64,000 nt of DNA from Labrenzia sp. OB1. Its GTDB lineage: Bacteria > Pseudomonadota > Alphaproteobacteria > Rhizobiales > Stappiaceae. Location: positions 124,001 through 188,000 of the forward strand of contig NZ_JSEP01000002.1 of NCBI RefSeq assembly GCF_001624695.1, written 5' to 3'. Each line of letters opens with the position of its first letter. The first letter of the stretch is position 1. The notes beneath the pieces are model-generated. The model saw only the letters and a list, made by a program, of their open reading frames with translations. It was not told where the DNA came from and searched no databases. This document shows positions 1 through 64,000 of the stretch, piece after piece. Both the position numbers and the translations under genes were made by a program.

Positions 1-1343
1 TTGAACGATTTCTTCGGTTTGACGAAGTCGTCGAAATAACGGATCGCATAGGCGACCAGTGCATCCAGCTCCGGATGGGTTTCAGGCGTCACCCCCGGTG
101 CGTAGCGGGAGATGAATGCCCACAGCACATCCTTGTTTTCCGCATTGGAGGCGGACACGAGGTTCAGCAGCATGGCGAAGGTCACCGGCATCTCGATCTT
201 CGGGATATTTCCGGAGTGAATGTGCCAGGCCGGATTCTGAAGCTGCTGTTCCACAGGCATCTGCGCGTATTTCTGGACAAAAGTGAAATACTCGTCCACC
301 GCCTTCGGAATGACGTCGAAATAGAGCTTCTTCGCCGTTTTCGGCTTCTGGTAATTGTAAAGCGCCAGGCTTTCCGGCGAGGCGTAGGTCAGCCATTCGT
401 CGATGGTCAGGCCATTGCCCTTCGACTTGGAGATCTTCTCGCCATTCTCGTCCAGGAACAGCTCGTAGACGTAGTGCTCCGGGGCCTTGCCGCCGAGGAT
501 GTTGCAGATCTTGTCGTAGATCGGTGCGTTGGTCTGGTGGTCCTTGCCGAACATTTCGAAGTCGACGTCCAGAGCCGCCCAGCGCATGCCGAAGTCAGGC
601 TTCCACTGCAGCTTTACCTGACCGCCGGTGACAGGCAGCGTGATGTCCTCGCCAGTCTCGTCCTCGAAGGTGATCGTGCCGTCCTTCGCATTGACGTCCT
701 TCATCGGCACATAGAGCACACGACCGGACGTTGGCGAGATCGGCAGGAACGGCGAATAGGTCGCCTGCCGCTCAGCACCCAGGGTCGGCAACATCACATC
801 CATGATCTTGCGGTATTTCTCGGTTGCCTTGATCAGCACATCGTCGAACTTGCCGGACCGGTAATATTCGGTCGCGCTGGCGAATTCGTAATCGAAGCCG
901 AACGTATCCAGGAACCGGCGCAGCATGGCGTTGTTGTGGGCAGCAAAGCTGTCGAAATCGCCGCCGAACGGGTTCGGCACAGCGCTCAGCGGCATCTGCA
1001 GATAAGGCTCCATCGCCGCGCGGTCAGGCACACTTTCGGGGATCTTGCGCATGCCGTCCATGTCGTCGGAAAAGCACAGCAGGCGTGTGGGAACCTTGTC
1101 TTCCGTCAGCACACGGAACGCCGTGCGCACCATGGTCGTGCGCAGGACCTCGCCGAAGGTGCCGATATGCGGAAGACCCGACGGGCCGTATCCCGTTTCG
1201 AAAAGGACCGTTTTTTGTGGGTCCCGCTTTTCGATCCGTTTGACCAGTTTTCGCGCCTCTTCGAACGGCCAGGCTTTCGATTTCCGGGCCGCCTCGACAA
1301 AGTCTTGCGAAAGGTCAAGCGGAGGCAGGGATTGGTCGGTCAT
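1..1343 (-). CDS. lysK: Lysyl-tRNA synthetase, class I (3' end outside window)
   Basis: Charges tRNA-Lys with lysine in the cytoplasm. This is the class I (Rossmann-fold) enzyme rather than the class II LysS of E. coli. The reading frame is open from the ATG at 1343 through the left edge, giving 447 visible codons. Family members are about 520-550 residues, so roughly the last fifth (the anticodon-binding end) is missing. The class I signatures are present: GPSGLPHIG (the HIGH motif) at residues 53-61 and [10 protein letters not shown] (the KMSKS motif) near residue 300. The gene stands alone, divergent from the TerB-like gene. Class I LysRS is usual in alphaproteobacteria. The long plus-strand frame over the same bases is an antisense shadow. 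Confidence 0.95.
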
Positions 1344-1657
1344 TTTCGAATATCGTTCTTCTGATTTGTCTGGGTTGAGTGCAGGTCAGGCAACCGCGGA
1401 AACCCTTGGGCCGGCTGCTGCGGCGCGACACTAGATCAACCTGCTTTCATGTGCAATCGCATCAAGGCAGGGAAGTTAATCGTGCTCGAAGCATTGACCC
1501 GGCCTGTCCGCATTTCTCCCGTAGCGGGATACCCGGGAACAGGCGCGGCGGCCAGCAGGCAAATGTCGCAGGTCCGTGACTTGAAGCTTTGACACCAAGC
1601 CTATACACCGGTCTTTCAATCTGCCTTTGAAGAACCGGCGCCACTGGAGAAGTTATA
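1344..1657. other. Intergenic region between divergent lysK and terB-like genes
   Basis: This 314-base gap should hold the promoters of the two divergent genes. I see no convincing gene, strong hairpin or repeat. Short frames across it on either strand lack a ribosome binding site and a recognisable product. Confidence 0.5.
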
Positions 1658-2080
1658 GTGTCTAAGAATGAGCCGATCAGCGTTCAGGAAGCCCTCATCT
1701 ACGTGATGGTCATCGTTTCGGCGTCGGACAACTCAATGACCGACAAGGAACTGGCCACAATCGGTGACATGATCAAAATGTTGCCGGTGTTCAAGGACTA
1801 TGACGGCAACAACATCATTCCGGCGGCCCAGCGCTGCGGAGACATTCTTCAGGAAGAAAACGGCCTGTCCCTGGTTCTGGAGCTCGTGCGTGACATCCTG
1901 CCGGTGAAACTCTACGACACAGCCTATGCGCTCGCTGTCGAAGTGGCGGCCGCTGACCTTGAAGTCCATCAGGAAGAGTTGCGGATTCTTCAGCTCCTGC
2001 GTGACCGGTTCCGCTTTGACAAGCTGACCGTTGCCGCGATCGAGCGTGGCGCGATCGCCCGTTACCGGACGGTGAACTAG
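1658..2080 (+). CDS. TerB-like (tellurite-resistance TerB family) protein
   Basis: Small all-helical cytoplasmic protein of 140 residues resembling the TerB/DjlA N-terminal domain family. The pattern is a helix beginning with an EALIY stretch, then an acidic 'ASDNSMTDKE' turn typical of TerB metal-binding loops, and a second related turn, 'AAADLEVHQEE', near residue 95. Such proteins are common as single genes in alphaproteobacteria, and their biochemical role is not established. Translation starts at GTG 1658, with GGAGAAG six bases upstream. It is transcribed alone and followed by a strong terminator hairpin. A link to tellurite itself is not implied, because no other ter genes are nearby. 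Confidence 0.75.
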   Translation: MSKNEPISVQEALIYVMVIVSASDNSMTDKELATIGDMIKMLPVFKDYDGNNIIPAAQRCGDILQEENGLSLVLELVRDILPVKLYDTAYALAVEVAAADLEVHQEELRILQLLRDRFRFDKLTVAAIERGAIARYRTVN

Positions 2081-2116
2081 GTCACAGCCCCGCGATTCAT
2101 GAACCGGACAGTTTTC

Positions 2117-2148
2117 AGGCCTCCAGTCGTTTCCGATTGGAGGCCTTT
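2117..2148 (+). terminator. Rho-independent terminator of the terB-like gene
   Basis: A 12-bp stem containing one G-U pair (arms 2117-2128 and 2135-2146) with a six-base loop. The stem is GC-rich and is followed only by a short T run (TTTCG). It lies 36 bases after the stop codon and also ahead of the convergent apaG gene. Confidence 0.75.
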
Positions 2149-2197
2149 CGATTCAGGTCCGTTTTCCGGGTGTGTGTGAGGCCGCGGCGGTATCCGC

Positions 2198-2629
2198 TCA
2201 GTTCAGGCTATGTATGGCATCCGGCAGATCGAGAGAAAAGGCCGGGATCGTGACGTCGAACAGGGTTCCGTCCGGGCGTTCCATGGAATAGGAACCCGCC
2301 ATGATGCCGGAATCGGTGGCCAGCGGACAATGGGACGAATATTCGAAGGTCTCGCCGGGTTCGATCACAGGCTGTTCGCCGATGACCCCGTCCCCGTGAA
2401 CCTCCGCCTTGCGCCCCATGGCGTCGGTGATCTGCCAATAGCGCGTCTTGAGCTGCACCGGTTGGGTGCCGCCATTGTGGATCTCCACCATATAGGCCCA
2501 GATAAACTCGCTTTCATCCGGCTTCGATTCATCGTCCAGATAAAACGGTTCGACCGAGACTTCGATCCCTTCGGTAGTGGCGCTGTAACTGCCAGACACG
2601 TTTGTTCCTTCTGGGTTAAGGTCAGGCAT
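2198..2629 (-). CDS. apaG: ApaG family protein
   Basis: ApaG is a single fibronectin-III/immunoglobulin-like beta-sandwich domain, historically linked to Co2+/Mg2+ resistance and Ap4A metabolism. Its molecular role is uncertain. The signature segments are here: YSATTEGIEVSVEP at the N-terminus, WAYMVEIHN, then RYWQITDAMGR, GEQPVIEPGETFEYSS and the GxMxGxY-like 'IMAGSYSM'. The upstream ATG gives 143 residues and has GGAG five bases before it. A GTG at 2599, with AAGGA at good spacing, would give 133 residues and fits the usual family length of about 130 better. The gene lies alone, convergent with the TerB-like gene. Confidence 0.9.
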   Translation of the reverse strand: MPDLNPEGTNVSGSYSATTEGIEVSVEPFYLDDESKPDESEFIWAYMVEIHNGGTQPVQLKTRYWQITDAMGRKAEVHGDGVIGEQPVIEPGETFEYSSHCPLATDSGIMAGSYSMERPDGTLFDVTIPAFSLDLPDAIHSLN

Positions 2630-2786
2630 GACCTCTCCGAAAATAAGTCCGGATCCTTGGGGCTAAGCCCTTAAATATGAAGGGGCTTATAGGGCGAATG
2701 ACGCAAGCGTGAAAGACACCAACTTGCGATTTTCGAGTGAATTCTGCATGAAACCCGCTGATAAACTCTAAAAAAGTGCTCCCTTG

Positions 2787-3395
2787 ATGCTCGACGCCCG
2801 TTTGCGCCCCCTGATTGACCCGCCGCTGAACCGGATGGGCCGGATGCTTGCCGCAACCGGTATCGGCGCAAATGCCATGACGCTTGCGGGGTTCGCGCTC
2901 GGAGTGGCGGCTGCCGTTGCCATCGCAGCAGGCGCCTTCCTGGCCGGACTTTTACTGATTGCACTCAACCGGCTTGCCGACGGTCTGGACGGTGCGATCG
3001 CCCGGGCGACACGCAAAACCGACCTTGGCGGCTATCTCGACATCACGCTGGACTTCTTTTTTTACGGCGCAATCCCGTTCGCCTTCGCCATCAACGATCC
3101 CGCAAGCAACGCGCTTGCCGCCGCGGCTCTGCTGACAAGCTTTTACGCCAACGGCTCCGCCTTTCTGGCCTTTGCCATCATGGCGGAGCGGAAAGGCCTG
3201 ACCACCGACTCCCAGGGGTCGAAGTCGCTTTATTATCTCGGCGGCCTGGCCGAGGGCACGGAGACCATCACATTGTTCCTGCTGATGGCGCTCCTGCCCG
3301 GCTGGTTCGCGCCGCTGGCCTGGATTTTCGCGGTCGTCTGCTTCGTTTCCGCAGCCGCGAGGGTATTGATCGGCGTGAAGGCGCTGCGGACCTAA
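2787..3395 (+). CDS. CDP-alcohol phosphatidyltransferase family membrane protein
   Basis: Integral membrane enzyme of the family that transfers a phosphatidyl group from CDP-diacylglycerol to an alcohol. About 202 residues with four to six membrane segments. The metal-binding signature of conserved DG, AR, G, D and D is intact (D68, G69, A72, R73, G81, D85 and D89 counted from the ATG). The alcohol acceptor cannot be read from the sequence. The ATG at 2787 directly follows an in-frame TTG at 2784 and is preferred. The last bases overlap the stop codon of metZ on the opposite strand, so the two genes are convergent with no gap. Confidence 0.85.
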   Translation: MLDARLRPLIDPPLNRMGRMLAATGIGANAMTLAGFALGVAAAVAIAAGAFLAGLLLIALNRLADGLDGAIARATRKTDLGGYLDITLDFFFYGAIPFAFAINDPASNALAAAALLTSFYANGSAFLAFAIMAERKGLTTDSQGSKSLYYLGGLAEGTETITLFLLMALLPGWFAPLAWIFAVVCFVSAAARVLIGVKALRT

Positions 3396-4591
3396 ACCGC
3401 CGCAAGCGCCTTTTCGACATCTTCCAGCAGATCCTGCGGGTCTTCGAGACCGACAGACAGGCGCAGAATGCCGTCGGAAATGCCAAGTTCCGCGCGAGCT
3501 TCCTCGCCGATGGACTGATGCGTCGTGGTCGCCGGATGGGTGATGAGGCTTTTCGCATCGCCCAGATTGTTGGAAATACTGACGATCTCCAGCGCGTTGG
3601 TGAAGCGGAAGGCCGCTTCCTTGCCGCCTTCGATCTCGATGGCGAGCATGGTCGAGCCGCCACGCATCTGCCGTTTGGCGACGTCCGCCTGCGGGTGATC
3701 GTCCCGGCCCGGATAAATCAGCTGTTTCACCTTGGGTTTGCCGGCCAGGAAATCGGCGATCTGCCGGGCGCTTTCACTCTGTCGGGCGACGCGGATCGGC
3801 AGGGTTTCCAGTCCCTTGAGCAACACCCAGGCGCTGAACGGGCTCATGTGCGGACCGGTGTGCTTGACGAAAGGCATCACTTCCTCGGTGATCCACTCCT
3901 CGTCGGAGAGAACGACACCGCCGAGACAGCGCCCCTGGCCGTCGATGTGCTTTGTCGCGGAATAGACGACCACATCGGCGCCAAGCTGCAGCGGCGACTG
4001 GTACATCGGTGTCGCGAAGACGTTGTCGACGATCAGGCGGGCATCGGCCTCCTTGGCGATATCGGCGACGGCGGCGATGTCGATGACTTCCAGTGTCGGG
4101 TTTGTCGGGCTTTCCAGAAACAGCGCCCGGGTGTTCGGCCGGACCGCGGCTTTCCATTGCGCGATATCCGTTCCGTCCACCAGCGTGCTTTCCACGCCGA
4201 AACGCGGCAGCAGCGTTTCACAGATGTAACGGCAGGAGCCGAACAGCGCCTTGGCGGCGATCACATGGTCGCCCGCCTTGACTGCGGCCATCAGCGCCAG
4301 GTTGACGGCGGCCATACCGCTGGCGGTGCCCCGTGCAGCTTCCGCCCCTTCCAGCGCCTTGAGGCGGTCCTCGAACATGGAGACGGTGGGATTGGCATAA
4401 CGGGAATAGACGTAGCCCGGATCTTCGCCGTTGAAGCGCGCTTCGGCGGCTTCCGCGTTGTCATAGACGAACCCCTGGGTCAGGTAGAGGGCTTCAGAGG
4501 TTTCACCGAAGGGCGACCGCATGGTGCCGCCGTGAACCAGTGTGGTTGACGGGCGCCAGTTTTCACTTCCGGTCTTGGTCTTCTCAGTCAT
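3392..4591 (-). CDS. metZ: O-succinylhomoserine sulfhydrylase
   Basis: PLP-dependent enzyme of the Cys/Met metabolism family. It makes homocysteine directly from O-succinylhomoserine (or the O-acetyl ester) and sulfide in methionine synthesis. 399 residues from the ATG at 4591, the normal length. Visible family features are YVYSRYANPT near the N-terminus, the DNVFATP stretch that holds the PLP-binding Asp, and SATKHIDGQGR with the Schiff-base lysine. The sequence pattern is closest to MetZ rather than to cystathionine gamma-synthase or beta-lyase. It is preceded by a SAM-II riboswitch and an intrinsic terminator, so expression should fall when S-adenosylmethionine is plentiful. An upstream in-frame extension to 4627 would run into the terminator hairpin and is rejected. 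Confidence 0.93.
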   Translation of the reverse strand: MTEKTKTGSENWRPSTTLVHGGTMRSPFGETSEALYLTQGFVYDNAEAAEARFNGEDPGYVYSRYANPTVSMFEDRLKALEGAEAARGTASGMAAVNLALMAAVKAGDHVIAAKALFGSCRYICETLLPRFGVESTLVDGTDIAQWKAAVRPNTRALFLESPTNPTLEVIDIAAVADIAKEADARLIVDNVFATPMYQSPLQLGADVVVYSATKHIDGQGRCLGGVVLSDEEWITEEVMPFVKHTGPHMSPFSAWVLLKGLETLPIRVARQSESARQIADFLAGKPKVKQLIYPGRDDHPQADVAKRQMRGGSTMLAIEIEGGKEAAFRFTNALEIVSISNNLGDAKSLITHPATTTHQSIGEEARAELGISDGILRLSVGLEDPQDLLEDVEKALAAV

Positions 4592-4610
4592 CTTCAGTTC
4601 GCTCCAAATG

Positions 4611-4640
4611 CAAAAAACCCCAGCCAAAGGACCGGGGTTT
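4611..4640 (-). terminator. Intrinsic terminator in the metZ leader (riboswitch expression platform)
   Basis: On the minus strand, AACCCC pairs with GGGGTT, with an inner CC/GG pair around a TTT loop, followed by an uninterrupted run of six T. It lies between the SAM-II aptamer and the metZ start, about 20 bases before the ATG. This placement suggests premature termination as the regulatory output. Confidence 0.75.
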
Positions 4641-4647
4641 GCACCTC

Positions 4648-4706
4648 CGGCCTTTTTAGCAACTTATTTAACGTGGCTGCAAGCCGGCCGGCCCAAATCA
4701 CCACAA
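4648..4706 (-). promoter_or_regulatory. SAM-II (metA motif, SAM-alpha) riboswitch
   Basis: Reading the minus strand, the order of conserved blocks matches the SAM-II family. There is a P1 5' arm (UGUGG), the invariant UGAUUU, a variable GC-rich part of loop 1, UUGCA, the P1 3' arm (CCACG), then UUAAAUAAGUUGCUAAAAAGG, whose AAAAAGG tail takes part in the pseudoknot. These aptamers are known almost only from alphaproteobacteria and marine metagenomes, upstream of metA, metX, metZ or metC. It sits about 57 bases before the metZ ATG. On binding SAM it is expected to switch metZ off. Confidence 0.92.
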
Positions 4707-4833
4707 CGCGCATTTGTCCTAAGCGAAAACGGCTTCCGGGTCAATCGCCTTGCACAAAGAACCAGAAAGCCTGTTGGCGCGAAGCGCTGCATCCGTTAAG
4801 GACGGTAGGAAGAAGACCAAGCGGGACACCTAC

Positions 4834-5970
4834 ATGAATGTGACAACGGGTCAGGCCTTGAACGGAAGCGCTTCTCTTTCAGCGGACGGCATTTTGCCCG
4901 AACGCGTCATTCACGCCATGTTCGCATCCGGCGAAATATCCGCGCCCGCGCCACCCGTCAGCGGTCAGGTGCAGCCGGCAAGCCTCGACCTGCGCCTCGG
5001 CACGGTCGCCTACCGGGTGCGCGCCAGCTTCCTGCCGGGGCCAAAGATCAGGGTTGCCGACCGCCTGGAACAGCTCAAGCTGCACACCGTGGACCTTGCG
5101 GTCGGTGCGGTGCTTGAAACCGGCTGCGTCTATATCGTTCCCTTGCAGGAAGGCCTGGCGCTGGCGGACGATGTTTCCGCGACCGCCAATCCGAAAAGCT
5201 CCACCGGGCGGCTCGATGTCTTCACCCGCGTGATCACCGACAACGGGCTCGCCTTCGACACGGTGCCGGCCGGCTATACCGGCCCGCTTTACGCGGAGAT
5301 TTCTCCCCTCACCTTTCCGATCCTGGTGCGCACCGGATCCCGCCTCAGCCAGATCCGTTTCCGGCGCGGGCACTCCCTGATCGCGGACAGCGCGCTGGAG
5401 GAGGTTCACAAGACCCACACGTTGATGAGCGGCGGCAATGAGCGCATCGGCAACGGTGTCCAGCTCTCCATCGATCTTGAGGGGGATGGTCCCGGCAGCC
5501 TGATCGGCTATCGCGCCAAACAACATTCCGGCCTGATCGACGTCGACAAGGTCGGCGCGCATGATCCACTCGACTTCTGGGAGCCGATCTACCGCCGCCG
5601 GACGGCGGAGCTGATCCTCGATCCGGATGCGTTCTACATCCTGGTCAGCCAGGAAGCGGTGCATGTGCCGCCCGATTATGCCGCCGAGATGGTGCCCTTC
5701 GACCCGCTGGTCGGCGAGTTCCGCGTGCATTACGCCGGCTTCTTCGACCCCGGCTTCGGCCATGTGGGCTCGGGCGGCGTCGGTTCACGGGCCGTGCTGG
5801 AAGTCCGCTCCCATGATGTTCCCTTCATCGTCGAACACGGCCAGACCATCGGCCGTCTGGTCTATGAACATATGGCGGAGCGTCCCGAACGGCTCTACGG
5901 AGAGGGCATCGGCTCCAATTATCAGGGTCAGGCGCTCAAGCTATCCAAGCATTTCAGGATGTCTGCCTGA
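4834..5970 (+). CDS. dcd: 2'-deoxycytidine 5'-triphosphate deaminase, long form
   Basis: Converts dCTP to dUTP, feeding dTMP synthesis. 378 residues from the ATG at 4834, about twice the size of E. coli Dcd (193). The protein reads as two consecutive dUTPase-fold units. The first (about residues 85-185) carries NPKSSTGR, the nucleotide-binding SSxGR-type motif, and a 'YAE' at the catalytic-Glu position. The second (about 255-355) keeps 'AVLE' and the GQTIGRLVYE strand but has lost the SSxGR motif. Long forms are normal in alphaproteobacteria. The upstream in-frame extension to 4750 has no ribosome site. A YigZ-family gene follows six bases downstream, so the two are probably co-transcribed. 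Confidence 0.9.
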   Translation: MNVTTGQALNGSASLSADGILPERVIHAMFASGEISAPAPPVSGQVQPASLDLRLGTVAYRVRASFLPGPKIRVADRLEQLKLHTVDLAVGAVLETGCVYIVPLQEGLALADDVSATANPKSSTGRLDVFTRVITDNGLAFDTVPAGYTGPLYAEISPLTFPILVRTGSRLSQIRFRRGHSLIADSALEEVHKTHTLMSGGNERIGNGVQLSIDLEGDGPGSLIGYRAKQHSGLIDVDKVGAHDPLDFWEPIYRRRTAELILDPDAFYILVSQEAVHVPPDYAAEMVPFDPLVGEFRVHYAGFFDPGFGHVGSGGVGSRAVLEVRSHDVPFIVEHGQTIGRLVYEHMAERPERLYGEGIGSNYQGQALKLSKHFRMSA

Positions 5971-5976
5971 GTTCCG

Positions 5977-6525
5977 ATGGCACTCAAGACGATCCACCGC
6001 GAATTCGAAGGCTTTCTGGAAGACCGGAAATCCCGCTTTCTGGCACATCTCGTTCCGGTGGAGATGTTCGAGCAGCGGCTTGAAGAGCTTCGCAAGGAGC
6101 ACAGGAAGGCGGCGCATGTCGTCACCGCGCACCGGCGTCTTCTGGAAGACGACCGGATCGAGGAAAGCGGCAAAGACGACGGCGAACCGGCGGGCACCTC
6201 CGGCATGCCGACGCTGCGGGTGCTGCAGGGCGCGCAGCTGATCAATTGTGCCGTCCTGATCGTGCGCTATTTCGGCGGAACGAAACTTGGAGGCGGCGGC
6301 CTCGCCCGCGCTTATTCGGGGGCCGCGCAGGATGCGATCAACACCGCGGAACTTGTGCCGTTTCAGAAGATCCTGACCAGACAGATCAGCGCCGATTTCG
6401 CTTCAAGTTCGGAGCTGGAGCGGCGGATCGAACACCTGGGCCTGAGCGTGGTTTCGCGTGACTTCACCGAGGACGGTGTGACGCTGACGGTCGAGGGTCC
6501 GGCGGACGCGCTGGCGGGGCTTTAG
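5977..6525 (+). CDS. YigZ/IMPACT (UPF0029) family protein
   Basis: Cytoplasmic protein of 182 residues with the two-domain YigZ layout. The N-terminal UPF0029 domain is recognisable from FLAHLVPVE, the ExGKDDGEPAGTSGMP block (residues 67-82) and the highly conserved VRYFGGTKLGGGGLARAY stretch. The C-terminal part is a small ferredoxin-like domain. The family is related to eukaryotic IMPACT. A nucleic-acid or translation-linked role is suspected but not established. It is probably co-transcribed with dcd. Its TAG stop (6523-6525) coincides with the left edge of a family B repeat element. Confidence 0.85.
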   Translation: MALKTIHREFEGFLEDRKSRFLAHLVPVEMFEQRLEELRKEHRKAAHVVTAHRRLLEDDRIEESGKDDGEPAGTSGMPTLRVLQGAQLINCAVLIVRYFGGTKLGGGGLARAYSGAAQDAINTAELVPFQKILTRQISADFASSSELERRIEHLGLSVVSRDFTEDGVTLTVEGPADALAGL

Positions 6526-6635
6526 CGCGTGTCGCGTTCAAGCGGTTTCATGGTTTCAGAAAGACGCCCGAGGCAGCGTTTGCGCAGCAATTGCGTTCGG
6601 GCGGTTTTCTGAATTCAAACTAACGCGACATGCTT
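6525..6635. repeat. Family B palindromic element, copy 1
   Basis: A 111-base inverted-repeat element between TA dinucleotides (6523-6524 and 6636-6637). Outer arms are GTCGCGTT and AACGCGAC, and an inner GC-rich pair is CGCCCGA with TCGGGCG. A second full copy lies in the opposite orientation at 38041-38150, about 75% alike by eye, and a deleted derivative lies at 35470-35496. No protein is encoded. The layout is that of a miniature inverted-repeat transposable element (MITE). Confidence 0.75.
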
Positions 6636-6652
6636 TAGAGCGTTGCTCACGG

Positions 6653-6767
6653 GCTCCCCTCTCCCTTGTGGAGAAGGGGCAGGGATGGGGGTGAACCGCC
6701 AAGCGGTAAATTGGTCAGGTCCTGACGCCGGGAAGGATACCCCCCTCCCCACAAGGGGTAGGGGAGC
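6653..6767. repeat. Palindromic repeat of the CTCCCC...GGGGAG (RIME-like) type
   Basis: A 115-base non-coding element whose ends are inverted repeats: GCTCCCCTCTCCCTTGTGG on the left against CCACAAGGGGTAGGGGAGC on the right. Similar pyrimidine/purine-rich palindromes are scattered through many rhizobial and related genomes. Only one copy is visible here, so the family assignment rests on resemblance. Confidence 0.6.
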
Positions 6768-6816
6768 TGCCTCACCGAAAGACTTCAGGAAAGCGCCACG
6801 CCCCTGAAGGTCTCAT

Positions 6817-7617
6817 TCAGCCCTTCGCTTTGCCAACTTCATTTCGCAAGACCTTCACCTCGTCCCTGAGCGCCCGGACCTCTGCCAGGATCAGCCCCGT
6901 ATCGTCATGGATGGCCTGGCGGTTGGCGTCCGCCTCGGCGTCATGTTCTTCCTGCATGGCCGAGACGATGATGCCGATGAAAAGGTTCAGCACGGTGAAG
7001 GCGGTACACAGGATGAAGGGCACGAAGAACAGCCACGACCAGGGGAACGCTTCCATCACCGGCCGCACGATGCCCATGGACCAGCTTTCCAGCGTCATGA
7101 TCTGGAAGAGTGTGTAAAGCGAGGCCCCGATATTGCCGAACCACTCCGGAAACGCCGCGCCATAGAGCTTGGTTGCCATGACGGCAAACACATAGAACAC
7201 CAGCGCCATCAGAACCATGATCGATGCCATGCCCGGGAGCGCGGCGACAAGGCCGCCGATGACACGGCGCAGGGACGGCACGACGGAAATAAGACGCAAC
7301 GCCCTGAGGATACGCAAGGACCTGAGAACCGCAAAAGCGCCGCTGGCGGGCATCAGGGCGATGGCAACGATGGTGAAATCGAAAACGCTCCACGGGTCTT
7401 TGAAAAACTTCAGGCCATGGGCATATAGCCTCAAGGCAAGCTCGATCACGAAAATGGCGAGGATCAGCCGATCCAGAAAAAGCAGCGCGCCGCCGATGTC
7501 CCGCATCACGGCCGGACTGGTTTCCAGCCCGAGCGTCACCGCGTTCAGTACGATGATGGCGATGATGCCGTATTCCCAATTGCGCGAGGAGACCAGCGCG
7601 CTGACTTGATTTCGCAT
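6817..7617 (-). CDS. Bacterial voltage-gated sodium channel (NaChBac/NavAb type)
   Basis: Inner-membrane ion channel of 266 residues with the single-domain six-helix plan that assembles as a tetramer. S1-S3 span about residues 14-90. S4 carries four gating arginines at three-residue spacing (R99, R102, R105, R108). The pore has the selectivity filter TLESWS at residues 175-180, the same as in characterised bacterial sodium channels. S6 (about 195-222) is followed by a polar linker and a C-terminal heptad stretch (about 240-262) like the coiled coil that holds these tetramers together. An upstream in-frame extension to 7731 is rejected because MRNQ at 7617 fits the family start. The gene stands alone. 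In other bacteria such channels affect motility and pH responses; that is not shown here. Confidence 0.93.
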   Translation of the reverse strand: MRNQVSALVSSRNWEYGIIAIIVLNAVTLGLETSPAVMRDIGGALLFLDRLILAIFVIELALRLYAHGLKFFKDPWSVFDFTIVAIALMPASGAFAVLRSLRILRALRLISVVPSLRRVIGGLVAALPGMASIMVLMALVFYVFAVMATKLYGAAFPEWFGNIGASLYTLFQIMTLESWSMGIVRPVMEAFPWSWLFFVPFILCTAFTVLNLFIGIIVSAMQEEHDAEADANRQAIHDDTGLILAEVRALRDEVKVLRNEVGKAKG

Positions 7618-7764
7618 TTTTCTGCCCTGGATTGTGACCCATAACCTGCGCCGATGCGCCGGGCGGAAGATGGCGGTTCCGGCGCTGCAGTGCAAGATCC
7701 TGTCGCACAGGAAAAGCCGGCTTGACACCATGCGCTACTCGGAGCAGAAAGCTCGAAGATCCCG

Positions 7765-7838
7765 GCGGGTGTAGCTCAATGGTAGAGCAGAAGCTTCCCA
7801 AGCTTAAGACGAGGGTTCGATTCCCTTCACCCGCTCCA
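7765..7838 (+). tRNA. tRNA-Gly (anticodon CCC)
   Basis: A 74-base cloverleaf. The 7-bp acceptor is GCGGGTG with CACCCGC, the D arm is GCTC/GAGC, the anticodon loop is TTCCCAA with CCC at positions 34-36, and the T arm contains GGTTCGATTCC. The encoded 3' end is TCCA. The first pair of the anticodon stem (G-A) is a mismatch. It decodes GGG. Confidence 0.93.
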
Positions 7839-7892
7839 GATTTTTTTCTGCCCGACCGAAAAACCAGCCAATCGAACCTTCCCTTCTCAGGC

Positions 7893-8099
7893 TCAGCGCA
7901 GCGTTTCGCCGACGCGGTCCGGCCCCGGCAAATCGCTGCGAGACAGGCCGATGTCGTCCAGCAGGTAGTCCGGCATTTCGGACAGTATTTTCATGTCGCG
8001 CCGATGACGCAACCGGCGCAGCAGGTCGCTGATGACACGGCTGAACAGGTCTGAGCGCAACGGCTGAAAGGTCAGGGTGGCAATAGCATCGGTTCTCAT
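7893..8099 (-). CDS. DUF1127 domain protein
   Basis: Small protein of 68 residues. The DUF1127 signature is at the C-terminal half: RRDMKILSEMPDYLLDDIGL followed by SRSDL. Short basic DUF1127 proteins of alphaproteobacteria have been tied to RNA turnover and to phosphate or carbon homeostasis in some species. No specific role can be read here. The start at ATG 8099 is chosen because the domain fills the rest of the frame and GGAG lies 12 bases upstream. A longer frame to 8387 would overlap the divergent Lrp-type gene. The stop lies just 55 bases after the tRNA-Gly. Confidence 0.8.
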   Translation of the reverse strand: MRTDAIATLTFQPLRSDLFSRVISDLLRRLRHRRDMKILSEMPDYLLDDIGLSRSDLPGPDRVGETLR

Positions 8100-8258
8100 C
8101 TTGCTTGCTCCAACTGAAATTCGATGCAGCCAGCTTACGAAGAAGAGTCGCGTGTGATGCGCAAACTTCAAGCAATCATGCGTATCTCTCGCAAATTTTT
8201 CGACCTGGTGATAAAATTTCGCAAGACAGCACTCAAGACGATATGAACGGCGAGCGAC

Positions 8259-8708
8259 ATGGACCATCTCGACAAATTCGATCATCGGCTTTTGAGCCTG
8301 CTGCGCAGTGACAGCCGCCGGACTGGCAAGCAGCTCTCCGAAAAAGTCGGTCTTTCCCAGGCTGCCTGTCTGCGCCGGGTTCAGCACCTGCGGGACATCG
8401 GGGCTATCGAGAAGGAAGTCGCGATCATCTCGCCCGAGGTGGCAGGAGCCTCCGTCACCCTTCTGGTTATGCTGGTGCTGACACGCGGGCAGCCGGAGAA
8501 GGCCGCTCAGCTACGGCGCGATCTTCTGAAACTCCCTCAGGTCCAGAAGATCTATCACGTGACCGGCAACGCCGATCTGGTGCTGACACTGCAATGCGCC
8601 TCCATGGAAGCCTATTCCAATTTCACCGAAGCTCATTTCTACTCCGACGAGATCAAGGGCTTCGACACGATCGTCGTTCTGCGATCATACGACCCCGAGC
8701 CGGATTGA
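8259..8708 (+). CDS. Lrp/AsnC family transcriptional regulator
   Basis: DNA-binding regulator of 149 residues with an N-terminal winged helix-turn-helix (LDKFDHRLLSLLRSDSRRTG, then LSEKVGLSQAACLRRVQHL at about residues 22-45) and a C-terminal RAM/AsnC ligand domain. The VxxIYHVTGNADLVLTLQ core, which forms the effector pocket, lies around residues 98-115. Family members respond to amino acids. Its 3' end faces a GMC oxidoreductase gene 22 bases away on the other strand. The divergent neighbour on the left is the DUF1127 gene. Its target is not evident. Confidence 0.92.
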   Translation: MDHLDKFDHRLLSLLRSDSRRTGKQLSEKVGLSQAACLRRVQHLRDIGAIEKEVAIISPEVAGASVTLLVMLVLTRGQPEKAAQLRRDLLKLPQVQKIYHVTGNADLVLTLQCASMEAYSNFTEAHFYSDEIKGFDTIVVLRSYDPEPD

Positions 8709-8730
8709 TTTTTCCACGAGTAAAATTGGC

Positions 8731-10350
8731 CTAGGCCACTTTCTCACTCCGGATCATGTCCGCCGCCTTTTCCGCGATCATCACCACCGGTGAGGCCGTA
8801 TTGCCCGAGACAATCTTAGGCATAACCGAAGCGTCGATGACACGCAGACCGTCCAGGCCGCGCACCCGCAGCTCGGGATCGACCACGGCCTTGCCGTCCA
8901 CACCCATGCGACAGGTGCCGACCGGATGGAAGATGGTCGTGGCGATGTCGCCGACCTTCGCGAGCAGATCCTCTTCGCTGTCGACCGCCGGACCGGGCAG
9001 GATCTCTTCCGGCTGGTAAGGCGCAAGGGATTTGGCGGTCATGATACGGCGGGCCTGGCGCACGGAGGTGACCGCAATCTGGCGGTCCTTTTCGGCGGAA
9101 AGGTAGTTCAGACGGATATCGGGCTGCTGCGACACGTCCCGGGTCTGGATGTGGACCGAGCCGGTACTTTCCGGGCGCAGGTTGCAAACCGAAACGGTAA
9201 TAGCCGGGAAGCTGTGCAGCGGGTCGCCAAGCTTGTCGGTGGAAAGCGGCTGGACGTGATACTCGAGATCCGGCATGTCCAGCGACGGGTCGGATTTCGT
9301 GAACATGCCGAACTGGCTCGGAGCCATGGCCATCGGGCCGGAGCGGGTCAATCCGTATTGCAGCGCGATCGCCGCCTTGCCGAAAAGGCTGTTGGCCATC
9401 GTGTTCAGCGTTTTGGCGTTCCGGACCTTGTAGACGGTGCGAATCTGCAGGTGATCCTGCAGGTTGCCGCCGACATCGGGGCTCTCGTGGCGCAGTTCGA
9501 TGCCGTGACCGGTCAGAACCTCGCCGTTGCCGATGCCGGAAAGCTCCAGGATCTTGGGCGAGTTGATCGCACCGGCCGCCAGCAGAACTTCCCTCTCTGC
9601 CCTCACTGTCGCGTCCCGGCCCTTGTGGGAGAACGCCACGCCAACGGCGCGCTTGCCTTCAAGCAGGATGGATTTCGTTTCCGCGTGGGTGATCAGTCTG
9701 AGATTCGGGCGCTTAAGAGCAGGACGCAGGAAGCCTTTGGCGGTGTTCCAGCGCACGCCCCCTTTCTGGTTGACTTCGAAGAAGCCGCTGCCTTCATTAT
9801 TGCCGTCATTGAAGTCCGCGCGCGGTTCGACACCGAATTCACGCGCGCCCTCCTGAACCGCTTTGAGGATGTCCCAGGTGAGCCGCTGTTTGGCGACCTT
9901 CCACTCACCGCCGCCGCCATGCATGGTAGTGGTGCCGGCATGGTGATCCTCGGACTTCACAAAATAGGGGAGAACATCGTCCCAGGCCCAGCCGACATTG
10001 CCGAGCTGGCGCCAGTGATCGTAGTCGGCGGCCTGCCCGCGCATGTAGATCATGCCGTTGACGGAGGTGCAGCCGCCGAGGACCTTGCCGCGCGGATAGA
10101 CAAGGCTGCGTCCGTTCAGCCCCGGTTCGGCGGCGGTTTTCATCATCCAGTCTGTGCGCGGATTGCCGATGCAATACAGATAGCCGACCGGAATATGAAC
10201 CCAGTGGTAATTGTCCGATCCACCGGCCTCCAGAAGAAGAACCCGCACGGAGGGATCTTCCGTCAGGCGGTTGGCCAGAACGCAGCCGGCAGTGCCCGCG
10301 CCGACGATGACATAATCGTAGGTTCCTTCCAGAGCATTCTGCCCGCTCAT
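8731..10350 (-). CDS. GMC-family FAD-dependent oxidoreductase (choline dehydrogenase-like)
   Basis: Flavin-dependent alcohol/sugar oxidoreductase of 539 residues. The N-terminal dinucleotide fold is VIVGAGTAGCVLANRL (residues 14-29). The GMC signature 1 region reads RGKVLGGCTSVNGMIYMRG. The C-terminal active site carries HPVGTCRMG with the catalytic His and SGNTASP with the partner Asn. The overall pattern is that of choline dehydrogenase-like enzymes, but betA neighbours are absent, so the alcohol substrate is unknown. The start at ATG 10350 has GGGAG eight to ten bases upstream. A second GMC paralogue lies at 45798-47414. Confidence 0.9.
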   Translation of the reverse strand: MSGQNALEGTYDYVIVGAGTAGCVLANRLTEDPSVRVLLLEAGGSDNYHWVHIPVGYLYCIGNPRTDWMMKTAAEPGLNGRSLVYPRGKVLGGCTSVNGMIYMRGQAADYDHWRQLGNVGWAWDDVLPYFVKSEDHHAGTTTMHGGGGEWKVAKQRLTWDILKAVQEGAREFGVEPRADFNDGNNEGSGFFEVNQKGGVRWNTAKGFLRPALKRPNLRLITHAETKSILLEGKRAVGVAFSHKGRDATVRAEREVLLAAGAINSPKILELSGIGNGEVLTGHGIELRHESPDVGGNLQDHLQIRTVYKVRNAKTLNTMANSLFGKAAIALQYGLTRSGPMAMAPSQFGMFTKSDPSLDMPDLEYHVQPLSTDKLGDPLHSFPAITVSVCNLRPESTGSVHIQTRDVSQQPDIRLNYLSAEKDRQIAVTSVRQARRIMTAKSLAPYQPEEILPGPAVDSEEDLLAKVGDIATTIFHPVGTCRMGVDGKAVVDPELRVRGLDGLRVIDASVMPKIVSGNTASPVVMIAEKAADMIRSEKVA

Positions 10351-10672
10351 CCCGTCTCGCTCCCAAATTCCGCTGAAGGGAACATGGCCCCTCCCGGTCC
10401 CATGCTCCCGCTTCCTTGTTCCGCACATCCGAAGCACTCGGTGGCAGCCTGACCCCATGCATATCCGCAAAATCGTTCTTCCGCCATTCAGCGCAAGAGC
10501 TTAAATCGGCTCAGTCCGATTTGCAGGCGCGAGAACGCATCCACGCTTTGCGAGAAGTTCCGGGCTGACAAAAGGGCCGGCGTCGCGATAATCTGCTTTT
10601 GCGATTCCCCGGCTGCCGATGGCGGTACGCCGATTTCCAGTTTCGTCCCAGGACCGCCGTGTGATTTTAACA
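10351..10672. other. Divergent intergenic region (GMC oxidoreductase / solute-binding protein)
   Basis: About 320 bases between two divergent genes. The bases 10619-10672 could extend the plus-strand gene in frame, but that would put extra residues before its signal peptide. I see no other gene, repeat or strong hairpin. Confidence 0.45.
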
Positions 10673-11542
10673 ATGTCCTTCGCCCGATTGTGCCGGTCCC
10701 TCGTCAGACCTCTTGTCGCCGGTGCGGTGGTTGCCAGTTGCTGCGCCGCCCTGTTGTCCGGCATGGCCCTGGCGCAGGATACGCAGGTCCGAGTGCCGAA
10801 TTTCTGGGACCCGAAGGCTGTCCACGACCGGCCGGCCGCCATTCCCGACAAGATCCAGTTTCTGGCAACCGACGACTATCCGCCCTTCGTCTTCCGCGAT
10901 CCGCAAGGGCGGCTGACCGGTTTCAATGTCGATCTGGCGCGGGCGCTCTGCCAGGAACTCGGCAGTTCGTGCTCGCTCAGGATCAAGGATTTCGAGGTTC
11001 TGCTTCCGGCTCTCGAGGAAGAGAAAGGCGATGCCATCATCTCCGGCCTTTCCCGCGGTCTCCCCTCGACGCGGAGCCTGAATTTCACCGACGATTATCT
11101 GAAACTGCCCGCGCGCTTCGTCGTGCCGACGGATCAAATCGAGACGTTCGATGAGCAGAAGCTCGCAGACAAGACCATCGCCGTGGAAACCGGCTCGCGC
11201 TATGAAGCCTTCGTGACGCGCTTCTGGCCCGAGGCGAATGTCCTCAGCCTTGAAAGCGAAGCGGCCGCGCGCGAGGCTGTCAGGACCGGAGAGGCCGACG
11301 CGCATTTCGGCGACGGCCTCAGCCTGTCCTTCTGGCTGCCAAGCGTGGCGGCCGAGGGCTGCTGCACGTTTGCGGGCGGCCCCTGGCTGGAAGAGGGGTA
11401 TTTCGACCAGGGCATGGCGATCGTCACCAGACAGAGCGATCCGGAACGCGCCGCAGCGCTCAACTACGCCCTGCGCCAGCTTCACCAGAAGGGCGTCTAC
11501 CGGGAGCTTTACCTCCGCTATTTCCCGCTGAGTTTCTACTAG
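10673..11542 (+). CDS. Family 3 extracellular solute-binding protein (amino-acid ABC type)
   Basis: Periplasmic binding protein of 289 residues. From the ATG at 10673 there is a clear signal peptide: basic MSFARLCRSLVRP, a hydrophobic core, and cleavage expected after ALA at about residues 33-35. The mature part shows the SBP-3 fold: IQFLATDDYPPFVFRDPQGRL, then GFNVDLARALCQELG and DAIISGLSRG. It binds a small polar ligand, probably an amino acid. No permease or ATPase gene is adjacent, so it either serves a transporter elsewhere or acts as an orphan sensor. The TAG stop at 11540-11542 coincides with the left edge of a family A repeat. Confidence 0.85.
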   Translation: MSFARLCRSLVRPLVAGAVVASCCAALLSGMALAQDTQVRVPNFWDPKAVHDRPAAIPDKIQFLATDDYPPFVFRDPQGRLTGFNVDLARALCQELGSSCSLRIKDFEVLLPALEEEKGDAIISGLSRGLPSTRSLNFTDDYLKLPARFVVPTDQIETFDEQKLADKTIAVETGSRYEAFVTRFWPEANVLSLESEAAAREAVRTGEADAHFGDGLSLSFWLPSVAAEGCCTFAGGPWLEEGYFDQGMAIVTRQSDPERAAALNYALRQLHQKGVYRELYLRYFPLSFY

Positions 11543-11688
11543 GGTGTGGACTCATAAATGAAGCCGAAATGGCATCGGAAATGGCGAAACACCGTCAGGA
11601 AGCGTGCGCGGAGCGGCCCCCCTGCCCGGTCAAGCACGCTGACGACACGGGGTGAGGCCATTTTGGCTTCATTTACGAGTTCACACCC
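11542..11688. repeat. Family A inverted-repeat element, copy 1
   Basis: A 147-base element flanked on both sides by TA (11540-11541 and 11689-11690). Terminal inverted repeats are GGGTGTGGACTCATAAATG on the left and CATTTACGAGTTCACACCC on the right. It sits exactly between the stop codons of two convergent genes, each of which ends in the TAG formed at its edge. On the minus strand it contains a frame beginning MASPRVVSVLDR that recurs in copy 3. Confidence 0.8.
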
Positions 11689-12512
11689 TAATCCCTGTCG
11701 GTGGACCGGCGTCTGGAATTCTTGAAGAACGGGATGGACAGGCTGAATAGGAAGGAATGGGCTTTCGGCGTCAAAGCGGGGCCGAGACCGATCTCCATGC
11801 CGTCGTGGCCTTTTTCCGGCTGATCCACATAGGTTCCGAACAAACGATCCCAGAAGGAAAAATAGAAGCCGTAGTTGCTGTCGGTTTCGCGCCAATAGAC
11901 GGAATGATGGACCCGGTGCATGTCCGGTGTCACGATCACGCAACGCAGCAGCCGGTCCGCCCATAACGGGATGCGCAGATTGGCGTGGTTGAAGATAGCC
12001 GAACCGTTGAGCACGATCTCGAAGATCAGCACCGCTTCCACCGGGCCGCCCAGGGCGGCGATCACCAGTCCCTTCCAGATGAAGGACAACAGGATCTCAA
12101 CGGGATGAAATCTCAGCCCCGTGGTCGCGTCGACTTCGCTGTCCGCATGATGTACCCGGTGTATCCGCCAGAAGAGCGGGACCTTGTGCGACATCAGGTG
12201 TTGAAACCAGACAGCGAGATCAAGCGCCACAAATGTGAGCAGCCCGGCGAGCAGGCCCGACAGGCCGAGCAGCGGGAACAGCCCCCAGCCCTTGTCTACC
12301 ACCAGAAGCGCCAGACCGACGCCACCGATCGGGAAGATCAGCCGCACCACAAGGGCATCGAGCAGAATAAGACCCCAGTTGGCCGGCCAGCGTCTCAGGC
12401 GGCCGGATGTCCTTTGCCGCCTCGGCAAGCCCGCCTCCAGCAGCGCCATCAGCAGGAAGATGCCGGCAAAACACGCCATGCGAAGCTGATTGATGTCTAT
12501 CTGGTCAAACAT
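11688..12512 (-). CDS. Sterol desaturase / fatty acid hydroxylase family protein
   Basis: Integral membrane di-iron oxygenase of 274 residues. The histidine motifs are present in order: QHLMSH (HxxxH type), HRVHH, FHPVE, and later MHRVHH. These ligate two iron atoms in this family, which hydroxylates or desaturates sterols, carotenoids or acyl chains. Hydrophobic segments lie at about residues 10-30, 55-80 and 145-165. The substrate cannot be inferred from neighbours. Its stop codon (11688-11690) is formed at the right edge of the family A element. Confidence 0.88.
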   Translation of the reverse strand: MFDQIDINQLRMACFAGIFLLMALLEAGLPRRQRTSGRLRRWPANWGLILLDALVVRLIFPIGGVGLALLVVDKGWGLFPLLGLSGLLAGLLTFVALDLAVWFQHLMSHKVPLFWRIHRVHHADSEVDATTGLRFHPVEILLSFIWKGLVIAALGGPVEAVLIFEIVLNGSAIFNHANLRIPLWADRLLRCVIVTPDMHRVHHSVYWRETDSNYGFYFSFWDRLFGTYVDQPEKGHDGMEIGLGPALTPKAHSFLFSLSIPFFKNSRRRSTDRD

Positions 12513-12624
12513 TGCGTTCTTTCAGCCTTTCGAAGCAAACCTGCTTGCCAGGTCAGCCATGGCTCTATAGGTCGGAAGCATAGCCGTCTATACACCTCCT
12601 GCCTCTGCGACAGATCACATCACC

Positions 12625-13266
12625 ATGAACACCTTTGTCTGGACCCGCCCTGAAACGCCTGTAACTGCAACGCTGCTGCTGGCGCACGGGGCCGGCGCAC
12701 CGATGGATTCCGCTTTCATGAACAAGCTGGCGGCGGCGCTGGCGGCGGAAGGCATTGCCGCCGTCCGGTTCGAATTCGCCTATATGGCCGGCCGCCGCAC
12801 AGGCGGAGCCAAAAAGCCGCCACCGCGCGCGGAAAAGCTGATCGGGGAATTTCAGACCGCCCTTCAGGCCGTAATGAAGGAAACGGACGGCCCACTGCTG
12901 ATCGGCGGCAAATCCATGGGTGGGCGCGTTGCCGCCATGCTGGGTGGTGGAGCTTCCCTGCCCGGCCGCGTGGCCGGTGTCTGCTGTTTCGGCTATCCCT
13001 TTCACCCGACCGGCAAAGCGGACGCCGAGTGGCGGCTTGCGCCGCTGGAAGACGCCAAGCGCCCCGTGCTGATCCTGCAGGGCGACCGCGACCCGTTCGG
13101 TTCAAAAACCGAGCTGGAGGACATCACCCTGCCTGCGCATGTCCGGCTGACTTATCTTGAAGACGGCAACCACGATTTCGGTCCGCGCGGCAGGTCCCCG
13201 GCGACGCTCGACGGCAATATCACCGCCGCCGCCAAGGCTACCGCCGCCTTCGCGCAAACACTTTAG
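12625..13266 (+). CDS. Alpha/beta hydrolase (KANL3/Tex30-like)
   Basis: Cytoplasmic alpha/beta-fold protein of 213 residues of the small KANL3/Tex30-like group. An oxyanion-type LLLAHGAGAPMDS lies near the N-terminus. The nucleophile elbow is GGKSMGGR with the Ser at about residue 97. The acid is probably in LQGDRDPFG and the His in EDGNHDFGPR near residue 188, so the catalytic triad appears complete. The substrate is unknown. It is a single gene between the sterol desaturase and the RND pump. Confidence 0.8.
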   Translation: MNTFVWTRPETPVTATLLLAHGAGAPMDSAFMNKLAAALAAEGIAAVRFEFAYMAGRRTGGAKKPPPRAEKLIGEFQTALQAVMKETDGPLLIGGKSMGGRVAAMLGGGASLPGRVAGVCCFGYPFHPTGKADAEWRLAPLEDAKRPVLILQGDRDPFGSKTELEDITLPAHVRLTYLEDGNHDFGPRGRSPATLDGNITAAAKATAAFAQTL

Positions 13267-13289
13267 GCCCTAATACAAGCCTGACCGGT

Positions 13290-16200
13290 CTACTCCGCCG
13301 GAGTGAGCGCGTGCCCCTTCCCGGGAAGACGCGGTGCCCGCCTCAGGCGGATCAGCCCGCCCAGGTCGTCACCGATCTTGATCAGGGCCGGCACCAGCAC
13401 CAGAACGAGTGCGGTTGCCGATCCAAGACCGAAAACGATCGTGATGGCCATGGGCAGAAGAAACTGCGCCTGAAGGCTTGTTTCGAACATCAGCGGCAGC
13501 AAGCCGCCAATTGTCGTGAGCGATGTGAGCAGCACGGCCCTCAACCGGTCGCAACTCGATCCGATGGCCGCTATTTCCAGATTCTCGCCCGTTGCCCTGC
13601 GCTCTTCGAAACGCGCCACCAGGATGATCGAATTGTTGACCAGGATGCCAGCGAGCCCCAGAAGTCCGATCAGACTGAGAATGGTCAGATTATAGCCCAT
13701 CAGATAGTGGCCGACGATGGCTCCGACGGTTCCGAACGGAATGATGGACATCACCACAATCGGGCGCGCGTAGCTCGCGAAGATCGCCGCCAGGATGATA
13801 TAGATTCCGGCCACCGCCATCAGAACTCCGGTCAGGAGTTCGGAAAAGGCGTTCGACTGTTCCTCCGCCCGGCCGGCGAAGGAATAGTCGAGGCCATAGC
13901 GCTCTGCGAGGTCGGGCAGGAATTGGCTGTCAAGCTCGGCGATGATGCGGTTGTTGGAGGTGACGGTACTGTCAACATCCGCGACGACGGTCACCACCGT
14001 CTGACCGTCCCGCCGCAGAACCACCGAAAATCCCTGCGCGTCCGTCAGATTGACCACCTCGGTCATCGGAACAAAGTCTCCCGCGGTCGTTTTCAGTGAA
14101 AGCTGGCGCAGCGCGGCCGTTCCCTCCTGATCGAACACCTGCTTCACCCGCACGGTGACTTCCTCATCCCCTTCGGCAAAGCGCTGCGCGATACTGCCTT
14201 CAAAGGCGTTGCGGATCTGCCGGGCGGCGCTCTCGACCGTGAAGCCCAGCGCCCGTCCACGCGGGGTCAGTTCCACCACCAATTCGGGCTTGCCGTAAGG
14301 CAGGTCGTCTTCCACGGCGCTTGTGCCGGGAAATCCGGACAGTTCCTGCTGCAGTTCCTGCGCCGCGGCCTTCAGGTCCTTCAGGGACGCACCGGACAGC
14401 CGGATATCAAGGTCGCGGCCAGGAGGGCCACCCCTGCGTTCGGCAATCGCGATCCGCGAGGTGCCGGGAATGGGCGGCACAGCCGCCCGCCAGGCCCGGA
14501 CGATTTCCGGCGTCCTGATTGTTCGGTCTTCCGACAGCGTGAGCTGCACGCTGATATTGGCGACATTGTCTCCGCTGCTGTTGCCCGCGGAGCCAAGCGT
14601 GGCATAGGTGGCGAGCACCAGTTTCTGGTCGCTTCCGGCGGTAAGGCTCTCCTCGGCCTCTGTCAGCGCATCTTCGATCCGAAGAATGGCGGCGATGGCC
14701 TGGTCCTCGGGGATGCCGGCGTGGAAAAAGATCGACGCTGTCAGGTTTTCCGCTTCGGGCGAGGGAAAGAAAGTAAAGCCGACGCGGCCACCGCGCACCA
14801 GACCGACCGCCAGGATCATGGCGGCAATCGCGAAGGCGAGCGTCACATAGCGCCAGCGCACGGCCACCGCCACCAGAGCCCGGAACGGATAGTCCCGCAT
14901 CCAGTCGAAACCCGTGTCGAAGCCACGCCGGAACCATCCGGGCTGATCGTCCGTGTCCTTTGCCTGACGACCGCGGCGCAGCGCCAGCAGAAGAGTTTCG
15001 ACGGCAAGTGCCAGCAGGAAGCAGACAACAACGACGACGACTTCGAACACAAAGGTGCCGGCCGAGTCCTTCAGGCCGCGCAGCGGATCGTCAATCAGGT
15101 CGAGATAGGGCGGCACGGACATGTCCGGCTGCGCGACAAGCGCGCTCAGGAAAAAAGCGGGGGCGCCGGCGATGATGACCACACGCCACCAGTTCCAGGC
15201 CGGTTTTCTGGCAAGCGCATGGGAAAGGTGTCCGGGCAGGACAAGAAAACACTCGACCAGCGACGCGATCACAACGGCCACGACCACGACCGGGAGCGTG
15301 CCCATGATCTGACCGAGAACATCGCCCACCAGCAGGATCGGCAGGAAGGCGGCGATGGTCGTCAGGCTCGCGGCGAAGATCGGCGCCAACATGGTGGTCG
15401 CCCCGTTGACCGCCGCGTCCTGGGGCGTATCGCCCAGGCTCTGCCGGGTTGCCGTATGTTCTCCGACCACGATCGCGTCATCGACGATCACGCCGAGCAT
15501 CATGATCAACGCAAACAGGGAGATCATGTTGATGCTCTCGCCCATAAGCCACATGATGCCGAGCGTCGCCATCATCGCGACCGGAATACCGGCGGCGACC
15601 CAGAGCGCGATCCGGGCATTCAGGAACAGAAAGAGGATGGCCACAACCAGAACCAGTCCGGAGAGACCGTTTTCCACGAGCAGAGAGATGCGCCCTTTCA
15701 CGGCGTCCGCACTCACGTCGTATTTCAGGATCTCGAGCGTCTGCGGCAGTTGCGGGGTGATTTCGGCCAGATAAGCATCGACAATCGCCGCCGCCTTCAG
15801 CGTGTCGGTTTTCTCCGCCCGCAGGATCTGCATTTCAACGGCCCGCGTCCCGCCTGAGAACCCCTGCTTTTCGCTGGAGTCGAAATCACGGACCACGGTC
15901 GCGATGTCTTTGACGAGCGTCTTTTCGCCTGAGGTGAAGGACTTGACCTCCACCCGCCCGACCGCCTCCGGAGACCGGGCTTCGGACAGGGCGCGTATCT
16001 GCCGCTCGACGGCACCGTCGAGATTTCCGGCCGGAAGGTCGGTAGTGTTGCCGGCGATCTGGCTGGAAATATCGGCAACCGTCAGATCCAGACGGTGCAG
16101 TTCCCGCTCGGGAATCTCCACCAGATATTCCGGCGACCTGTAGCCATAGAGCTCGACCTTGTCGATGCCGCGCGCCAACAGATCATCGCGCATCTGGCGG

Positions 16201-16682
16201 GCAAAGACCTTGAGCGCCTGTTCCGAATAGGGCCCGCGCAGGGCCAGGGTCGCGACACTGTCGGTGAACGTCGATGCGGAGACCACCGGTGTTTCACTGT
16301 CGACCGGCAGGGTCGTCACGCCGGACACGGCCTGCTCCACATCGGACAGCGCCTGCTGCATATTGGTGCCTTCGACGAATTCCATCTGGATCGACGCAGC
16401 GCCTTCCCGGCCATAGGAGACGATCTCGTCCAGCCCGTCGATGAACCGCAGTTCCGGTTCGACCACCTCGAGGATATTCGCGGTCACGTCTTCCGCACTT
16501 GCTCCGGACCAGCTGATGGAAACGCTGATCCGGTCGGTCTTGACGGTTGGAAAGAACTGGGTGTTCAGCTTTGCAAGGCCATAGGCCCCGAACAGCACCA
16601 TGACGGCCATGATCAGGTTGGCCGCATTCGAGTGGCGGACGATCTGTTCCAGAATGCCGCGGTTTGTTGCACCTATCGCCAT
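13290..16682 (-). CDS. RND efflux transporter, inner-membrane permease
   Basis: Proton-driven drug/solute exporter of 1130 residues with the two-fold repeated RND plan. TM1 is near residues 20-38, a large periplasmic region follows, and a cluster of helices includes FALIMMLGVIVDDAIVVGEH, the TM4 stretch with the Asp pair needed for proton relay. A second periplasmic domain and second helix block contain GLAGILVNNSIILVARFEE. The sequence looks like the HAE/AcrB-MexF superfamily, with an extended cytoplasmic loop between the halves. It starts 11 bases after the adaptor gene, so both form one operon. No outer-membrane factor gene is adjacent. The substrate is unknown. Confidence 0.92.
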   Translation of the reverse strand: MAIGATNRGILEQIVRHSNAANLIMAVMVLFGAYGLAKLNTQFFPTVKTDRISVSISWSGASAEDVTANILEVVEPELRFIDGLDEIVSYGREGAASIQMEFVEGTNMQQALSDVEQAVSGVTTLPVDSETPVVSASTFTDSVATLALRGPYSEQALKVFARQMRDDLLARGIDKVELYGYRSPEYLVEIPERELHRLDLTVADISSQIAGNTTDLPAGNLDGAVERQIRALSEARSPEAVGRVEVKSFTSGEKTLVKDIATVVRDFDSSEKQGFSGGTRAVEMQILRAEKTDTLKAAAIVDAYLAEITPQLPQTLEILKYDVSADAVKGRISLLVENGLSGLVLVVAILFLFLNARIALWVAAGIPVAMMATLGIMWLMGESINMISLFALIMMLGVIVDDAIVVGEHTATRQSLGDTPQDAAVNGATTMLAPIFAASLTTIAAFLPILLVGDVLGQIMGTLPVVVVAVVIASLVECFLVLPGHLSHALARKPAWNWWRVVIIAGAPAFFLSALVAQPDMSVPPYLDLIDDPLRGLKDSAGTFVFEVVVVVVCFLLALAVETLLLALRRGRQAKDTDDQPGWFRRGFDTGFDWMRDYPFRALVAVAVRWRYVTLAFAIAAMILAVGLVRGGRVGFTFFPSPEAENLTASIFFHAGIPEDQAIAAILRIEDALTEAEESLTAGSDQKLVLATYATLGSAGNSSGDNVANISVQLTLSEDRTIRTPEIVRAWRAAVPPIPGTSRIAIAERRGGPPGRDLDIRLSGASLKDLKAAAQELQQELSGFPGTSAVEDDLPYGKPELVVELTPRGRALGFTVESAARQIRNAFEGSIAQRFAEGDEEVTVRVKQVFDQEGTAALRQLSLKTTAGDFVPMTEVVNLTDAQGFSVVLRRDGQTVVTVVADVDSTVTSNNRIIAELDSQFLPDLAERYGLDYSFAGRAEEQSNAFSELLTGVLMAVAGIYIILAAIFASYARPIVVMSIIPFGTVGAIVGHYLMGYNLTILSLIGLLGLAGILVNNSIILVARFEERRATGENLEIAAIGSSCDRLRAVLLTSLTTIGGLLPLMFETSLQAQFLLPMAITIVFGLGSATALVLVLVPALIKIGDDLGGLIRLRRAPRLPGKGHALTPAE

Positions 16683-16693
16683 GACCCGCTCCG

Positions 16694-18109
16694 TTAGCCG
16701 CCCTGGCTGGTGTTGCCGGTCGCGGCAAGCGGGGCAGCCGTGTCTGGCGCCTCCTGAGCTGCATCGACATCGTTCACAAGCAGGCCGTTGCCTGCTTCCG
16801 GAATACGTGTCGCCAGAAGAGTCTCACCATCCTCGAGCGCGCCTTCCACGAGAATGTAGCCGTCATCGATTGCCAGCGACGTTACTTCGCGCGGCTCAAG
16901 GCGGCTGTCGCGGACCACGTAAACCGTCCCTTCGCCGTAAAATGCCGTTTCCGGAATGCGGAAGCTGTCCCGGTATGCCCGGTCCGACAGCGTCACCTCG
17001 ACGAATGCGCCAGGTCGAAGAGGAATGTCGACCGCAGAGCTGTCGATAGAGGCGATCAGGTCGACGCCGCCGCGCGCGCTGGCGACATCCGCGCCGATCC
17101 GCGTGACTGTTGCCGGATAGGTCACAGGCTGGTTGCCGAGATACCAGGTGACCTGCACAGGACGCCCGGCGACCGTACCGCTTTCTGCCAGGAGGCGGCC
17201 ATACTGGTTGTCCGACAGTGTGAACCGCACCTCGTAGGCGTCACTGCCGTAGAGCGAGACAACCGCATCGTTCACGCCGACGAGCCTGCCGAGTTCGGCG
17301 GCTTCGGAGCGCACGATGGCGTCGAAAGGCGCTTCCAGAACCGTGTTTTCCAGTTGGCGCTGCGCGTTTTCAAGCCGCCACTCGAGACGCTCGATCGCCG
17401 CGTTCTGCTGGACGACCCTGGCTTCTTCCAGGGTCAGGGAGTTCTCGGCCTGCTCCAGTGTCTGCTGCCGCTGGGAGACGAGCAGCTTGCGGTCATCCAG
17501 CGTCTGCTCCGTCACCGTGCCCCTGCCCTGCAGATCCTCGGCCCGCTGAAGGTCCTTGCGGGCAAATTCCAGCTGTTCCTTCGCACGCAGCACGTTGCCG
17601 GTTTCAAGCTTGACCCGGCCTTCACTTTCAACGAGCGCCGCCCGGGCTTCGGCCAGATTGGCCTGCGCCTCGGTCACCGCACCTTCGTAGTCGAAGCGAT
17701 CGATGGCAACGAGAAGCTCGCCCTTTGACACGCCGCCGCCGGCCTTCAGGTTCGGATGAACCTCAACCACCTCGCCGGCGACAAGCGAGCGCAGCTCAAC
17801 CTCTCGCCCGGCGGCCGTCTCGCCATAGACGCTTATTTTCGGCGCGTGGTCGCCACGCGCGAGCGTTACGGTTTCGACGGCGTAGCTTTTTTCCTGGACA
17901 GGTTGCTTGGGAAGATCTGCGCGGGTGGCGACAAGAAGGTTCATTCCCTTGACCGCGCCGAACAGAATGGCGAGTGCCAGAACGGCTTGCAGAACAGCCT
18001 TCATCAGCAGCGCAGTCCGCCGAGAGCGCCTTCGCCCACGCGGTTCGGCGGGCGGTATCACTTCGGAAACGGACTGCTTCCCGGTATCTGACTGTAACGA
18101 CTGCAACAT
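16694..18109 (-). CDS. RND efflux transporter, periplasmic adaptor subunit (HlyD/MFP family)
   Basis: Membrane fusion protein of 471 residues that links the permease to an outer-membrane channel. A short cytoplasmic N-terminus with basic RRRSRR precedes one membrane anchor (about residues 38-58). Then come the lipoyl half-motif (SYAVETVTLARGDHAPKI), a long alpha-helical hairpin (about 145-265, rich in E, A, L and Q heptads), and the returning barrel domains. The C-terminus is low-complexity and rich in A. Upstream of the ATG at 18109 the frame continues to 18178 without a ribosome site. It is first gene of the pump operon. No dedicated regulator is adjacent. Confidence 0.88.
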   Translation of the reverse strand: MLQSLQSDTGKQSVSEVIPPAEPRGRRRSRRTALLMKAVLQAVLALAILFGAVKGMNLLVATRADLPKQPVQEKSYAVETVTLARGDHAPKISVYGETAAGREVELRSLVAGEVVEVHPNLKAGGGVSKGELLVAIDRFDYEGAVTEAQANLAEARAALVESEGRVKLETGNVLRAKEQLEFARKDLQRAEDLQGRGTVTEQTLDDRKLLVSQRQQTLEQAENSLTLEEARVVQQNAAIERLEWRLENAQRQLENTVLEAPFDAIVRSEAAELGRLVGVNDAVVSLYGSDAYEVRFTLSDNQYGRLLAESGTVAGRPVQVTWYLGNQPVTYPATVTRIGADVASARGGVDLIASIDSSAVDIPLRPGAFVEVTLSDRAYRDSFRIPETAFYGEGTVYVVRDSRLEPREVTSLAIDDGYILVEGALEDGETLLATRIPEAGNGLLVNDVDAAQEAPDTAAPLAATGNTSQGG

Positions 18110-18266
18110 TTGCGGCTCACCAGGAACATGGAGGAATGATCTTGCCTGCACACGGTACACATTTGTTTCGCAGCGCAATATTCAAGTCCGGCTTACCGCC
18201 GGAGGCAGCCATTTACATGCGAAAAAGTGTAACAAAACGTGTCTGGCGAGTCTGCAGGGGCAGCAA

Positions 18267-19241
18267 TCAGCCGTCGAACGTGTATCTGGTGTTACAGAAT
18301 TCGCAGGTCACAACGATCTTACCGCCGACCGTTACCTGCCGGATTTCCTCGGCGCTGAAGTTGGCCAGCACGCTTTCGATCTTTTCCCGCGAACAGCGGC
18401 ATTTGTCGGCGAGCGGCTGTGGCTCGTAGAGACGCACTCCGCGTTCATGAAAGAGGCGGAACAGCAGCATTTCCACGCTGACTTCCGGATCCGTCAGCTC
18501 CACATCCTTGACCGTGTCGACCAGCGCCTTGGCTTCCACCCACGCGTCGTCTTCCTCGACCTCGTGCGAGTGCATCCCCTCCGGGGCATCGCCCGGATCG
18601 ATATCGGCCTGTCGCATGCGTTCCGGAGCTTCAGGCAGAAACTGGATAAGGATACCACCCGCCGTCCAGGTCCTGGCGTGCCCTTCCCCCTCCTGGCGGG
18701 TGAAGAGTTCTCCAACACCCAGGCGTACTTCCGTCGGAATCTGCTCGGAGCGTTCGAAATACCGGCGCGCGACGTCTTCCAGGGACACCCCGTCCAGTTC
18801 CACCAGCCCCTGGTAGCGCTGCATATGCTTGCCCTGATCGATGGTCATGGCGAGATGGCCGTGGCCAAGCAACTCTTCGGGCGTTGCCGTTCCTGCCGCC
18901 ATCAGCACTTCGACCCGTTCGGCATCGAATGTCGCACAGGCGCGGATCGCGTCCGGCGACGCAAAATCCACCACCAGCATGGACACCGGCCCATCGGTCT
19001 GGGTCTGGAGCGTGAAGCGGCCGTCGAATTTGAGCGACGTTCCAAGCAGTCCGGTCAGAACGATGGCCTCGGCCAGCAGGCGCGAAACGGGTTCGGGATA
19101 GTCATGACGGCCCAGAATGGTTTCCAGGACGGGACCGAGCGCCACGGCGCGGCCGCGCACATCCAGTCCTTCCACGGCAAAGGGCCGGACAGCGTCCAGC
19201 CCTGCAGGCATAATGCCCAGCTCATCGAGATTCAGTGCCAC
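18267..19241 (-). CDS. hslO: Redox-regulated chaperone Hsp33
   Basis: Cytoplasmic holdase chaperone activated by oxidation together with unfolding. 324 residues. The four zinc-binding cysteines of the redox switch are at C281, C283 (CxC), C313 and C316 (CxxC). The N-terminal domain shows VTGLLGTSLKFDGRFTLQTQ-type beta segments typical of Hsp33. It begins 12 bases after the argF stop, so it is probably the third gene of the argD-argF-hslO operon, an arrangement common in alphaproteobacteria. Confidence 0.95.
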   Translation of the reverse strand: MALNLDELGIMPAGLDAVRPFAVEGLDVRGRAVALGPVLETILGRHDYPEPVSRLLAEAIVLTGLLGTSLKFDGRFTLQTQTDGPVSMLVVDFASPDAIRACATFDAERVEVLMAAGTATPEELLGHGHLAMTIDQGKHMQRYQGLVELDGVSLEDVARRYFERSEQIPTEVRLGVGELFTRQEGEGHARTWTAGGILIQFLPEAPERMRQADIDPGDAPEGMHSHEVEEDDAWVEAKALVDTVKDVELTDPEVSVEMLLFRLFHERGVRLYEPQPLADKCRCSREKIESVLANFSAEEIRQVTVGGKIVVTCEFCNTRYTFDG

Positions 19242-19253
19242 TTTGGCCTTGCC

Positions 19254-20183
19254 TTAAACTGCGCCGAAACACCAGGCCAGAATGCCTTTCTGGGCATGGA
19301 GCCGGTTTTCGGCTTCATCGAACACAACGGAATTGGGACCGTCCATGACTTCCGAGGTGACTTCCTCGCCCCGATGGGCCGGCAGGCAGTGCATGAACAG
19401 CGCGTCCTTGTTTGCCTCGTCCATCAATCGCTTGTTCACCTGATAGGCACCGAGAAGATTGTGACGCGTCTCGCTGTCATCGTCCCCCATGGACACCCAG
19501 CAGTCGGTAACGACACAATCGGTCCCCTTGACCGCCTCATATGGGTCTGGTGTGACGAGAATGGAACCACCCTTTTTCCGGGCGGCGTCGATCAGCTCCC
19601 GCGGCGGCGCCAATTCCTCCGGAGTTGCGATACGCAGCTCGAAATCGAAACGGGGCGCGGCATGGATCCACGACGCCAGCACGTTGTTGCTGTCGCCGGT
19701 CCAGGCAATGCTTCGGCCCTTCACCGATCCGCGGTGCTCCTCGAAAGTCATCAGATCCGCCATGATCTGGCAGGGATGCGAGACCTTGGTCAGGCCGTTG
19801 ATCACCGGTACCGTCGCGTTCTCAGCCAGTTCGCGCAATTCGTTGTGATCGAGAATACGGATCATGATTGCATCGACGAAGCGTGAGAGAACACGCGCCG
19901 TGTCGCCAATGGTCTCACCCCGTCCGAGCTGCATTTCCGCTCCAGTCAGCATCAGCGTTTCGCCGCCGAGTTCGCGCATGCCGATATCGAAGGAGATCCG
20001 TGTTCGCGTGGAGGGCTGTTCGAAAATCATGGCGAGCACCTTGCCGGCCAGCGGCCCCTCGCCCCGGCGAACGCCGTCGCGCGTCGCCTTGATCTTCTTT
20101 CCCGTATCCAGGATGGCCCGCAGTTCGTCGCTTTCGATTTCCGTCAGATCCAGAAAATTCCGGTAGGGTTGTCCGGCGGTCAT
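19254..20183 (-). CDS. argF: Ornithine carbamoyltransferase
   Basis: Makes citrulline from ornithine and carbamoyl phosphate in arginine synthesis. 309 residues. The carbamoyl-phosphate site STRTR is at residues 58-62, HPCQIMAD is in the middle, WVSMGDD (the ornithine-binding SMG loop) follows, and [10 protein letters not shown] near residue 265 contains the catalytic Cys. The ATG at 20183 overlaps the stop codon of argD (ATGA), so translation of the two is coupled. Confidence 0.96.
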
Positions 20184-21379
20184 TCGGCCGCTCCTTCCAG
20201 CAATTTCGCCTCGATTGCACACGCAGCCTTGTCCAGGCGCTCAACAGCGATGGCGATTTCGTCTTCACTCATGTTCAGCGGCGGCATAATGCGTACCACA
20301 TTGTCACCCGCCGGAACGGCCAGCAATCCGGCATCGCGAGCCGCGGCGACATAGTCGCCAACGGGAACTGCGCATTTCAGGCCAAGCATCAAACCGGTGC
20401 CGCGCACTTCGTCCAGAACCTTCGGATGACCGTCCACCAATCCGGCCAGCTTCTGCTTGAAGCTGAGACCCTTGCGGCTGACCTCCTCCAGGAAGCCTTC
20501 GCCGAGCACGACATCAAGAATGGCATTGCCGACAGCCATGGCCAGTGCATTGCCACCGAAGGTCGTGCCATGGGTTCCAGGTGACAGCGCCCGGGCGGTT
20601 TCCGCCGTTGCCAGGCAGGCCGCCATCGGAAAGCCGCCGCCGATACCCTTTGCGACCGCCATCAGGTCGGGTTCGACACCGGTCCACTGGTGAGCGAACA
20701 GCTTGCCGGTCCGTCCGACACCGGTCTGGATTTCGTCGAAGATCAGCAGGATGCCGTTCTCGTCGCAGATCCTGCGCAGCGCACGCAGAAAATCGGTCTG
20801 GATTTCCCGGATGCCGCCCTCGCCCTGGATGGGTTCGATCGCGATCGCAGCCGTTTGCGGTCCGATCACGGCCTTGAGCGCGTCCAGATCGCCTGCCGGC
20901 ACCTGATCGAAACCGGGCGCTTTGGGGCCGAAGCCTTCCAGATACTTCGCCTGGCCGCCGGCAGCGATGGTCCCCAGCGTCCGGCCGTGGAAAGCGCCTT
21001 CGAAGGTCACGATATGGAAGCGATCCGGCTGTCCGTTGTCATAGTGGAAGCGGCGCGCGCATTTGATGGCTGCCTCCATCGCCTCGGCGCCTGAATTCAC
21101 GAACAGGACCTTGTCGGCGAAGGTCGCCGCGCACAGCCGCTGGGCCAGCCGCTCTCCTTCCGGCGCCTGATGCAGGTTGGAGACGTGCCAGAGTTTGGCG
21201 GCCTGATCCTGCAGTGCCTTGACCAGATGCGGATGGCTGTGTCCGAGCGAATTGACGGCAATACCGGAACCGCAGTCGAGAAATCGTCGGCCGTCACTCG
21301 TAACCAGCCACACACCTTCCCCGTGATCGAATGTCAGGTTCGATCTTGCGTAATTCCCGAATAGTGCACTCTCGGACAT
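20180..21379 (-). CDS. argD: Acetylornithine aminotransferase
   Basis: Class III PLP aminotransferase converting N-acetylglutamate semialdehyde to N-acetylornithine. It may also serve in lysine synthesis. 399 residues from the ATG at 21379, with GGAG 11 bases upstream. Visible are [14 protein letters not shown], the [13 protein letters not shown] cofactor phosphate loop, [22 protein letters not shown] (with the PLP-binding Asp), and [12 protein letters not shown] with the Schiff-base lysine. It is the first gene of the argD-argF-hslO operon. A GC-rich hairpin about 100 bases upstream on the same strand could be part of its leader. Confidence 0.94.
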
Positions 21380-21462
21380 AACTCCATTTGCTCCTTTAAA
21401 CGCCTCTTCCGCCCCAAGGTGTTCACACCGGTTGAGGTTTTTCCCTCGGAGTCCATGCGGAA

Positions 21463-21501
21463 AGGCCAAAACGAAACGTGCCGCCCCGATGAGGCGGCAC
21501 G
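21463..21501 (-). terminator. Hairpin with T-rich tail in the argD leader region
   Basis: A 9-bp perfect stem (CGTGCCGCC with GGCGGCACG, arms 21477-21485 and 21493-21501). On the minus strand it is followed by GTTTCGTTTTGG. It lies about 100 bases upstream of argD and after no visible gene on that strand, so it could be an attenuator-like element. I found no arginine-rich leader peptide to support classic attenuation. Confidence 0.4.
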
Positions 21502-21659
21502 CAGCGGTTTGTTATACACCGTCCCTACCGTTGCCTGTCAATGGAAATGCCGCATCCGTGCGATATCTGAAATTCGTGAAAATTCTCAATGACCTCGCCT
21601 TATTTGGGGAAAAGTTGCTTCATCCCCAACTGGTTTGGGCCGGATGGTTGCCTGACAAA

Positions 21660-21773
21660 TTAACACTATTGTAACCTCTGGTCAGTCAGACGCGATATCT
21701 CGTGAGGCACATCAGCTAGAGGCACTAGATATGCCAATTAGGCGCTCACATGCTGTGCCTAACGCGAGGTTAA
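21660..21773. promoter_or_regulatory. Possible CtrA-binding half-site pairs upstream of gcrA
   Basis: The CtrA consensus is TTAA-N7-TTAA. At 21759-21773 the sequence is CTAA-N7-TTAA and at 21660-21674 it is TTAA-N7-GTAA, each one base off with correct spacing. CtrA represses gcrA in Caulobacter, which makes the location sensible. AT-rich matches can arise by chance. Confidence 0.4.
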
Positions 21774-21790
21774 TGGCCGCAAGGCGGCCA
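21774..21790 (+). other. Small hairpin in the gcrA 5' leader
   Basis: Perfect 7-bp stem-loop (TGGCCGC / GCGGCCA around an AAG loop) ending 18 bases before the gcrA start and followed by an A-rich run. It could affect ribosome access. No known regulator is implied. Confidence 0.4.
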
Positions 21791-21808
21791 AAATAAAAGG
21801 GTGCGGCA

Positions 21809-22339
21809 ATGAGTTGGACGAACGAACGGGTTGAGCTTCTGAAGAAACTCTGGAGCGAAGGCTTGAGCGCGAGCCAGATTGCAGGCGAACTGGGTGGCGT
21901 TACGCGCAATGCCGTCATCGGCAAAGTGCACCGTCTCGGTTTGTCGGGCCGCGCCAAGACGACTTCCTCAGCTTCCAAGGCGCGCCGCGCACGGCCCAAT
22001 CCGGCCCCCGCAAGTGCAGCGCCGAAAAGACCGGCCTCTCAGCCGCAGTCCATCGGAGCAACGGCACTTAAAGCCGATTTCACACCCGCACCGGAGGTCG
22101 AAGCCAGCCCCCAGGTTGAGCCGATTGCCGAACTGGTGCCGATTTCCCAGCGCGCGACAATTCTCACGCTGACGGAGCGCACCTGCAAATGGCCGATCGG
22201 CGATCCTTCCACGGATGATTTCTATTTCTGTGGCCGCCAGTCGGACCCGAACGCGCCTTACTGCGTGCATCACTGCAAGATCGCCTATCAGCCGGTCTCT
22301 GACCGCCGCAGCCGCAAAGTGGTGGCACAGGCAGGCTGA
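21809..22339 (+). CDS. gcrA: GcrA cell cycle regulator
   Basis: Alphaproteobacterial transcription factor that works with sigma-70 RNA polymerase at promoters bearing CcrM-methylated GANTC sites. 176 residues. The N-terminal DNA-binding domain reads MSWTNERVELLKKLW, then SASQIAGELGGVTRNAVIGK through HRLGLSGRA (residues 1-50). A proline/alanine-rich linker (about 52-105) follows. The C-terminal sigma-interaction domain holds CKWPIGDP, YFCGRQ and PYCVHHCKIAY, with the conserved cysteines. It is followed by a strong bidirectional terminator. It marks the host as an alphaproteobacterium. Confidence 0.95.
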   Translation: MSWTNERVELLKKLWSEGLSASQIAGELGGVTRNAVIGKVHRLGLSGRAKTTSSASKARRARPNPAPASAAPKRPASQPQSIGATALKADFTPAPEVEASPQVEPIAELVPISQRATILTLTERTCKWPIGDPSTDDFYFCGRQSDPNAPYCVHHCKIAYQPVSDRRSRKVVAQAG

Positions 22340-22375
22340 GCGGCCTTTCGCCAATCCGCGGATGACCCAGACAAA

Positions 22376-22412
22376 AACACCCTGCGTTCACCTGAACGCA
22401 GGGTGTTTTTTT
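22376..22412 (+). terminator. Strong, probably bidirectional Rho-independent terminator
   Basis: A perfect 15-bp stem (22376-22390 with 22393-22407) closed by only two bases, so the tip must open. It is followed by seven T on the plus strand and preceded by a run of A that serves as the T tract on the minus strand. It lies between the convergent gcrA and phoB genes and can end both transcripts. Confidence 0.92.
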
Positions 22413-22478
22413 GCAGATCGGTGAATCCCAACCGTTCCGGACAGCCATAGCTGTTGAACCGGCTGGCGCCTTATACAG

Positions 22479-23177
22479 TCAGCCCGCCATCGAGAACTGA
22501 TCGTTGAAGGCGTATCCGGCGCCACGGACAGTGCGGATTGGATCCTTGGCCTTGCCCTTGTTGAGTGCCTTGCGCAGCCGGCCTACATGGACATCCACCG
22601 TGCGCTCGTCGACATAGACATCGTGGCCCCAGACCCCGTCCAGAAGCTGCTCGCGCGAGAACACCCGGCCCGGAGCCGTCATCAGAAATTCCAGCAGGCG
22701 GAACTCCGTCGGACCGAGATGGATCTCCTTGGTGTTCCTGCGAACACGATGGGTTTCCCGGTCCAGCTCGATATCACCGGAGCGCAGCATCGAGGACACT
22801 ACCTCCGGGCTGGCCCGGCGCAGGATGGCCCGCACGCGCGCCATCAGTTCCGGCACGGAGAAGGGTTTGACCACATAGTCGTCCGCGCCCGTGGACAGTC
22901 CGCGAATGCGTTCGGCTTCCTCGCCGCGGGCCGTGAGCATGATGACCGGCAGGCGCTCGGAGTCTTCGCGTGCGCGCAAACGGCGGCACAGTTCAATTCC
23001 AGACAGTCCCGGCAACATCCAGTCCAGAAGCAGGAGATCGGGAAGACTTTCCCGCAAGCGGATTTCCGCTTCGTCCCCGCGGACACACGATTCAACCGCA
23101 TATCCTTCCGCTTCCAGATTGTATCTCAAAAGAAGGCTCAGCGGTTCTTCGTCTTCAACGATGAGCACCTTCGGCAT
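22479..23177 (-). CDS. phoB: Phosphate regulon response regulator PhoB
   Basis: OmpR-family response regulator of 232 residues that activates Pho-box promoters when phosphate is low. The receiver domain (1-120) has the acidic pocket at E8/D9, the phosphoacceptor D52 in LLLDWMLPG, and VKPFS with the conserved Lys. The C-terminal winged helix (about 130-228) ends with the recognition helix and RTVRGAGYAF. The start at ATG 23177 has GGAG ten bases upstream. It is last in the phoR-pstSCAB-phoU-phoB order. The 186-base gap to phoU may hold an internal promoter. Confidence 0.96.
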   Translation of the reverse strand: MPKVLIVEDEEPLSLLLRYNLEAEGYAVESCVRGDEAEIRLRESLPDLLLLDWMLPGLSGIELCRRLRAREDSERLPVIMLTARGEEAERIRGLSTGADDYVVKPFSVPELMARVRAILRRASPEVVSSMLRSGDIELDRETHRVRRNTKEIHLGPTEFRLLEFLMTAPGRVFSREQLLDGVWGHDVYVDERTVDVHVGRLRKALNKGKAKDPIRTVRGAGYAFNDQFSMAG

Positions 23178-23363
23178 ACGTTCTCGCTCCAATTTCATCA
23201 ACCGGCGCCGCAGCGCCGACCGGGTCATTTTTCCGCTTCATTCCGCTTCCGGGGCCCTTGCCCTCAAGTGAAAACAGCAGCCTTTTCCAACACGTCAATA
23301 ACGGTCTCTTTTCGATCTCCAACCGTTTCCGTTCGAAGGTCGCGCGAAAAAAGGGTCAAGCGG

Positions 23364-24062
23364 CTAGGCGGAAACAGTCGTTTCGTCATACTTCACGCGG
23401 TCTTCCGGCAACCGCTCACCGGTCACCATGTAGTAGACGTTCTCCGCGATGTTGGTTGCGTGATCGCCGATCCGTTCGATGTTCTTGGCGCAGAACAGCA
23501 GATGGACGCATTGGGTAATCACCCTGGGATCCTCCATCATATAGGTCAGCAGTTCGCGGAACAGCGACGTGTAGATGGCATCGATCTCGGCGTCGGCTTC
23601 CTGAACGCGGCGCGCCGTTTCCGCATCCTTGCGGGTATAGGCATCCAGGACCTTCTTGAGCTGCGACAGCGTCAGCTCGGTCATGTGCTCGACACCGATC
23701 GCAAGTTTCTTCGATTGCAGGTCGCTGTCGATCGCGATCACGCGCTTGGCGACGTTTTTCGCCAGATCCCCAACCCGCTCCAGATCGTAGGAGATACGGG
23801 TCGCGGCGGTGATTTCACGCAGATCCTGGCCCATGGGCTGGCGGCGCGCGATAATCTCGATCAGCTTGACCTCGACTTCCTGGTGAAGCGTGTCGAGACG
23901 GGCGTCCTTCTCAATCGTTTTTTTGGCCAGTTCCAGATCCTGGGAAACCAGGGCCGAGACGGCATCGGCAAAGGCTTTTTCCGCCAGTCCGCCCATTTCG
24001 GCGACCTTGCCGGCCATTTCCGTCAGCTCCTCGTCATATGCCGAGACTGTATGTTCAGACAT
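23364..24062 (-). CDS. phoU: Phosphate signaling complex protein PhoU
   Basis: Peripheral all-helical protein of 232 residues that couples the Pst transporter to PhoR and restrains phosphate uptake. It has the two repeated three-helix PhoU bundles. The metal-binding segments are visible as RISYDLERVGDLAKNVAKR (about 90-108) and FCAKNIERIGDHATNIAE (about 193-210). It lies 31 bases after pstB in the same operon. Confidence 0.96.
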   Translation of the reverse strand: MSEHTVSAYDEELTEMAGKVAEMGGLAEKAFADAVSALVSQDLELAKKTIEKDARLDTLHQEVEVKLIEIIARRQPMGQDLREITAATRISYDLERVGDLAKNVAKRVIAIDSDLQSKKLAIGVEHMTELTLSQLKKVLDAYTRKDAETARRVQEADAEIDAIYTSLFRELLTYMMEDPRVITQCVHLLFCAKNIERIGDHATNIAENVYYMVTGERLPEDRVKYDETTVSA

Positions 24063-24093
24063 CCTGTGTCCCTTTCAGAGTTTCTGAATTCGC

Positions 24094-24891
24094 TTAGCCG
24101 AAGCGGCCAGTAATGTAATCCTGTGTCCGCTTGTCTTTCGGATTGGTGAAAATATCCTGCGTCGAACCTTCCTCAACCAGGACACCAAGGTGGAAGAACG
24201 CCGTGCGCTGTGACACGCGGGCAGCCTGCTGCATGGAATGGGTCACGATGACGATCGTGTAGTTCTCGCGCAGCTCGTCGATCAGTTCTTCAACCTTGGC
24301 AGTCGCAATCGGATCGAGAGCTGAGCAAGGCTCATCCATGAGGATCACTTCCGGGCTTACGGCAATCGCGCGGGCGATGCACAAACGCTGCTGCTGACCG
24401 CCCGACATGCCGGTTCCCGGCTCATCCAGACGGTTCTTCACTTCTTCCCAAAGGCCCGCCTTTTGAAGACTTGAGGCAACGATGTCGTCCAGTTGGGACT
24501 TGTTGCGGGCCATCCCGTGAATGCGCGGACCATAGGCGACGTTGTCGTAGATCGACTTGGGAAAGGGGTTCGGTTTCTGGAACACCATGCCGACCTTTGC
24601 GCGAAGCTGCACCGGATCGACCTTTGCGTCGTAGATGTCCTCGCCGTCGATCTTGATCGAACCCTCGACCCGGCAGATGTCGATGGTGTCGTTCATCCGG
24701 TTGATGGTGCGCAGGAAGGTCGACTTGCCACAGCCCGAAGGGCCGATGAAGGCGGTGACCGACCGCGGCTGAATTTCAATATCGACGTCTATGATGGCCT
24801 GCTTGTCGCCATAATAAACCTGAACCTTTTTCGCGGAAATTTTGCTTGAAGTCATGGCGCTCGCCTGTTCCAAATTCGGCATCTCGTTCAT
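24094..24891 (-). CDS. pstB: Phosphate ABC transporter ATP-binding protein PstB
   Basis: ATPase that powers high-affinity phosphate import. 265 residues from the ATG at 24891, which is preceded by AAGGAA. Walker A is GPSGCGKST, the ABC signature is MSGGQQQR, Walker B is [12 protein letters not shown], and the switch His is in IVTHSMQQA. An upstream extension of the frame to 25032 lies inside pstA and is rejected. The start is 11 bases after the pstA stop. Confidence 0.96.
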
Positions 24892-24902
24892 CGGATCGTT
24901 CC

Positions 24903-26252
24903 TTACCAGCGGCGTTCGAACCTGCGGCGCAGAATGACCGCGAGAATGTTCATGGTGAGGAGGAACACCAGCAGAATGATGATGCCGCCCCAGGCTTTTT
25001 CGTAAAACGCGTAGTCCGCACGGGCAGCCCACGTGTAAATCTGTGCAGGCATTGCCGAATTCGGCTCGATAAAGCCCGTGATAAAGCCGTCGGGATAGCC
25101 GCGTGCGACAAACCCGACCATGCCGATCAGCAACAGCGGAGCCGTCTCGCCAAGCGCCTGGGCTAGACCGATGATGGTCCCGGTCAGAATGCCCGGCATG
25201 GCCAGAGGCAGAACATGGTGGAAGATGGACTGCATCTTGGAGGCCCCGACCCCGAGCGCCGCGTCGCGGATGCTCGGCGGCACCGCTTTGAGAGATGCGC
25301 GGGTCGAGATGATGATCGTCGGCAGCGTCATCAGCGTCAGGACCAGGCCACCGACAAGCGGCGCGGATTGCGGCAGGTGCATGAACTGGATGAACACCGC
25401 CAGACCCAGAATACCGAAGACAATCGAGGGAACGGCGGCCAGATTGGAAATGTTCACCTCGATCATGTCCGTGAACCTGTTCTGCGGCGCGAATTCCTCC
25501 AGGTAGATGGAGGCCGCGACACCGATTGGCAGCGACAGGAACAGAACAACCAGCATCATGAAGAACGAACCGACGACGGACGCCCCTATGCCTGCGCCCC
25601 CCGGATTATCGACGCCGGAGTCGGCACCGGTGATGAAGTTCCAGTTGAAGACCGTCTTGATGATACCTGTCTCGACCAGCGCATCGACGATGTCGAGGTC
25701 GGATTTTTCCAGGAAACGGCTGTCGGTCAGCGTTTCGCGGGTGACACGGCCGTTCGAATACCCGTCAACCCGCGACGAGGCCGCCAGCTCGAAGGCCGCC
25801 GGTGCGCCGAGAGCCCCCGGATTGGCCTTGAAGTACTCGCGTATCGTGCCGCCGGTCTTGCCGACGATACGTTCGATAGCCTTGGCGTCGAACGGGACGC
25901 TCATACCGCTTTCTTCAAGCTGACCCTGAAGCGCGTTGATAAAGAACTGCTCATAGGCCTTGGTCTTGAAGAGTTCCTTTTCCGCAGCGTCATATTGCTC
26001 CTGCGTCAGCGTGAACTCGACTTCGACAATCGTGCGGGTGAAAGCCGGAATTCCCTCGGAGATGATCGCCGTGGCCAGAACCACGAGGAAGAACAAACCG
26101 ATAAGAACAGCGCCGAGGCCGTAGTATTTGAACCGCTTTTCCGACGCGTTGCGCTTGCGGGTCAGATCGTCGAGCGCGTAGAGCGACTTCGGCTTCGCCG
26201 CGTCTCCGGCCGCTGCCGGGCTGGTCTCGGGAGAAAGAGTTGTGTCAGTCAT
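24903..26252 (-). CDS. pstA: Phosphate ABC transporter permease PstA (long form)
   Basis: Inner-membrane permease subunit of 449 residues, much longer than the roughly 300 of E. coli PstA. The extra length is an N-terminal cytoplasmic part, a first membrane helix near residues 44-66, and a periplasmic insert up to about residue 210, as in the DUF3333-containing PstA of alphaproteobacteria. The permease core (about 215-445) has six helices and the cytoplasmic EAA loop [21 protein letters not shown]. Its ATG shares one base with the pstC stop (TGATG). Confidence 0.95.
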
Positions 26253-27724
26253 CAGTCATACTGCTCCCGGTATTTGCGCACGATGTAGAGCGCGACGATA
26301 TTCAGACCAAGGGTCACCACGAAGAGCGTCATGCCCAGCGCAAAGGCGACCAGTGCCACGGGAGAGGCGAAATCCGCGTCCCCGGTCAGCTGACTGACGA
26401 TCTTTGCCGTTACGGTGGTCATGGCTTCGAAGGGGTTGAGACTGAGCCGCGCGGCCGCGCCGGCTCCGAGAACCACAATCATCGTTTCACCGATGGCCCG
26501 AGAGGCCGCCAGCAGAATTGCGCCGACGATACCGGGCAGCGCGGCAGGAAGGATAACCTGCTTCACCGTCTCGGACTTGGTGGCGCCCAATCCGTAGGAT
26601 CCGTCCCGCATGGCTTGCGGCACCGCGTTGATGATGTCGTCTGACAGCGAACTCACAAAGGGGATCAGCATGATGCCCATGACGAGGCCCGCCGTCATGA
26701 CCGCAGTGCCCGCCTTCATGATCCCCAGCCCGTTATCGCCGAAGACCGACAGCAGCATCGGCCCGACGGTGAGCAGGGCGAACAGGCCGTAAACAATGGT
26801 CGGGATGCCGGCGAGAATTTCCAGCATCGGCTTGGCCACCGCCCGAACCCTTGGGCTGGCGTATTCGGAAAGATACACGGCGGCGAAAAGACCAACCGGC
26901 ACCGCAACAGCGAGGGCGACGAAGGAGATGTAAAACGTGCCCCACAAGAGGGGGAGAATACCCAGCTCCGACGATCCGCCGCGCCCGGAGAAGCTCGGCG
27001 ACCAGGTCAGGCCGAAGAAGAAGTCCATCGCCGGATAGAGCCGGAAGAATTCCACCGTGTTGAAGACAAGCGACAGAACGATGCCGAGTGTTGTCAGAAC
27101 CGCGATCAGGGCGGCACTGAACAGGATGACCTGAATGCCGCGTTCCACGGTGTTGCGCGCCCTGAATTCGGCGCTGGTTTCACGCACACCCCACAACGCC
27201 CCGGCAATTGCCGCAAGAAGCACGACAATGGACATGTAGAAATTGCCGTTCGAGACCATGATCCTGTAGGCCTGCGCGGCACGCATGATCGGCTGCGTGA
27301 TCTGGGACGTAACGATTTGCCCGGCATCCTTGAGGCGGGTGGTGATATCGTTGAAATCGGTGCGCGCATTGCGCGCGAAATCGTCGGTCATCTGCCCGCT
27401 TGCGACGGCGTTTTCGAGCCCTTCGGCGGTACGGCGCACTTCAGCCATCACCAGCCCGAGGGACGAGCCATCGCCGACCGCGCTTTCCGGGATCATGCCG
27501 GAAATGTTGCTGTGCACGACAAACGGCTGCACCAGCAACCAGAGCACAAGGATCAGGAAAGCCGGCACCGCGGCTTTCATCGCCACGTTTGCCCCGTAGT
27601 AGACAGGAAGAGAATGCAGATCCCGCATATCTCCTCCGGCGCTGGCCAGAGCACGCGCGCGCCCTGCAATGTAGCCAACCAGCGCGATGGCAAGCACGAT
27701 CACGACGAGCCAGAACAAGGACAT
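26252..27724 (-). CDS. pstC: Phosphate ABC transporter permease PstC (long form)
   Basis: Inner-membrane permease of 490 residues, the long alphaproteobacterial form of PstC. An N-terminal helix (1-22), a second near 50-68, a periplasmic helical insert (about 75-150) and further helices precede the conserved transport core. The EAA loop reads RDGSYGLGATKSETVKQVILP. It is separated from pstS by a terminator-like hairpin that should lower its transcription relative to pstS, and its end overlaps pstA. Confidence 0.95.
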   Translation of the reverse strand: MSLFWLVVIVLAIALVGYIAGRARALASAGGDMRDLHSLPVYYGANVAMKAAVPAFLILVLWLLVQPFVVHSNISGMIPESAVGDGSSLGLVMAEVRRTAEGLENAVASGQMTDDFARNARTDFNDITTRLKDAGQIVTSQITQPIMRAAQAYRIMVSNGNFYMSIVVLLAAIAGALWGVRETSAEFRARNTVERGIQVILFSAALIAVLTTLGIVLSLVFNTVEFFRLYPAMDFFFGLTWSPSFSGRGGSSELGILPLLWGTFYISFVALAVAVPVGLFAAVYLSEYASPRVRAVAKPMLEILAGIPTIVYGLFALLTVGPMLLSVFGDNGLGIMKAGTAVMTAGLVMGIMLIPFVSSLSDDIINAVPQAMRDGSYGLGATKSETVKQVILPAALPGIVGAILLAASRAIGETMIVVLGAGAAARLSLNPFEAMTTVTAKIVSQLTGDADFASPVALVAFALGMTLFVVTLGLNIVALYIVRKYREQYD

Positions 27725-27756
27725 GTGGTTCCCCGAAAGATTTAAAAATCACACAA

Positions 27757-27786
27757 ATGAAAAGGGGCGGCGGGAATCGCCGCCCC
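27757..27786 (-). terminator. Terminator-like hairpin between pstS and pstC
   Basis: On the minus strand a perfect 9-bp stem (GGGGCGGCG with CGCCGCCCC, five-base loop) followed by TTTTCATTT. It sits 21 bases after the pstS stop. Partial termination here would let the binding protein be made in excess over the membrane subunits. Confidence 0.75.
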
Positions 27787-27807
27787 CCGGATAGAGCCGA
27801 AGCCCTG

Positions 27808-28845
27808 TTACTTCATGGTATCTTCAGCAGCAATGGACGCCTGGGTCGCAGCCAGTTCAGGATCGGCAACAAGGCCGTACTGAGCCAGCGGGCCGCTCGG
27901 GCCTGCGATTTCGTCAGCGACGAAGAACTGGGCATATTCCTTCAGACCCGGGATCACGCCGATGTGCGCCTTCTTGATGTAGAAGAACAGCGGGCGGGAA
28001 ACCGGATACTCGCCGGACGCGATGGATGCCGTGTTCGGAGCCACGTCGCCCATGGTTGCGACCTTCAGCTTGTCGGTGTTGTTTTCGTAGAACGCCAGAC
28101 CGAAGACGCCGATGCCGTTCGGGTTGGAGTCGATACGCGCCAGGGTTTCGGTGTAGTCGCCGTCGATGTCGGTGGACTTGCCGTCCGCGCGAACGTCAAT
28201 GCAGGCGTCTTCAGCGTCGTCTTCCGACATGCCGCTGTCGATCATGGCCTGAAGAGCGCCAGTGGCTTCACAGCCAACAGCCAGAACTTTTTCTTCAAAC
28301 ACTTCACGGGTGCCGTGCTTGGTGCCCGGAATGAAAGCAGCAATACCGACGTCCGGCAGATCGGCGTTGAATTCAGCCCAGTTGTTGTACGGGTTGTCAA
28401 CGATCTCGCCGTCCTTGAGCACCTTGGCACCAAGAGCGTTGAAGATGTCGGCGGGCTGGAAAGCGGTGAAGGCCGGACCGTCTTTCTGGGAAGCGAAGAC
28501 GATACCATCGTAGCCGATGCGGACTTCGATGATGTCCTTCACGCCAGCTTCCGCACAAGCCTTGATTTCCTTCTCGCGAATTTTGCGGGAAGCGTTTGCA
28601 ACGTCGATGGTGTTTTCGCCAACACCTTCGCAGAAGCGCTTCAGACCGGCGGAGGATCCGCCCGATTCCACGACAGGGGTCGGGAAATCGGTGTTTTCAC
28701 CGAAAGCTTCCGCGACGATGGACGCGTACGGCAGAACTGTGGAGGAACCGGCGACCTGAACCTGGTCACGAGCCTGGGCGGCACCAACGAATGCAGTGGA
28801 AGCAACAGCAAGAGCAGTTGCGCTAACGAGGGTCGTAAATTTCAC
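27808..28845 (-). CDS. pstS: Phosphate ABC transporter substrate-binding protein PstS
   Basis: Periplasmic phosphate-binding protein of 345 residues. Translation probably starts at GTG 28845, with AGGGAG upstream; the longer frame beginning at TTG 28869 lacks a ribosome site. A signal peptide (VKFTTLVSATALAVASTAFVG, cut after AQA) is followed by the phosphate-binding loop AGSSTVLPYA. Later segments VVESGGSSAGLKRFC and GTKHGTREVFEE supply further ligands. It is preceded by a four-repeat Pho box, so it should be strongly induced by phosphate starvation through PhoB. Confidence 0.94.
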   Translation of the reverse strand: MKFTTLVSATALAVASTAFVGAAQARDQVQVAGSSTVLPYASIVAEAFGENTDFPTPVVESGGSSAGLKRFCEGVGENTIDVANASRKIREKEIKACAEAGVKDIIEVRIGYDGIVFASQKDGPAFTAFQPADIFNALGAKVLKDGEIVDNPYNNWAEFNADLPDVGIAAFIPGTKHGTREVFEEKVLAVGCEATGALQAMIDSGMSEDDAEDACIDVRADGKSTDIDGDYTETLARIDSNPNGIGVFGLAFYENNTDKLKVATMGDVAPNTASIASGEYPVSRPLFFYIKKAHIGVIPGLKEYAQFFVADEIAGPSGPLAQYGLVADPELAATQASIAAEDTMK

Positions 28846-28928
28846 TTGACCACTCCCTTTGAATGTCAAGGTTTATAATGGATCACCGGGCATGGGGTTG
28901 CTCGAGCGATGCCGGGACCCTAGGCCCC

Positions 28929-28972
28929 ATGGATGAGAGTTCTATGACAGTTATTTTTCAGTTTTATGACAA
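28929..28972 (-). promoter_or_regulatory. Pho box (PhoB operator), four 11-bp units
   Basis: Four consecutive direct 11-mers on the minus strand upstream of pstS: TTGTCATAAAA, CTGAAAAATAA, CTGTCATAGAA and CTCTCATCCAT. The PhoB consensus repeat is CTGTCATAAAT. Units 1 and 3 match best. They fill 44 bases without a gap and end 84 bases before the GTG start. Confidence 0.88.
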
Positions 28973-29144
28973 TTTAAGACGTTGAAATATAAAGGATAAA
29001 ATCATTATTGATGTTTTCATGTCGCGGAATCGGTCGAATTGACGACAATCAGCACCGTGCCCGCGCCATTTGCTTTCCGCGTGCGCAGACGTCCGTCTCC
29101 AGAACATCCCGCTTTGTAGTGCAGGAAAAGGACGGGTCGTCCCA

Positions 29145-29213
29145 GGGTACGGACTCATAAATGAAGATGAAATGGTTTGAGGCGGATTGGTCCTCCTCAA
29201 ACCATTTCCGCCC
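29145..29213. repeat. Family A inverted-repeat element, copy 2 (short)
   Basis: A 69-base copy. The left end GGGTACGGACTCATAAATG is full, while the right end lacks the matching ACTCATAAATGAAGATG block. The inner arms AAATGGTTTGAGG and CCTCAAACCATTT form a perfect 13-bp hairpin that could end phoR transcription. The phoR TAG stop lies at its right edge (29213-29215). Confidence 0.75.
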
Positions 29214-30592
29214 TAGTCGTGGCTTCCAACGTGGGGAGGCATTGATTTGGACTCAATCGGCTGATCGGTGCTTTCAAGTGCCGGAAGTTTCACCTTGAAA
29301 GTCGCGCCCTTGCCGGGATCGCTCTCGATGTCCAGGCGTGCCCTGTGCCGGGTGAGGATATGCTTGACGATCGCAAGGCCCAGACCCGTGCCTTTCAAGG
29401 CGCGGCTGGATTCGACATCGATGCGATAAAACCGTTCCGTAAGCCGCGGCAGATGCTCCGGTGAAATGCCTTCGCCGTAATCCCGGACGGACAAAACCCA
29501 GGACGGCGCGTCGTCCGTGTCTGTCTGCTCCTCCAGCCTCACATCCACATATTTGCCGACGCTGCCATATTTCAGCGCGTTCTCGATCAGGTTTTCAATC
29601 ACCTGAATGAGTTCGTCCCGGTCCCCCTTCACACGGACGGGTTTTTCCGGCGCCTGGATGCGAATTTCGACGTCAAGATCCACCGCAAGAGGTGTCAGCG
29701 CGTCCTTGGTATGACGGACGATCTCGGATAGGTCCACGACGCTTGCCGGCCGGACATTGGCCTTGAGTTCGATCCGGGAGAGCGACAGGATATCGTCGAT
29801 CAGACGCCGCATGCGGCCTGCCTGATCCAGCATGATCGCCAGAAACCGGTCCTGCGCCTCCGGGTCGTTGCGAGCCGGCCCCTGAATTGTTTCGATGAAG
29901 CCGGTCAGGGACGCCAGTGGCGTTCGCAGCTCATGGCTGGCGTTGGCGACAAAGTCCGTTCGCATACGTTCGAGCCGACGGTTTTCCGTCAGGTCCTGAA
30001 TGACCACCAGAATGAAGTCCGGGCGACTGTGCTGGCGTTCCTGGTCGCCGGAGCCGGGCATGTAGATCGGCGCGATGTGAGCCTCGTACCAGGTTTCGGT
30101 CGGCACCTTCTCGATCCAGTTGATCCGTTCCGTGCCGCCTGTGCTGCAGACGCGGTCAAATGCTTCCAGCAAGGACGGCGCACGCAGGGAAAAGGACAGT
30201 GGGTCACCTGGTTTCACACCGCTGTAAATGACCTGCGCCCGCGCATTGACATAACGGGTTATTCCACGGCCATCGGCCACGAAGCATGGGGATGGCAGCG
30301 CATCGACAGTCACCTTCATGCCGGTGCCCGGCCACATCCTGCGGATCTCCCGCTGCGCTTTCAGCTTGACCCTGCGGCTGGACGACCGCCGTGGGATCAG
30401 CGCTGCCACGACAACCAGAGCAGCAAGGCCGGCTGCCGCGGACAAGATCGGAACATCAAATGCAAAAACGCCATAACCCGCAGCACAGAACGCGGTGACG
30501 AGAATCCACCGCGCCTCGCTTATCCGCGTGAGCGGTGATACGGCGGCCTGCGCCTCGGCAGTTTCCTCGAATGGCGATGGGGATTCAGTCAT
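29213..30592 (-). CDS. phoR: Phosphate regulon sensor histidine kinase PhoR
   Basis: Membrane-bound sensor kinase of 459 residues that phosphorylates PhoB when PstSCAB-PhoU signals low phosphate. Two membrane helices (about 28-46 and 48-66) are joined by a very short loop, so there is no periplasmic sensor. A PAS domain lies at about 95-205, the H-box SHELRTPLASL has H220, and the ATPase domain has the N box (IENLIENALKYG), G1 (VRDYGEGI) and G2 (GTGLGLAIVK). It is upstream of pstS in the same direction, separated by a family A element and the Pho box, so it probably has its own promoter. Confidence 0.93.
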   Translation of the reverse strand: MTESPSPFEETAEAQAAVSPLTRISEARWILVTAFCAAGYGVFAFDVPILSAAAGLAALVVVAALIPRRSSSRRVKLKAQREIRRMWPGTGMKVTVDALPSPCFVADGRGITRYVNARAQVIYSGVKPGDPLSFSLRAPSLLEAFDRVCSTGGTERINWIEKVPTETWYEAHIAPIYMPGSGDQERQHSRPDFILVVIQDLTENRRLERMRTDFVANASHELRTPLASLTGFIETIQGPARNDPEAQDRFLAIMLDQAGRMRRLIDDILSLSRIELKANVRPASVVDLSEIVRHTKDALTPLAVDLDVEIRIQAPEKPVRVKGDRDELIQVIENLIENALKYGSVGKYVDVRLEEQTDTDDAPSWVLSVRDYGEGISPEHLPRLTERFYRIDVESSRALKGTGLGLAIVKHILTRHRARLDIESDPGKGATFKVKLPALESTDQPIESKSMPPHVGSHD

Positions 30593-30779
30593 GGATACTT
30601 TGAGCGATTACCTGCGAGAAATGTCCGCCACGAAGGAAAGATACTATTTCGACGTCTTGGTAAAGGCGCAAGACCGGAAACAGGCTATCGGAGCGTCGGT
30701 GGACCCCTTCCCTAACACAGGAAGCATGTCATCCAAACGACAGCGCGACCCTGAGTTGCGGATGGGGGCACACGGACCA

Positions 30780-31259
30780 CTAACGCGAGCCTGCGCCGCG
30801 GGCGGCCTTCTGAAGATTTTCAACGATGCGGGGCCAGCCATCGGGCCGGCACATGAAGTTCAGATACTCCGAGCCGTGCTCGCCATGCCGCAGGAATTCA
30901 TTGTGGACGATCTCAAGTCGCGTCGATTCCCCTGCGCCGCGAAAGTTGATCATCACACGGCTCGCCGCGGCGGGATCGGCGATTTCCCTGCCGTCCAGGG
31001 ATACCTGCCAGGCCAGGCGCACATACAGGGGGCTTTCGATCGAAAGCACAGTTCCCCAGATCCGCCGATGGCCCTGACCGTCCGTTTCATAGCAACTGCC
31101 GCCGGCGAAAGGTTCGATTTCCGCATCCAGTTCGCCAGTGTCCGGTACATCGAAGGGGGAGACCCACCACAGAACCGGTCGGTCGACGACCAGCGAAAAC
31201 GCCTGGTCACGCGGCAGGTTCAGCACGCCTTCAAAGCGGCATTCCGTTTCGTCTGCCAT
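30780..31259 (-). CDS. SRPBCC/AHSA1-family protein
   Basis: Cytoplasmic protein of 159 residues with the START-like (Bet v1) fold. Segments LPRDQAFSLVVDRPVLWWVSP at the N-terminus and a closing GWPRIVENLQK helix are typical of AHSA1-type polyketide-cyclase-like proteins. These usually bind a hydrophobic ligand. No catalytic residues can be assigned. It is a single gene between phoR and a family A repeat. A second, distantly similar SRPBCC gene lies at 38240-38728. Confidence 0.78.
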   Translation of the reverse strand: MADETECRFEGVLNLPRDQAFSLVVDRPVLWWVSPFDVPDTGELDAEIEPFAGGSCYETDGQGHRRIWGTVLSIESPLYVRLAWQVSLDGREIADPAAASRVMINFRGAGESTRLEIVHNEFLRHGEHGSEYLNFMCRPDGWPRIVENLQKAARGAGSR

Positions 31260-31348
31260 GGCCCCCTCAAAAATATATTCAGATCAGCTCCCGCCAACAG
31301 CTTCCCATAGAAGGGCTACGGTTGGCAAAGCCGGGCTTCCCTACCCTA

Positions 31349-31612
31349 GAGCGTAAACTCCTAAATGAAGATGAAATGGTTTGAGGCGATTTGGTCTTCA
31401 TCAAGGAGCGAAAGCGCAGGAAATGTGTTTCATTTTCAAACCTTTCGCGACGCAGAGGAGGACCAATCCGGTCAAATCCGAAGGACATGAAAATGGCTTC
31501 ACCCCATGTCGTCAGCGTGCTTGACCGGGTACGAAGCCCGCTCATCGCACGCTTCCTGCCGGGGTTCCGCCATTTCCCATACCATTTCGTCTTCATTTAT
31601 GAGTTTACGCCA
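31349..31612. repeat. Family A inverted-repeat element, copy 3 (long)
   Basis: A 264-base copy between TA dinucleotides (31347-31348 and 31613-31614). The ends are GAGCGTAAACTCCTAAATG and CATTTATGAGTTTACGCCA. The right 120 bases are closely similar, in reverse orientation, to copy 1. On the plus strand they carry a frame MASPHVVSVLDRVRSPL...FIYEFTP that parallels the one in copy 1. The left part resembles copy 2 (AAATGGTTTGAGG). Confidence 0.8.
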
Positions 31613-31785
31613 TAACCCGGCGACATATAGATGACGCACCAGAAACAACCAGCCCCAGGTGATACCTCGGGGCCGCATCATGGACTTTGCAGGAAACCAC
31701 TGACGCATTTGCCATCCCCTGGCAAATCAAACAATCTCACCTTCCACCGATCACCAACTCCCCTTAGTTCGCGGCACAGAGATTT
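31613..31785. other. Intergenic region before the metallo-hydrolase gene
   Basis: Non-coding. It contains a hairpin at about 31653-31674 (GCCCC-AGGT with ACCT-C-GGGGC, one bulged base) that lacks a T tract. It may be part of the leader of the following gene. Confidence 0.4.
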
Positions 31786-32691
31786 ATGAAACACGATCGA
31801 GACTTCGACCCGAATTATGGCATCGCCGTTGAAATTTTTCCGGGGGTACGGCGGCTGACGGTGAACAACCCCGGGCCATTTACTTTTTTTGGAACCAATA
31901 CCTACCTGCTCGGCACCAGCCGGCTTGCGGTCGTCGATCCCGGCCCTGAGGACGCGGCGCATGTCGATGCCATACTGAGGGCAGCGTCGGGCGCAGCCAT
32001 AGAAGCCATCGTGGTGAGCCACACCCATGTCGACCATTCGCCCGCAGCCCGCCTTCTCAAGGAGAAAACCGGCGCACCGATCGTCGGATGCGGCGTTCAC
32101 AGGGCCGCGCGGGACCTTATGGAGAATGAGATCAATCCGCTCGATGCCAGTGGCGACAGAAAATACGCACCGGACCGGCAGTTGCACGATGGCGAGATTT
32201 TCAATGCCGCGGGCCTGTCGCTTCAGGCCGTCGAGACACCGGGTCATACCGCCAATCACCTGTGCTTCGCGCTTGCCGACGAAGACCTCCTGCTGTCGGC
32301 CGACCATGTCATGAGCTGGTCCACCTCGATTGTCGCACCGCCGGACGGCAACATGCGGGACTACATGGCCTCGATCGACAAGCTGCTGAATCGGCCTGAA
32401 CAGGTTTACCTGCCCGGACATGGCGGCGTCCTTCGGGATGCGCGCTCCTATGTCCGGGACCTGAAGCAGCACCGGCTGGGCAGGGAAGCCTCGGTCCTGC
32501 GGGAACTTGCAGGCGCACCACTGACAATTTCGCAGATTGTCGCCAGACTTTACGCGGATGTTAACCCCGCCCTGCATGGCGCAGCCGGGTTGTCGGTGTT
32601 CGCCCATCTGGAGGACCTTGCCGGTCGCGGTCTGGTTTCCGCCTCGCCCGGTCTGTCGCTGACGGCTGTTTTCAGCCTGCAAACGTCCTGA
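31786..32691 (+). CDS. MBL-fold metallo-hydrolase (LACTB2-like)
   Basis: Zinc-dependent hydrolase of 301 residues. The metal-binding motif HTHVDHS is at about residues 77-83, with further ligands in ETPGHTANHLCF, DHVMSW and LPGHGG. The C-terminal 70 residues form a winged-helix-like tail (LRELAGAPLTISQIVARLY), as in the LACTB2/beta-lactamase-domain-2 group. Substrates range from RNA to thioesters across this family, so none is proposed. It is convergent with the DUF1499 gene. Confidence 0.85.
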   Translation: MKHDRDFDPNYGIAVEIFPGVRRLTVNNPGPFTFFGTNTYLLGTSRLAVVDPGPEDAAHVDAILRAASGAAIEAIVVSHTHVDHSPAARLLKEKTGAPIVGCGVHRAARDLMENEINPLDASGDRKYAPDRQLHDGEIFNAAGLSLQAVETPGHTANHLCFALADEDLLLSADHVMSWSTSIVAPPDGNMRDYMASIDKLLNRPEQVYLPGHGGVLRDARSYVRDLKQHRLGREASVLRELAGAPLTISQIVARLYADVNPALHGAAGLSVFAHLEDLAGRGLVSASPGLSLTAVFSLQTS

Positions 32692-32712
32692 TGCGATGGA
32701 AGATCAGGCCGT

Positions 32713-33702
32713 TCAGCCCTCAAGATCGGTCAGTGCCTGATCGTCGGCGACCGGTGCGTCCTCTTCTTCGTTGTACGGTTTGAAGCCCGGAATCGGTGCG
32801 GTCTCGCGCGGCTCCTCCAGCGATTCCGGCTGAAGCTCCACCTCAGGCAGAACGCCTTCCTCGACGGACAACCGCGCCAGGTCACCATATGTTTCGAGCA
32901 ACACCTGGTCGATTTCGGTAAAAACAGCGCGGATATGGTCGGGATTACCGGAAAGATCCGTGAGCGGGGTCCGCGATCTTGCGCGCACGTCGAGCAGGGC
33001 TCCAACCGGATCGGGCCGGATACGCAAAGTCACATCATGCTTCAAGCCCAGGATCCGAGAGGTGCCTTCCGCCTGCAGCCGGGTGGGCGCATCCAGAAGA
33101 TCGGGAGGCAACTCGTCGACGATTTTCCAGTTCATGGCCCCGAATGCCTTGGTTCCGGCAGCATGAAGCTGGGCGGGCGCAATCCTGTATCTGCGTGACA
33201 CGATGTCCGGATAGAGCACTGCCTCACCTGCGGAGGCATGGGGATCGGCGGCGGCGCCCTTCGACAGGACCGGCCAGACATGCTCCAGCGCCATGGCGTT
33301 CATCCAGGCGAGAAAAGGCTGCTCTTCGGACACTGCCTGCGGTTTCAGATAAGGCGGGTCGGCACGGTCCGTGGACAGATCGATTGTGCCCGGACGCAGG
33401 ACCAGCAGGCCCAGAACCAGAGCAGGGGGAACAAGCGCCAGGCCGCTGAAGATCAAGCCCCATAACGCCGCAGGAATGCCCGGCCCGCCAAAAATCCAAA
33501 TGCGGTAAAGCGCGGCAGCGGCCAGCGCCAGCGACAGCAGCGCCACTGCCGCAGCGGCAATGAGGGACAGAACAAAGACGTCCGCGTCGATCACGCCGAA
33601 CCGCTGCGCCAGCAAGGCGGTGCATGCCACAGCCAGTCCGACCGCACCGGTGGTCCGGCTGACAGGTGCCGAGGCTGACTTGTAGGCGGCGTAGCGCTTC
33701 AT
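32713..33702 (-). CDS. DUF1499 domain membrane protein
   Basis: Protein of 329 residues with three predicted membrane helices in the first 125 residues (about 20-38, 42-66 and 80-108) and a DUF1499 domain after them (YPDIVSRRYRIAPAQLHAAG..., RTPLTDLSGNPDHIRAVFTEID). The C-terminus is acidic and disordered. DUF1499 proteins are widespread in alphaproteobacteria and plants with no settled function. The start at ATG 33702 has GGGAAAGAA upstream. It is a single gene. Confidence 0.8.
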   Translation of the reverse strand: MKRYAAYKSASAPVSRTTGAVGLAVACTALLAQRFGVIDADVFVLSLIAAAAVALLSLALAAAALYRIWIFGGPGIPAALWGLIFSGLALVPPALVLGLLVLRPGTIDLSTDRADPPYLKPQAVSEEQPFLAWMNAMALEHVWPVLSKGAAADPHASAGEAVLYPDIVSRRYRIAPAQLHAAGTKAFGAMNWKIVDELPPDLLDAPTRLQAEGTSRILGLKHDVTLRIRPDPVGALLDVRARSRTPLTDLSGNPDHIRAVFTEIDQVLLETYGDLARLSVEEGVLPEVELQPESLEEPRETAPIPGFKPYNEEEDAPVADDQALTDLEG

Positions 33703-34225
33703 TTCTTTCCCACTTGAGTCGCCCGCAATCGAACAGGGGGCACCGGCGTAACAATTGTTTCTTAATTTACAGGCGAATTGTCAAAATGAACTTCATTTCC
33801 GCAACCTTCTCCAGAAATTTCTGTCCCAGCAGGCTTCAGCGCCGGTGACAATCAGCCCGGAAAGCGGCGAGAAATATGTCTCCGGATCGCTCCAAATTTA
33901 CTGCTCCGCTCACGGGCCAAAGTACCGGCCAAGCCCGCCACCGGCCGCAAACCTCGTCAGAAATCCGGACCCCCAAGACAATCGGTAAACAAATACTTAC
34001 GGAAAACGTTCAATTTCCTGTCCATATCGTTACATCCTGTTATTTATTTTGACTAGCCGGACTTTGGCGAGAAGCGCATACTTAGCCATCCAAGTAAGAG
34101 AAAAGTCCGTGCGGACACGCCGTCTGCCCTTCGAACGCCTTATTTGGATAAGACATGCACATGTGCCCGCGAATTCCCCGTCAGAAAGCACCAGAATGCG
34201 GGTACTGAAAAACGGACAAGAGAAA
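33703..34225. other. Intergenic region without recognisable genes
   Basis: About 520 bases between a minus-strand and a plus-strand gene, with A/T-rich patches unlike the coding DNA around it. Short frames lack ribosome sites and familiar products. No repeat of families A or B and no strong terminator was found. Confidence 0.45.
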
Positions 34226-34366
34226 ATGTCTAAGCAAATTGCCAGCCCGATCGTCAAAGCACCGGATGGCGCAAAACTCATCAACTATTACAAACCCGTC
34301 GGCATCGCGGCACTTACCGCGGCAGCGCTTTGCTGCAAGAGTTCAGCCGTAAAAAAAGTCAAGTAA
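34226..34366 (+). CDS. Small basic hypothetical protein (46 residues)
   Basis: Short frame starting MSKQIASPIVKAPDG and ending AVKKVK. Upstream bases GGACAAGAG give a plausible ribosome site about five bases before the ATG. The middle has a short hydrophobic stretch (VGIAALTAAALCC, about 30-42) between lysines. I do not recognise a family. The start site and charge pattern make it a plausible small gene, perhaps membrane-associated, but the evidence is limited. Confidence 0.5.
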   Translation: MSKQIASPIVKAPDGAKLINYYKPVGIAALTAAALCCKSSAVKKVK

Positions 34367-34495
34367 GCCGCCTCGGGCCTCCGCTGTCCCAGCCTGTTTT
34401 TTCCGGCTCCGCAGGGATGGTTGCCGTGGACCGGTCTGTTGGGCAAACTGCCGCTGATTCCGACACCGCTTGTGTCGCTGCGGAGATTCGCCCCG

Positions 34496-35470
34496 ATGAT
34501 CATTGCCTATTGCCCCTCTGTTAATGGCCTGGAGCGTATTGAACTTGCTCCCGGCGCGCCGCTGCCGGCCACATCGGTCTGGATCGATCTCGTTTCTCCA
34601 ACGCACGACGAACAGATGGCGGCGGAGAAACTCATGGGCGCGGAAATTCCCACGCGCGATGAAATTGCTTCGATTGAAACGTCCGAACGGCTCTACGTGG
34701 AACCGGGCGCGGTGGTGATGACGGCGCAAATGCCGATTTTGGCGCGGACAATCGATCCGACGATTTCCTCCGTCACATTCGTCCTCAACGCGAAGAGACT
34801 TGTCACGGTTCGCTATGGCGAACCGAATTCCATTCTGATCGTCTCCAGAAAGGTTCAGTCCGACCCGACCATCGCGCATCTGGGACCGGCGGTCTTTTTC
34901 GCCATGCTTGAGGTTATCGTTGACCGCTGCGCCGACGAAATGGAGGCGGCTTCCAGCGAGTTCGACCAACTTTCCGTCGAAGTTTTCGAGTTCGGTCTCA
35001 ACACCCGCAAGACTGACAGCTATCAGGTCGCCATCAAGCGTGTCGGGCGTATCGGGCTTCACGTCGCGAAGATGCACGATGTCTGCACCAGCCTGTCACG
35101 GACGCTGCTTTTCCTGAGCACCCATGCAAAGCGGCTCGGCCTTTCGGAAGAGCAATCCGTCGATTGCAAGATGTACGGCCGAGACATTCATTCCATCAAG
35201 GAACATGGCGACGCGCTGGACAGCAAGCTGAACTTCCTGCTCGATGCCACAGTCGGCCTGGTAACGCTCGAGCAAAACCAGATCGCGAAGATCTTCACGG
35301 TGCTGGGGCTGATTTTCCTGCCCCCCACGCTGATTGCCTCGATTTACGGCATGAACTTCGCAAACATGCCGGAGCTGCACTGGGAAAAGGGGTTCCTGTT
35401 TTCCATCAGCCTCATGCTTGTCTCCGTCATCGTGACCTTCGCATTCTTCCGCTGGAAACGGCTTCTCTAG
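34496..35470 (+). CDS. CorA-family magnesium/divalent cation transporter
   Basis: Inner-membrane channel of 324 residues, assembling as a pentamer in this family. A large cytoplasmic alpha/beta domain (1-255) is followed by two C-terminal helices (about 263-283 and 297-317). The invariant filter motif GMN is intact (YGMNF, about residue 286), with the MPELHW loop that follows it. It transports Mg2+ or related ions. The ATG at 34496 is preferred over an upstream in-frame ATG at 34421. The TAG stop sits at the edge of a shortened family B element. Confidence 0.9.
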   Translation: MIIAYCPSVNGLERIELAPGAPLPATSVWIDLVSPTHDEQMAAEKLMGAEIPTRDEIASIETSERLYVEPGAVVMTAQMPILARTIDPTISSVTFVLNAKRLVTVRYGEPNSILIVSRKVQSDPTIAHLGPAVFFAMLEVIVDRCADEMEAASSEFDQLSVEVFEFGLNTRKTDSYQVAIKRVGRIGLHVAKMHDVCTSLSRTLLFLSTHAKRLGLSEEQSVDCKMYGRDIHSIKEHGDALDSKLNFLLDATVGLVTLEQNQIAKIFTVLGLIFLPPTLIASIYGMNFANMPELHWEKGFLFSISLMLVSVIVTFAFFRWKRLL

Positions 35471-35496
35471 AGCGTGTCGTGTTCAAGCGGCATGCT
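35470..35496. repeat. Family B element, internally deleted derivative
   Basis: GAGCGTGTCGTGTTCAAGCGG, matching the left end of copy 1, is joined directly to CATGCTTT, which matches its right end. It looks like a copy that lost about 80 internal bases. It starts at the TAG stop of the corA-like gene. Confidence 0.55.
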
Positions 35497-35501
35497 TTCA
35501 T

Positions 35502-36137
35502 CTAAGGATAGAGTCGTTCTTTGGACCATGGCTGATCCGGCACGGTGCGGGTGAACAGGACACGGTCATGCAGGCGGAACGACCTGTCATGCCAGAATTC
35601 GATCGAAGTCGGAGCGAGACGCATGCCGGACCAGTGATCGGGCCTTGGAATCTCGCTGACGCCGAATTTCGCGGTATATCTTGCGACTTCCTTTTCCAGC
35701 GCGAATCGGCTTTCCAGAGGCCGGGACTGTTTCGAGGCCCATGCGCCTATCCGGCTGCCGCGCGGCCGGGTGCGGTAGTATTCGTCAGCTTCCTCATCTG
35801 AGACCTGAGACACAGGTCCACGGATGCGGACCTGGCGACGCAGGGACTTCCAGTGAAAGCACATGGCCGCCTTGCCGGCGGACAGAAGTTCCTGTCCCTT
35901 GGCGCTTTCGAAATTCGTGTAAAACACGAACCCGCGCTCATCGACTTCCTTCAGCAGCACCATCCGCACGTTCGGCAGGCCCGTCTCGTCGACCGTGGCC
36001 AGGGAAAGCGCGTTCGGGTCGTTCTGCTCCGAGGTCTTGGCGTCCTCAAACCATTCACGAAAAAGATCAAATGGGTTCTTGACCTCCGTGAAGTCACCTT
36101 TTGTTAATTCTTCGCGGGGATGTTTGAGATCTGTCAT
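35502..36137 (-). CDS. pdxH: Pyridoxamine 5'-phosphate oxidase
   Basis: FMN-dependent enzyme that oxidises pyridoxine or pyridoxamine phosphate to PLP. 211 residues, the usual length. FMN- and PLP-binding segments are [41 protein letters not shown], the [15 protein letters not shown] block, and the C-terminal [20 protein letters not shown]. The final YP is typical of the family. It is convergent with the corA-like gene and divergent from the lipoprotein gene. Confidence 0.95.
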
Positions 36138-36208
36138 TTGTAACCTGTCGAGGGACGTAGCGGCCTCAATCGCGGCAAGGAACAGCCGGGCCCGGGAGCT
36201 GTCTGAAG

Positions 36209-36685
36209 ATGTTTAGTATGCGTTCATATACTGCCGGCAACATCAAGATCCAACTTTTTGTGGCGATTCTGGTCATCTTTGGCCAGGCGCTTGGCGGCTG
36301 CAGCATGGTCTCCATGCCGATGGGCAGCAACAACATCGATTCCCCTACCCTCCTGACAGGCTCCATCGGGTCTTCCTCGGATGTCGCCTATGCCGACATC
36401 AATGACGACGACCGCCAGATCATTGCCGAAAACCTGGACGCCATCGGGCCGGAACTTGCGGCGGGCAACACCGCGGAAGACCTCACCCTGCCCTGGTTGA
36501 ATGCCGTCAGCGGAAATTCCGGAACCTTGTCGAAACTCGAAACGGCCAGCCTCGGCGACACCGGTTGCCTGTCCTTCGAGACCACGGCGAACACCATTGC
36601 CGGGATCAAGCTTTATTCCGGCACCGCCTGCCGCGACGTGGCTCAGAAGTTCGCCGTCACGACGCTTTCCGTCTCGGACGCTTGA
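36209..36685 (+). CDS. Probable surface lipoprotein (RT0821/Lpp0805-like)
   Basis: Protein of 158 residues with a lipoprotein signal: an N-terminal basic part, a hydrophobic core ([14 protein letters not shown]) and the lipobox LGGC with C31 as the lipidated cysteine. The mature domain has two further cysteines in [25 protein letters not shown], the conserved end of RT0821/Lpp0805-type surface proteins common in Hyphomicrobiales. Function is unknown. It is divergent from pdxH. Confidence 0.75.
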
Positions 36686-37060
36686 AGCGGCTGGAAAAGC
36701 GGCTAAAAACATGCTGTCCTTGAACTTGGGGACAATGCAAAAGAGTCTTGATAATGACCCATCTGATGGCCCATTTCCGTCCGCCGGCCAGGCGCATCGC
36801 GCCGCGCGGTCTTGTCGACAGTGCGAACGGTGCAACAAAGTCCGGCACATGGATGCGGGGCATCAAGCTCGGTCAAATGAATCATAATCAACACTCTTTG
36901 GTATCAGGCTCTGGTTTTTTTCCGGTTTCAGTCCGATATAAGGTACAAGTCCTGTCGGGTGAGACCTCGGACAACCGCACACCTGGGAAGATGGCCTCTT
37001 GTTCTCTGCGGGTATGCGTGAGGCGGCCTCCCGGACAATCTTGGAAACCTGGTAAGACGA
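36686..37060. other. Intergenic region before the dnaJ-like gene
   Basis: 375 bases with no credible gene. The last 150 bases contain several short complementary GC-rich segments (such as CCTC at 36993-36998 with GAGG at about 37020) and could fold as a 5' leader or a small RNA. I could not match it to a known RNA family, and it does not look like SRP RNA or tmRNA. Confidence 0.4.
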
Positions 37061-38041
37061 ATGCGTGATCCCTACAGCGTTCTCGGCGTGGCGAAATCCG
37101 CCAGCGAGAGCGACATCAAGAAGGCCTTCAGAAAACTGGCCAAAAAATACCACCCGGATCAGAACAAGGACGATCCGGGGGCGCAGCAGCGTTTTGCCGA
37201 AGCGAACCAGGCCTATGAAATCATCGGCGACAAGGAAAAGCGCGCCCAGTTCGACCGCGGCGAGATCGACGCGGAAGGCAAGCAGCGCTTCCAGGCGCAT
37301 GGATTCGACGGCTTCGAGGGCGCCGGCGCTGCGGGCGGGGCGCGTGGCTTCAAGTCAACCGGCGGCGGCGGCAGTTTCGACGACATCCTGAACGACATCT
37401 TCGGCGGTTTCGGCGGTGGCCGGGCGCGCTCCGGTCCGGGTGCCGGCGCCGGCCCGGGTGCAGGTGCCGGGTTCACCGGCGCGCGTACCAAGGCCCCTCC
37501 GAAATCCAAAGGCAGGAATGCGGAAATCGTCGCCCGGGTGTCCCTGGAAGACATGGTCAACTCCGGCAAGACGCAGGTGACGCTGCCAAGCGGCAAGACC
37601 GTCAACGTCACCCTGCCCAAGGGGGTGGAGGAAGGCGAGAAAATCCGGCTGAAAGGCCAGGGCTATCCCGGCGAGAACGGCGGTCCGGCCGGGGATGTGA
37701 TGGTCGAAATCCGCTTCCGGCCGCACAAGCTGTTTGAAGTGAAAGGCTCGGATCTGCATCTGGACCTGCCGCTCACCCTGTATGAAGCGGTGCTGGGTGC
37801 CAAGGTGAGGACGCCGACGCTTTCCGGCGCTGTCAACCTGACGATTCCGGCCAATTCCTCCAGCGGCAAGATCATGCGGCTGAAGGGCAAGGGCCTGCCG
37901 ACCAAGACCGGCGGCCATGGAGACCTTCTTGTCAAGCTGCAGATCGTCATGTCGCCGAACAGCGACGACGAGTTGGAGACACTGATGAAGGCCTGGAAGG
38001 AAATCACTCCCTACCGTGCCCGCGGTCCCGAGTTCGACTAG
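37061..38041 (+). CDS. DnaJ-like chaperone (class B, CbpA-type)
   Basis: Hsp70 co-chaperone of 326 residues. The J domain is at residues 1-70 with HPD at 31-33. A long Gly/Ala/Phe-rich linker (about 80-150) follows, and the C-terminal peptide-binding domains carry [27 protein letters not shown] and [15 protein letters not shown]. The CxxCxGxG zinc fingers of DnaJ are absent, hence class B. It stimulates a DnaK ATPase. The TAG stop (38039-38041) is at the edge of family B copy 2. Confidence 0.93.
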
Positions 38042-38150
38042 AGCATGCCGCATTAAACTGAAATCAGGAAACCGCCCGACCGCAGTTGCCAGACAAACGC
38101 TGCCTCGGGCGTCCTCCTGAATTCATGAATCAACTCAAACGCAAAATGCC
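38041..38150. repeat. Family B palindromic element, copy 2
   Basis: A 110-base copy in the opposite orientation to copy 1. Shared blocks include AACCGCCCGA, CAAACGCTGCCTCGGGCGTC and a TGAATTCA-like arm. The left edge follows a TA inside the dnaJ-like stop codon. The right edge has diverged and lacks a clear TA. Confidence 0.7.
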
Positions 38151-38239
38151 ATGGACATCATGTTCCGGTATCAAAACCCTGTGTCCGAGTGCCGCCCCGG
38201 GGCGGCACCTGTCTGATTGAACCCGATTGCCCCGGACAG

Positions 38240-38728
38240 CTACTGCAGTTCCGCAAGGAGCTCTTCCAAAAGCTCCATACCTTTGCCCCAGCCCTTGTCC
38301 AGACCACTGATAGCGCCTTTGAAACAGGCAATTTCAGCATCGGTTGCCTCATGGGGCGTCCAGACCAGCCGGACGTCGGTGTTCTCGCCCGCCACCAGAA
38401 ACGTCACGGTTGTCATCAATACGCGCGGCCAGTCGGGCATCATCGAATTCGCGGCTACATTCCAGTCCGCGTCAGCTACCGAATGCAGCCAGACCAGTTT
38501 TTCCGGTGGAAGGACCTCCGTGTACTCGACCCGCTGATAATGCGAGCCGCCACCCATTTTCATCTCGTTGAGCCAAAGGCCGCCCGGTCGGACATCCAGC
38601 TTGTGGATGATTGTCTCGACACCCGGGCCATACCAGCGTGCGAGCAGGTCCGCCTCCGTCCAGCTTCTCCAGACAAGGTTGCGTGGTGCCTTGAAACGTC
38701 TTTCAAGTATGAACTCCGGCAAAGCCAC
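38240..38728 (-). CDS. SRPBCC/AHSA1-family protein, partner of ArsR regulator
   Basis: START-like protein of 162 residues: ILERRFKAPRNLVWRSWTEADLLARWYGP at the N-terminus, DVRPGGLWLNEM, and a C-terminal GWGKGMELLEELL helix are characteristic of AHSA1-like proteins. It starts 11 bases after an ArsR-family gene. This ArsR-SRPBCC pairing recurs in many bacteria, but the ligand is unknown. Confidence 0.85.
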   Translation of the reverse strand: MALPEFILERRFKAPRNLVWRSWTEADLLARWYGPGVETIIHKLDVRPGGLWLNEMKMGGGSHYQRVEYTEVLPPEKLVWLHSVADADWNVAANSMMPDWPRVLMTTVTFLVAGENTDVRLVWTPHEATDAEIACFKGAISGLDKGWGKGMELLEELLAELQ

Positions 38729-38739
38729 TTTGCTTCTCC

Positions 38740-39093
38740 CTAAAAATCCGTGTTTTTCAATTCTCTCAAGAGATCATCGAGCTGATCGAAGCTCGACGAC
38801 CAGAACCGGCTGAACTCTTCGAGCCAGGCTATGGCGCTTTTCATCGGTGCTGCGTTCAGTCGGGCGGGTCTGCGTTGCCGGTCTGAAGCCCGTGTGATCA
38901 AACCGGCCCTTTCCAGAACCTTCAGATGCTTCGAAACCGCCGGCTGGCTCATTTCAAAAGGTGCCGCAAGCTCGTTGACCGACGCTTCGCCTGCCGCAAG
39001 CCGCGTCAAGATCTGCCTGCGCGTCGGATCGGCAAGCGCTGAAAAAACAGCATCGAGGTCGATCCGTGCATTTTCATAACCAACTTGTTCCAT
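38740..39093 (-). CDS. ArsR-family transcriptional regulator
   Basis: Winged helix-turn-helix repressor of 117 residues. FSALADPTRRQILTRLAAGEASV is followed by the recognition region FEMSQPAVSKHLKVLERAGLI (about residues 45-65). The metal-binding ELCVCDL motif of ArsR/SmtB is missing, so a metal ligand is unlikely. It forms an operon with the SRPBCC gene and is divergent from a MarR-type gene. An inverted repeat ATAAC-N6-GTTAT overlaps its own start codon (39092-39107) and could be its operator. Confidence 0.9.
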   Translation of the reverse strand: MEQVGYENARIDLDAVFSALADPTRRQILTRLAAGEASVNELAAPFEMSQPAVSKHLKVLERAGLITRASDRQRRPARLNAAPMKSAIAWLEEFSRFWSSSFDQLDDLLRELKNTDF

Positions 39094-39160
39094 AACCAAT
39101 CAGTTATATTAGTTCTCCTTAAGGCGCAAGTTTTCTTCTTGTGTGAGATAATATCTTTTT

Positions 39161-39176
39161 ATATAACTTGTTATAT
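39161..39176. promoter_or_regulatory. Palindromic operator candidate between arsR-like and marR-like genes
   Basis: ATATAAC and GTTATAT form perfect 7-bp arms around a TT centre, 14 bases before the MarR-type start. A related ATAAC-N6-GTTAT lies at 39092-39107 over the ArsR-type start. The shared GTTATATTA half suggests one regulator binds both. Confidence 0.6.
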
Positions 39177-39190
39177 TAATGGAGACTCGC

Positions 39191-39721
39191 ATGGTTGAAG
39201 ATGTCGTCCGTTCGCTCGGCTATGCCACGCTTGGCAGCCGGTTGAAGCGGATCGGGGAGAAGCTGCAGGCGCAGACGCAGGAGTTGACGGAGGTGCTGGC
39301 GGGCACAGATCTGCCGACACCGCACAATCCTGTTCTGGCGGCGCTGGACCTGCACGGTCCCCTGAGCATCGGCGATCTGACGAGAGCTTTGGGGCAGAGC
39401 CAGCCGGGGGTGACCCGGATGGTCAACAGGATGAAATCGGATGGCCTCGTCGAAGCACGGCCCGACGAAAAGGACGGACGGGTTAGCCGGATTTCGCTGA
39501 CGGACGCGGGCACTCGCCTGGTAGCGCATTTGCAGTCGACGCTCTGGCCCGCTGCCTTTATCGCCGTGCAGGACGCCTGCGCGGCGCTCGAAGGGCCGTT
39601 GCTGGATCAGCTTGCCCAGTTGGAAGACGCGCTTGCGGACAAGCCTCTTTCCCGGCGGAAACCGGATGAACCGCTGCCTCCCTGGAACACGCTTAGCCGG
39701 GCTCCTGAGAAAGAGCGATGA
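39191..39721 (+). CDS. MarR-family transcriptional regulator
   Basis: Regulator of 176 residues with a MarR-type winged helix: LGQSQPGVTRMVNRMKSDGLVEARPDEKDGR holds the recognition helix and the beta wing (about residues 75-105). The ATG at 39191 is preferred because GGAG lies six bases before it. An upstream ATG at 39179 would overlap that ribosome site. The C-terminal 60 residues form a second helical region. It is divergent from the arsR-SRPBCC pair. Its inducer is unknown. Confidence 0.85.
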   Translation: MVEDVVRSLGYATLGSRLKRIGEKLQAQTQELTEVLAGTDLPTPHNPVLAALDLHGPLSIGDLTRALGQSQPGVTRMVNRMKSDGLVEARPDEKDGRVSRISLTDAGTRLVAHLQSTLWPAAFIAVQDACAALEGPLLDQLAQLEDALADKPLSRRKPDEPLPPWNTLSRAPEKER

Positions 39722-39843
39722 TCTGGTGTATCCAAAACGGCTGGACCACACCGGAAAATGCCCGGACCTCTCGTCAGATCCGGGACCACATAAAGCGCGT
39801 GGCACTATGAGTTCGAACACAAGCGTTCCCTAGGGTGAACCCG

Positions 39844-40527
39844 ATGACACAGATTTTCAACCGCTCCGTCTGGTCCGCCTTGACGACGAGACAGAGCGCT
39901 TTTTCGCGCGGCGGCGATCTGGCCAAGAGGTTCGATCCCGCTGTCTCGCCCTTCGCGGCGTCCAAGGACAACTCCCATCAGGCGCTCGAGGCACTGGCTG
40001 ACCTGATCGCCCCCGGAGAGGATCACGTTTATCTGCTGCAGGCCGAGGATATCGCCCTGCCCGATGCGCTGGACGCGGAAGTGGCAGCGCGTGGTGTCCT
40101 TATGACGGAGCGGCGCTCCGGACCGGATGCAGAAACGCAGGACCGCATTGTCCCGCTGACCGCCAACGATATTCCGGAGATGGTTGCCCTTGCAGACCTG
40201 ACCAAGCCCGGCCCCTTCACCGCCCGGACGCCTGAACTCGGGCGGTTCTGGGGCGTGAAGCACGAGGGGCGGCTGGCGGCCATGGCAGGAACCCGTTTGA
40301 ATGTGAGCGGGTTCACCGAGGTCAGCGGCATCTGCACCCATCCAGATTTTCGTGGGCGCGGACTTGCTTCCAAGCTTTCCCGCCACGTCGCCGCTGAAAT
40401 CCGGGCGCGCGGTGACACACCCTTCCTGCATGCCTATGCAGACAATCACGGTGCGATAACGCTTTACCGCAAACTCGGCTTTGAAATCCTCAGAGAGGTG
40501 AATGTCGCGGTCGTGCGGCGGCGATAG
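39844..40527 (+). CDS. GNAT-family N-acetyltransferase (FR47-like)
   Basis: Acetyl-CoA-dependent transferase of 227 residues. The acetyl-CoA-binding region is at the C-terminus: EVSGICTHPDFRGRGLASKL (motif A with the RGxGLA loop), and YADNHGAITLYRKLGFE (motif B). This FR47-like pattern is seen in enzymes acetylating amino groups of small molecules. The ATG at 39844 with AGGG eight bases upstream is preferred to a GTG at 39835. The acceptor is unknown. Its end faces another GNAT gene 29 bases away. Confidence 0.85.
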   Translation: MTQIFNRSVWSALTTRQSAFSRGGDLAKRFDPAVSPFAASKDNSHQALEALADLIAPGEDHVYLLQAEDIALPDALDAEVAARGVLMTERRSGPDAETQDRIVPLTANDIPEMVALADLTKPGPFTARTPELGRFWGVKHEGRLAAMAGTRLNVSGFTEVSGICTHPDFRGRGLASKLSRHVAAEIRARGDTPFLHAYADNHGAITLYRKLGFEILREVNVAVVRRR

Positions 40528-40556
40528 GCCTTCTCGTTTCCGGAAGGTTTCCAAAG

Positions 40557-41198
40557 CTACAGATTGACCTCAAATCCGCACCAAATCGTGCCTCTGGAGC
40601 CGCCACTCCGGTCTTCAAGAACCGGTTTGAACCCTCTGGCCGCCCAGAACTTCAGTCCGCCGTCGTTCACGGCGCTCACACCTGCATGCACCGTGGTGAC
40701 GCCTTCGGCTCCCGCCGCCGCGAGCCAGGCCTGCAAAAGACGTGAGCCGATGCCCCTGCCCTGGGCGCGGGGATGCAGGTTCATGTGAATATGCGCAGGG
40801 TAAAGGCGCACGATTTCGTCCGGTACAGACTTGAGATGATGGATCATCCAGGAACGGACCTCGTCTGGCGACCAATCTGCCCGGTCCCCTTCCGGCTCGG
40901 CGTATCTTTCACGCAGTTCCGGCCACCAGTCCGTCTCCAAGCGGCGTTCGAAACCTCGGGTATCGGCCGCGCCGACCGCATATCCGGCAACGCCTTGCAA
41001 ATCTTCTGCGACAACCGCAATCGCCCCCTTCAGCGCCACATAGGGCGCGGCGTAAATCGCGCCGATCAGGCCGGGATCCTTATAAAGGGATGAGGCGTCC
41101 TTGCCGGCGTCCCCAGTCAACAGACAGATAGAATTGACTGCGTCCAAATCGCGGGGCTGAGCACGACGGATCTCCACTGGCTCCACCGAAAGTGCCAT
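40557..41198 (-). CDS. GNAT-family N-acetyltransferase
   Basis: Acetyltransferase of 213 residues. The acetyl-CoA loop is in HIHMNLHPRAQGRGIGSRLLQAWL (about 136-159), and the closing motif GLKFWAARGFKPV is near residue 181. Its ATG overlaps the stop of the preceding FAD oxidoreductase gene (ATGA at 41195-41198 region), so the two are translationally coupled and probably act on the same compound or pathway. The larger frame extending to 41756 is the shadow of that gene in another frame. Confidence 0.85.
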   Translation of the reverse strand: MALSVEPVEIRRAQPRDLDAVNSICLLTGDAGKDASSLYKDPGLIGAIYAAPYVALKGAIAVVAEDLQGVAGYAVGAADTRGFERRLETDWWPELRERYAEPEGDRADWSPDEVRSWMIHHLKSVPDEIVRLYPAHIHMNLHPRAQGRGIGSRLLQAWLAAAGAEGVTTVHAGVSAVNDGGLKFWAARGFKPVLEDRSGGSRGTIWCGFEVNL

Positions 41199-42520
41199 CA
41201 CCAGTCCTTCAGCCCGTACCACCAATAGGCCCCCTGCAGGTAAAGCTTGCGCAGGGCCGGGAGCGGGAACTTCTTGAATGGGCGCAGCAAGGGTGACGGC
41301 AGATCCTGCGGCCGCAGCGTGCCCATGATCAGGCCGGCGACTTTCTCGCCGGAGATCGAGGCCATGGCGATGCCGCTGCCGTGCCAGCCCATTGCGGCAT
41401 AAAGGCCAGCCGCACCCGGAACCTCGCCGACGAAGGGCGTCAGCGTGCGGGCAAGGCAGACATGCCCGTACCAGCTGAAGTCCGCTTCCACATGCGCCCA
41501 GGCCGGGAACATGGTTTCGAAATCGGTGCGCGCGCGGTTTTGCATGGCCGCCAGCGCCGCGGCATTCTCGAAAAGTCCGCCACGGGTTCCAAACAGGAAC
41601 CGCCCGTCCGGCAGAAGCCGGAAATAATGCAGGAGCGTGCGGGTGTCGGCCGCCATCGTTTCCGATGTCCAACCCTGGGCTGCCAACTCGCCCTTGGTCA
41701 ACGGGCGGGTGACACGGATCGACGACATCACCGGCAGCGTGCGGCCGTGTATCCACCTGGGAACATCTTCACGTGCGTAGCCGTTTCCCGCCAGAACCAC
41801 TTTCCGGGCGCGGACAAATCCATGTTCGGTCTCAAGGCGCCAGCGGTCGCCATCACGGCTCAGGGAGGTCACGGGCGACTTGCCGAAGATCTTGCCACCG
41901 CTCTTGCGCACCCGGTCCGCAAGCGCCTGGACGTAGATCATCGGGTTCAGGGCAAAGCCGTAGGGCACATGCAGGCCGCCATGAAAATTGGGGCCGCCAT
42001 AGCCCTCGCCAGCCAGTTCGTCCCTTGCAAGGAACCGCGCCTTGATACCGAAGGTTTTCATGAGAAAATCGACGTCCGAGCGCAGGCCCACGGCATCTTT
42101 CGGGCGATGGGCAAGGAAGATCTCGCCTTTTGAATGGCGCTCGGCATCCACACCCCAGCTGTCGAGCCGTTGAGCTACGAGATTGACCCCTGCCACCTGA
42201 TAGGCAACGAACTTGCGGGCTTCATCGAGCCCGAATTTGCGAAGCAACTGATGTTCGTTGAGCTTGGTGCCACCCATGCAGCAAAACCCGCCATTGCGGC
42301 CCGAAGCCCCATAGCCGACGTGTTCGGCTTCCAGAACACAGACCGAGACGCCCGCCTCCGCAAGTTTCAATGCAGCGCTCAATCCCGCATAGCCGCCGCC
42401 GATCACGGCAACATCGAACAGCGCATTGCCGATCAGTTGCCGATCGGCGCGCGGCTGGGGAATGCTGGCTTCCCAGTAGCTGCCAATCGTCTGGCGTGTT
42501 TCCGATTGAGTCTGCTGCAT
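41198..42520 (-). CDS. FAD-dependent oxidoreductase, DAO/PuuB type (1)
   Basis: D-amino-acid-oxidase-fold enzyme of 440 residues. The FAD-binding motif is VAVIGGGYAGLSAALKL with the E of VLEAEH closing the fold. GYGASGRNGGFCCMG follows, then GMGWHGSGIAMASISGEKVA near the C-terminus. The sequence resembles gamma-glutamylputrescine oxidoreductase and related amine oxidases. It is followed directly by a GNAT gene. Another DAO-type gene lies 282 bases upstream in the same direction. Confidence 0.88.
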   Translation of the reverse strand: MQQTQSETRQTIGSYWEASIPQPRADRQLIGNALFDVAVIGGGYAGLSAALKLAEAGVSVCVLEAEHVGYGASGRNGGFCCMGGTKLNEHQLLRKFGLDEARKFVAYQVAGVNLVAQRLDSWGVDAERHSKGEIFLAHRPKDAVGLRSDVDFLMKTFGIKARFLARDELAGEGYGGPNFHGGLHVPYGFALNPMIYVQALADRVRKSGGKIFGKSPVTSLSRDGDRWRLETEHGFVRARKVVLAGNGYAREDVPRWIHGRTLPVMSSIRVTRPLTKGELAAQGWTSETMAADTRTLLHYFRLLPDGRFLFGTRGGLFENAAALAAMQNRARTDFETMFPAWAHVEADFSWYGHVCLARTLTPFVGEVPGAAGLYAAMGWHGSGIAMASISGEKVAGLIMGTLRPQDLPSPLLRPFKKFPLPALRKLYLQGAYWWYGLKDW

Positions 42521-42802
42521 CAGGTCATGGCCCCATGGACGAGAAGAGAACGGTGTTGAAATCGGAGACTGCAGGCAGGGAAAGTGCCGACAGCACAGCC
42601 TCCCGTCGGCCGGGACAATCCGGATATGGAAGACATGTGTCCTTCCATATCCTTCCGATCAGATTTGTTGGCCCTTTCCCCATCCGGCTAACATTGGTAA
42701 AATGACCTATTTTTCCTGCGCTTTCGTTTCCCCTGTAAGCGCAAATCGTTTCAAACCGTCTCGATTTCATTGTCAGCGCCATAACCTAATTGTCCAAAGA
42801 CT
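42521..42802. other. Gap between the two DAO-type genes
   Basis: 282 bases without a credible gene. It is AT-richer than its surroundings and could hold a promoter for the downstream oxidoreductase-GNAT pair. No repeat or hairpin stood out. Confidence 0.4.
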
Positions 42803-44128
42803 CTAGACCCCAAGCCTGTCGCGCAACGAGAACCACGTCATTGCCAGAACAAGCAGTGGAAAGCGGAGACGGTCGCCTCCCGGGAACGCCGGAATGTCAA
42901 GTTTTTCAAACACGTCGAACCGGCCGGCTTTTCCGGCAACCGCATCCGCCAGGATCTGTCCTCCAAGCGTGGCCATGGCAACCCCATGGCCGGAATAGCC
43001 GGATGCCGTCAGCACATTGGAGGCGGGCCGCGCGAAATAGGGCATGCGTTTTGGCGTGATCGCCAGGGTCCCGCCCCAGCCGTAGTCGATCGCCGCATCT
43101 TCAAGCTGCGGGAAGATCTCCAGCATTGGCCTGCGCACAAAGGACCTGATGTCCTCGGGGAACCGGTAGCCGTAGTTTTCGCCCCCTCCGAACAACAGAC
43201 GGCGGTCGGCGGAAAGACGGAAATAGTTGATGACGAACTTGCTGTCCGCGACAGCGACATTGTTGCGGATGATCTCCGCCGCTTCTCCTTCCGAGAACGG
43301 CTCCGTCGCGACAATGAAATTGTTGATGGGCATCACATGTGCGGCCGTTCGCCGTTCGAGCCGACCGAGATACCCGTTGCAGGCCAGGATCAGGTGGTCG
43401 GCACGGACTTCACCGTCCTCGGTCTTTACCGTGACGCGGCCCTGCCCCTGCCCTTCAATGCCCGTGACCCGGGTCTCCTCGAACAGCGTCGCACCGGCGC
43501 TTTCCGCCGCCCTGCCGAGCCCAAGCGCAAAATTGAGCGGATGAAGATGCCCGGCGCCCATGTCGAGCGAGCCGCCGAAGTACCGCGGGCTACCCACATG
43601 CTCGCCAATCTCGTCGCCGTCTATGAAGCGGATGTGCTCATACCCGTAGGCAAGATGCAGATGCTCGACATAGTCCCGGCTGTCCTCGACAAACTTCCTG
43701 CGGTGATCGGCATGCAGAATGCCGGGAGTGTAATCGCAGTCGATTTCATGGGTGGCGATAAGGCGCTTTACCAGCGCCTTGGATTCTTCGGCAAGCTCCC
43801 ACAAGAGTTTCGCATGCGCCTTGCCGTGACGCGCCTCCAGAACCGTCTGTTCGACCCGCTGCCCGGAACCGACCTGTCCACCGTTGCGGCCCGAGGCACC
43901 CCAGCCGATCCTGTTGGCTTCCAGCAGGATGACGTTCAATCCGTGCGCGGCCAGATGCAGTGCCGCCGACAGGCCTGTGTAACCGCCGCCGACGACACAG
44001 ACGTCGCAACTTTGCGGTCCGTGCAGAGGCGGATGCGATGTCGTCCAGTTAGCGGTGGCCGCGTAATAGGACGGTGCATGCCGGCCGGGAGCATCGTTCG
44101 CCGTCAGGAGATCAAGTGCTGTGAGCAT
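42803..44128 (-). CDS. FAD-dependent oxidoreductase, DAO/PuuB type (2)
   Basis: Paralogue of the preceding oxidoreductase, 441 residues. The N-terminus reads SYYAATANWTTSHPPLHGP, then the FAD motif VCVVGGGYTGLSAALHL and LEANRIGWGASGRNGGQVGSG. The C-terminal GYSGHGVAMATLGGQILA is typical of PuuB (gamma-glutamylputrescine oxidoreductase) and OrdL proteins. The Puu-pathway synthetase and hydrolase genes are not in the window, so the substrate is uncertain. Probably an amine or N-alkyl amino acid. Confidence 0.88.
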   Translation of the reverse strand: MLTALDLLTANDAPGRHAPSYYAATANWTTSHPPLHGPQSCDVCVVGGGYTGLSAALHLAAHGLNVILLEANRIGWGASGRNGGQVGSGQRVEQTVLEARHGKAHAKLLWELAEESKALVKRLIATHEIDCDYTPGILHADHRRKFVEDSRDYVEHLHLAYGYEHIRFIDGDEIGEHVGSPRYFGGSLDMGAGHLHPLNFALGLGRAAESAGATLFEETRVTGIEGQGQGRVTVKTEDGEVRADHLILACNGYLGRLERRTAAHVMPINNFIVATEPFSEGEAAEIIRNNVAVADSKFVINYFRLSADRRLLFGGGENYGYRFPEDIRSFVRRPMLEIFPQLEDAAIDYGWGGTLAITPKRMPYFARPASNVLTASGYSGHGVAMATLGGQILADAVAGKAGRFDVFEKLDIPAFPGGDRLRFPLLVLAMTWFSLRDRLGV

Positions 44129-44339
44129 GTCCGATCACCGGCTCCTATGGATCCATTCTGCAATAGAGTTGATATGTTGCCCCACCAGAAGGTACACCTT
44201 CCATTGTTCACAATTGAGTTTCAAGGTGAAATCGGTTCACGACGGGCAGGTTTTTGCCTGATTTTGCAACATCTTGCATCTCTCCCAGCGTCAGCTCCGG
44301 AGCGATGCCGCCCACTTGATCCGAAAGGAAGGCAAAACC

Positions 44340-44570
44340 GTGTTAGGCCCCGTTGAACATCCCTGGTTCGATCCGCTGTGGAGACGCTACCTGCTTGTTG
44401 CCGTGTGCGCCGCCTGGACAGGCGTGGAGTATTATTTCGGCAGCACCACATGGTTTTATGTGACGCTGGGCATCACGGTTTATGCGGGCTGGTCGTTTCT
44501 TTATCATTACAAGAGCCCGGACGACCCTGCGCGAAATCCCAAGCCAGAGACAAATCAGGATGAGGAATGA
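44340..44570 (+). CDS. Small two-helix membrane protein
   Basis: Protein of 76 residues starting at GTG 44340, with AAGGAAGG seven bases upstream. The HPWFDPLWRR start followed by two membrane helices (about 18-34 and 36-54) and a polar tail rich in P, D, N and E resembles the short DUF3329-like proteins of Hyphomicrobiales. That assignment is tentative. No function is proposed. Confidence 0.65.
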   Translation: MLGPVEHPWFDPLWRRYLLVAVCAAWTGVEYYFGSTTWFYVTLGITVYAGWSFLYHYKSPDDPARNPKPETNQDEE

Positions 44571-44729
44571 CAATCCGCCTGCCGCAGGATAGTTGTTCGA
44601 TTTTGCTCCCTCTTCAGCCTGCCGTCTGCCGCACTCATCTTTCATTCCTGCCGCCACAATCGCGTTCCCGGGACGCTCCGGCTTGACCGGACGTCTGTTC
44701 AGATGACGCCTTAATTCCAGTGAAGTCGG

Positions 44730-45614
44730 TCAGACCTTCATTTCGCGGATCATCCAGTCGCAGAAAACCTGGGCATCGGGGCTGAGGCCCTGGCGTGGGC
44801 CGGAGGTGACGAGAAAATAGCTGTGCCGGCTCTTGATCTTCCTGGGAGACGACCTGATCAACCGCCCATCCTCCAGATAAGGCTGTGCGAGAGTTTCCAG
44901 CACCAGCGCATGACCGTGGCCTCGGGCGGCCAGTTCCAGTGCCGACAGGCTCTGGTCCACCTGAAGTCCGGTGCGCGGAGGAACCGGGTGCGCGTAGCTG
45001 CGAAAGAAGCTCTCCCACGTATCGACAACACCCATGATGTCCAGACGGGTGGCTCCGGCGAGAACGTCCAGATCCCTTTGGCCGGGGTCGAGCGCCAGGT
45101 CCGGATGACAGACCGGGACGATGGGATCGTTGAGCAGAAATTCCACCGACCCGTCTGTCCAGGCGCCGTCACCGAAGCGTACGTCGATGTCGAACAGGTC
45201 CGGATTGAGAACCTCCGCCCAGGACGCCGAGATCATCTGAAGGTCGATTTCCGGATACGCCTCCTGAAAGGCCTTCAGGCGCGGGATCATCCACAACTGG
45301 CAGAAGCTGTTCAGGCAGCGGAAGCGGACCGGTTTTCTGTCCCGTTCTCCGAAAACGGAAACCGTGGCGATGGACAGGTCGGAGAAGGCCTTTTCGACGC
45401 TCGGCAGGTAGGTCTGCCCAAGCCGTGTCAAAACCACTTCCCGGTGCACCCGGCCGAAGAGCGGATAACCGAGATGCTGCTCGAGCTGGCGCACCTGGTA
45501 ACTGACTGCGGCCGGAGTGATCAGCAGTTCTTCAGCGGCCCGGGTGAAATTTCCCAGACGCGCGGCCGCCTCGAAAGAGCGCAACCAGGAAAGCGGGGGC
45601 AGATTATAGGCCAT
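44730..45614 (-). CDS. LysR-family regulator (GcvA-like)
   Basis: Transcription factor of 294 residues. The N-terminal helix-turn-helix (PLSWLRSFEAAARLGNFTRAAEEL, then ITPAAVSYQVRQLEQHLG) is followed by a two-lobed ligand domain. The SWLRSFEAAAR style of start is typical of the GcvA/AmpR subgroup. The start at ATG 45614 has GGAG eight bases upstream. It is divergent from the GMC-ALDH-enolase operon and is the likely regulator of it, and of itself, through the shared 183-base region. Confidence 0.92.
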   Translation of the reverse strand: MAYNLPPLSWLRSFEAAARLGNFTRAAEELLITPAAVSYQVRQLEQHLGYPLFGRVHREVVLTRLGQTYLPSVEKAFSDLSIATVSVFGERDRKPVRFRCLNSFCQLWMIPRLKAFQEAYPEIDLQMISASWAEVLNPDLFDIDVRFGDGAWTDGSVEFLLNDPIVPVCHPDLALDPGQRDLDVLAGATRLDIMGVVDTWESFFRSYAHPVPPRTGLQVDQSLSALELAARGHGHALVLETLAQPYLEDGRLIRSSPRKIKSRHSYFLVTSGPRQGLSPDAQVFCDWMIREMKV

Positions 45615-45797
45615 GCCGGTGTCTCCGTTGGCGTATTCTTCCACTGTGATCCAATGGCGAGCGATCAAATCATCGTTTTATAAACAGGACCCTCTTTCAA
45701 ATTTTTTCAATACTATGTCAAAAAATTATTCGTTTCAGATTTTTCAGATCTTGCCGGAAACTTGTGCCCACGAACAGGCATCACGGCAGTGCGGCGC

Positions 45798-47414
45798 ATG
45801 GAAACAGTCGATTACATCATTGTGGGAGCAGGGTCCGCCGGATGTATCCTGGCAGAGCGGTTGAGCGCAGATCCCCAGACCAGCGTTCTGCTGCTGGAAG
45901 CTGGCGGACCGGATTCCTCTCCCTGGGTGTCCCTGCCGCTCGGCTATGGCAAGCTCAATGCCGACCCGAAGCGGACCTGGCGTTTCATGACCGAGACGGA
46001 CCAGGAGTTGGGTGGACGCAGTATCTGCTGGCCGCGCGGCCGTCTGCTGGGCGGCTCCGGATCCATCAACGCCATGGTCTATTGCCGCGGTCTTCCCGGC
46101 GATTTCGAGGACTGGGAAAGATCCGGTGCTGTCGGCTGGAACTGGCGGGACGTCAAATCCACCTTCGAACGGCTTGAAACCAAGGTGGGGCCGCTCGGTG
46201 AGAAACAGGGGAACGGACCCATCCATGTTCAGAACATCACCAATCAGATCCACAGGGTAAACCGGCACTTTCGTGCCGCAGTCATGGAAGTCGGCCTGCC
46301 CTGGTCGGACGATTTCAACGGCGACAATCCCGAAGGCGGCGGCATCTACCAGATCAACACCCGCAATGGCCGGCGCTGCTCGTCCGCGCGTGCCTTCCTG
46401 CGTCCTGCCCTTGCCCGCCGCAACCTCGCCCTGCGCATGAATGCCCAGGCCAGACGCATCCTGTTTGACGGACTGACCGCGCATGGGGTCGAGCTGGTCA
46501 GCGGCGAGACAGTCTTCGCCCGGCGCGAGGTTATCCTGTCAGCGGGGGCAATCGGGTCACCGCAGCTGTTGCAGGTTTCCGGCATCGGTCCGGGCGCGTT
46601 GCTCAGCGGTCTGGGCATTCCCGTGATCCACGACAACAGGAATGTCGGCGGCAATCTGCAGGATCATCTCGCCGCGAATTTCACCTTCCGCGCCCGCGAG
46701 GCAACGCTCAATGCGGTATTGCGCCCCCTGTTCGGGCAGGCACTCGCGGCCCTGCAATACGCGGCAACACGCAAGGGGCCACTGTCGCTGTCGGTGAACC
46801 AGTGCGGCGGTTTTCTGAGATCGCGCCGGGAGCTAGACCGGCCAGACCAGCAGCTTTACTTCAATCCGATCAGCTACCGCCTGACGCCCTATCGAAACAC
46901 GACACGGTTTACGATCGATCCGTTCAACGGCTTCATCATCTGCGCACAGCCTGCCCGGCCGACCAGCCGGGGGCGCATCGACATCAAGAGCGCCGACAGC
47001 ACGATTGCACCGGCGATCCGTCCGAATTCCCTCGCCACGGAAGAGGACCGGCGAACCGTTATCGACGGCGGCAGACTGTGCCAGAAGCTGATGTCCAGCA
47101 ATGCCCTGAGCAAGCTGGCAGAGAACTCCGTCGCACCGCACCTGAACGAATTGGACGACGATGGCATCCTGGCGGATTTCCGGGCTCGTGCAAGCACGGT
47201 CTTCCATCCGGTTTCCACCTGCCGCATGGGCGAGAACCGCGGGACCACCGTCGTCAGCAGCCGGTTGAAAGTCCACGGCGTCGATGGCCTTCGCGTTGTC
47301 GATGCTTCCGCTTTTCCGAATATCACTTCGGGCAATACCAACGCCCCGACCATGATGCTGGCCCTCAAGGGGGCCGATCTCATTCTCGAAGACCAAAGAC
47401 GGAACATGCAATGA
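45798..47414 (+). CDS. GMC-family FAD-dependent dehydrogenase (choline dehydrogenase-like)
   Basis: Flavoenzyme of 538 residues oxidising a primary alcohol. The dinucleotide fold IIVGAGSAGCILAERL (residues 7-22), the GMC signature RGRLLGGSGSINAMVYCRG, and the active site with FHPVSTCRMG (catalytic His) and SGNTNAPT are all present. It overlaps the next gene, an aldehyde dehydrogenase, by four bases. The pair would carry out two-step oxidation of an alcohol to an acid, as choline to betaine, though other polyols are possible. Confidence 0.92.
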   Translation: METVDYIIVGAGSAGCILAERLSADPQTSVLLLEAGGPDSSPWVSLPLGYGKLNADPKRTWRFMTETDQELGGRSICWPRGRLLGGSGSINAMVYCRGLPGDFEDWERSGAVGWNWRDVKSTFERLETKVGPLGEKQGNGPIHVQNITNQIHRVNRHFRAAVMEVGLPWSDDFNGDNPEGGGIYQINTRNGRRCSSARAFLRPALARRNLALRMNAQARRILFDGLTAHGVELVSGETVFARREVILSAGAIGSPQLLQVSGIGPGALLSGLGIPVIHDNRNVGGNLQDHLAANFTFRAREATLNAVLRPLFGQALAALQYAATRKGPLSLSVNQCGGFLRSRRELDRPDQQLYFNPISYRLTPYRNTTRFTIDPFNGFIICAQPARPTSRGRIDIKSADSTIAPAIRPNSLATEEDRRTVIDGGRLCQKLMSSNALSKLAENSVAPHLNELDDDGILADFRARASTVFHPVSTCRMGENRGTTVVSSRLKVHGVDGLRVVDASAFPNITSGNTNAPTMMLALKGADLILEDQRRNMQ

Positions 47415-48898
47415 CTGTCCAGGATATCGTACAGGACTACCTGAAGACGGGAATGCTGGTGTCGCTGCCCGATGGCCACTTCATAGACGGCAGGTTCACC
47501 GCCGCATCCGACCGCAAGATGGAAAGCTTCGATCCGGGCCGCGCGGAAGTCTTCGCTGAATTTTCCCTCGGCCGGGAGGCCGACATGGACCGGGCGATCG
47601 CGGCTGCCGAAAAGGCGGCGAAACACTGGCGCCATGTCGCTCCCGCCGAACGCTGCCGCATCCTGAACACCGTCGCCCGTGTCCTCTGGGAAAACGCCGA
47701 CCGGCTTTCGGTCATCGAGGTGGTCGACAGCGGCAAGACCCTCGCGGAGGCCTCCGGCGACGTTCAGGCATCGGCACGCCTGTTCGAATATTACGCCGGC
47801 GCCGCCGACAAGCTCGATGGCCGGTCGGTCAATCTGGGGTCTGCCTACACCGCGTTCACCATGCGCGAACCGGTCGGAGTAACAGGGCACATCATTCCCT
47901 GGAACTATCCCACCTCGACCTTCGCGCGCGGTGTCGCCCCCGCTCTGGCCGCCGGCTGTTCCGTCGTGGCAAAACCCGCCGAAACCACTCCGTTCACAGC
48001 GCTGGTGATGGCGCAGCTGCTGTCCGAAGCCGGCGTGCCGGACGGGTTGGTGAATGTGGTGACCGGTCTTGGGACCGATGTTGGCGCGAAAATGGCGCAG
48101 GACCCGCGCATCAAGCAGCTCACTTTCACGGGCTCCGTTGCGACGGGGGTTCATGTCGCGCAGATGACAACACCAAACGTGACCCGCCTGACGCTGGAAC
48201 TTGGCGGCAAGTCGCCGCTGCTCGCCTTTCAGGATGCCGATCCGGACAAGGTTGCCGATGGCGCCTATTGGGCGATTTTCTCCAACTCGGGCCAGATCTG
48301 CTCCGCCGGATCGCGTCTCATCCTGCACAAATCGATCCGAGACGAGGTTCTTGCAATTCTCGCGGAACGGGCACGAAAGATCAAAACGGCGCACGGCCTG
48401 ACGGCTCCCGATATGGGAGCGATCAACTCGGACCTGCATCTGTCCCGCATCAAGGCTCATGTGGATGCGGCAAAAGCCAGAGGCGCCAATATCCTCACCG
48501 GCGGAGACGTCACCACCGACGCGGACACCGGCAAGGGCTGGTTCTTCCAGCCGACCATCATCGCGGACCTTCAGCCTGACGATCCGGCTGTGCAGGAAGA
48601 AATCTTCGGTCCGGTGCTCGCAGTGCAGAACTTCGAAACCGAAGAAGAAGCCGTCGCCCTTGCCAACGGCACGGAGTTCGGTCTGGTGGCCAGCGTCTAC
48701 ACATCCGATGTTGGCCGGTCGATGCGTATTGCCTCGGCCCTCGACTGCGGCCAGGTTTCGGTCAACGACTATTGGGCAGGCGGACTGGAACTGCCTTTCG
48801 GTGGCAACAAGAAATCCGGTTACGGACGCGAAAAAGGCTGGGAAGGCCTGGACGCATATACCAAGGTGAAATCGATCACCATCAGCAACGCAAGCTAA
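47411..48898 (+). CDS. Aldehyde dehydrogenase family protein (betaine-aldehyde dehydrogenase-like)
   Basis: NAD(P)-dependent dehydrogenase of 495 residues. The catalytic glutamate is in LELGGKSPL, the nucleophile cysteine in NSGQICSAGSRL, and GHIIPWNYPTSTF is the conserved proline/Asn stretch near residue 165. FTGSVATG is the cofactor loop. It is translationally coupled to the GMC gene by an ATGA overlap and probably oxidises its aldehyde product. Downstream the enolase-superfamily gene begins 10 bases later. Confidence 0.93.
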   Translation: MTVQDIVQDYLKTGMLVSLPDGHFIDGRFTAASDRKMESFDPGRAEVFAEFSLGREADMDRAIAAAEKAAKHWRHVAPAERCRILNTVARVLWENADRLSVIEVVDSGKTLAEASGDVQASARLFEYYAGAADKLDGRSVNLGSAYTAFTMREPVGVTGHIIPWNYPTSTFARGVAPALAAGCSVVAKPAETTPFTALVMAQLLSEAGVPDGLVNVVTGLGTDVGAKMAQDPRIKQLTFTGSVATGVHVAQMTTPNVTRLTLELGGKSPLLAFQDADPDKVADGAYWAIFSNSGQICSAGSRLILHKSIRDEVLAILAERARKIKTAHGLTAPDMGAINSDLHLSRIKAHVDAAKARGANILTGGDVTTDADTGKGWFFQPTIIADLQPDDPAVQEEIFGPVLAVQNFETEEEAVALANGTEFGLVASVYTSDVGRSMRIASALDCGQVSVNDYWAGGLELPFGGNKKSGYGREKGWEGLDAYTKVKSITISNAS

Positions 48899-48908
48899 AC
48901 GGTTCCAA

Positions 48909-50120
48909 ATGAAACTCGACCAAATCGAGACATTCGTCGTTGAAAATGCTCCGCCACGCCATGGCGGCCGCTATTTCATCTTCGTCAAGCTGGTGACTGC
49001 CTGCGGCATCACCGGCTACGGCGAAATCTACAACGCCACCTTCGGCCCGCATCTGGTGGCCGACATGGCGAAGGATGTTTTCCAGCGCCAGTTCGAAGGC
49101 GCGGATCCGCATCATATCGAGAAACTCTGGCACAAAACCTATGGCGCCGGTTATACGCTGCGCCCGGATGTCACCGTCATGGGTGTGCTGTCCGGACTGG
49201 AAATGGCCTGCTGGGACATTATCGGCAAGGCGGCGGGCAAACCGGCCTACGAGTTGCTTGGCGGCAAGGTGCACGAGAGGCTGCGCACCTATACCTATCT
49301 CTACCCTGCGGAAGGCGACGTCTATCCGGACCCTGCCCTGCCGAATGTCTATAACGATCCGGACATGGCCGCCGAAGTGGCCGTCAAAGCCGTCGAGCAG
49401 GGTTTCACGGCGGTCAAGTTCGACCCGGCCGGGGCCTACACCATCTATGACGGTCATCAGCCGAGCCTGGAGGACCTGGACCGTTCGGAAGGTTTCTGCC
49501 GCGCCATCCGCGAAGCCGTCGGGACAAGAGCCGACCTGTTGTTCGGCACTCACGGCCAGTTCACGGTCTCCGGCGCAAAGCGCATGGCCCGCCGGCTGGA
49601 AGCCTATGATCCGCTGTGGTTCGAAGAGCCCATTCCGCCCGAACGACCTGAAGACATGGCGGAAGTTGCCCGCTTCACCTCCATTCCCGTTGCGACCGGT
49701 GAACGGCTTTGCACCAAATACGAGTTCTCCAGGGTTCTGGAAACCGGAGCAGCGGCCATTCTCCAGATGAACCTCGGCCGGGTCGGCGGGCTGCTGGAGG
49801 GCAAGAAGATCGCGTCGATGGCCGAATGCCGTTCCGCGCAGATCGCGCCGCATCTCTACTGCGGTCCATTGGTTGCCCTTGCGAACATCCAGCTGGCGAC
49901 CTGCAGCCCGAACTTCCTGGTGCTGGAGTCGATCCGCCGCTTCGACGGCTTCTATGCCGATCTTCTGAAAACGCCGATCCGCTGGGAAGACGGCTACGTC
50001 ATCCCCTCAGGTGAACCGGGCCTTGGCCACGACTTCAACGAGGAGATCGCGAAGGCCAATCCGTACACGGGCAACGAGTTGCACCTCGGGCTTCAGGAGC
50101 GGCCGGCTCTTCCGCTTTAG
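48909..50120 (+). CDS. Mandelate racemase/muconate lactonizing enzyme family protein (acid-sugar dehydratase-like)
   Basis: Enolase-superfamily enzyme of 403 residues. It has an N-terminal capping domain and a TIM barrel. VKFDPAGAYT, WFEEPIPPE, ATGERL (metal-ligand glutamate region) and IAPHLYCGPL (base His) match the acid-sugar dehydratase subgroup. It is the third gene of the operon and would act on a sugar-acid or polyol-derived acid. This hints that the operon's alcohol is a sugar-like polyol rather than choline, but the substrate is not shown. Confidence 0.88.
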   Translation: MKLDQIETFVVENAPPRHGGRYFIFVKLVTACGITGYGEIYNATFGPHLVADMAKDVFQRQFEGADPHHIEKLWHKTYGAGYTLRPDVTVMGVLSGLEMACWDIIGKAAGKPAYELLGGKVHERLRTYTYLYPAEGDVYPDPALPNVYNDPDMAAEVAVKAVEQGFTAVKFDPAGAYTIYDGHQPSLEDLDRSEGFCRAIREAVGTRADLLFGTHGQFTVSGAKRMARRLEAYDPLWFEEPIPPERPEDMAEVARFTSIPVATGERLCTKYEFSRVLETGAAAILQMNLGRVGGLLEGKKIASMAECRSAQIAPHLYCGPLVALANIQLATCSPNFLVLESIRRFDGFYADLLKTPIRWEDGYVIPSGEPGLGHDFNEEIAKANPYTGNELHLGLQERPALPL

Positions 50121-50148
50121 GGTGAGAGGCGGCAGAAATGCTGCCCTT

Positions 50149-52242
50149 TCACGCGACCTCGCTGACGGGGCCGATTTTACAGACCTCCGGAGGGTTGTTT
50201 TCTTCGGACCGGTCCGTCGCGAGCCTGGCGACCAGAGAGCGGATGTCGTCGACAGGCATTGGTTTGCCGAAGAGAAAGCCCTGCACTTCATTGCAGCCTT
50301 GCGCGGCCAGAAGGCCAAGGTGCTCTTCGGTTTCCACGCCCTCGGCGAGCACCGGGATATCAAGGCTTTCCGCCAGGATAATCGTCGCCTTCACGATGGC
50401 GTCGGATTGCCGGTTGCTGCCCAGATCCTTCACGAATTCGCGGTCGATCTTGATCTTGTCGAACGGGAAGGCCTGCAGGGTCGCCAGCGAGGAGTATCCG
50501 GTTCCATAGTCGTCCATAACGATACGCACACCGAGGCGCTTAAGCTGGTGAATGATCTGCAGGGCGTGTGCAGTGTCGGCAATGATGCCGGTCTCCGTAA
50601 TCTCCAGTTCAAGCCGCGCCGGATCCAGTCCGCTGCGTTCAAGCGTCCGTTCCACAAAACCCGGAAATTTGCTGTCGGAGAGCTGCACCTGGGCGATATT
50701 CACGGCGATCTTGAGGGGCTCCGGCCAGGCAGCAGCCTCATGGCAGGCGGTGCGGAGGACCCAGGTGCCAATTTCGAGAATCAGTCCGGTTTCCTCGGCA
50801 ATCGGAATGAATTGCGAGGGTGACACCTTTCCACGCTTTGGATGGTTCCAGCGCAACAAGACCTCGGTCCCGGTAACGGCCCGTGTCGCGACGTCGTTCT
50901 GAAGCTGATAATAGAGCTCGAACTCATCATTTTTGAGCGCATTGCGCAGATCCATGGCAAGGGCGCTGCGGTCGCGGATCTGCTGATCCTTGTCCTCATT
51001 GTAACAAAGGGCGGTATTTTCGCCCTCCTCCTTGGCGCGGCGCATCGCGCGCTCGGCCGCATCGAGAAGCTGAACCCCGCTGGAACCGTGGTCCGGATAA
51101 AGAGCATATCCAACATTGCAGCCAACACGGATATCCTTGCCGCGCCACGTCATGGGCTGCGATACCAACTTCTGCACCCGTTTGCAGAATTCGAGTACAT
51201 AGCCTCGATTGTAAGAGGGTTTTCCGACAATGACGAATTCATCGCCGCTGAGCCTGGCAACATACTCGCCCTGTTCCAGGTGCTCGGACAGACATTTTGC
51301 GACGTGACGTAAAAATGCGTCCCCGCCGGAGTAGCCGAGAACCTCGTTCACTTCCTTGAATCTGGTCAGATTGCAGCTCATCACGACAATGCGTGCGTTG
51401 TCATTTGTGACCCCGGACAGGGCCGCGTCCAGATATCTGTCGAGAGCCCCCCGGTTGGGCAGCCCGGTCATGGGGTCGTGATGAGCCACGTGATGCAGCT
51501 TGTTGTCGGTATCCTGCGCATTTGCGGAATCGATCGAATACGTAATCATCGCCGACAGCATGAGAACGCCCATAGTGAAAACAATGGCTATTCCGACAAG
51601 CCTGTTGGAGACGAGATCGCTGGTGCTGGCGTCCAGACGCAATGGCGTGATATCCACGCCGGCCATGGAAACAAAATGCAGGCCGGACACCGCGAGGATG
51701 AAGCTGAGCACGGCGCCATATTTGCAATAACGTGTCGCCGGCCGCACCACTCGGTTGGTCACCAGCATTCCGAAGACACAGGCAAGGACGACCGAGGCGG
51801 CCACATACGACAGGGAAACCGTCAGGATCCCGGACACCTTCATCGCCTCGATGCCAATGAAATGCATGACCACGATGGACGCTCCGAGAACCAGCCCGCC
51901 AACCTCGATCAGTATCGATCTTCGCGTAACGCTGCTGATCAGCAGTCCGGCGGTGGCGCCGCACACGGCGACCACCAGCGACATCACCGTCAACCCGAGA
52001 TCATACCCCAGTATGAACGGGCTTTCATAGGCGATCATCGCGAGAAAATGCGTACTCCAGATTGTTCCGCCCGCGATCAGACCGGAAAGAAGCAGCCACA
52101 GATACTTGAGACTACCATGCGTCCGGCGTACTCTTGCGAATAGCCGCATGGTCAGAACTGAGCCGACCGTCAAAATTATTACCGCCAGCAGAACAAACAG
52201 CGGATCATGTTCGAAAGCGATACATGAAAGAACAGTCAGCAT
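50149..52242 (-). CDS. MHYT-GGDEF-EAL cyclic-di-GMP protein
   Basis: Inner-membrane protein of 697 residues. The N-terminal MHYT sensor (about 1-235, seven helices) carries the repeats THFLAM, MHFIGIE and LHFVSMAG, whose Met and His are thought to bind copper or a gas. GGDEF (about 255-425) has RLSGDEF at the active site. EAL (about 430-685) has EVLLRW, NIAQVQ, ELEITETG, DDYGTGYSSL and EGVETEEH. Both catalytic domains keep key residues, so it may make or degrade c-di-GMP or do both. It is a single gene. Confidence 0.9.
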   Translation of the reverse strand: MLTVLSCIAFEHDPLFVLLAVIILTVGSVLTMRLFARVRRTHGSLKYLWLLLSGLIAGGTIWSTHFLAMIAYESPFILGYDLGLTVMSLVVAVCGATAGLLISSVTRRSILIEVGGLVLGASIVVMHFIGIEAMKVSGILTVSLSYVAASVVLACVFGMLVTNRVVRPATRYCKYGAVLSFILAVSGLHFVSMAGVDITPLRLDASTSDLVSNRLVGIAIVFTMGVLMLSAMITYSIDSANAQDTDNKLHHVAHHDPMTGLPNRGALDRYLDAALSGVTNDNARIVVMSCNLTRFKEVNEVLGYSGGDAFLRHVAKCLSEHLEQGEYVARLSGDEFVIVGKPSYNRGYVLEFCKRVQKLVSQPMTWRGKDIRVGCNVGYALYPDHGSSGVQLLDAAERAMRRAKEEGENTALCYNEDKDQQIRDRSALAMDLRNALKNDEFELYYQLQNDVATRAVTGTEVLLRWNHPKRGKVSPSQFIPIAEETGLILEIGTWVLRTACHEAAAWPEPLKIAVNIAQVQLSDSKFPGFVERTLERSGLDPARLELEITETGIIADTAHALQIIHQLKRLGVRIVMDDYGTGYSSLATLQAFPFDKIKIDREFVKDLGSNRQSDAIVKATIILAESLDIPVLAEGVETEEHLGLLAAQGCNEVQGFLFGKPMPVDDIRSLVARLATDRSEENNPPEVCKIGPVSEVA

Positions 52243-52530
52243 CTCTTACTCCAGAAGACACAAAATACCTCCTTTCCCTGGAGAATTCGTAAAAACACGT
52301 GTTTGAAACACAGTATCAATAATGAAAAGTTACCCACCCTAATCCGTTGAAATAAATATCGTATCGGCGCGATTTCACACTTATTCCGGTAAACGATATT
52401 TATCTCAATTTTTAGGTGTTCATCTTTCGCGTTTCAACACCCACTCCCAGCTCACCCGGCAGCCCGCAAATGCCCCGGGCTGTAGCGCCATGCGGCGCTC
52501 GAAGGGCCCGGGCGCATGCCGCGCCGGCCC
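52243..52530. other. Intergenic region between MHYT gene and glcB
   Basis: About 290 bases. It contains an 11-bp inverted repeat (arms 52352-52362 and 52393-52403) with a 30-base spacer, and two short GC hairpins near 52450-52500 without a T tract. Possible promoter of the MHYT gene and end of glcB. Confidence 0.5.
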
Positions 52531-54693
52531 TCATGCAGCCGTCTTCGCCTTGAATTCGATCCGGCGGCGGTGGAGGACCGGCTCGGTATAGCCGTTCGGC
52601 TGTTTCGTTCCTTCCAGCACCAGCTCACAGGCCGCCTGGAAGGCGACGGAGTCGTCGAAATTCGCGGCCATCGGGCGGTAACCGGGATCTCCGGCATTCT
52701 GACCGTCAACCACTGCAGCCATGCGCTTCATGGTCTCCATCACCTGATCCTTGCTGACCACACCGTGATGCAGCCAGTTGGCGATGTGCTGCGAGGAAAT
52801 TCGCAACGTCGCCCGGTCTTCCATGAGGCCGACATTGTTGATGTCCGGCACTTTGGAGCAGCCGATGCCCTGTTCCACCCAGCGCACGACATATCCCAAA
52901 ATACCCTGGGCGTTGTTGTCCAGCTCCGCCTGGATATCTTCAGGCGTCCAGTTCGGCCGCTCCGCTATCGGAATGGACAGAATATCCTCCAGTCCGGCGC
53001 TTTCGCGGGACTTCAATTCGGCCTGGCGCTGCGCGACGGACACCTTGTGGTAATGCAGGGCATGCAGGGTGGCCGCCGTCGGTGACGGTACCCAGGCCGT
53101 ATTGGCCCCCGCCATCGGATGGCCGATCTTCTGCTCCAGCATGGCTTCCATCAGGTCCGGCATAGCCCACATGCCCTTGCCGATCTGGGCATGGCCGGGG
53201 AGCCCGCAGGCCAGCCCGACATCGACGTTGTTGTTTTCATAAGCGGTGATCCAGGCCGCCGCTTTCATGTCGCCCTTGCGGATCATCGGCCCGGCTTCCA
53301 TGGAGGTGTGCATCTCATCTCCGGTCCGGTCGAGGAAACCGGTGTTGATGAAGAACACCCGGTCTTTCGCCTGGCGGATGCATTCCTTCAGGTTCACCGT
53401 GGTACGGCGTTCCTCGTCCATGATGCCCATCTTGAGCGTATGGCGCGTCATGCCGAGCGCGTCCTCCACCCGATCAAAAATCCGCGATGCGAAAGCCACC
53501 TCCTCGGGTCCGTGCATCTTCGGCTTGACGATGTAAACCGAACCTGCGCGGCTGTTGGTTTGCCGGCCCTTCGGTCCGATATCGTGCAGCGCGATCATCG
53601 ATGTGATCATGGCGTCCAGAAGACCTTCCGGCACTTCGTTGCCGTCCTTGTCCAGCACCGCGTCAATCGTCATGAGGTGGCCGACGTTGCGTACCAGCAG
53701 CAGCGAGCGGCCATGGAGCGTCACGGCGCTGCCGCTGGGTCCTGTATAGTGCCGGTCGCCATGCATGCGCCGGGTGACGGTTTTGCCGCCCTTTTCAAAC
53801 GTCTCTTCCAGATCGCCCTTCATCAGGCCGAGCCAGTTGGTGTAAACGGCCACCTTGTCCTGCGCGTCGACCGCGGCGACAGAATCCTCGCAATCCATGA
53901 TCGTCGACATGGCGGATTCCAGAACGATATCGGAGATATGGGCCTTGTCGGTGCTGCCGATCGGATGCTGACTGTCGATATTGATTTCCAGATGAAGACC
54001 GTTCTTGACCAGCAGGATCTTGTAGGGAGCGCTTGCATCGCCGGAAAAACCTGCGAATTGAGCTTCATCGGCAAGAGAGACGGAACCGGTTTCCGTAGCG
54101 ATCTGAAGCGCGCCGCTGTTCACGGCCAGTCCGGTGACGCTGGACCAGCTTCCGCTTGTCAGTGGCGCCGCCTCGTCTAGCGCCTTGCGGGCATGCGCGA
54201 TCACTTCCGCCCCACGCGCTTCATCATATCCGCCGCCCTGCGGCCGGCTGCCCATGGCGTCCGTGCCGTAAAGCGCGTCGTAGAGCGATCCCCAGCGGGA
54301 GTTGGCGGCATTCAGAGCGTATCGTGCATTCATCACCGGAACGACAAGCTGGGGACCGGCGACTTCGCCGATTTCCGGATCGACATCGGTGGTCCCGACC
54401 TCGAAATCACCCTCATCGGGCACCAGATAGCCGATTTCGCTCAGAAAGGATTTATAGGTCTCCATGTCCGGAGTCCCCGGATTGGCCTTGTGCCAATCGT
54501 CGATCCTCGCCTGCAGGGCATCGCGTTTTTCCAGCAGGGCCCGGTTGACCGGAGCCAGATCGTGAACCAGCGCGGAAAGGCTTTTCCAGAAATGATCCTG
54601 GTCGACACCTGTCTCCGGCAAGGCTTCGCCGTTGATGAAATCGAAGAGTACCCTTGCGACTTTCAATCCATGGACATCGATCCGGCCGGTCAT
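52531..54693 (-). CDS. glcB: Malate synthase G
   Basis: Condenses glyoxylate with acetyl-CoA to malate. 720 residues, the length of the monomeric G isoform. Conserved segments are [56 protein letters not shown] with the catalytic Asp/Glu region, and [17 protein letters not shown]. In alphaproteobacteria it runs the glyoxylate route together with isocitrate lyase, which is not in this window. It is divergent from an EamA-type gene. Confidence 0.96.
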
Positions 54694-54943
54694 TCCTGTC
54701 TCCCTAAAATCCGTTTGTCTTCAGGGCACGACCCCGAGACCCGTTACGAGCTGCCAGTGTTTTGGGATGAAACCGGGCGGGCGTCAATTGGCCGGGTTCA
54801 CCCATGACTTTTTCTGTTTTGGAAACAATCCAGGGTATTATCTCCAGAACCCGATCCGTATTTTGAAAAGAAGGCCCTTTCGGTCCCTCCCTTCTTCCAG
54901 TACCGATGGCGGCATCAACACCGCTTTTCGCGGAAAGGTTCTT

Positions 54944-55891
54944 ATGCTTTCGATTGCGAGACGACTTGGCGGCCTCGGCTACGGGAACGCCATTCTTATG
55001 CTCGGCCTCACCACCCTGTTCTGGGGTGGCAATGCGGTCGCCGGGCGCCTCGTCGTCGGTGAAGTCTCTCCCATGGTGGTGGTTTTCCTGCGCTGGTTCA
55101 TCGTCGCCGGCATCCTGATGCCGTTGCTGTGGATACGCATCCGCACCGAATGGCCTGTCATGCGGCCCTATCTGCCGCGCATGATTCTGATGGCGGTCTT
55201 CGGATTCGTCGGCTTCAATTCCCTGTTCTATATCGCCGCGACCAGTACGACCGCCGTGAATATCGGCATTATCCAGGGATCGATCCCGATCTTCGTTCTT
55301 ATCGGATCGGTGATCGCCTTCGGCACCCGTGTCAGGGTGCTTCAGATCCTGGGTATCGTTCTCACGCTGGTAGGGGTTACGTTGATCGCCTCCCAGGGCA
55401 AACTGGACACATTGCTGGCGCTGGCGATCAACCCGGGCGACGGCGTGATGCTGCTCGCCTGCGTGCTCTATTCAGGCTACACACTCGGCCTCAAGAACAG
55501 GCCACAAGTCTCCGGTCTTGCCTTCTTCGCCGTTCTTTCGGCCATATCCGCACTCACCTCCATCCCGGGTCTGACCTTCGAGATGGCCACCGGCGCCGCG
55601 CAGTGGCCAACGCTGAAAGGCTGGCTGGTGGTTTTCTACATTGCCCTCTTCCCCTCCTGCCTGGGGCAGATCTTCTTCATGCGCGGTGTGGAAATGATCG
55701 GCCCGGCGCGGGCCGGTGTCTTTATCAATCTGGTTCCCATCTTCGCGGCTATCCTTGCGGTCTCGATCCTCGGCGAGCCGTTCAGGTGGCATCACGGCCT
55801 CGCCCTTTCCCTGGTTCTGGGCGGTATCTGGCTTTCGGAACGCAAGGCGGCCGGCAGGCCAGACCAGCCTGATCCGGGAAGAGCCGCGTAA
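54944..55891 (+). CDS. EamA/DMT-family transporter
   Basis: Drug/metabolite transporter of 315 residues with ten predicted membrane helices in two EamA repeats (about 20-155 and 170-300). TLFWGGNAVAGRLVVGEVSP at the start and PIFAAILAVSILGEPFRWHHGLG-like text near the end are typical. It probably exports an amino acid or related metabolite. The ATG at 54944 has GGAAAGG upstream, while the frame is open to 54632 inside the glcB region on the other strand. Confidence 0.88.
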   Translation: MLSIARRLGGLGYGNAILMLGLTTLFWGGNAVAGRLVVGEVSPMVVVFLRWFIVAGILMPLLWIRIRTEWPVMRPYLPRMILMAVFGFVGFNSLFYIAATSTTAVNIGIIQGSIPIFVLIGSVIAFGTRVRVLQILGIVLTLVGVTLIASQGKLDTLLALAINPGDGVMLLACVLYSGYTLGLKNRPQVSGLAFFAVLSAISALTSIPGLTFEMATGAAQWPTLKGWLVVFYIALFPSCLGQIFFMRGVEMIGPARAGVFINLVPIFAAILAVSILGEPFRWHHGLALSLVLGGIWLSERKAAGRPDQPDPGRAA

Positions 55892-56201
55892 AAGCTGCAA
55901 GGACGGCACAAATTGCGTCCAGAACCGCAAATTATGCACTCGGCAAACGGTCGCCTTTACGCTTCTTAAGCGGAAATACTGCTATCGCTTGGGAGGCGAA
56001 GTGTTCTCAAGATGTGGCTTTGTTTGAAAAGCTGCTCCTGTGAATGGTGGCGGAGCCTTCGAGACACACGGGCTTGACGCACCAAGGCTCCGATCTACAA
56101 AATTTCCGCTTTCGCTTCGTCGACTTCGATAGTGGCCCGGTCCGGCGGAATTCAGGAGAGACACATTTGAAATCGCCGCAATCGCAAGGCACGATGGGTT
56201 C
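55892..56201. other. Intergenic region before the antiporter gene
   Basis: 310 bases with no recognised gene or repeat. It may contain the antiporter promoter. GGAGAG at about 56155 is not at useful spacing from the ATG at 56202. Confidence 0.4.
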
Positions 56202-58979
56202 ATGGAAACACCGTTGATTACAGGCGCTTTCGCGCTGCTGCTGATAACAATTTCCCTGCTGCAGCCACTTGCACGGCGGCTCGGGCTTGCCCCCAGCGTC
56301 TTACTGGCCACAGTGGGCACGATGATCGGCATTCTGGCGATCTATCTGCGCTATTCGGCCGAAACCAATGTCTTCAATGCCATTGCGGATGTCTTCATCA
56401 ATCCTCCGCTGGATTCGGAGATGATCCTTTACATCTTTCTGCCGATCCTGCTGTTCCAGACCGCACTGACCCTGGACATCCGCCGGATCTTGGAGGACAT
56501 CGGCCCCATCCTGTTGATGGCCATCGTGGCAGTTTTCGTGGCGACGGCCTTTATCGGCTTCGCGCTTTATCCACTCGCGCTGCTGTTCTCGCTTGAAGAT
56601 ATATCGCTGGTTGCCTGCCTGCTGCTTGGCGCGATCGTGGCCACCACCGATCCGGTTGCCGTCGTCGCCATATTCCGGGATATCGGCGCTCCCGCGCGGC
56701 TTGGCCGCATCGTCGAGGGTGAAAGCCTTTTGAACGATGCCGCAGCGATCGTGATTTTCGTCATATTTCTGCACATGCTCACCGGGCAGCAGACCTTGTC
56801 GATCAACGAGGCGGTGATTGCCTTCTGCCGGTCCTTCGCCGGGGGCATCATCGTCGGAGCCTTGCTGGGTCGGATCTGCGTCGCCCTCCTGCCGATCATG
56901 CGCGACATCCCCCTGGCCCAGGTAACCCTCAGCCTTGCCCTGCCCTATGGCACCTATGTTCTCAGCGACCAGTTCGCAGATGTCTCCGCCGTGGTGGCTG
57001 TGGTCTGCGCAGGAACCGTGTTCAATTTCTATGGGCCCGCGCGCATTCAGCCGGCCATCTGGCAGTTCCTGCATGCGGTGTGGGAGCAGATCTCCTTCTG
57101 GGCGGCATCGCTGATCTTTCTGCTTTCTGCAATCCTGATCCCGCGCTTCGTCGAGGGATTCAACCCCATCGACATTCTGCTGTTGCTGGTCGTGATTGTC
57201 GCGGCGCTGGCAGCGCGGGGGGTCGTGATTTTCGGATTGCTGCCGGTTCTGAGCGTTTTCAAGATCGGGCAATCGGTCAACAGCAAGTTCAAGACCGTGA
57301 TGCTGTGGGGCGGCATGCGCGGCGCGGTGACGCTGACGCTGGCGCTCAGCGTGTCCGAACACACGGCGCTGTCGGCGGAAGTTTCCGGATTTGTCACCAA
57401 GCTGGCGACAGGGTTCGTGCTGTTCACCCTGCTTGTCTACGGCACCAGTCTGAAACCGCTGATCCGTCTGCTGGGGCTCGATAAGCTGAACGCCCGTGAC
57501 GAGGCGTTCCGGACACAATTCCTGGCGCTCTCCCTGTCCGATGTGCGCCACGGGCTGGAGACGGCGGCGAAGGACTATCATATCGGACCGGAAGTCACCG
57601 CGCAGGTGCTGAAGGACTATGAAGACAGAGCTGCCGCCGCCGCGGCGGAAACCGACAAGCTGGAAGAGCTGAAGGATTGGGACCGGGTCCGCGTCGGCCT
57701 GATCGCGCTCGCGGATCGCGAACAGCAACTGGTTCTGGAACACTTCCACGAAAAAACCATCTCGGGCCGGTCCGTGTCGTGGTTCCTCACACTTACCGGC
57801 AGGACAGGCGACCTGACCCGCAGCGACGGCCGATCCGGCTATAACAAGGCCACCCGGCAACCGCTGAAGTTCGACCTGTCGTTCCGTCTGGCGCAGGCGC
57901 TGCAAAGACGGCTGCGGATCACGCGGCCGCTGGCGATCCGACTGGCCGACCGCTTCGAATTCCTGCTGGTTTACCGGATCCTCGCGGATGAGCTGATCGA
58001 ATTCAGCAACCAACACATCCGGCCGCTGCTGGGCGACCGTGTCGGCGACATTCTGCAGGACACGCTCGCCATCCGTCAGGACGAAACCCTGCAGGCCATC
58101 GACGCCCTGCGTCTTCAATATCCCGACTACGCGGACGCGCTGGAAGCACAGTTCCTCAGAAAGACGGGCGTGCGCCTGGAGGAAACCGCCTACGACGATG
58201 CCAAGGCGCAGATGCTGATCGGAGCCGAGTTACACCGCGACCTTCTGCAAGATGTCGAACGCGCGCGCCGCGCCTGCCACACACGCCCGGCCCTGGACCT
58301 GGGCCTCAAGACACGCGAACTGGTGAGTGCCCACCCTCTTTTCGCCGATTTGCCACCCAAGCAGAAAAAGGCGATACGGCGCATGATGCGGCCGCAATTC
58401 GCGACCCCCGGAGAATTGTTGGTCCGCAAGGGTGACCGGGGCGATGCGGCCTATTTCATCGCCTCGGGCGCGGTGGAAGTACGCACGCCCACCCACGCCG
58501 TACGCCTCGGACGCGGCGACGTGTTTGGCGAGATTGCACTGATGACGGGGGGCCGGCGCAGCGCCGACGTGGTCGCGCTCGGTTATTGCCAGTTGCTGAG
58601 CCTGGGCGCCCAGGACTTCAAGGAGTTGATGGTACAGCATGAGGAACTGCGCGAGCATGTCGTTGCTCTGGCCAAAAAACGGCGTTTCATGAATTCCAAC
58701 AACGACGCCATTGAAATGGACGACCCCGTGCTTTCGGTCTTCGCCGGAACATCGTCCACTTCGGATGAGGAGATGGAAACCTCGGCGGGCGGGGAGGAAA
58801 CACCGGTCGATACGCCAGAAACCGCCGAAAGCACGGCGACAGACAGCTCCTCCGAAAACGAGGGCCAAACTCTGGAGACAACGGACCCTGATCCTGAGGG
58901 CCCTTCCGAGACAGGAGATCCTGTGGCACCCAAGAATGCCGAAGAAAACAAGGCGAACCAGAAAACAGAAACCGCTTAA
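56202..58979 (+). CDS. CPA1-family Na+/H+ antiporter with C-terminal cyclic-nucleotide-binding domain
   Basis: Membrane antiporter of 925 residues. The transport domain (1-430, about 12-13 helices) has the conserved TDP at 149-151 and ESLLND at 174-179, where the acidic residues bind the cation. A cytoplasmic helical region (440-710) follows. Then comes a cNMP-binding domain (about 712-826) with GDVFGEIALMTGGRRSADV, the phosphate-binding cassette with intact Glu and Arg. The tail (about 840-925) is disordered and strongly acidic (E, D, T and S rich). The combination suggests ion exchange gated by cAMP or cGMP. It is single. Confidence 0.9.
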   Translation: METPLITGAFALLLITISLLQPLARRLGLAPSVLLATVGTMIGILAIYLRYSAETNVFNAIADVFINPPLDSEMILYIFLPILLFQTALTLDIRRILEDIGPILLMAIVAVFVATAFIGFALYPLALLFSLEDISLVACLLLGAIVATTDPVAVVAIFRDIGAPARLGRIVEGESLLNDAAAIVIFVIFLHMLTGQQTLSINEAVIAFCRSFAGGIIVGALLGRICVALLPIMRDIPLAQVTLSLALPYGTYVLSDQFADVSAVVAVVCAGTVFNFYGPARIQPAIWQFLHAVWEQISFWAASLIFLLSAILIPRFVEGFNPIDILLLLVVIVAALAARGVVIFGLLPVLSVFKIGQSVNSKFKTVMLWGGMRGAVTLTLALSVSEHTALSAEVSGFVTKLATGFVLFTLLVYGTSLKPLIRLLGLDKLNARDEAFRTQFLALSLSDVRHGLETAAKDYHIGPEVTAQVLKDYEDRAAAAAAETDKLEELKDWDRVRVGLIALADREQQLVLEHFHEKTISGRSVSWFLTLTGRTGDLTRSDGRSGYNKATRQPLKFDLSFRLAQALQRRLRITRPLAIRLADRFEFLLVYRILADELIEFSNQHIRPLLGDRVGDILQDTLAIRQDETLQAIDALRLQYPDYADALEAQFLRKTGVRLEETAYDDAKAQMLIGAELHRDLLQDVERARRACHTRPALDLGLKTRELVSAHPLFADLPPKQKKAIRRMMRPQFATPGELLVRKGDRGDAAYFIASGAVEVRTPTHAVRLGRGDVFGEIALMTGGRRSADVVALGYCQLLSLGAQDFKELMVQHEELREHVVALAKKRRFMNSNNDAIEMDDPVLSVFAGTSSTSDEEMETSAGGEETPVDTPETAESTATDSSSENEGQTLETTDPDPEGPSETGDPVAPKNAEENKANQKTETA

Positions 58980-59068
58980 TACCAGGACCGGTTTCAGCCG
59001 AATGCCGACAAAGTCTCGACAAGGCCGGTTCCGACGGACCGAGCGGCCCGTCTCCTGCCCGGGGAAAT

Positions 59069-59875
59069 TCAGCCCGCTTTGCGGATTTCCACGGAGTGCG
59101 GATACGGGATGGAAATACCGCCGGCGTCGAAGGCTTCCTTGACCGCCTTCAGCATGTGGAATTTCAGCTCCCAATAGTCACCGGAATCGCACCACAGCCG
59201 CACACCAAGATCGACCGAGCTGTCGCCGAGGTTCGTCACCCGGACCCAGGGCTCAGGGTCCTTGTGGATGCGCGCGTCGGCATTGGCGACATCCAGAACA
59301 ATCTGAATGGCCTTGTTGGCATCGTCGCCGTAGTCGATACCGAAAGTCAGATCGAGGCGGCGCGTCGGATGAGCAGAGTAATTCGTCAGCACCGTTCCCC
59401 AGGCCTGACCGTTCGGCATGATGATCTGCACGTTGTCCGGCGTAACCAGTTCGGTGACGAATATATTGAGGTCCTTCACGGTCCCGCTGGTGCCGCCGAT
59501 ATCGACGAACTGGCCAATCCGGTAAGGGCGGAAAATGATCAGCATGACGCCGGCGGCAATATCGCTCAAGGTGCCCTGCAAGGCGAGACCAATCGCCAGT
59601 GTGCCGGCGCCGAGAACAGCCACGAGGCTGGTTGCCTGGATGCCGAAAAGTTGCAGCACGGCAATCAGCGTGACCAGAAGAACCAGCCAGCGCACGATCG
59701 AGGCGGCAAAGCCACCGATCGTGTCATCGATACGCGGATGGCTGACGATCCTCTTTTTAACCAGGGCCGACAGCAAACCGGCCAGAAACCACCCGATGAG
59801 AAGGACGATGACCGCCTTGACCGCGTTGATCAGCAGCGGCGTATAAACGCTGACCTGGTCCATGGCACTTTCCAT
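59069..59875 (-). CDS. MscS-family mechanosensitive channel
   Basis: Small-conductance mechanosensitive channel of 268 residues. Three membrane helices (about 15-35, 60-85 and 90-118) lead to the pore-lining TM3 with the glycine/alanine pattern ATSLVAVLGAGTLAIGLALQGTLSDIAAG. The cytoplasmic beta domain contains GTSGTVKDLNIFVTEL and IMPNGQAWGTVLTNYS. It releases solutes on osmotic downshock. ATG 59875 is chosen because GGAGGA lies eight bases upstream. Confidence 0.93.
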   Translation of the reverse strand: MESAMDQVSVYTPLLINAVKAVIVLLIGWFLAGLLSALVKKRIVSHPRIDDTIGGFAASIVRWLVLLVTLIAVLQLFGIQATSLVAVLGAGTLAIGLALQGTLSDIAAGVMLIIFRPYRIGQFVDIGGTSGTVKDLNIFVTELVTPDNVQIIMPNGQAWGTVLTNYSAHPTRRLDLTFGIDYGDDANKAIQIVLDVANADARIHKDPEPWVRVTNLGDSSVDLGVRLWCDSGDYWELKFHMLKAVKEAFDAGGISIPYPHSVEIRKAG

Positions 59876-60062
59876 GATGCATTCCTCCGTTGGGAAACCG
59901 GCTTCGACCATATGCGGATTTTGAAGACGGAATCCCGCCGGACCGGCAAAGTCCCCAACCTTTTCGACGGGCCCCGCAGATACCCTCGTCAGAACTGCGG
60001 AGCCTCAACGTGCAGTCTGGCGGATGCGAATGGACTGGGCGTCTTCGCTCCGCCACGACAGA

Positions 60063-61586
60063 TCACACCCGGCCGGACCTTTCCTGCCAGTCTTCCAGAA
60101 ACGCCGCCAAATCCGGGTTACCGCAATTGGAGACATAGTGAGGCTGAAGAACGCTGCCGGCCTCCAGCAACAGTCGCGCACAGGCAATATGGTCGGCTTC
60201 CGGCTGGCCGGGAGCGAACTCTGAGCCGTGAACCACCGTGTCGAGCGCGTCGCCGCCATAGTGGTTTTTCCTGGAAAGATCCGGTTCGAGCGACAGAAAG
60301 TAGCTCAGCTCCGGCACCAATCCGTGCCATCCCGCGATATGCAACGGTGGAAGCCCCATGTCATCGGCCATGTCGGGGTCAAGACCGGCCACGACGAGCG
60401 CTTTCAGGTGATCAAGCCGTCCGGAACAGGCGGCCAGTTCGCTCAGAAGTGTCCGGTCTTCCCTGGTCAATGCGTCAGGGTCCAGCCTTCCAGGCCGGGC
60501 AGTGCCATCGGCGCAGGCCGCGAGGATCGTCTCGCTTTCGGAGAGCGGAGACGCGTGCCCCTTTTCCGCCAACCGGTCTGCGGCAGCCTTGTTGCCGTGG
60601 ATCCGCGCAAGCGCATAGGGCGAATGGCCCTGCCAGACGGCCTTCGCGTCCGCGCCGAACTCCAGAAGCAGCTCGACAATGGCGGCGGACCGGCCGCGCC
60701 TGACGGCCTGGTGAAGCGCGGGAATGGAATTCAACGGCAAACCGCCCGGCTGATCCGGCACGGTGATGTTCGGATCGGCGCCGGCCTCAAGCAGCATGCG
60801 CACCTTGACCTCATTCTCGAAATCGAGTGCCCGCGGCAGGGCGTTTGTGCCGTCTGGACGAGCGTTGTGCTTCAAGAGCAACTCCAGCGTCCTTGTGTGG
60901 CCAAGTTCAGTCGCGTGATAGAGGCTCTCGTTGTCATTGGGATCGGCCCCCTTGTCCAGAAGCCAGCGGCCGAGCGTGAAATTGTCCGCATGACACAGCG
61001 CGCCATACAATGCCGGGAGCATGTCCTTGTCGCCCGGCTGGTACGGGTAACCATCATTGACGTCCGCGCCGCTGGCCACCAGCAATTCGGCAATCGCCAT
61101 CATGTCTGCCTCTTTGCCGGGACTGCGATGAATTTCCTTTGAAAACGCCAGATGCAGGATCGGCGACCGGATACCGACGGGCCGCACTGCCGCACCGGGA
61201 TCGCTGCCGACAACCGTCCGCACAGAATCCAGATCGTAAAGTGCAATCTGCAGTCCGAGATTGTCGTCCTTCAGGGTCGGATCTTCAGCCAGAAGCCTGT
61301 CGGTCTTCCAGTGCTGCCCCTGATAGAGCGCCACCTTCAGCCGTTCGGCCTTTTCGGCCCGGCTCATGGCCGCGCTTTCGACCGTGAATTTCAGTTTCGG
61401 CCAACTGTCTTGGCCCTCTTCGCGGGCAATCACATGCAGAAAGTCGGCGTGCCTGAGCGCCTTGTCGGGGTCGACATGGGCGGCAACCCGTGCACGGGCA
61501 TCCGGATCGCCGGCCACATGGGCTTTCCTGAGGCGGCGGGCCGCGTTCTTGAAGGTATCGAGGGTGAATGCAGGTCCATCGGACAT
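60063..61586 (-). CDS. Ankyrin-repeat protein
   Basis: Cytoplasmic protein of 507 residues. It has an N-terminal helical part (1-75), then ankyrin-type repeats over about 90-490, seen as repeated LLLEAGADPNIT, ALHQAVRRGRSAAIVELLLEFGAD, GLPPLHIAGWHGLVPELSYFLS and ARLLLEAGS. No signal peptide. Such proteins mediate protein binding. The partner is not evident. Bacterial ankyrin proteins can be of any role and effector function is not implied. Confidence 0.82.
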   Translation of the reverse strand: MSDGPAFTLDTFKNAARRLRKAHVAGDPDARARVAAHVDPDKALRHADFLHVIAREEGQDSWPKLKFTVESAAMSRAEKAERLKVALYQGQHWKTDRLLAEDPTLKDDNLGLQIALYDLDSVRTVVGSDPGAAVRPVGIRSPILHLAFSKEIHRSPGKEADMMAIAELLVASGADVNDGYPYQPGDKDMLPALYGALCHADNFTLGRWLLDKGADPNDNESLYHATELGHTRTLELLLKHNARPDGTNALPRALDFENEVKVRMLLEAGADPNITVPDQPGGLPLNSIPALHQAVRRGRSAAIVELLLEFGADAKAVWQGHSPYALARIHGNKAAADRLAEKGHASPLSESETILAACADGTARPGRLDPDALTREDRTLLSELAACSGRLDHLKALVVAGLDPDMADDMGLPPLHIAGWHGLVPELSYFLSLEPDLSRKNHYGGDALDTVVHGSEFAPGQPEADHIACARLLLEAGSVLQPHYVSNCGNPDLAAFLEDWQERSGRV

Positions 61587-61775
61587 GGCTTTTCTCCTGT
61601 TGCAAAGCCCGGGCGATCCGCTGGTTTCGGGCGCAGGTGAAAAACCGGCATATGTCGTCAGTTGTCAGGGTGCTTGCGCTTTCCGCGGATCCGGATGCCG
61701 CCCTCATCGGCTCCGGCAAATTGCATGAACAGGCGCGGCAATGCAAGCCTGTTCATCCGCTTTTTGCGCAGATGC

Positions 61776-62639
61776 TCAGCCTTTGAGCGGTCCGAGATCG
61801 CAGGGGGCCTCGCTGTCCTCCGGCACGAAAAAATCCGGCGCCAGCGCCTGTGTCGGATCGACCCTGTACCTGTTGAAATCGGTGACGCCCCGGCTTGCCA
61901 GGAAAGTGTCATCGATCAGGAACCGGCCGGAGAACTCCTTCGCCGGCGATGTGAATATTTCATGAGCGGCATCGGCAAGAATATCGGGTGTCCGGCTCTG
62001 TTGCATCATCTTGTCGCCACCGATGATGTTCTTGATCGCCGCCGTCGCGATGGTCGTGCGCGGCCACAGTGCGTTCACCGCAATCCCTTTTGACCGCAGC
62101 TCGCCGGCAAGGCCCAGGACCACTAGACTCATGCCGTATTTGGCTATGGAGTAAGGCGTGAACGGAGCAAACCATTTTTCCTGCATGTCGAGCGGCGGTG
62201 ACAGCATCAGGACGTGCGGGTTGTCGGCATTCTTGAGGTGTTCGACGGCGTGTTTGCAACACGCCAGCGTGCCGCGCGTATTGACCTGGTGCATCAGGTC
62301 GAAGCGCTTCATGTCGGTCTGGGCCAGCGGGGTCAACTGAATGGCACTTGCGTTGTTGACCAGAATGTCCAACCCGCCAAATTCCGCGGCCGTCTTGTCG
62401 ATTGCAGCTTTCACGGCCTCGTCATCGCGCACATCGACAACCAGGGGGAGCGCTTTGCCACCGGCTGCTTCAATCTCCTCGGCGGCCGTAAAGATCGTGC
62501 CTTCCAGCTTTGGATGCGGCTCGGCGGTCTTGGCGGCAATGGCGATGTTGGCGCCGTCCCGAGCCGCCTTGAGTGCGATTGCCTTGCCGATCCCGCGCGA
62601 GGCGCCTGTGATGAACAGGGTTTTGCCATTCAGTGACAT
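61776..62639 (-). CDS. Short-chain dehydrogenase/reductase (HSDL2-like)
   Basis: NAD(P)-dependent SDR of 287 residues. The cofactor motif is TGASRGIGKAIA (residues 11-22), NNAS follows, then LSPPL with the catalytic Ser, and YSIAKYG with the Tyr and Lys. The length and the PRTTIATAAIKNII text resemble HSDL2-type SDRs, which are linked to fatty-acid metabolism. It belongs to a run of minus-strand genes with crotonase and acyl-CoA dehydrogenase, and is probably co-expressed though 85 bases separate it from the crotonase. Confidence 0.88.
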   Translation of the reverse strand: MSLNGKTLFITGASRGIGKAIALKAARDGANIAIAAKTAEPHPKLEGTIFTAAEEIEAAGGKALPLVVDVRDDEAVKAAIDKTAAEFGGLDILVNNASAIQLTPLAQTDMKRFDLMHQVNTRGTLACCKHAVEHLKNADNPHVLMLSPPLDMQEKWFAPFTPYSIAKYGMSLVVLGLAGELRSKGIAVNALWPRTTIATAAIKNIIGGDKMMQQSRTPDILADAAHEIFTSPAKEFSGRFLIDDTFLASRGVTDFNRYRVDPTQALAPDFFVPEDSEAPCDLGPLKG

Positions 62640-62724
62640 CTTCTAGTTCTCCGGATTACCGCCGTTCTGGCGCATGTTCGTTTTTCAAGGCACTTGCCGC
62701 CGATGACAGCCGATATCTCTGTCT

Positions 62725-63471
62725 CTAAGTCTTCCCGGATTTCGACATGAAAGCCTGGAATGCGGCTATCGTTTCCGGCGAACTCAGCCGGCTTGCAAAG
62801 ATCCTGATTTCTTCTTCCACGCGCTCTGAAAGCGGGCCGGTGTCGCCGCGCAGGAGCTTGCGAGACAGCGCCATCGCCTCCGGCGGCTTGGCCGCGATCT
62901 CCCTGGCGCAGTCCAGGGCGGCGGCATCGACATCGCCTTCCACCACCTCGTTGACAAGGCCCGCCATCTCAGCCTTTCGCGCTGAAAAGGGTCTGCCGAG
63001 ACAAAGCAGTTCAAAAGCACGAGCCTGACCGAGCATCTGTGGCCCTAACAGGCTGGAGCCGGCTTCCGGCACGAGGCCAAGATCCACGAAGGGGGAGCGG
63101 ATAACAGTGCGCGGACTGGCGAACACCATGTCGCAATGCATCAGCAAAGTCGTACCGACGCCGATGGCGATGCCGTCGAGCGAGGCCACAAGCGGCTTTT
63201 CGTTGCGCACCAGCGCGCGCAGGAAACGGACCACCGGGGTTTCCGTCATGCCGGACTTGCCGGCGTATTGCAGGAAATCGCCAATGTCATTGCCCGCCGT
63301 AAACACCTCCGGCTGGCCGCAGATCAGATGGCAGCGCACGCCGTCATCCGTGTTCCCGGCCTCCAGAGCCTCGGCGAGATCCGTATACATGGCCCCTGTA
63401 AGGGCATTTTTCTTTTCCGGCCGGTCCAGCCGCAGAATCTGGACACCGTTCTCAATGGTTTTCAGGATCAT
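62725..63471 (-). CDS. Crotonase-family protein (enoyl-CoA hydratase/isomerase)
   Basis: CoA-ester enzyme of 248 residues. The oxyanion-hole segment is FTAGNDIGDFL (near residue 57), and DGIAIGVGTTLLMHCDMVFAS is the second. The two hydratase glutamates are not found at their positions (GTTLL in place of GCEL; SPFVDLG in place of xPEIxLG). A glutamate lies in LVPEAGSS, the place used by delta3-delta2 enoyl-CoA isomerases. So an isomerase-like activity is more likely than hydration. It is 21 bases downstream of the acyl-CoA dehydrogenase gene. Confidence 0.85.
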   Translation of the reverse strand: MILKTIENGVQILRLDRPEKKNALTGAMYTDLAEALEAGNTDDGVRCHLICGQPEVFTAGNDIGDFLQYAGKSGMTETPVVRFLRALVRNEKPLVASLDGIAIGVGTTLLMHCDMVFASPRTVIRSPFVDLGLVPEAGSSLLGPQMLGQARAFELLCLGRPFSARKAEMAGLVNEVVEGDVDAAALDCAREIAAKPPEAMALSRKLLRGDTGPLSERVEEEIRIFASRLSSPETIAAFQAFMSKSGKT

Positions 63472-63492
63472 AGGGTTCTCCCGTGCGGCACT

Positions 63493-64000
63493 TCAGGATG
63501 CCAGAGCTTCCGCATCGAACGCCTGGATGGCTTCGGCCGACAGCAGGATGTCCGACTTCAGACCGGCTGTTTCGCAGAGCGTGGTCTCGCAGAAATTTCG
63601 GGCGAGCAAAGTCCGTTCGGCGAGCCTTTGTGCCGGTTCCCCCACGGAGCGCAACGCCCCCCTGGCGAGCAGCGCCCCGCCGAGTGCCAGTCCGGCCACG
63701 CGCAGGTAAGGCGTCGCACCTGAAAGAGCGTCGGCGATCCGGCCCTCTGACTGGGCTGCCAGCATATAGTCGCTCGCCTCTCTCAGATCCTCGATGCTGG
63801 CTGCGAGGCGTTCTGCTGTCGCGCCGAATTCCGGCCGGTTGGAGGCGGCGACCTCATCGGCAACGGCCTTGAGCTCGGCAATGAAGCCCCTGATGTGATC
63901 TCCGCCCGACAACGGCAGTTTGCGCAGGACAAGATCAATGGACTGAATGCCGTTGGTGCCTTCATAGATCGGCGCGATACGCGCGTCGCGCAGATGCTGT
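63493..64000 (-). CDS. Acyl-CoA dehydrogenase (5' part outside window)
   Basis: C-terminal end of a flavin-dependent acyl-CoA dehydrogenase, open through the right edge. 168 codons are visible before the stop at 63493. The visible start is QHLRDARIAPIYEGTNGIQS, the conserved acyl-CoA dehydrogenase block (catalytic-base region and ANGIQ-like loop), followed by a further C-terminal domain of about 120 residues, as in the long (about 590-residue) family members. It oxidises an acyl-CoA to the 2-enoyl-CoA, fitting with the following crotonase and SDR genes. Confidence 0.88.
   Translation of the reverse strand, partial: QHLRDARIAPIYEGTNGIQSIDLVLRKLPLSGGDHIRGFIAELKAVADEVAASNRPEFGATAERLAASIEDLREASDYMLAAQSEGRIADALSGATPYLRVAGLALGGALLARGALRSVGEPAQRLAERTLLARNFCETTLCETAGLKSDILLSAEAIQAFDAEALAS

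Follow-up and report, generated by a model that had tools for sequence, protein, structure and literature searches.

The repeats at this locus raise the question of what they conserve: the short reading frame that two of them share, or the DNA itself. The window (the whole stretch of DNA that was analysed, 64,000 nucleotides of Labrenzia sp. OB1 contig NZ_JSEP01000002.1) contains three copies, and the sequence confirms them at the positions given by an earlier, sequence-only reading. Their features are as follows, with TIR standing for terminal inverted repeat.

11542..11688, + strand: copy 1, a one-arm element of 147 bp without the X arm of full elements
11542-11572 and 11658-11688: TIRs of copy 1, 31 bp each
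11573..11657, + strand: single arm of copy 1, Y-type, motif orientation on the + strand
11540..11541, no strand: left TA of copy 1; together with the element's first G it makes up the TAG stop codon that ends the upstream gene (10619-11542)
29145..29213, + strand: copy 2, a deletion remnant of 69 bp with an intact left TIR, a short palindrome and a rearranged right end
31349..31612, + strand: copy 3, a full two-arm element of 264 bp, with TA at 31347-31348 and 31613-31614
31349..31379, + strand: left TIR of copy 3, 31 bp, from the sequence; helix 1 of the family fold
31380..31476, + strand: X arm of copy 3, boundaries by analogy with locus L002; in the family, the better fold is on the + strand
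31477..31485, + strand: central mini-hairpin TCC-GAA-GGA of copy 3, between the arms, from the sequence and the family fold
31486..31581, - strand: Y arm of copy 3, the X motif inverted, boundaries by analogy with L002; in the family, the better fold is on the - strand
31582..31612, - strand: right TIR of copy 3, 31 bp

Copies 1 and 3 lie between TA dinucleotides on both sides, as previously claimed (for copy 1 at 11540-11541 and 11689-11690). Copy 2 has CA instead of TA at its left flank and TA at its right (29214-29215), and its edge forms the stop codon of a histidine kinase gene (29213-30592, - strand). The arm of copy 1 is 87% identical to copy 3 over 115 bp and 87–89% identical to other full copies. 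The arm model (R2) matches the X arm of copy 3 at 31392-31464 (64 bits, E 7e-16); the Y-type arms of copies 1 and 3 gave no R2 match at E≤1. A promoter- or terminator-like site was looked for in copy 3 and none was found.

Each repeat is a copy, whole or reduced, of a non-autonomous transposon about 264 bp long and built to a fixed plan: TA, a TIR of about 31 bp, arm X, the mini-hairpin, arm Y inverted, the second TIR, and TA. The full element, with its long TIRs between TA dinucleotides, carries no protein gene; one-arm and smaller deletion derivatives also exist. Being short, with TIRs, many copies and no transposase gene, it is a MITE. We identified 32 distinct places at E≤0.01 in the 6.0 Mb Roseibium-type genome, a number far above chance, after merging two match lists (37 and 49 matches) by hand, and several of these are just short TIR-like pieces. 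A 14-mer of the TIR, with up to two mismatches, has 56 matches in the genome compared with 22 for the reversed pattern. A core-based finder (up to three mismatches, with many chance matches) returned 57 core matches without a TIR by its test. This finder demanded TA, so its copies count as no evidence for TA; TA flanks are also present at many full copies detected through the TIR alone. The relative genome G011 lacks copies 1 and 3, although the exact TA is not kept at its empty sites (TG at one, unrecognisable at the other). The sequence-only reading had proposed MITE-like, TA-flanked, non-autonomous elements, to be checked by a genome-wide search and by empty sites in relatives; the copy searches, with more than three copies, the TIRs and the G011 sites bear this out.

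The interior of the element consists of two inverted hairpin arms around a small hairpin. The arm motif is AGGAG-stem-GCAG-hairpin-AA-stem-CGACG, with internal loops GCA/AA and GA/GA. As to covariation, 89.1% of cells are paired, compared with 36–44% when the structure is slid, in a set of 24 sequences from one of which the structure was derived, favouring it over the slid versions. Double changes occur in 62 of 103 pairs, the stem letters varying while the pairing is kept. Among eight arms of different genomes AG.AG, GCAG, AA and CGACG are invariant and the stems differ; these arms were picked by equal spacing and the GC-/AA landmark, so that only AG.AG and CGACG are unselected. Many copies fold as one closed structure from TIR to TIR. 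The GA/GA loop was also examined by hand as a K-turn, which the fold does not support.

This arrangement extends well beyond the genome of origin. The arm model matches 39 of 398 Pseudomonadota genomes, 21 of them outside its own class; a genome has between one and about 90 arm matches. The element was seen in Alpha-, Beta- and Gammaproteobacteria, and named hosts include Vibrio, Pseudoalteromonas, Variovorax and Phyllobacterium. As an independent check we scored TIRs in the 25 best-match loci whose flanks were complete (from 38 other genomes, 27 loci less two that were too short). A TIR score of at least 16 was found in 23 of them, 21 of which span 262–276 bp; outside the own class 11 of 13 loci reach this score, 10 of these spanning 262–276 bp, and at 50 control points the score was at most 14. 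Both arms were matched at E≤0.01 in 14 of 57 loci, several of which share a genome, always in the order + then - and 103–108 bp from start to start. The hairpin shape recurs in distant bacteria with quite different letters. The TIRs differ freely between lineages, and the letters of both ends change together. There was no R2 match at E≤0.01 on pSymB of S. meliloti (Sinorhizobium), no plasmid match by blastn with L270, and no phage match for one Pseudoalteromonas-like member. Rfam gave no matches at the gathering score in 9 and 11 loci; at E≤5, four loci returned one neighbouring tRNA and five matches below gathering scores.

Several known repeats bear some resemblance to this element, of which no description was found in the open-access literature searched. 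ERIC/IRU, Correia (NEMIS) and RUP are described in PMC2229807 as small intergenic elements without a transposase, with TA at their ends and stable stem-loop transcripts; they are about 100–200 bp long and each is listed there for one bacterial group. The likeness lies in the small, intergenic, transposase-less, TA-ended form. However, by that description the present element is set apart by its 264 bp, its two inverted arms with recurring loops and its lineage-variable TIRs. CIR of Caulobacter and Brucella (Chen and Shapiro 2003, as described in PMC2229807) is likewise an alphaproteobacterial intergenic repeat, with an RNA model of two arms and a linker. It is described there as lacking TIRs and carrying GANTC at the terminal loop; judged from this description the element, with its long TIRs, is not a CIR. 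The RIME and AB/C motifs of rhizobia, mentioned in PMC2573895, are by description also multi-copy palindromic intergenic elements of Alphaproteobacteria. MITEs of the IS5 family are alike in the pattern of TA and TIR found in IS5-family elements of the genus. In a MITE the ends are normally those of one IS and the interior is free to vary. In this element, by contrast, the interior recurs while the ends vary.

To compare the strands we examined 42 elements (the 24 alignment rows and 18 of 29 further loci). This set excludes five copies from the own genome, four loci that were cut or misplaced, and the weak model matches L276 and L277, which do not fold to plan. Two arms were resolved in 39 elements, which are related and not independent. 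With RNA energies the forward strand gives the more stable fold of the first arm in 39/39 and the reverse strand that of the second in 37/39; with DNA energies both figures are 39/39, with one near-tie. Counted by arm in the 24 copies, G-U pairs number 58 forward versus 22 reverse in X and 29 versus 62 in Y. Taken group by group, the arms show a weak and inconsistent bias (X, 30 G-U versus 21 A-C; Y, 11 versus 24, summed over groups), with group C X and group B Y running the opposite way. The whole element shows no G-U excess over A-C mispairs (62 versus 74; 1666 versus 1878), as expected if two mirrored arms cancel; selection on an RNA strand seemed rejected by these counts until the arms were counted apart. 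The excess in the 'preferred' folds (226 versus 92) is in part a product of the definition, 'preferred' meaning the more stable strand.

The best joint explanation, to which we give about even chances, is an element of fixed plan that is moved in trans by IS5-type transposases and whose arms are kept as folded single strands. The arms would most likely work as RNA in read-through transcripts, and with the mirror layout any transcript, whatever its direction, would contain one arm in its proper fold. The internal loops (GCA/AA and GA/GA) would be bound by a host factor that the whole phylum shares, and such binding would make insertions near the 3' ends of genes tolerable or useful. Of 88 element sites, 47 are within 30 bp of a stop codon, compared with 18.9% of 971 random YTAR sites; this location may reflect mere tolerance. 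Orientation relative to tandem genes is even (21 to 19, by a context method with artificial stops). Belief and doubt are likewise balanced for a wider proposal, a phylum-wide superfamily defined by the inverted pair of strand-specific hairpins, with TIRs swapped or co-evolving with local helpers and the 264-bp architecture unchanged from Alphaproteobacteria to Beta- and Gammaproteobacteria, which would imply a conserved binding partner.

If single strands matter, the form would somewhat more probably than otherwise be RNA; single-stranded DNA in replication or transposition would be a tentative second candidate and any other form would be improbable. Considered as an explanation in its own right, it is possible, if doubtful, that the whole element forms a cloverleaf of single-stranded DNA on the lagging strand or in transposition, and that a protein of replication or of transposition recognises it. 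Of the 39 elements, 32 have GNA as their central loop, a loop known from stable DNA hairpins, which favours single-stranded DNA over RNA. The persistence of the arm preference with DNA energies, the closed structure from TIR to TIR and the small number of G-U pairs point the same way. However, RNA accounts equally well or better for the tendency to lie at gene 3' ends and for the arm-wise G-U bias, and IS5-type DDE transposases are generally taken to work on double-stranded ends.

It is unlikely that the element is an ordinary IS5-derived MITE amplified fast from few masters, its arms being functionless palindromes whose pairing a mutational process maintains (gene conversion between arms, or template switching). 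Template switching is a known way of correcting palindromes, broken pairs within groups resemble neutral decay, and the lack of whole-element strand bias, the mixed within-group arm bias and the joint change of both TIRs would fit such an origin. Yet homogenisation gives no strand preference, whereas the preference follows the mirror order in nearly all resolved elements. The invariant motif positions amid differing stems and the equal length and arm spacing across classes also argue against it.

Conserved arms and single-strand function aside, mobility would need a helper, and the ends suggest that IS5-family elements supply it in trans, through their DDE transposases. In the genus, IS5-family loci (833–842 bp, with PF13340 and PF01609/PF13586) end in the same pattern as the element, of the TA-GG-N6-ACTCATAA type. 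The best end match, 16/17, is between an IS end in G024 (L245) and the end of a decayed copy in G000 (L070); for the main copies the ends are alike in pattern and not identical. One search for IS ends demanded TA flanks, and the other, without this demand, found the IS5 locus L025. No helper with exactly matching ends was found in the same genome. The sequence-only reading had pointed to IS630/Tc1-mariner-type elements: the TA target stands, and the IS630 origin is less well supported than IS5. Mobilisation by IS630-type transposases is quite unlikely. It would agree with the TA target and with the 16 of 18 PF13358 (IS630-type) places in the genome that pass the curated cut-off, but it is the IS5 loci that share the end pattern, and the 15 IS630-type loci inspected (of the 18 places) showed no matching inverted repeats, most of them being cut by contig ends.

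The frame MASP..FIYE.TP is present in copies 1 and 3, as noted earlier, and is a by-product of DNA similarity; of the two origins then offered for it, selection is unsupported. In 89 of 90 full copies, 84 of them in the change counts, 64 of 201 distinct changes over four sequence groups are synonymous versus about 55 expected (summed group expectations), a fraction of 0.318 against about 0.275 and near the neutral rate. That the element is a protein-coding MITE is scarcely credible. Group A has the frame open in 10 of 12 copies and group C in 14 of 16, but it is open in only 14 of 33 group B copies (19 have stops) and in 0 of 28 of the sphingomonad group, all interrupted by stops.

The element is distinctive through its mirrored hairpin pair and not through the proposed reading frame. 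Bacterial MITEs are usually viewed as pieces of an IS whose interior is free. In this element the interior recurs across the phylum and it is the ends that turn over, suggesting that the non-coding DNA itself carries a function. The covariance model is available to annotators for elements that lack annotation in the records examined. With an arm of definable motif and strand, a binding partner can be sought biochemically, and if found it would explain how an element without a protein persists in so many genomes.

The three repeat copies reported by the sequence-only reading were confirmed, on inspection of the sequence, at the coordinates it had assigned to them:

11542-11688: copy 1, with a single inner arm only
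29145-29213: copy 2, a remnant of the element
31349-31612: copy 3, an example of the full 264-bp element, flanked by two TA dinucleotides

The element is not confined to the window, which lies on contig C13 of a 6.0-Mb Roseibium-type genome (G000), its genus being judged from named records. Whole-genome DNA searches gave 37 matches with copy 1 as the query and 49 with copy 3; merging the two lists manually leaves 32 separate sites (E<=0.01), and several of these are short pieces only. The commonest form of the terminal inverted repeat (TIR) starts GGGCGTAAACTCATAAATGAAG. At copy 1 (11540-11690), TA and the terminal element base form the stop codons of the upstream gene and of a facing fatty-acid-hydroxylase-like gene, and at copy 2 (29213-29215) they form that of a histidine kinase gene. 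Matches at E<=1e-4 occur in 15 of 61 related genomes (G000 counted), every one in the same genus.

By the tests made, the element is a non-autonomous DNA transposon (MITE). Empty sites in a related strain had been proposed as a check, and the relative G011 indeed lacks the element at the orthologous sites of copies 1 and 3. These sites have diverged, since the predicted TA is TG at the first and unrecognisable at the second. In another genome (G020), the copy 1 site holds a 46-bp hairpin derivative (L223) consisting of two TIR ends with almost no interior. We searched 31 IS5-type loci for TA-flanked inverted ends, and 12 of them (two being one place) yield elements of 833-842 bp. Their ends include GGCTTCAGACTCATAA in G000 (recovered by a search without the TA requirement), GGATGCGGACTCATAAA in G024, and GGCTCAGGACCTATTAATT in G029, which is near the GGGTCAGGACCTATTAAAT of the sphingomonad element. 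The transposase of the G000 element matches PF13340 and PF01609/PF13586. Such IS5-type elements are the putative helpers of the 264-bp element. Many TIRs (e.g. those of L036 and L038) and IS5 ends contain GACTC, an instance of the CcrM methylation site GANTC; the commonest G000 TIR and the ACCCAT forms lack it.

In contrast to ordinary MITEs, it is the interior of this element that recurs rather than the ends, and this interior has a mirror-image structure suited to a single strand. An exact pattern scan for the core AAATCCGAAGGACNNNNAAATGGC found at least 114 stretches in named genomes; hosts among the matches listed are Roseibium, Stappia, Sphingorhabdus, Novosphingobium, Sphingopyxis and other sphingomonads. 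One listed match is on a contig labelled Candidatus Zambryskibacteria (L185), possibly through wrong binning. Sphingomonad copies are quite unlike the others in their TIRs and stem sequences but agree with them in length (263-264) and in where the core sits. Length is 262-265 bp in 90 of the 116 elements with a detected TA-flanked TIR, and in many of the remaining 26 the finder picked an inner TA; a further 57 core matches showed no TIR under this test. Among 24 diverse copies, both sides are altered in 62 of 103 pairs, and 89.1% of cells pair vs 36-44% with slid partners. Rfam gave no family matches for the element loci searched. Literature searches, which covered an open-access library, yielded no description of the element, and an earlier one may exist elsewhere.

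A model of the full element matches 15 of 385 alphaproteobacterial genomes (G000 counted) in 15 of 277 genera, including a one-arm element only in G075 (L274), a partial match only in G380 (L275), and weak matches whose fold departs from the plan in G403 and G435 (L276, L277). An arm model, trained on eight arms with the TIRs left outside, has hits in 39 of the 398 Pseudomonadota genomes searched (E<=1e-3, the E-values being rough): G000 itself, one genome of its family, three of its order, 13 of its class and 21 of other classes. A strong TIR surrounds the arm in 23 of 25 best-match loci with full flanks (maximum score at 50 control points, 14), and 21 of these 23 span 262-276 bp, including any paired flanking bases. 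Outside the class, 11 of 13 loci have a strong TIR, 10 with that span. Among 14 genomes and records scanned, arm matches number 91 in G012, 51 in G016 and 14 in G000, with none in G270 or the Sinorhizobium meliloti plasmid pSymB. Searching plasmid records with blastn revealed members in Pseudoalteromonas, Variovorax, Vibrio and Halomonas (in the last, 43% of the query), and partial matches in Phyllobacterium and Novosphingobium. All four records folded (Vibrio campbellii, Pseudoalteromonas shioyasakiensis, Variovorax paradoxus and Phyllobacterium sp. 628) show the two-arm plan and an arm-model match (E 3e-5 to 2e-14); the V. campbellii TIR score of 14 equals the control maximum. In L284 (1501-1671, 1676-1749), only a few bases separate the end of a one-arm element from a tRNA gene.

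Copies 1 and 3 share a reading frame, for which the earlier reading offered either DNA similarity or selection. It is uninterrupted in 10 of 12 group A, 14 of 16 group C, 14 of 33 group B and none of 28 sphingomonad copies (89 of 90 full-length copies; one has an unrecognisable start). Among 201 distinct changes, 64 are synonymous vs about 55 expected (summed over groups). These counts argue against selection; the frame is a side effect of similarity between the copies at the DNA level.

When the element is folded, a TIR helix closes a structure with two arms and a mini-hairpin of 3 bp; the second arm is the first in inverted form. In motif orientation an arm reads, with variation, AGGAG-stem-GCA-stem-loop-stem-AA-stem-GACG. 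Both arms were resolved in 39 of 42 elements examined, 18 of the 42 being from other genera (11 genomes). A second subfamily (L354, L358-L362, L364; G000, G011, G016) shares the TIR type and 264-bp plan and has different arms, a pattern suggesting exchange or independent evolution of arms and ends. In 32 of the 39 elements with both arms resolved, one strand of the central loop reads GNA. With DNA energies, the first arm is stabler on the forward strand and the second on the reverse in 39/39 each; with RNA energies the values are 39/39 and 37/39, the 39 elements amounting to fewer independent tests through shared kinship. G-U pairs in 24 copies follow arm order (first arm, 58 forward vs 22 reverse; second, 29 vs 62), and this bias is weak and mixed inside sequence groups. 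Most likely, the arms would work as folded RNA inside read-through transcripts; the main rival reading is that they work as single-stranded DNA.

At 47 of 88 insertion sites a stop codon lies no more than 30 bp away, vs 18.9% of 971 random YTAR sites taken from the same sequences; 12 of the 88 fall inside an ORF vs 42%. Distances were taken in the empty-site view with genes called by a simple ORF rule; the 88 are the usable ones among 116 Roseibium-type and sphingomonad sites, after short flanks and duplicates were dropped.
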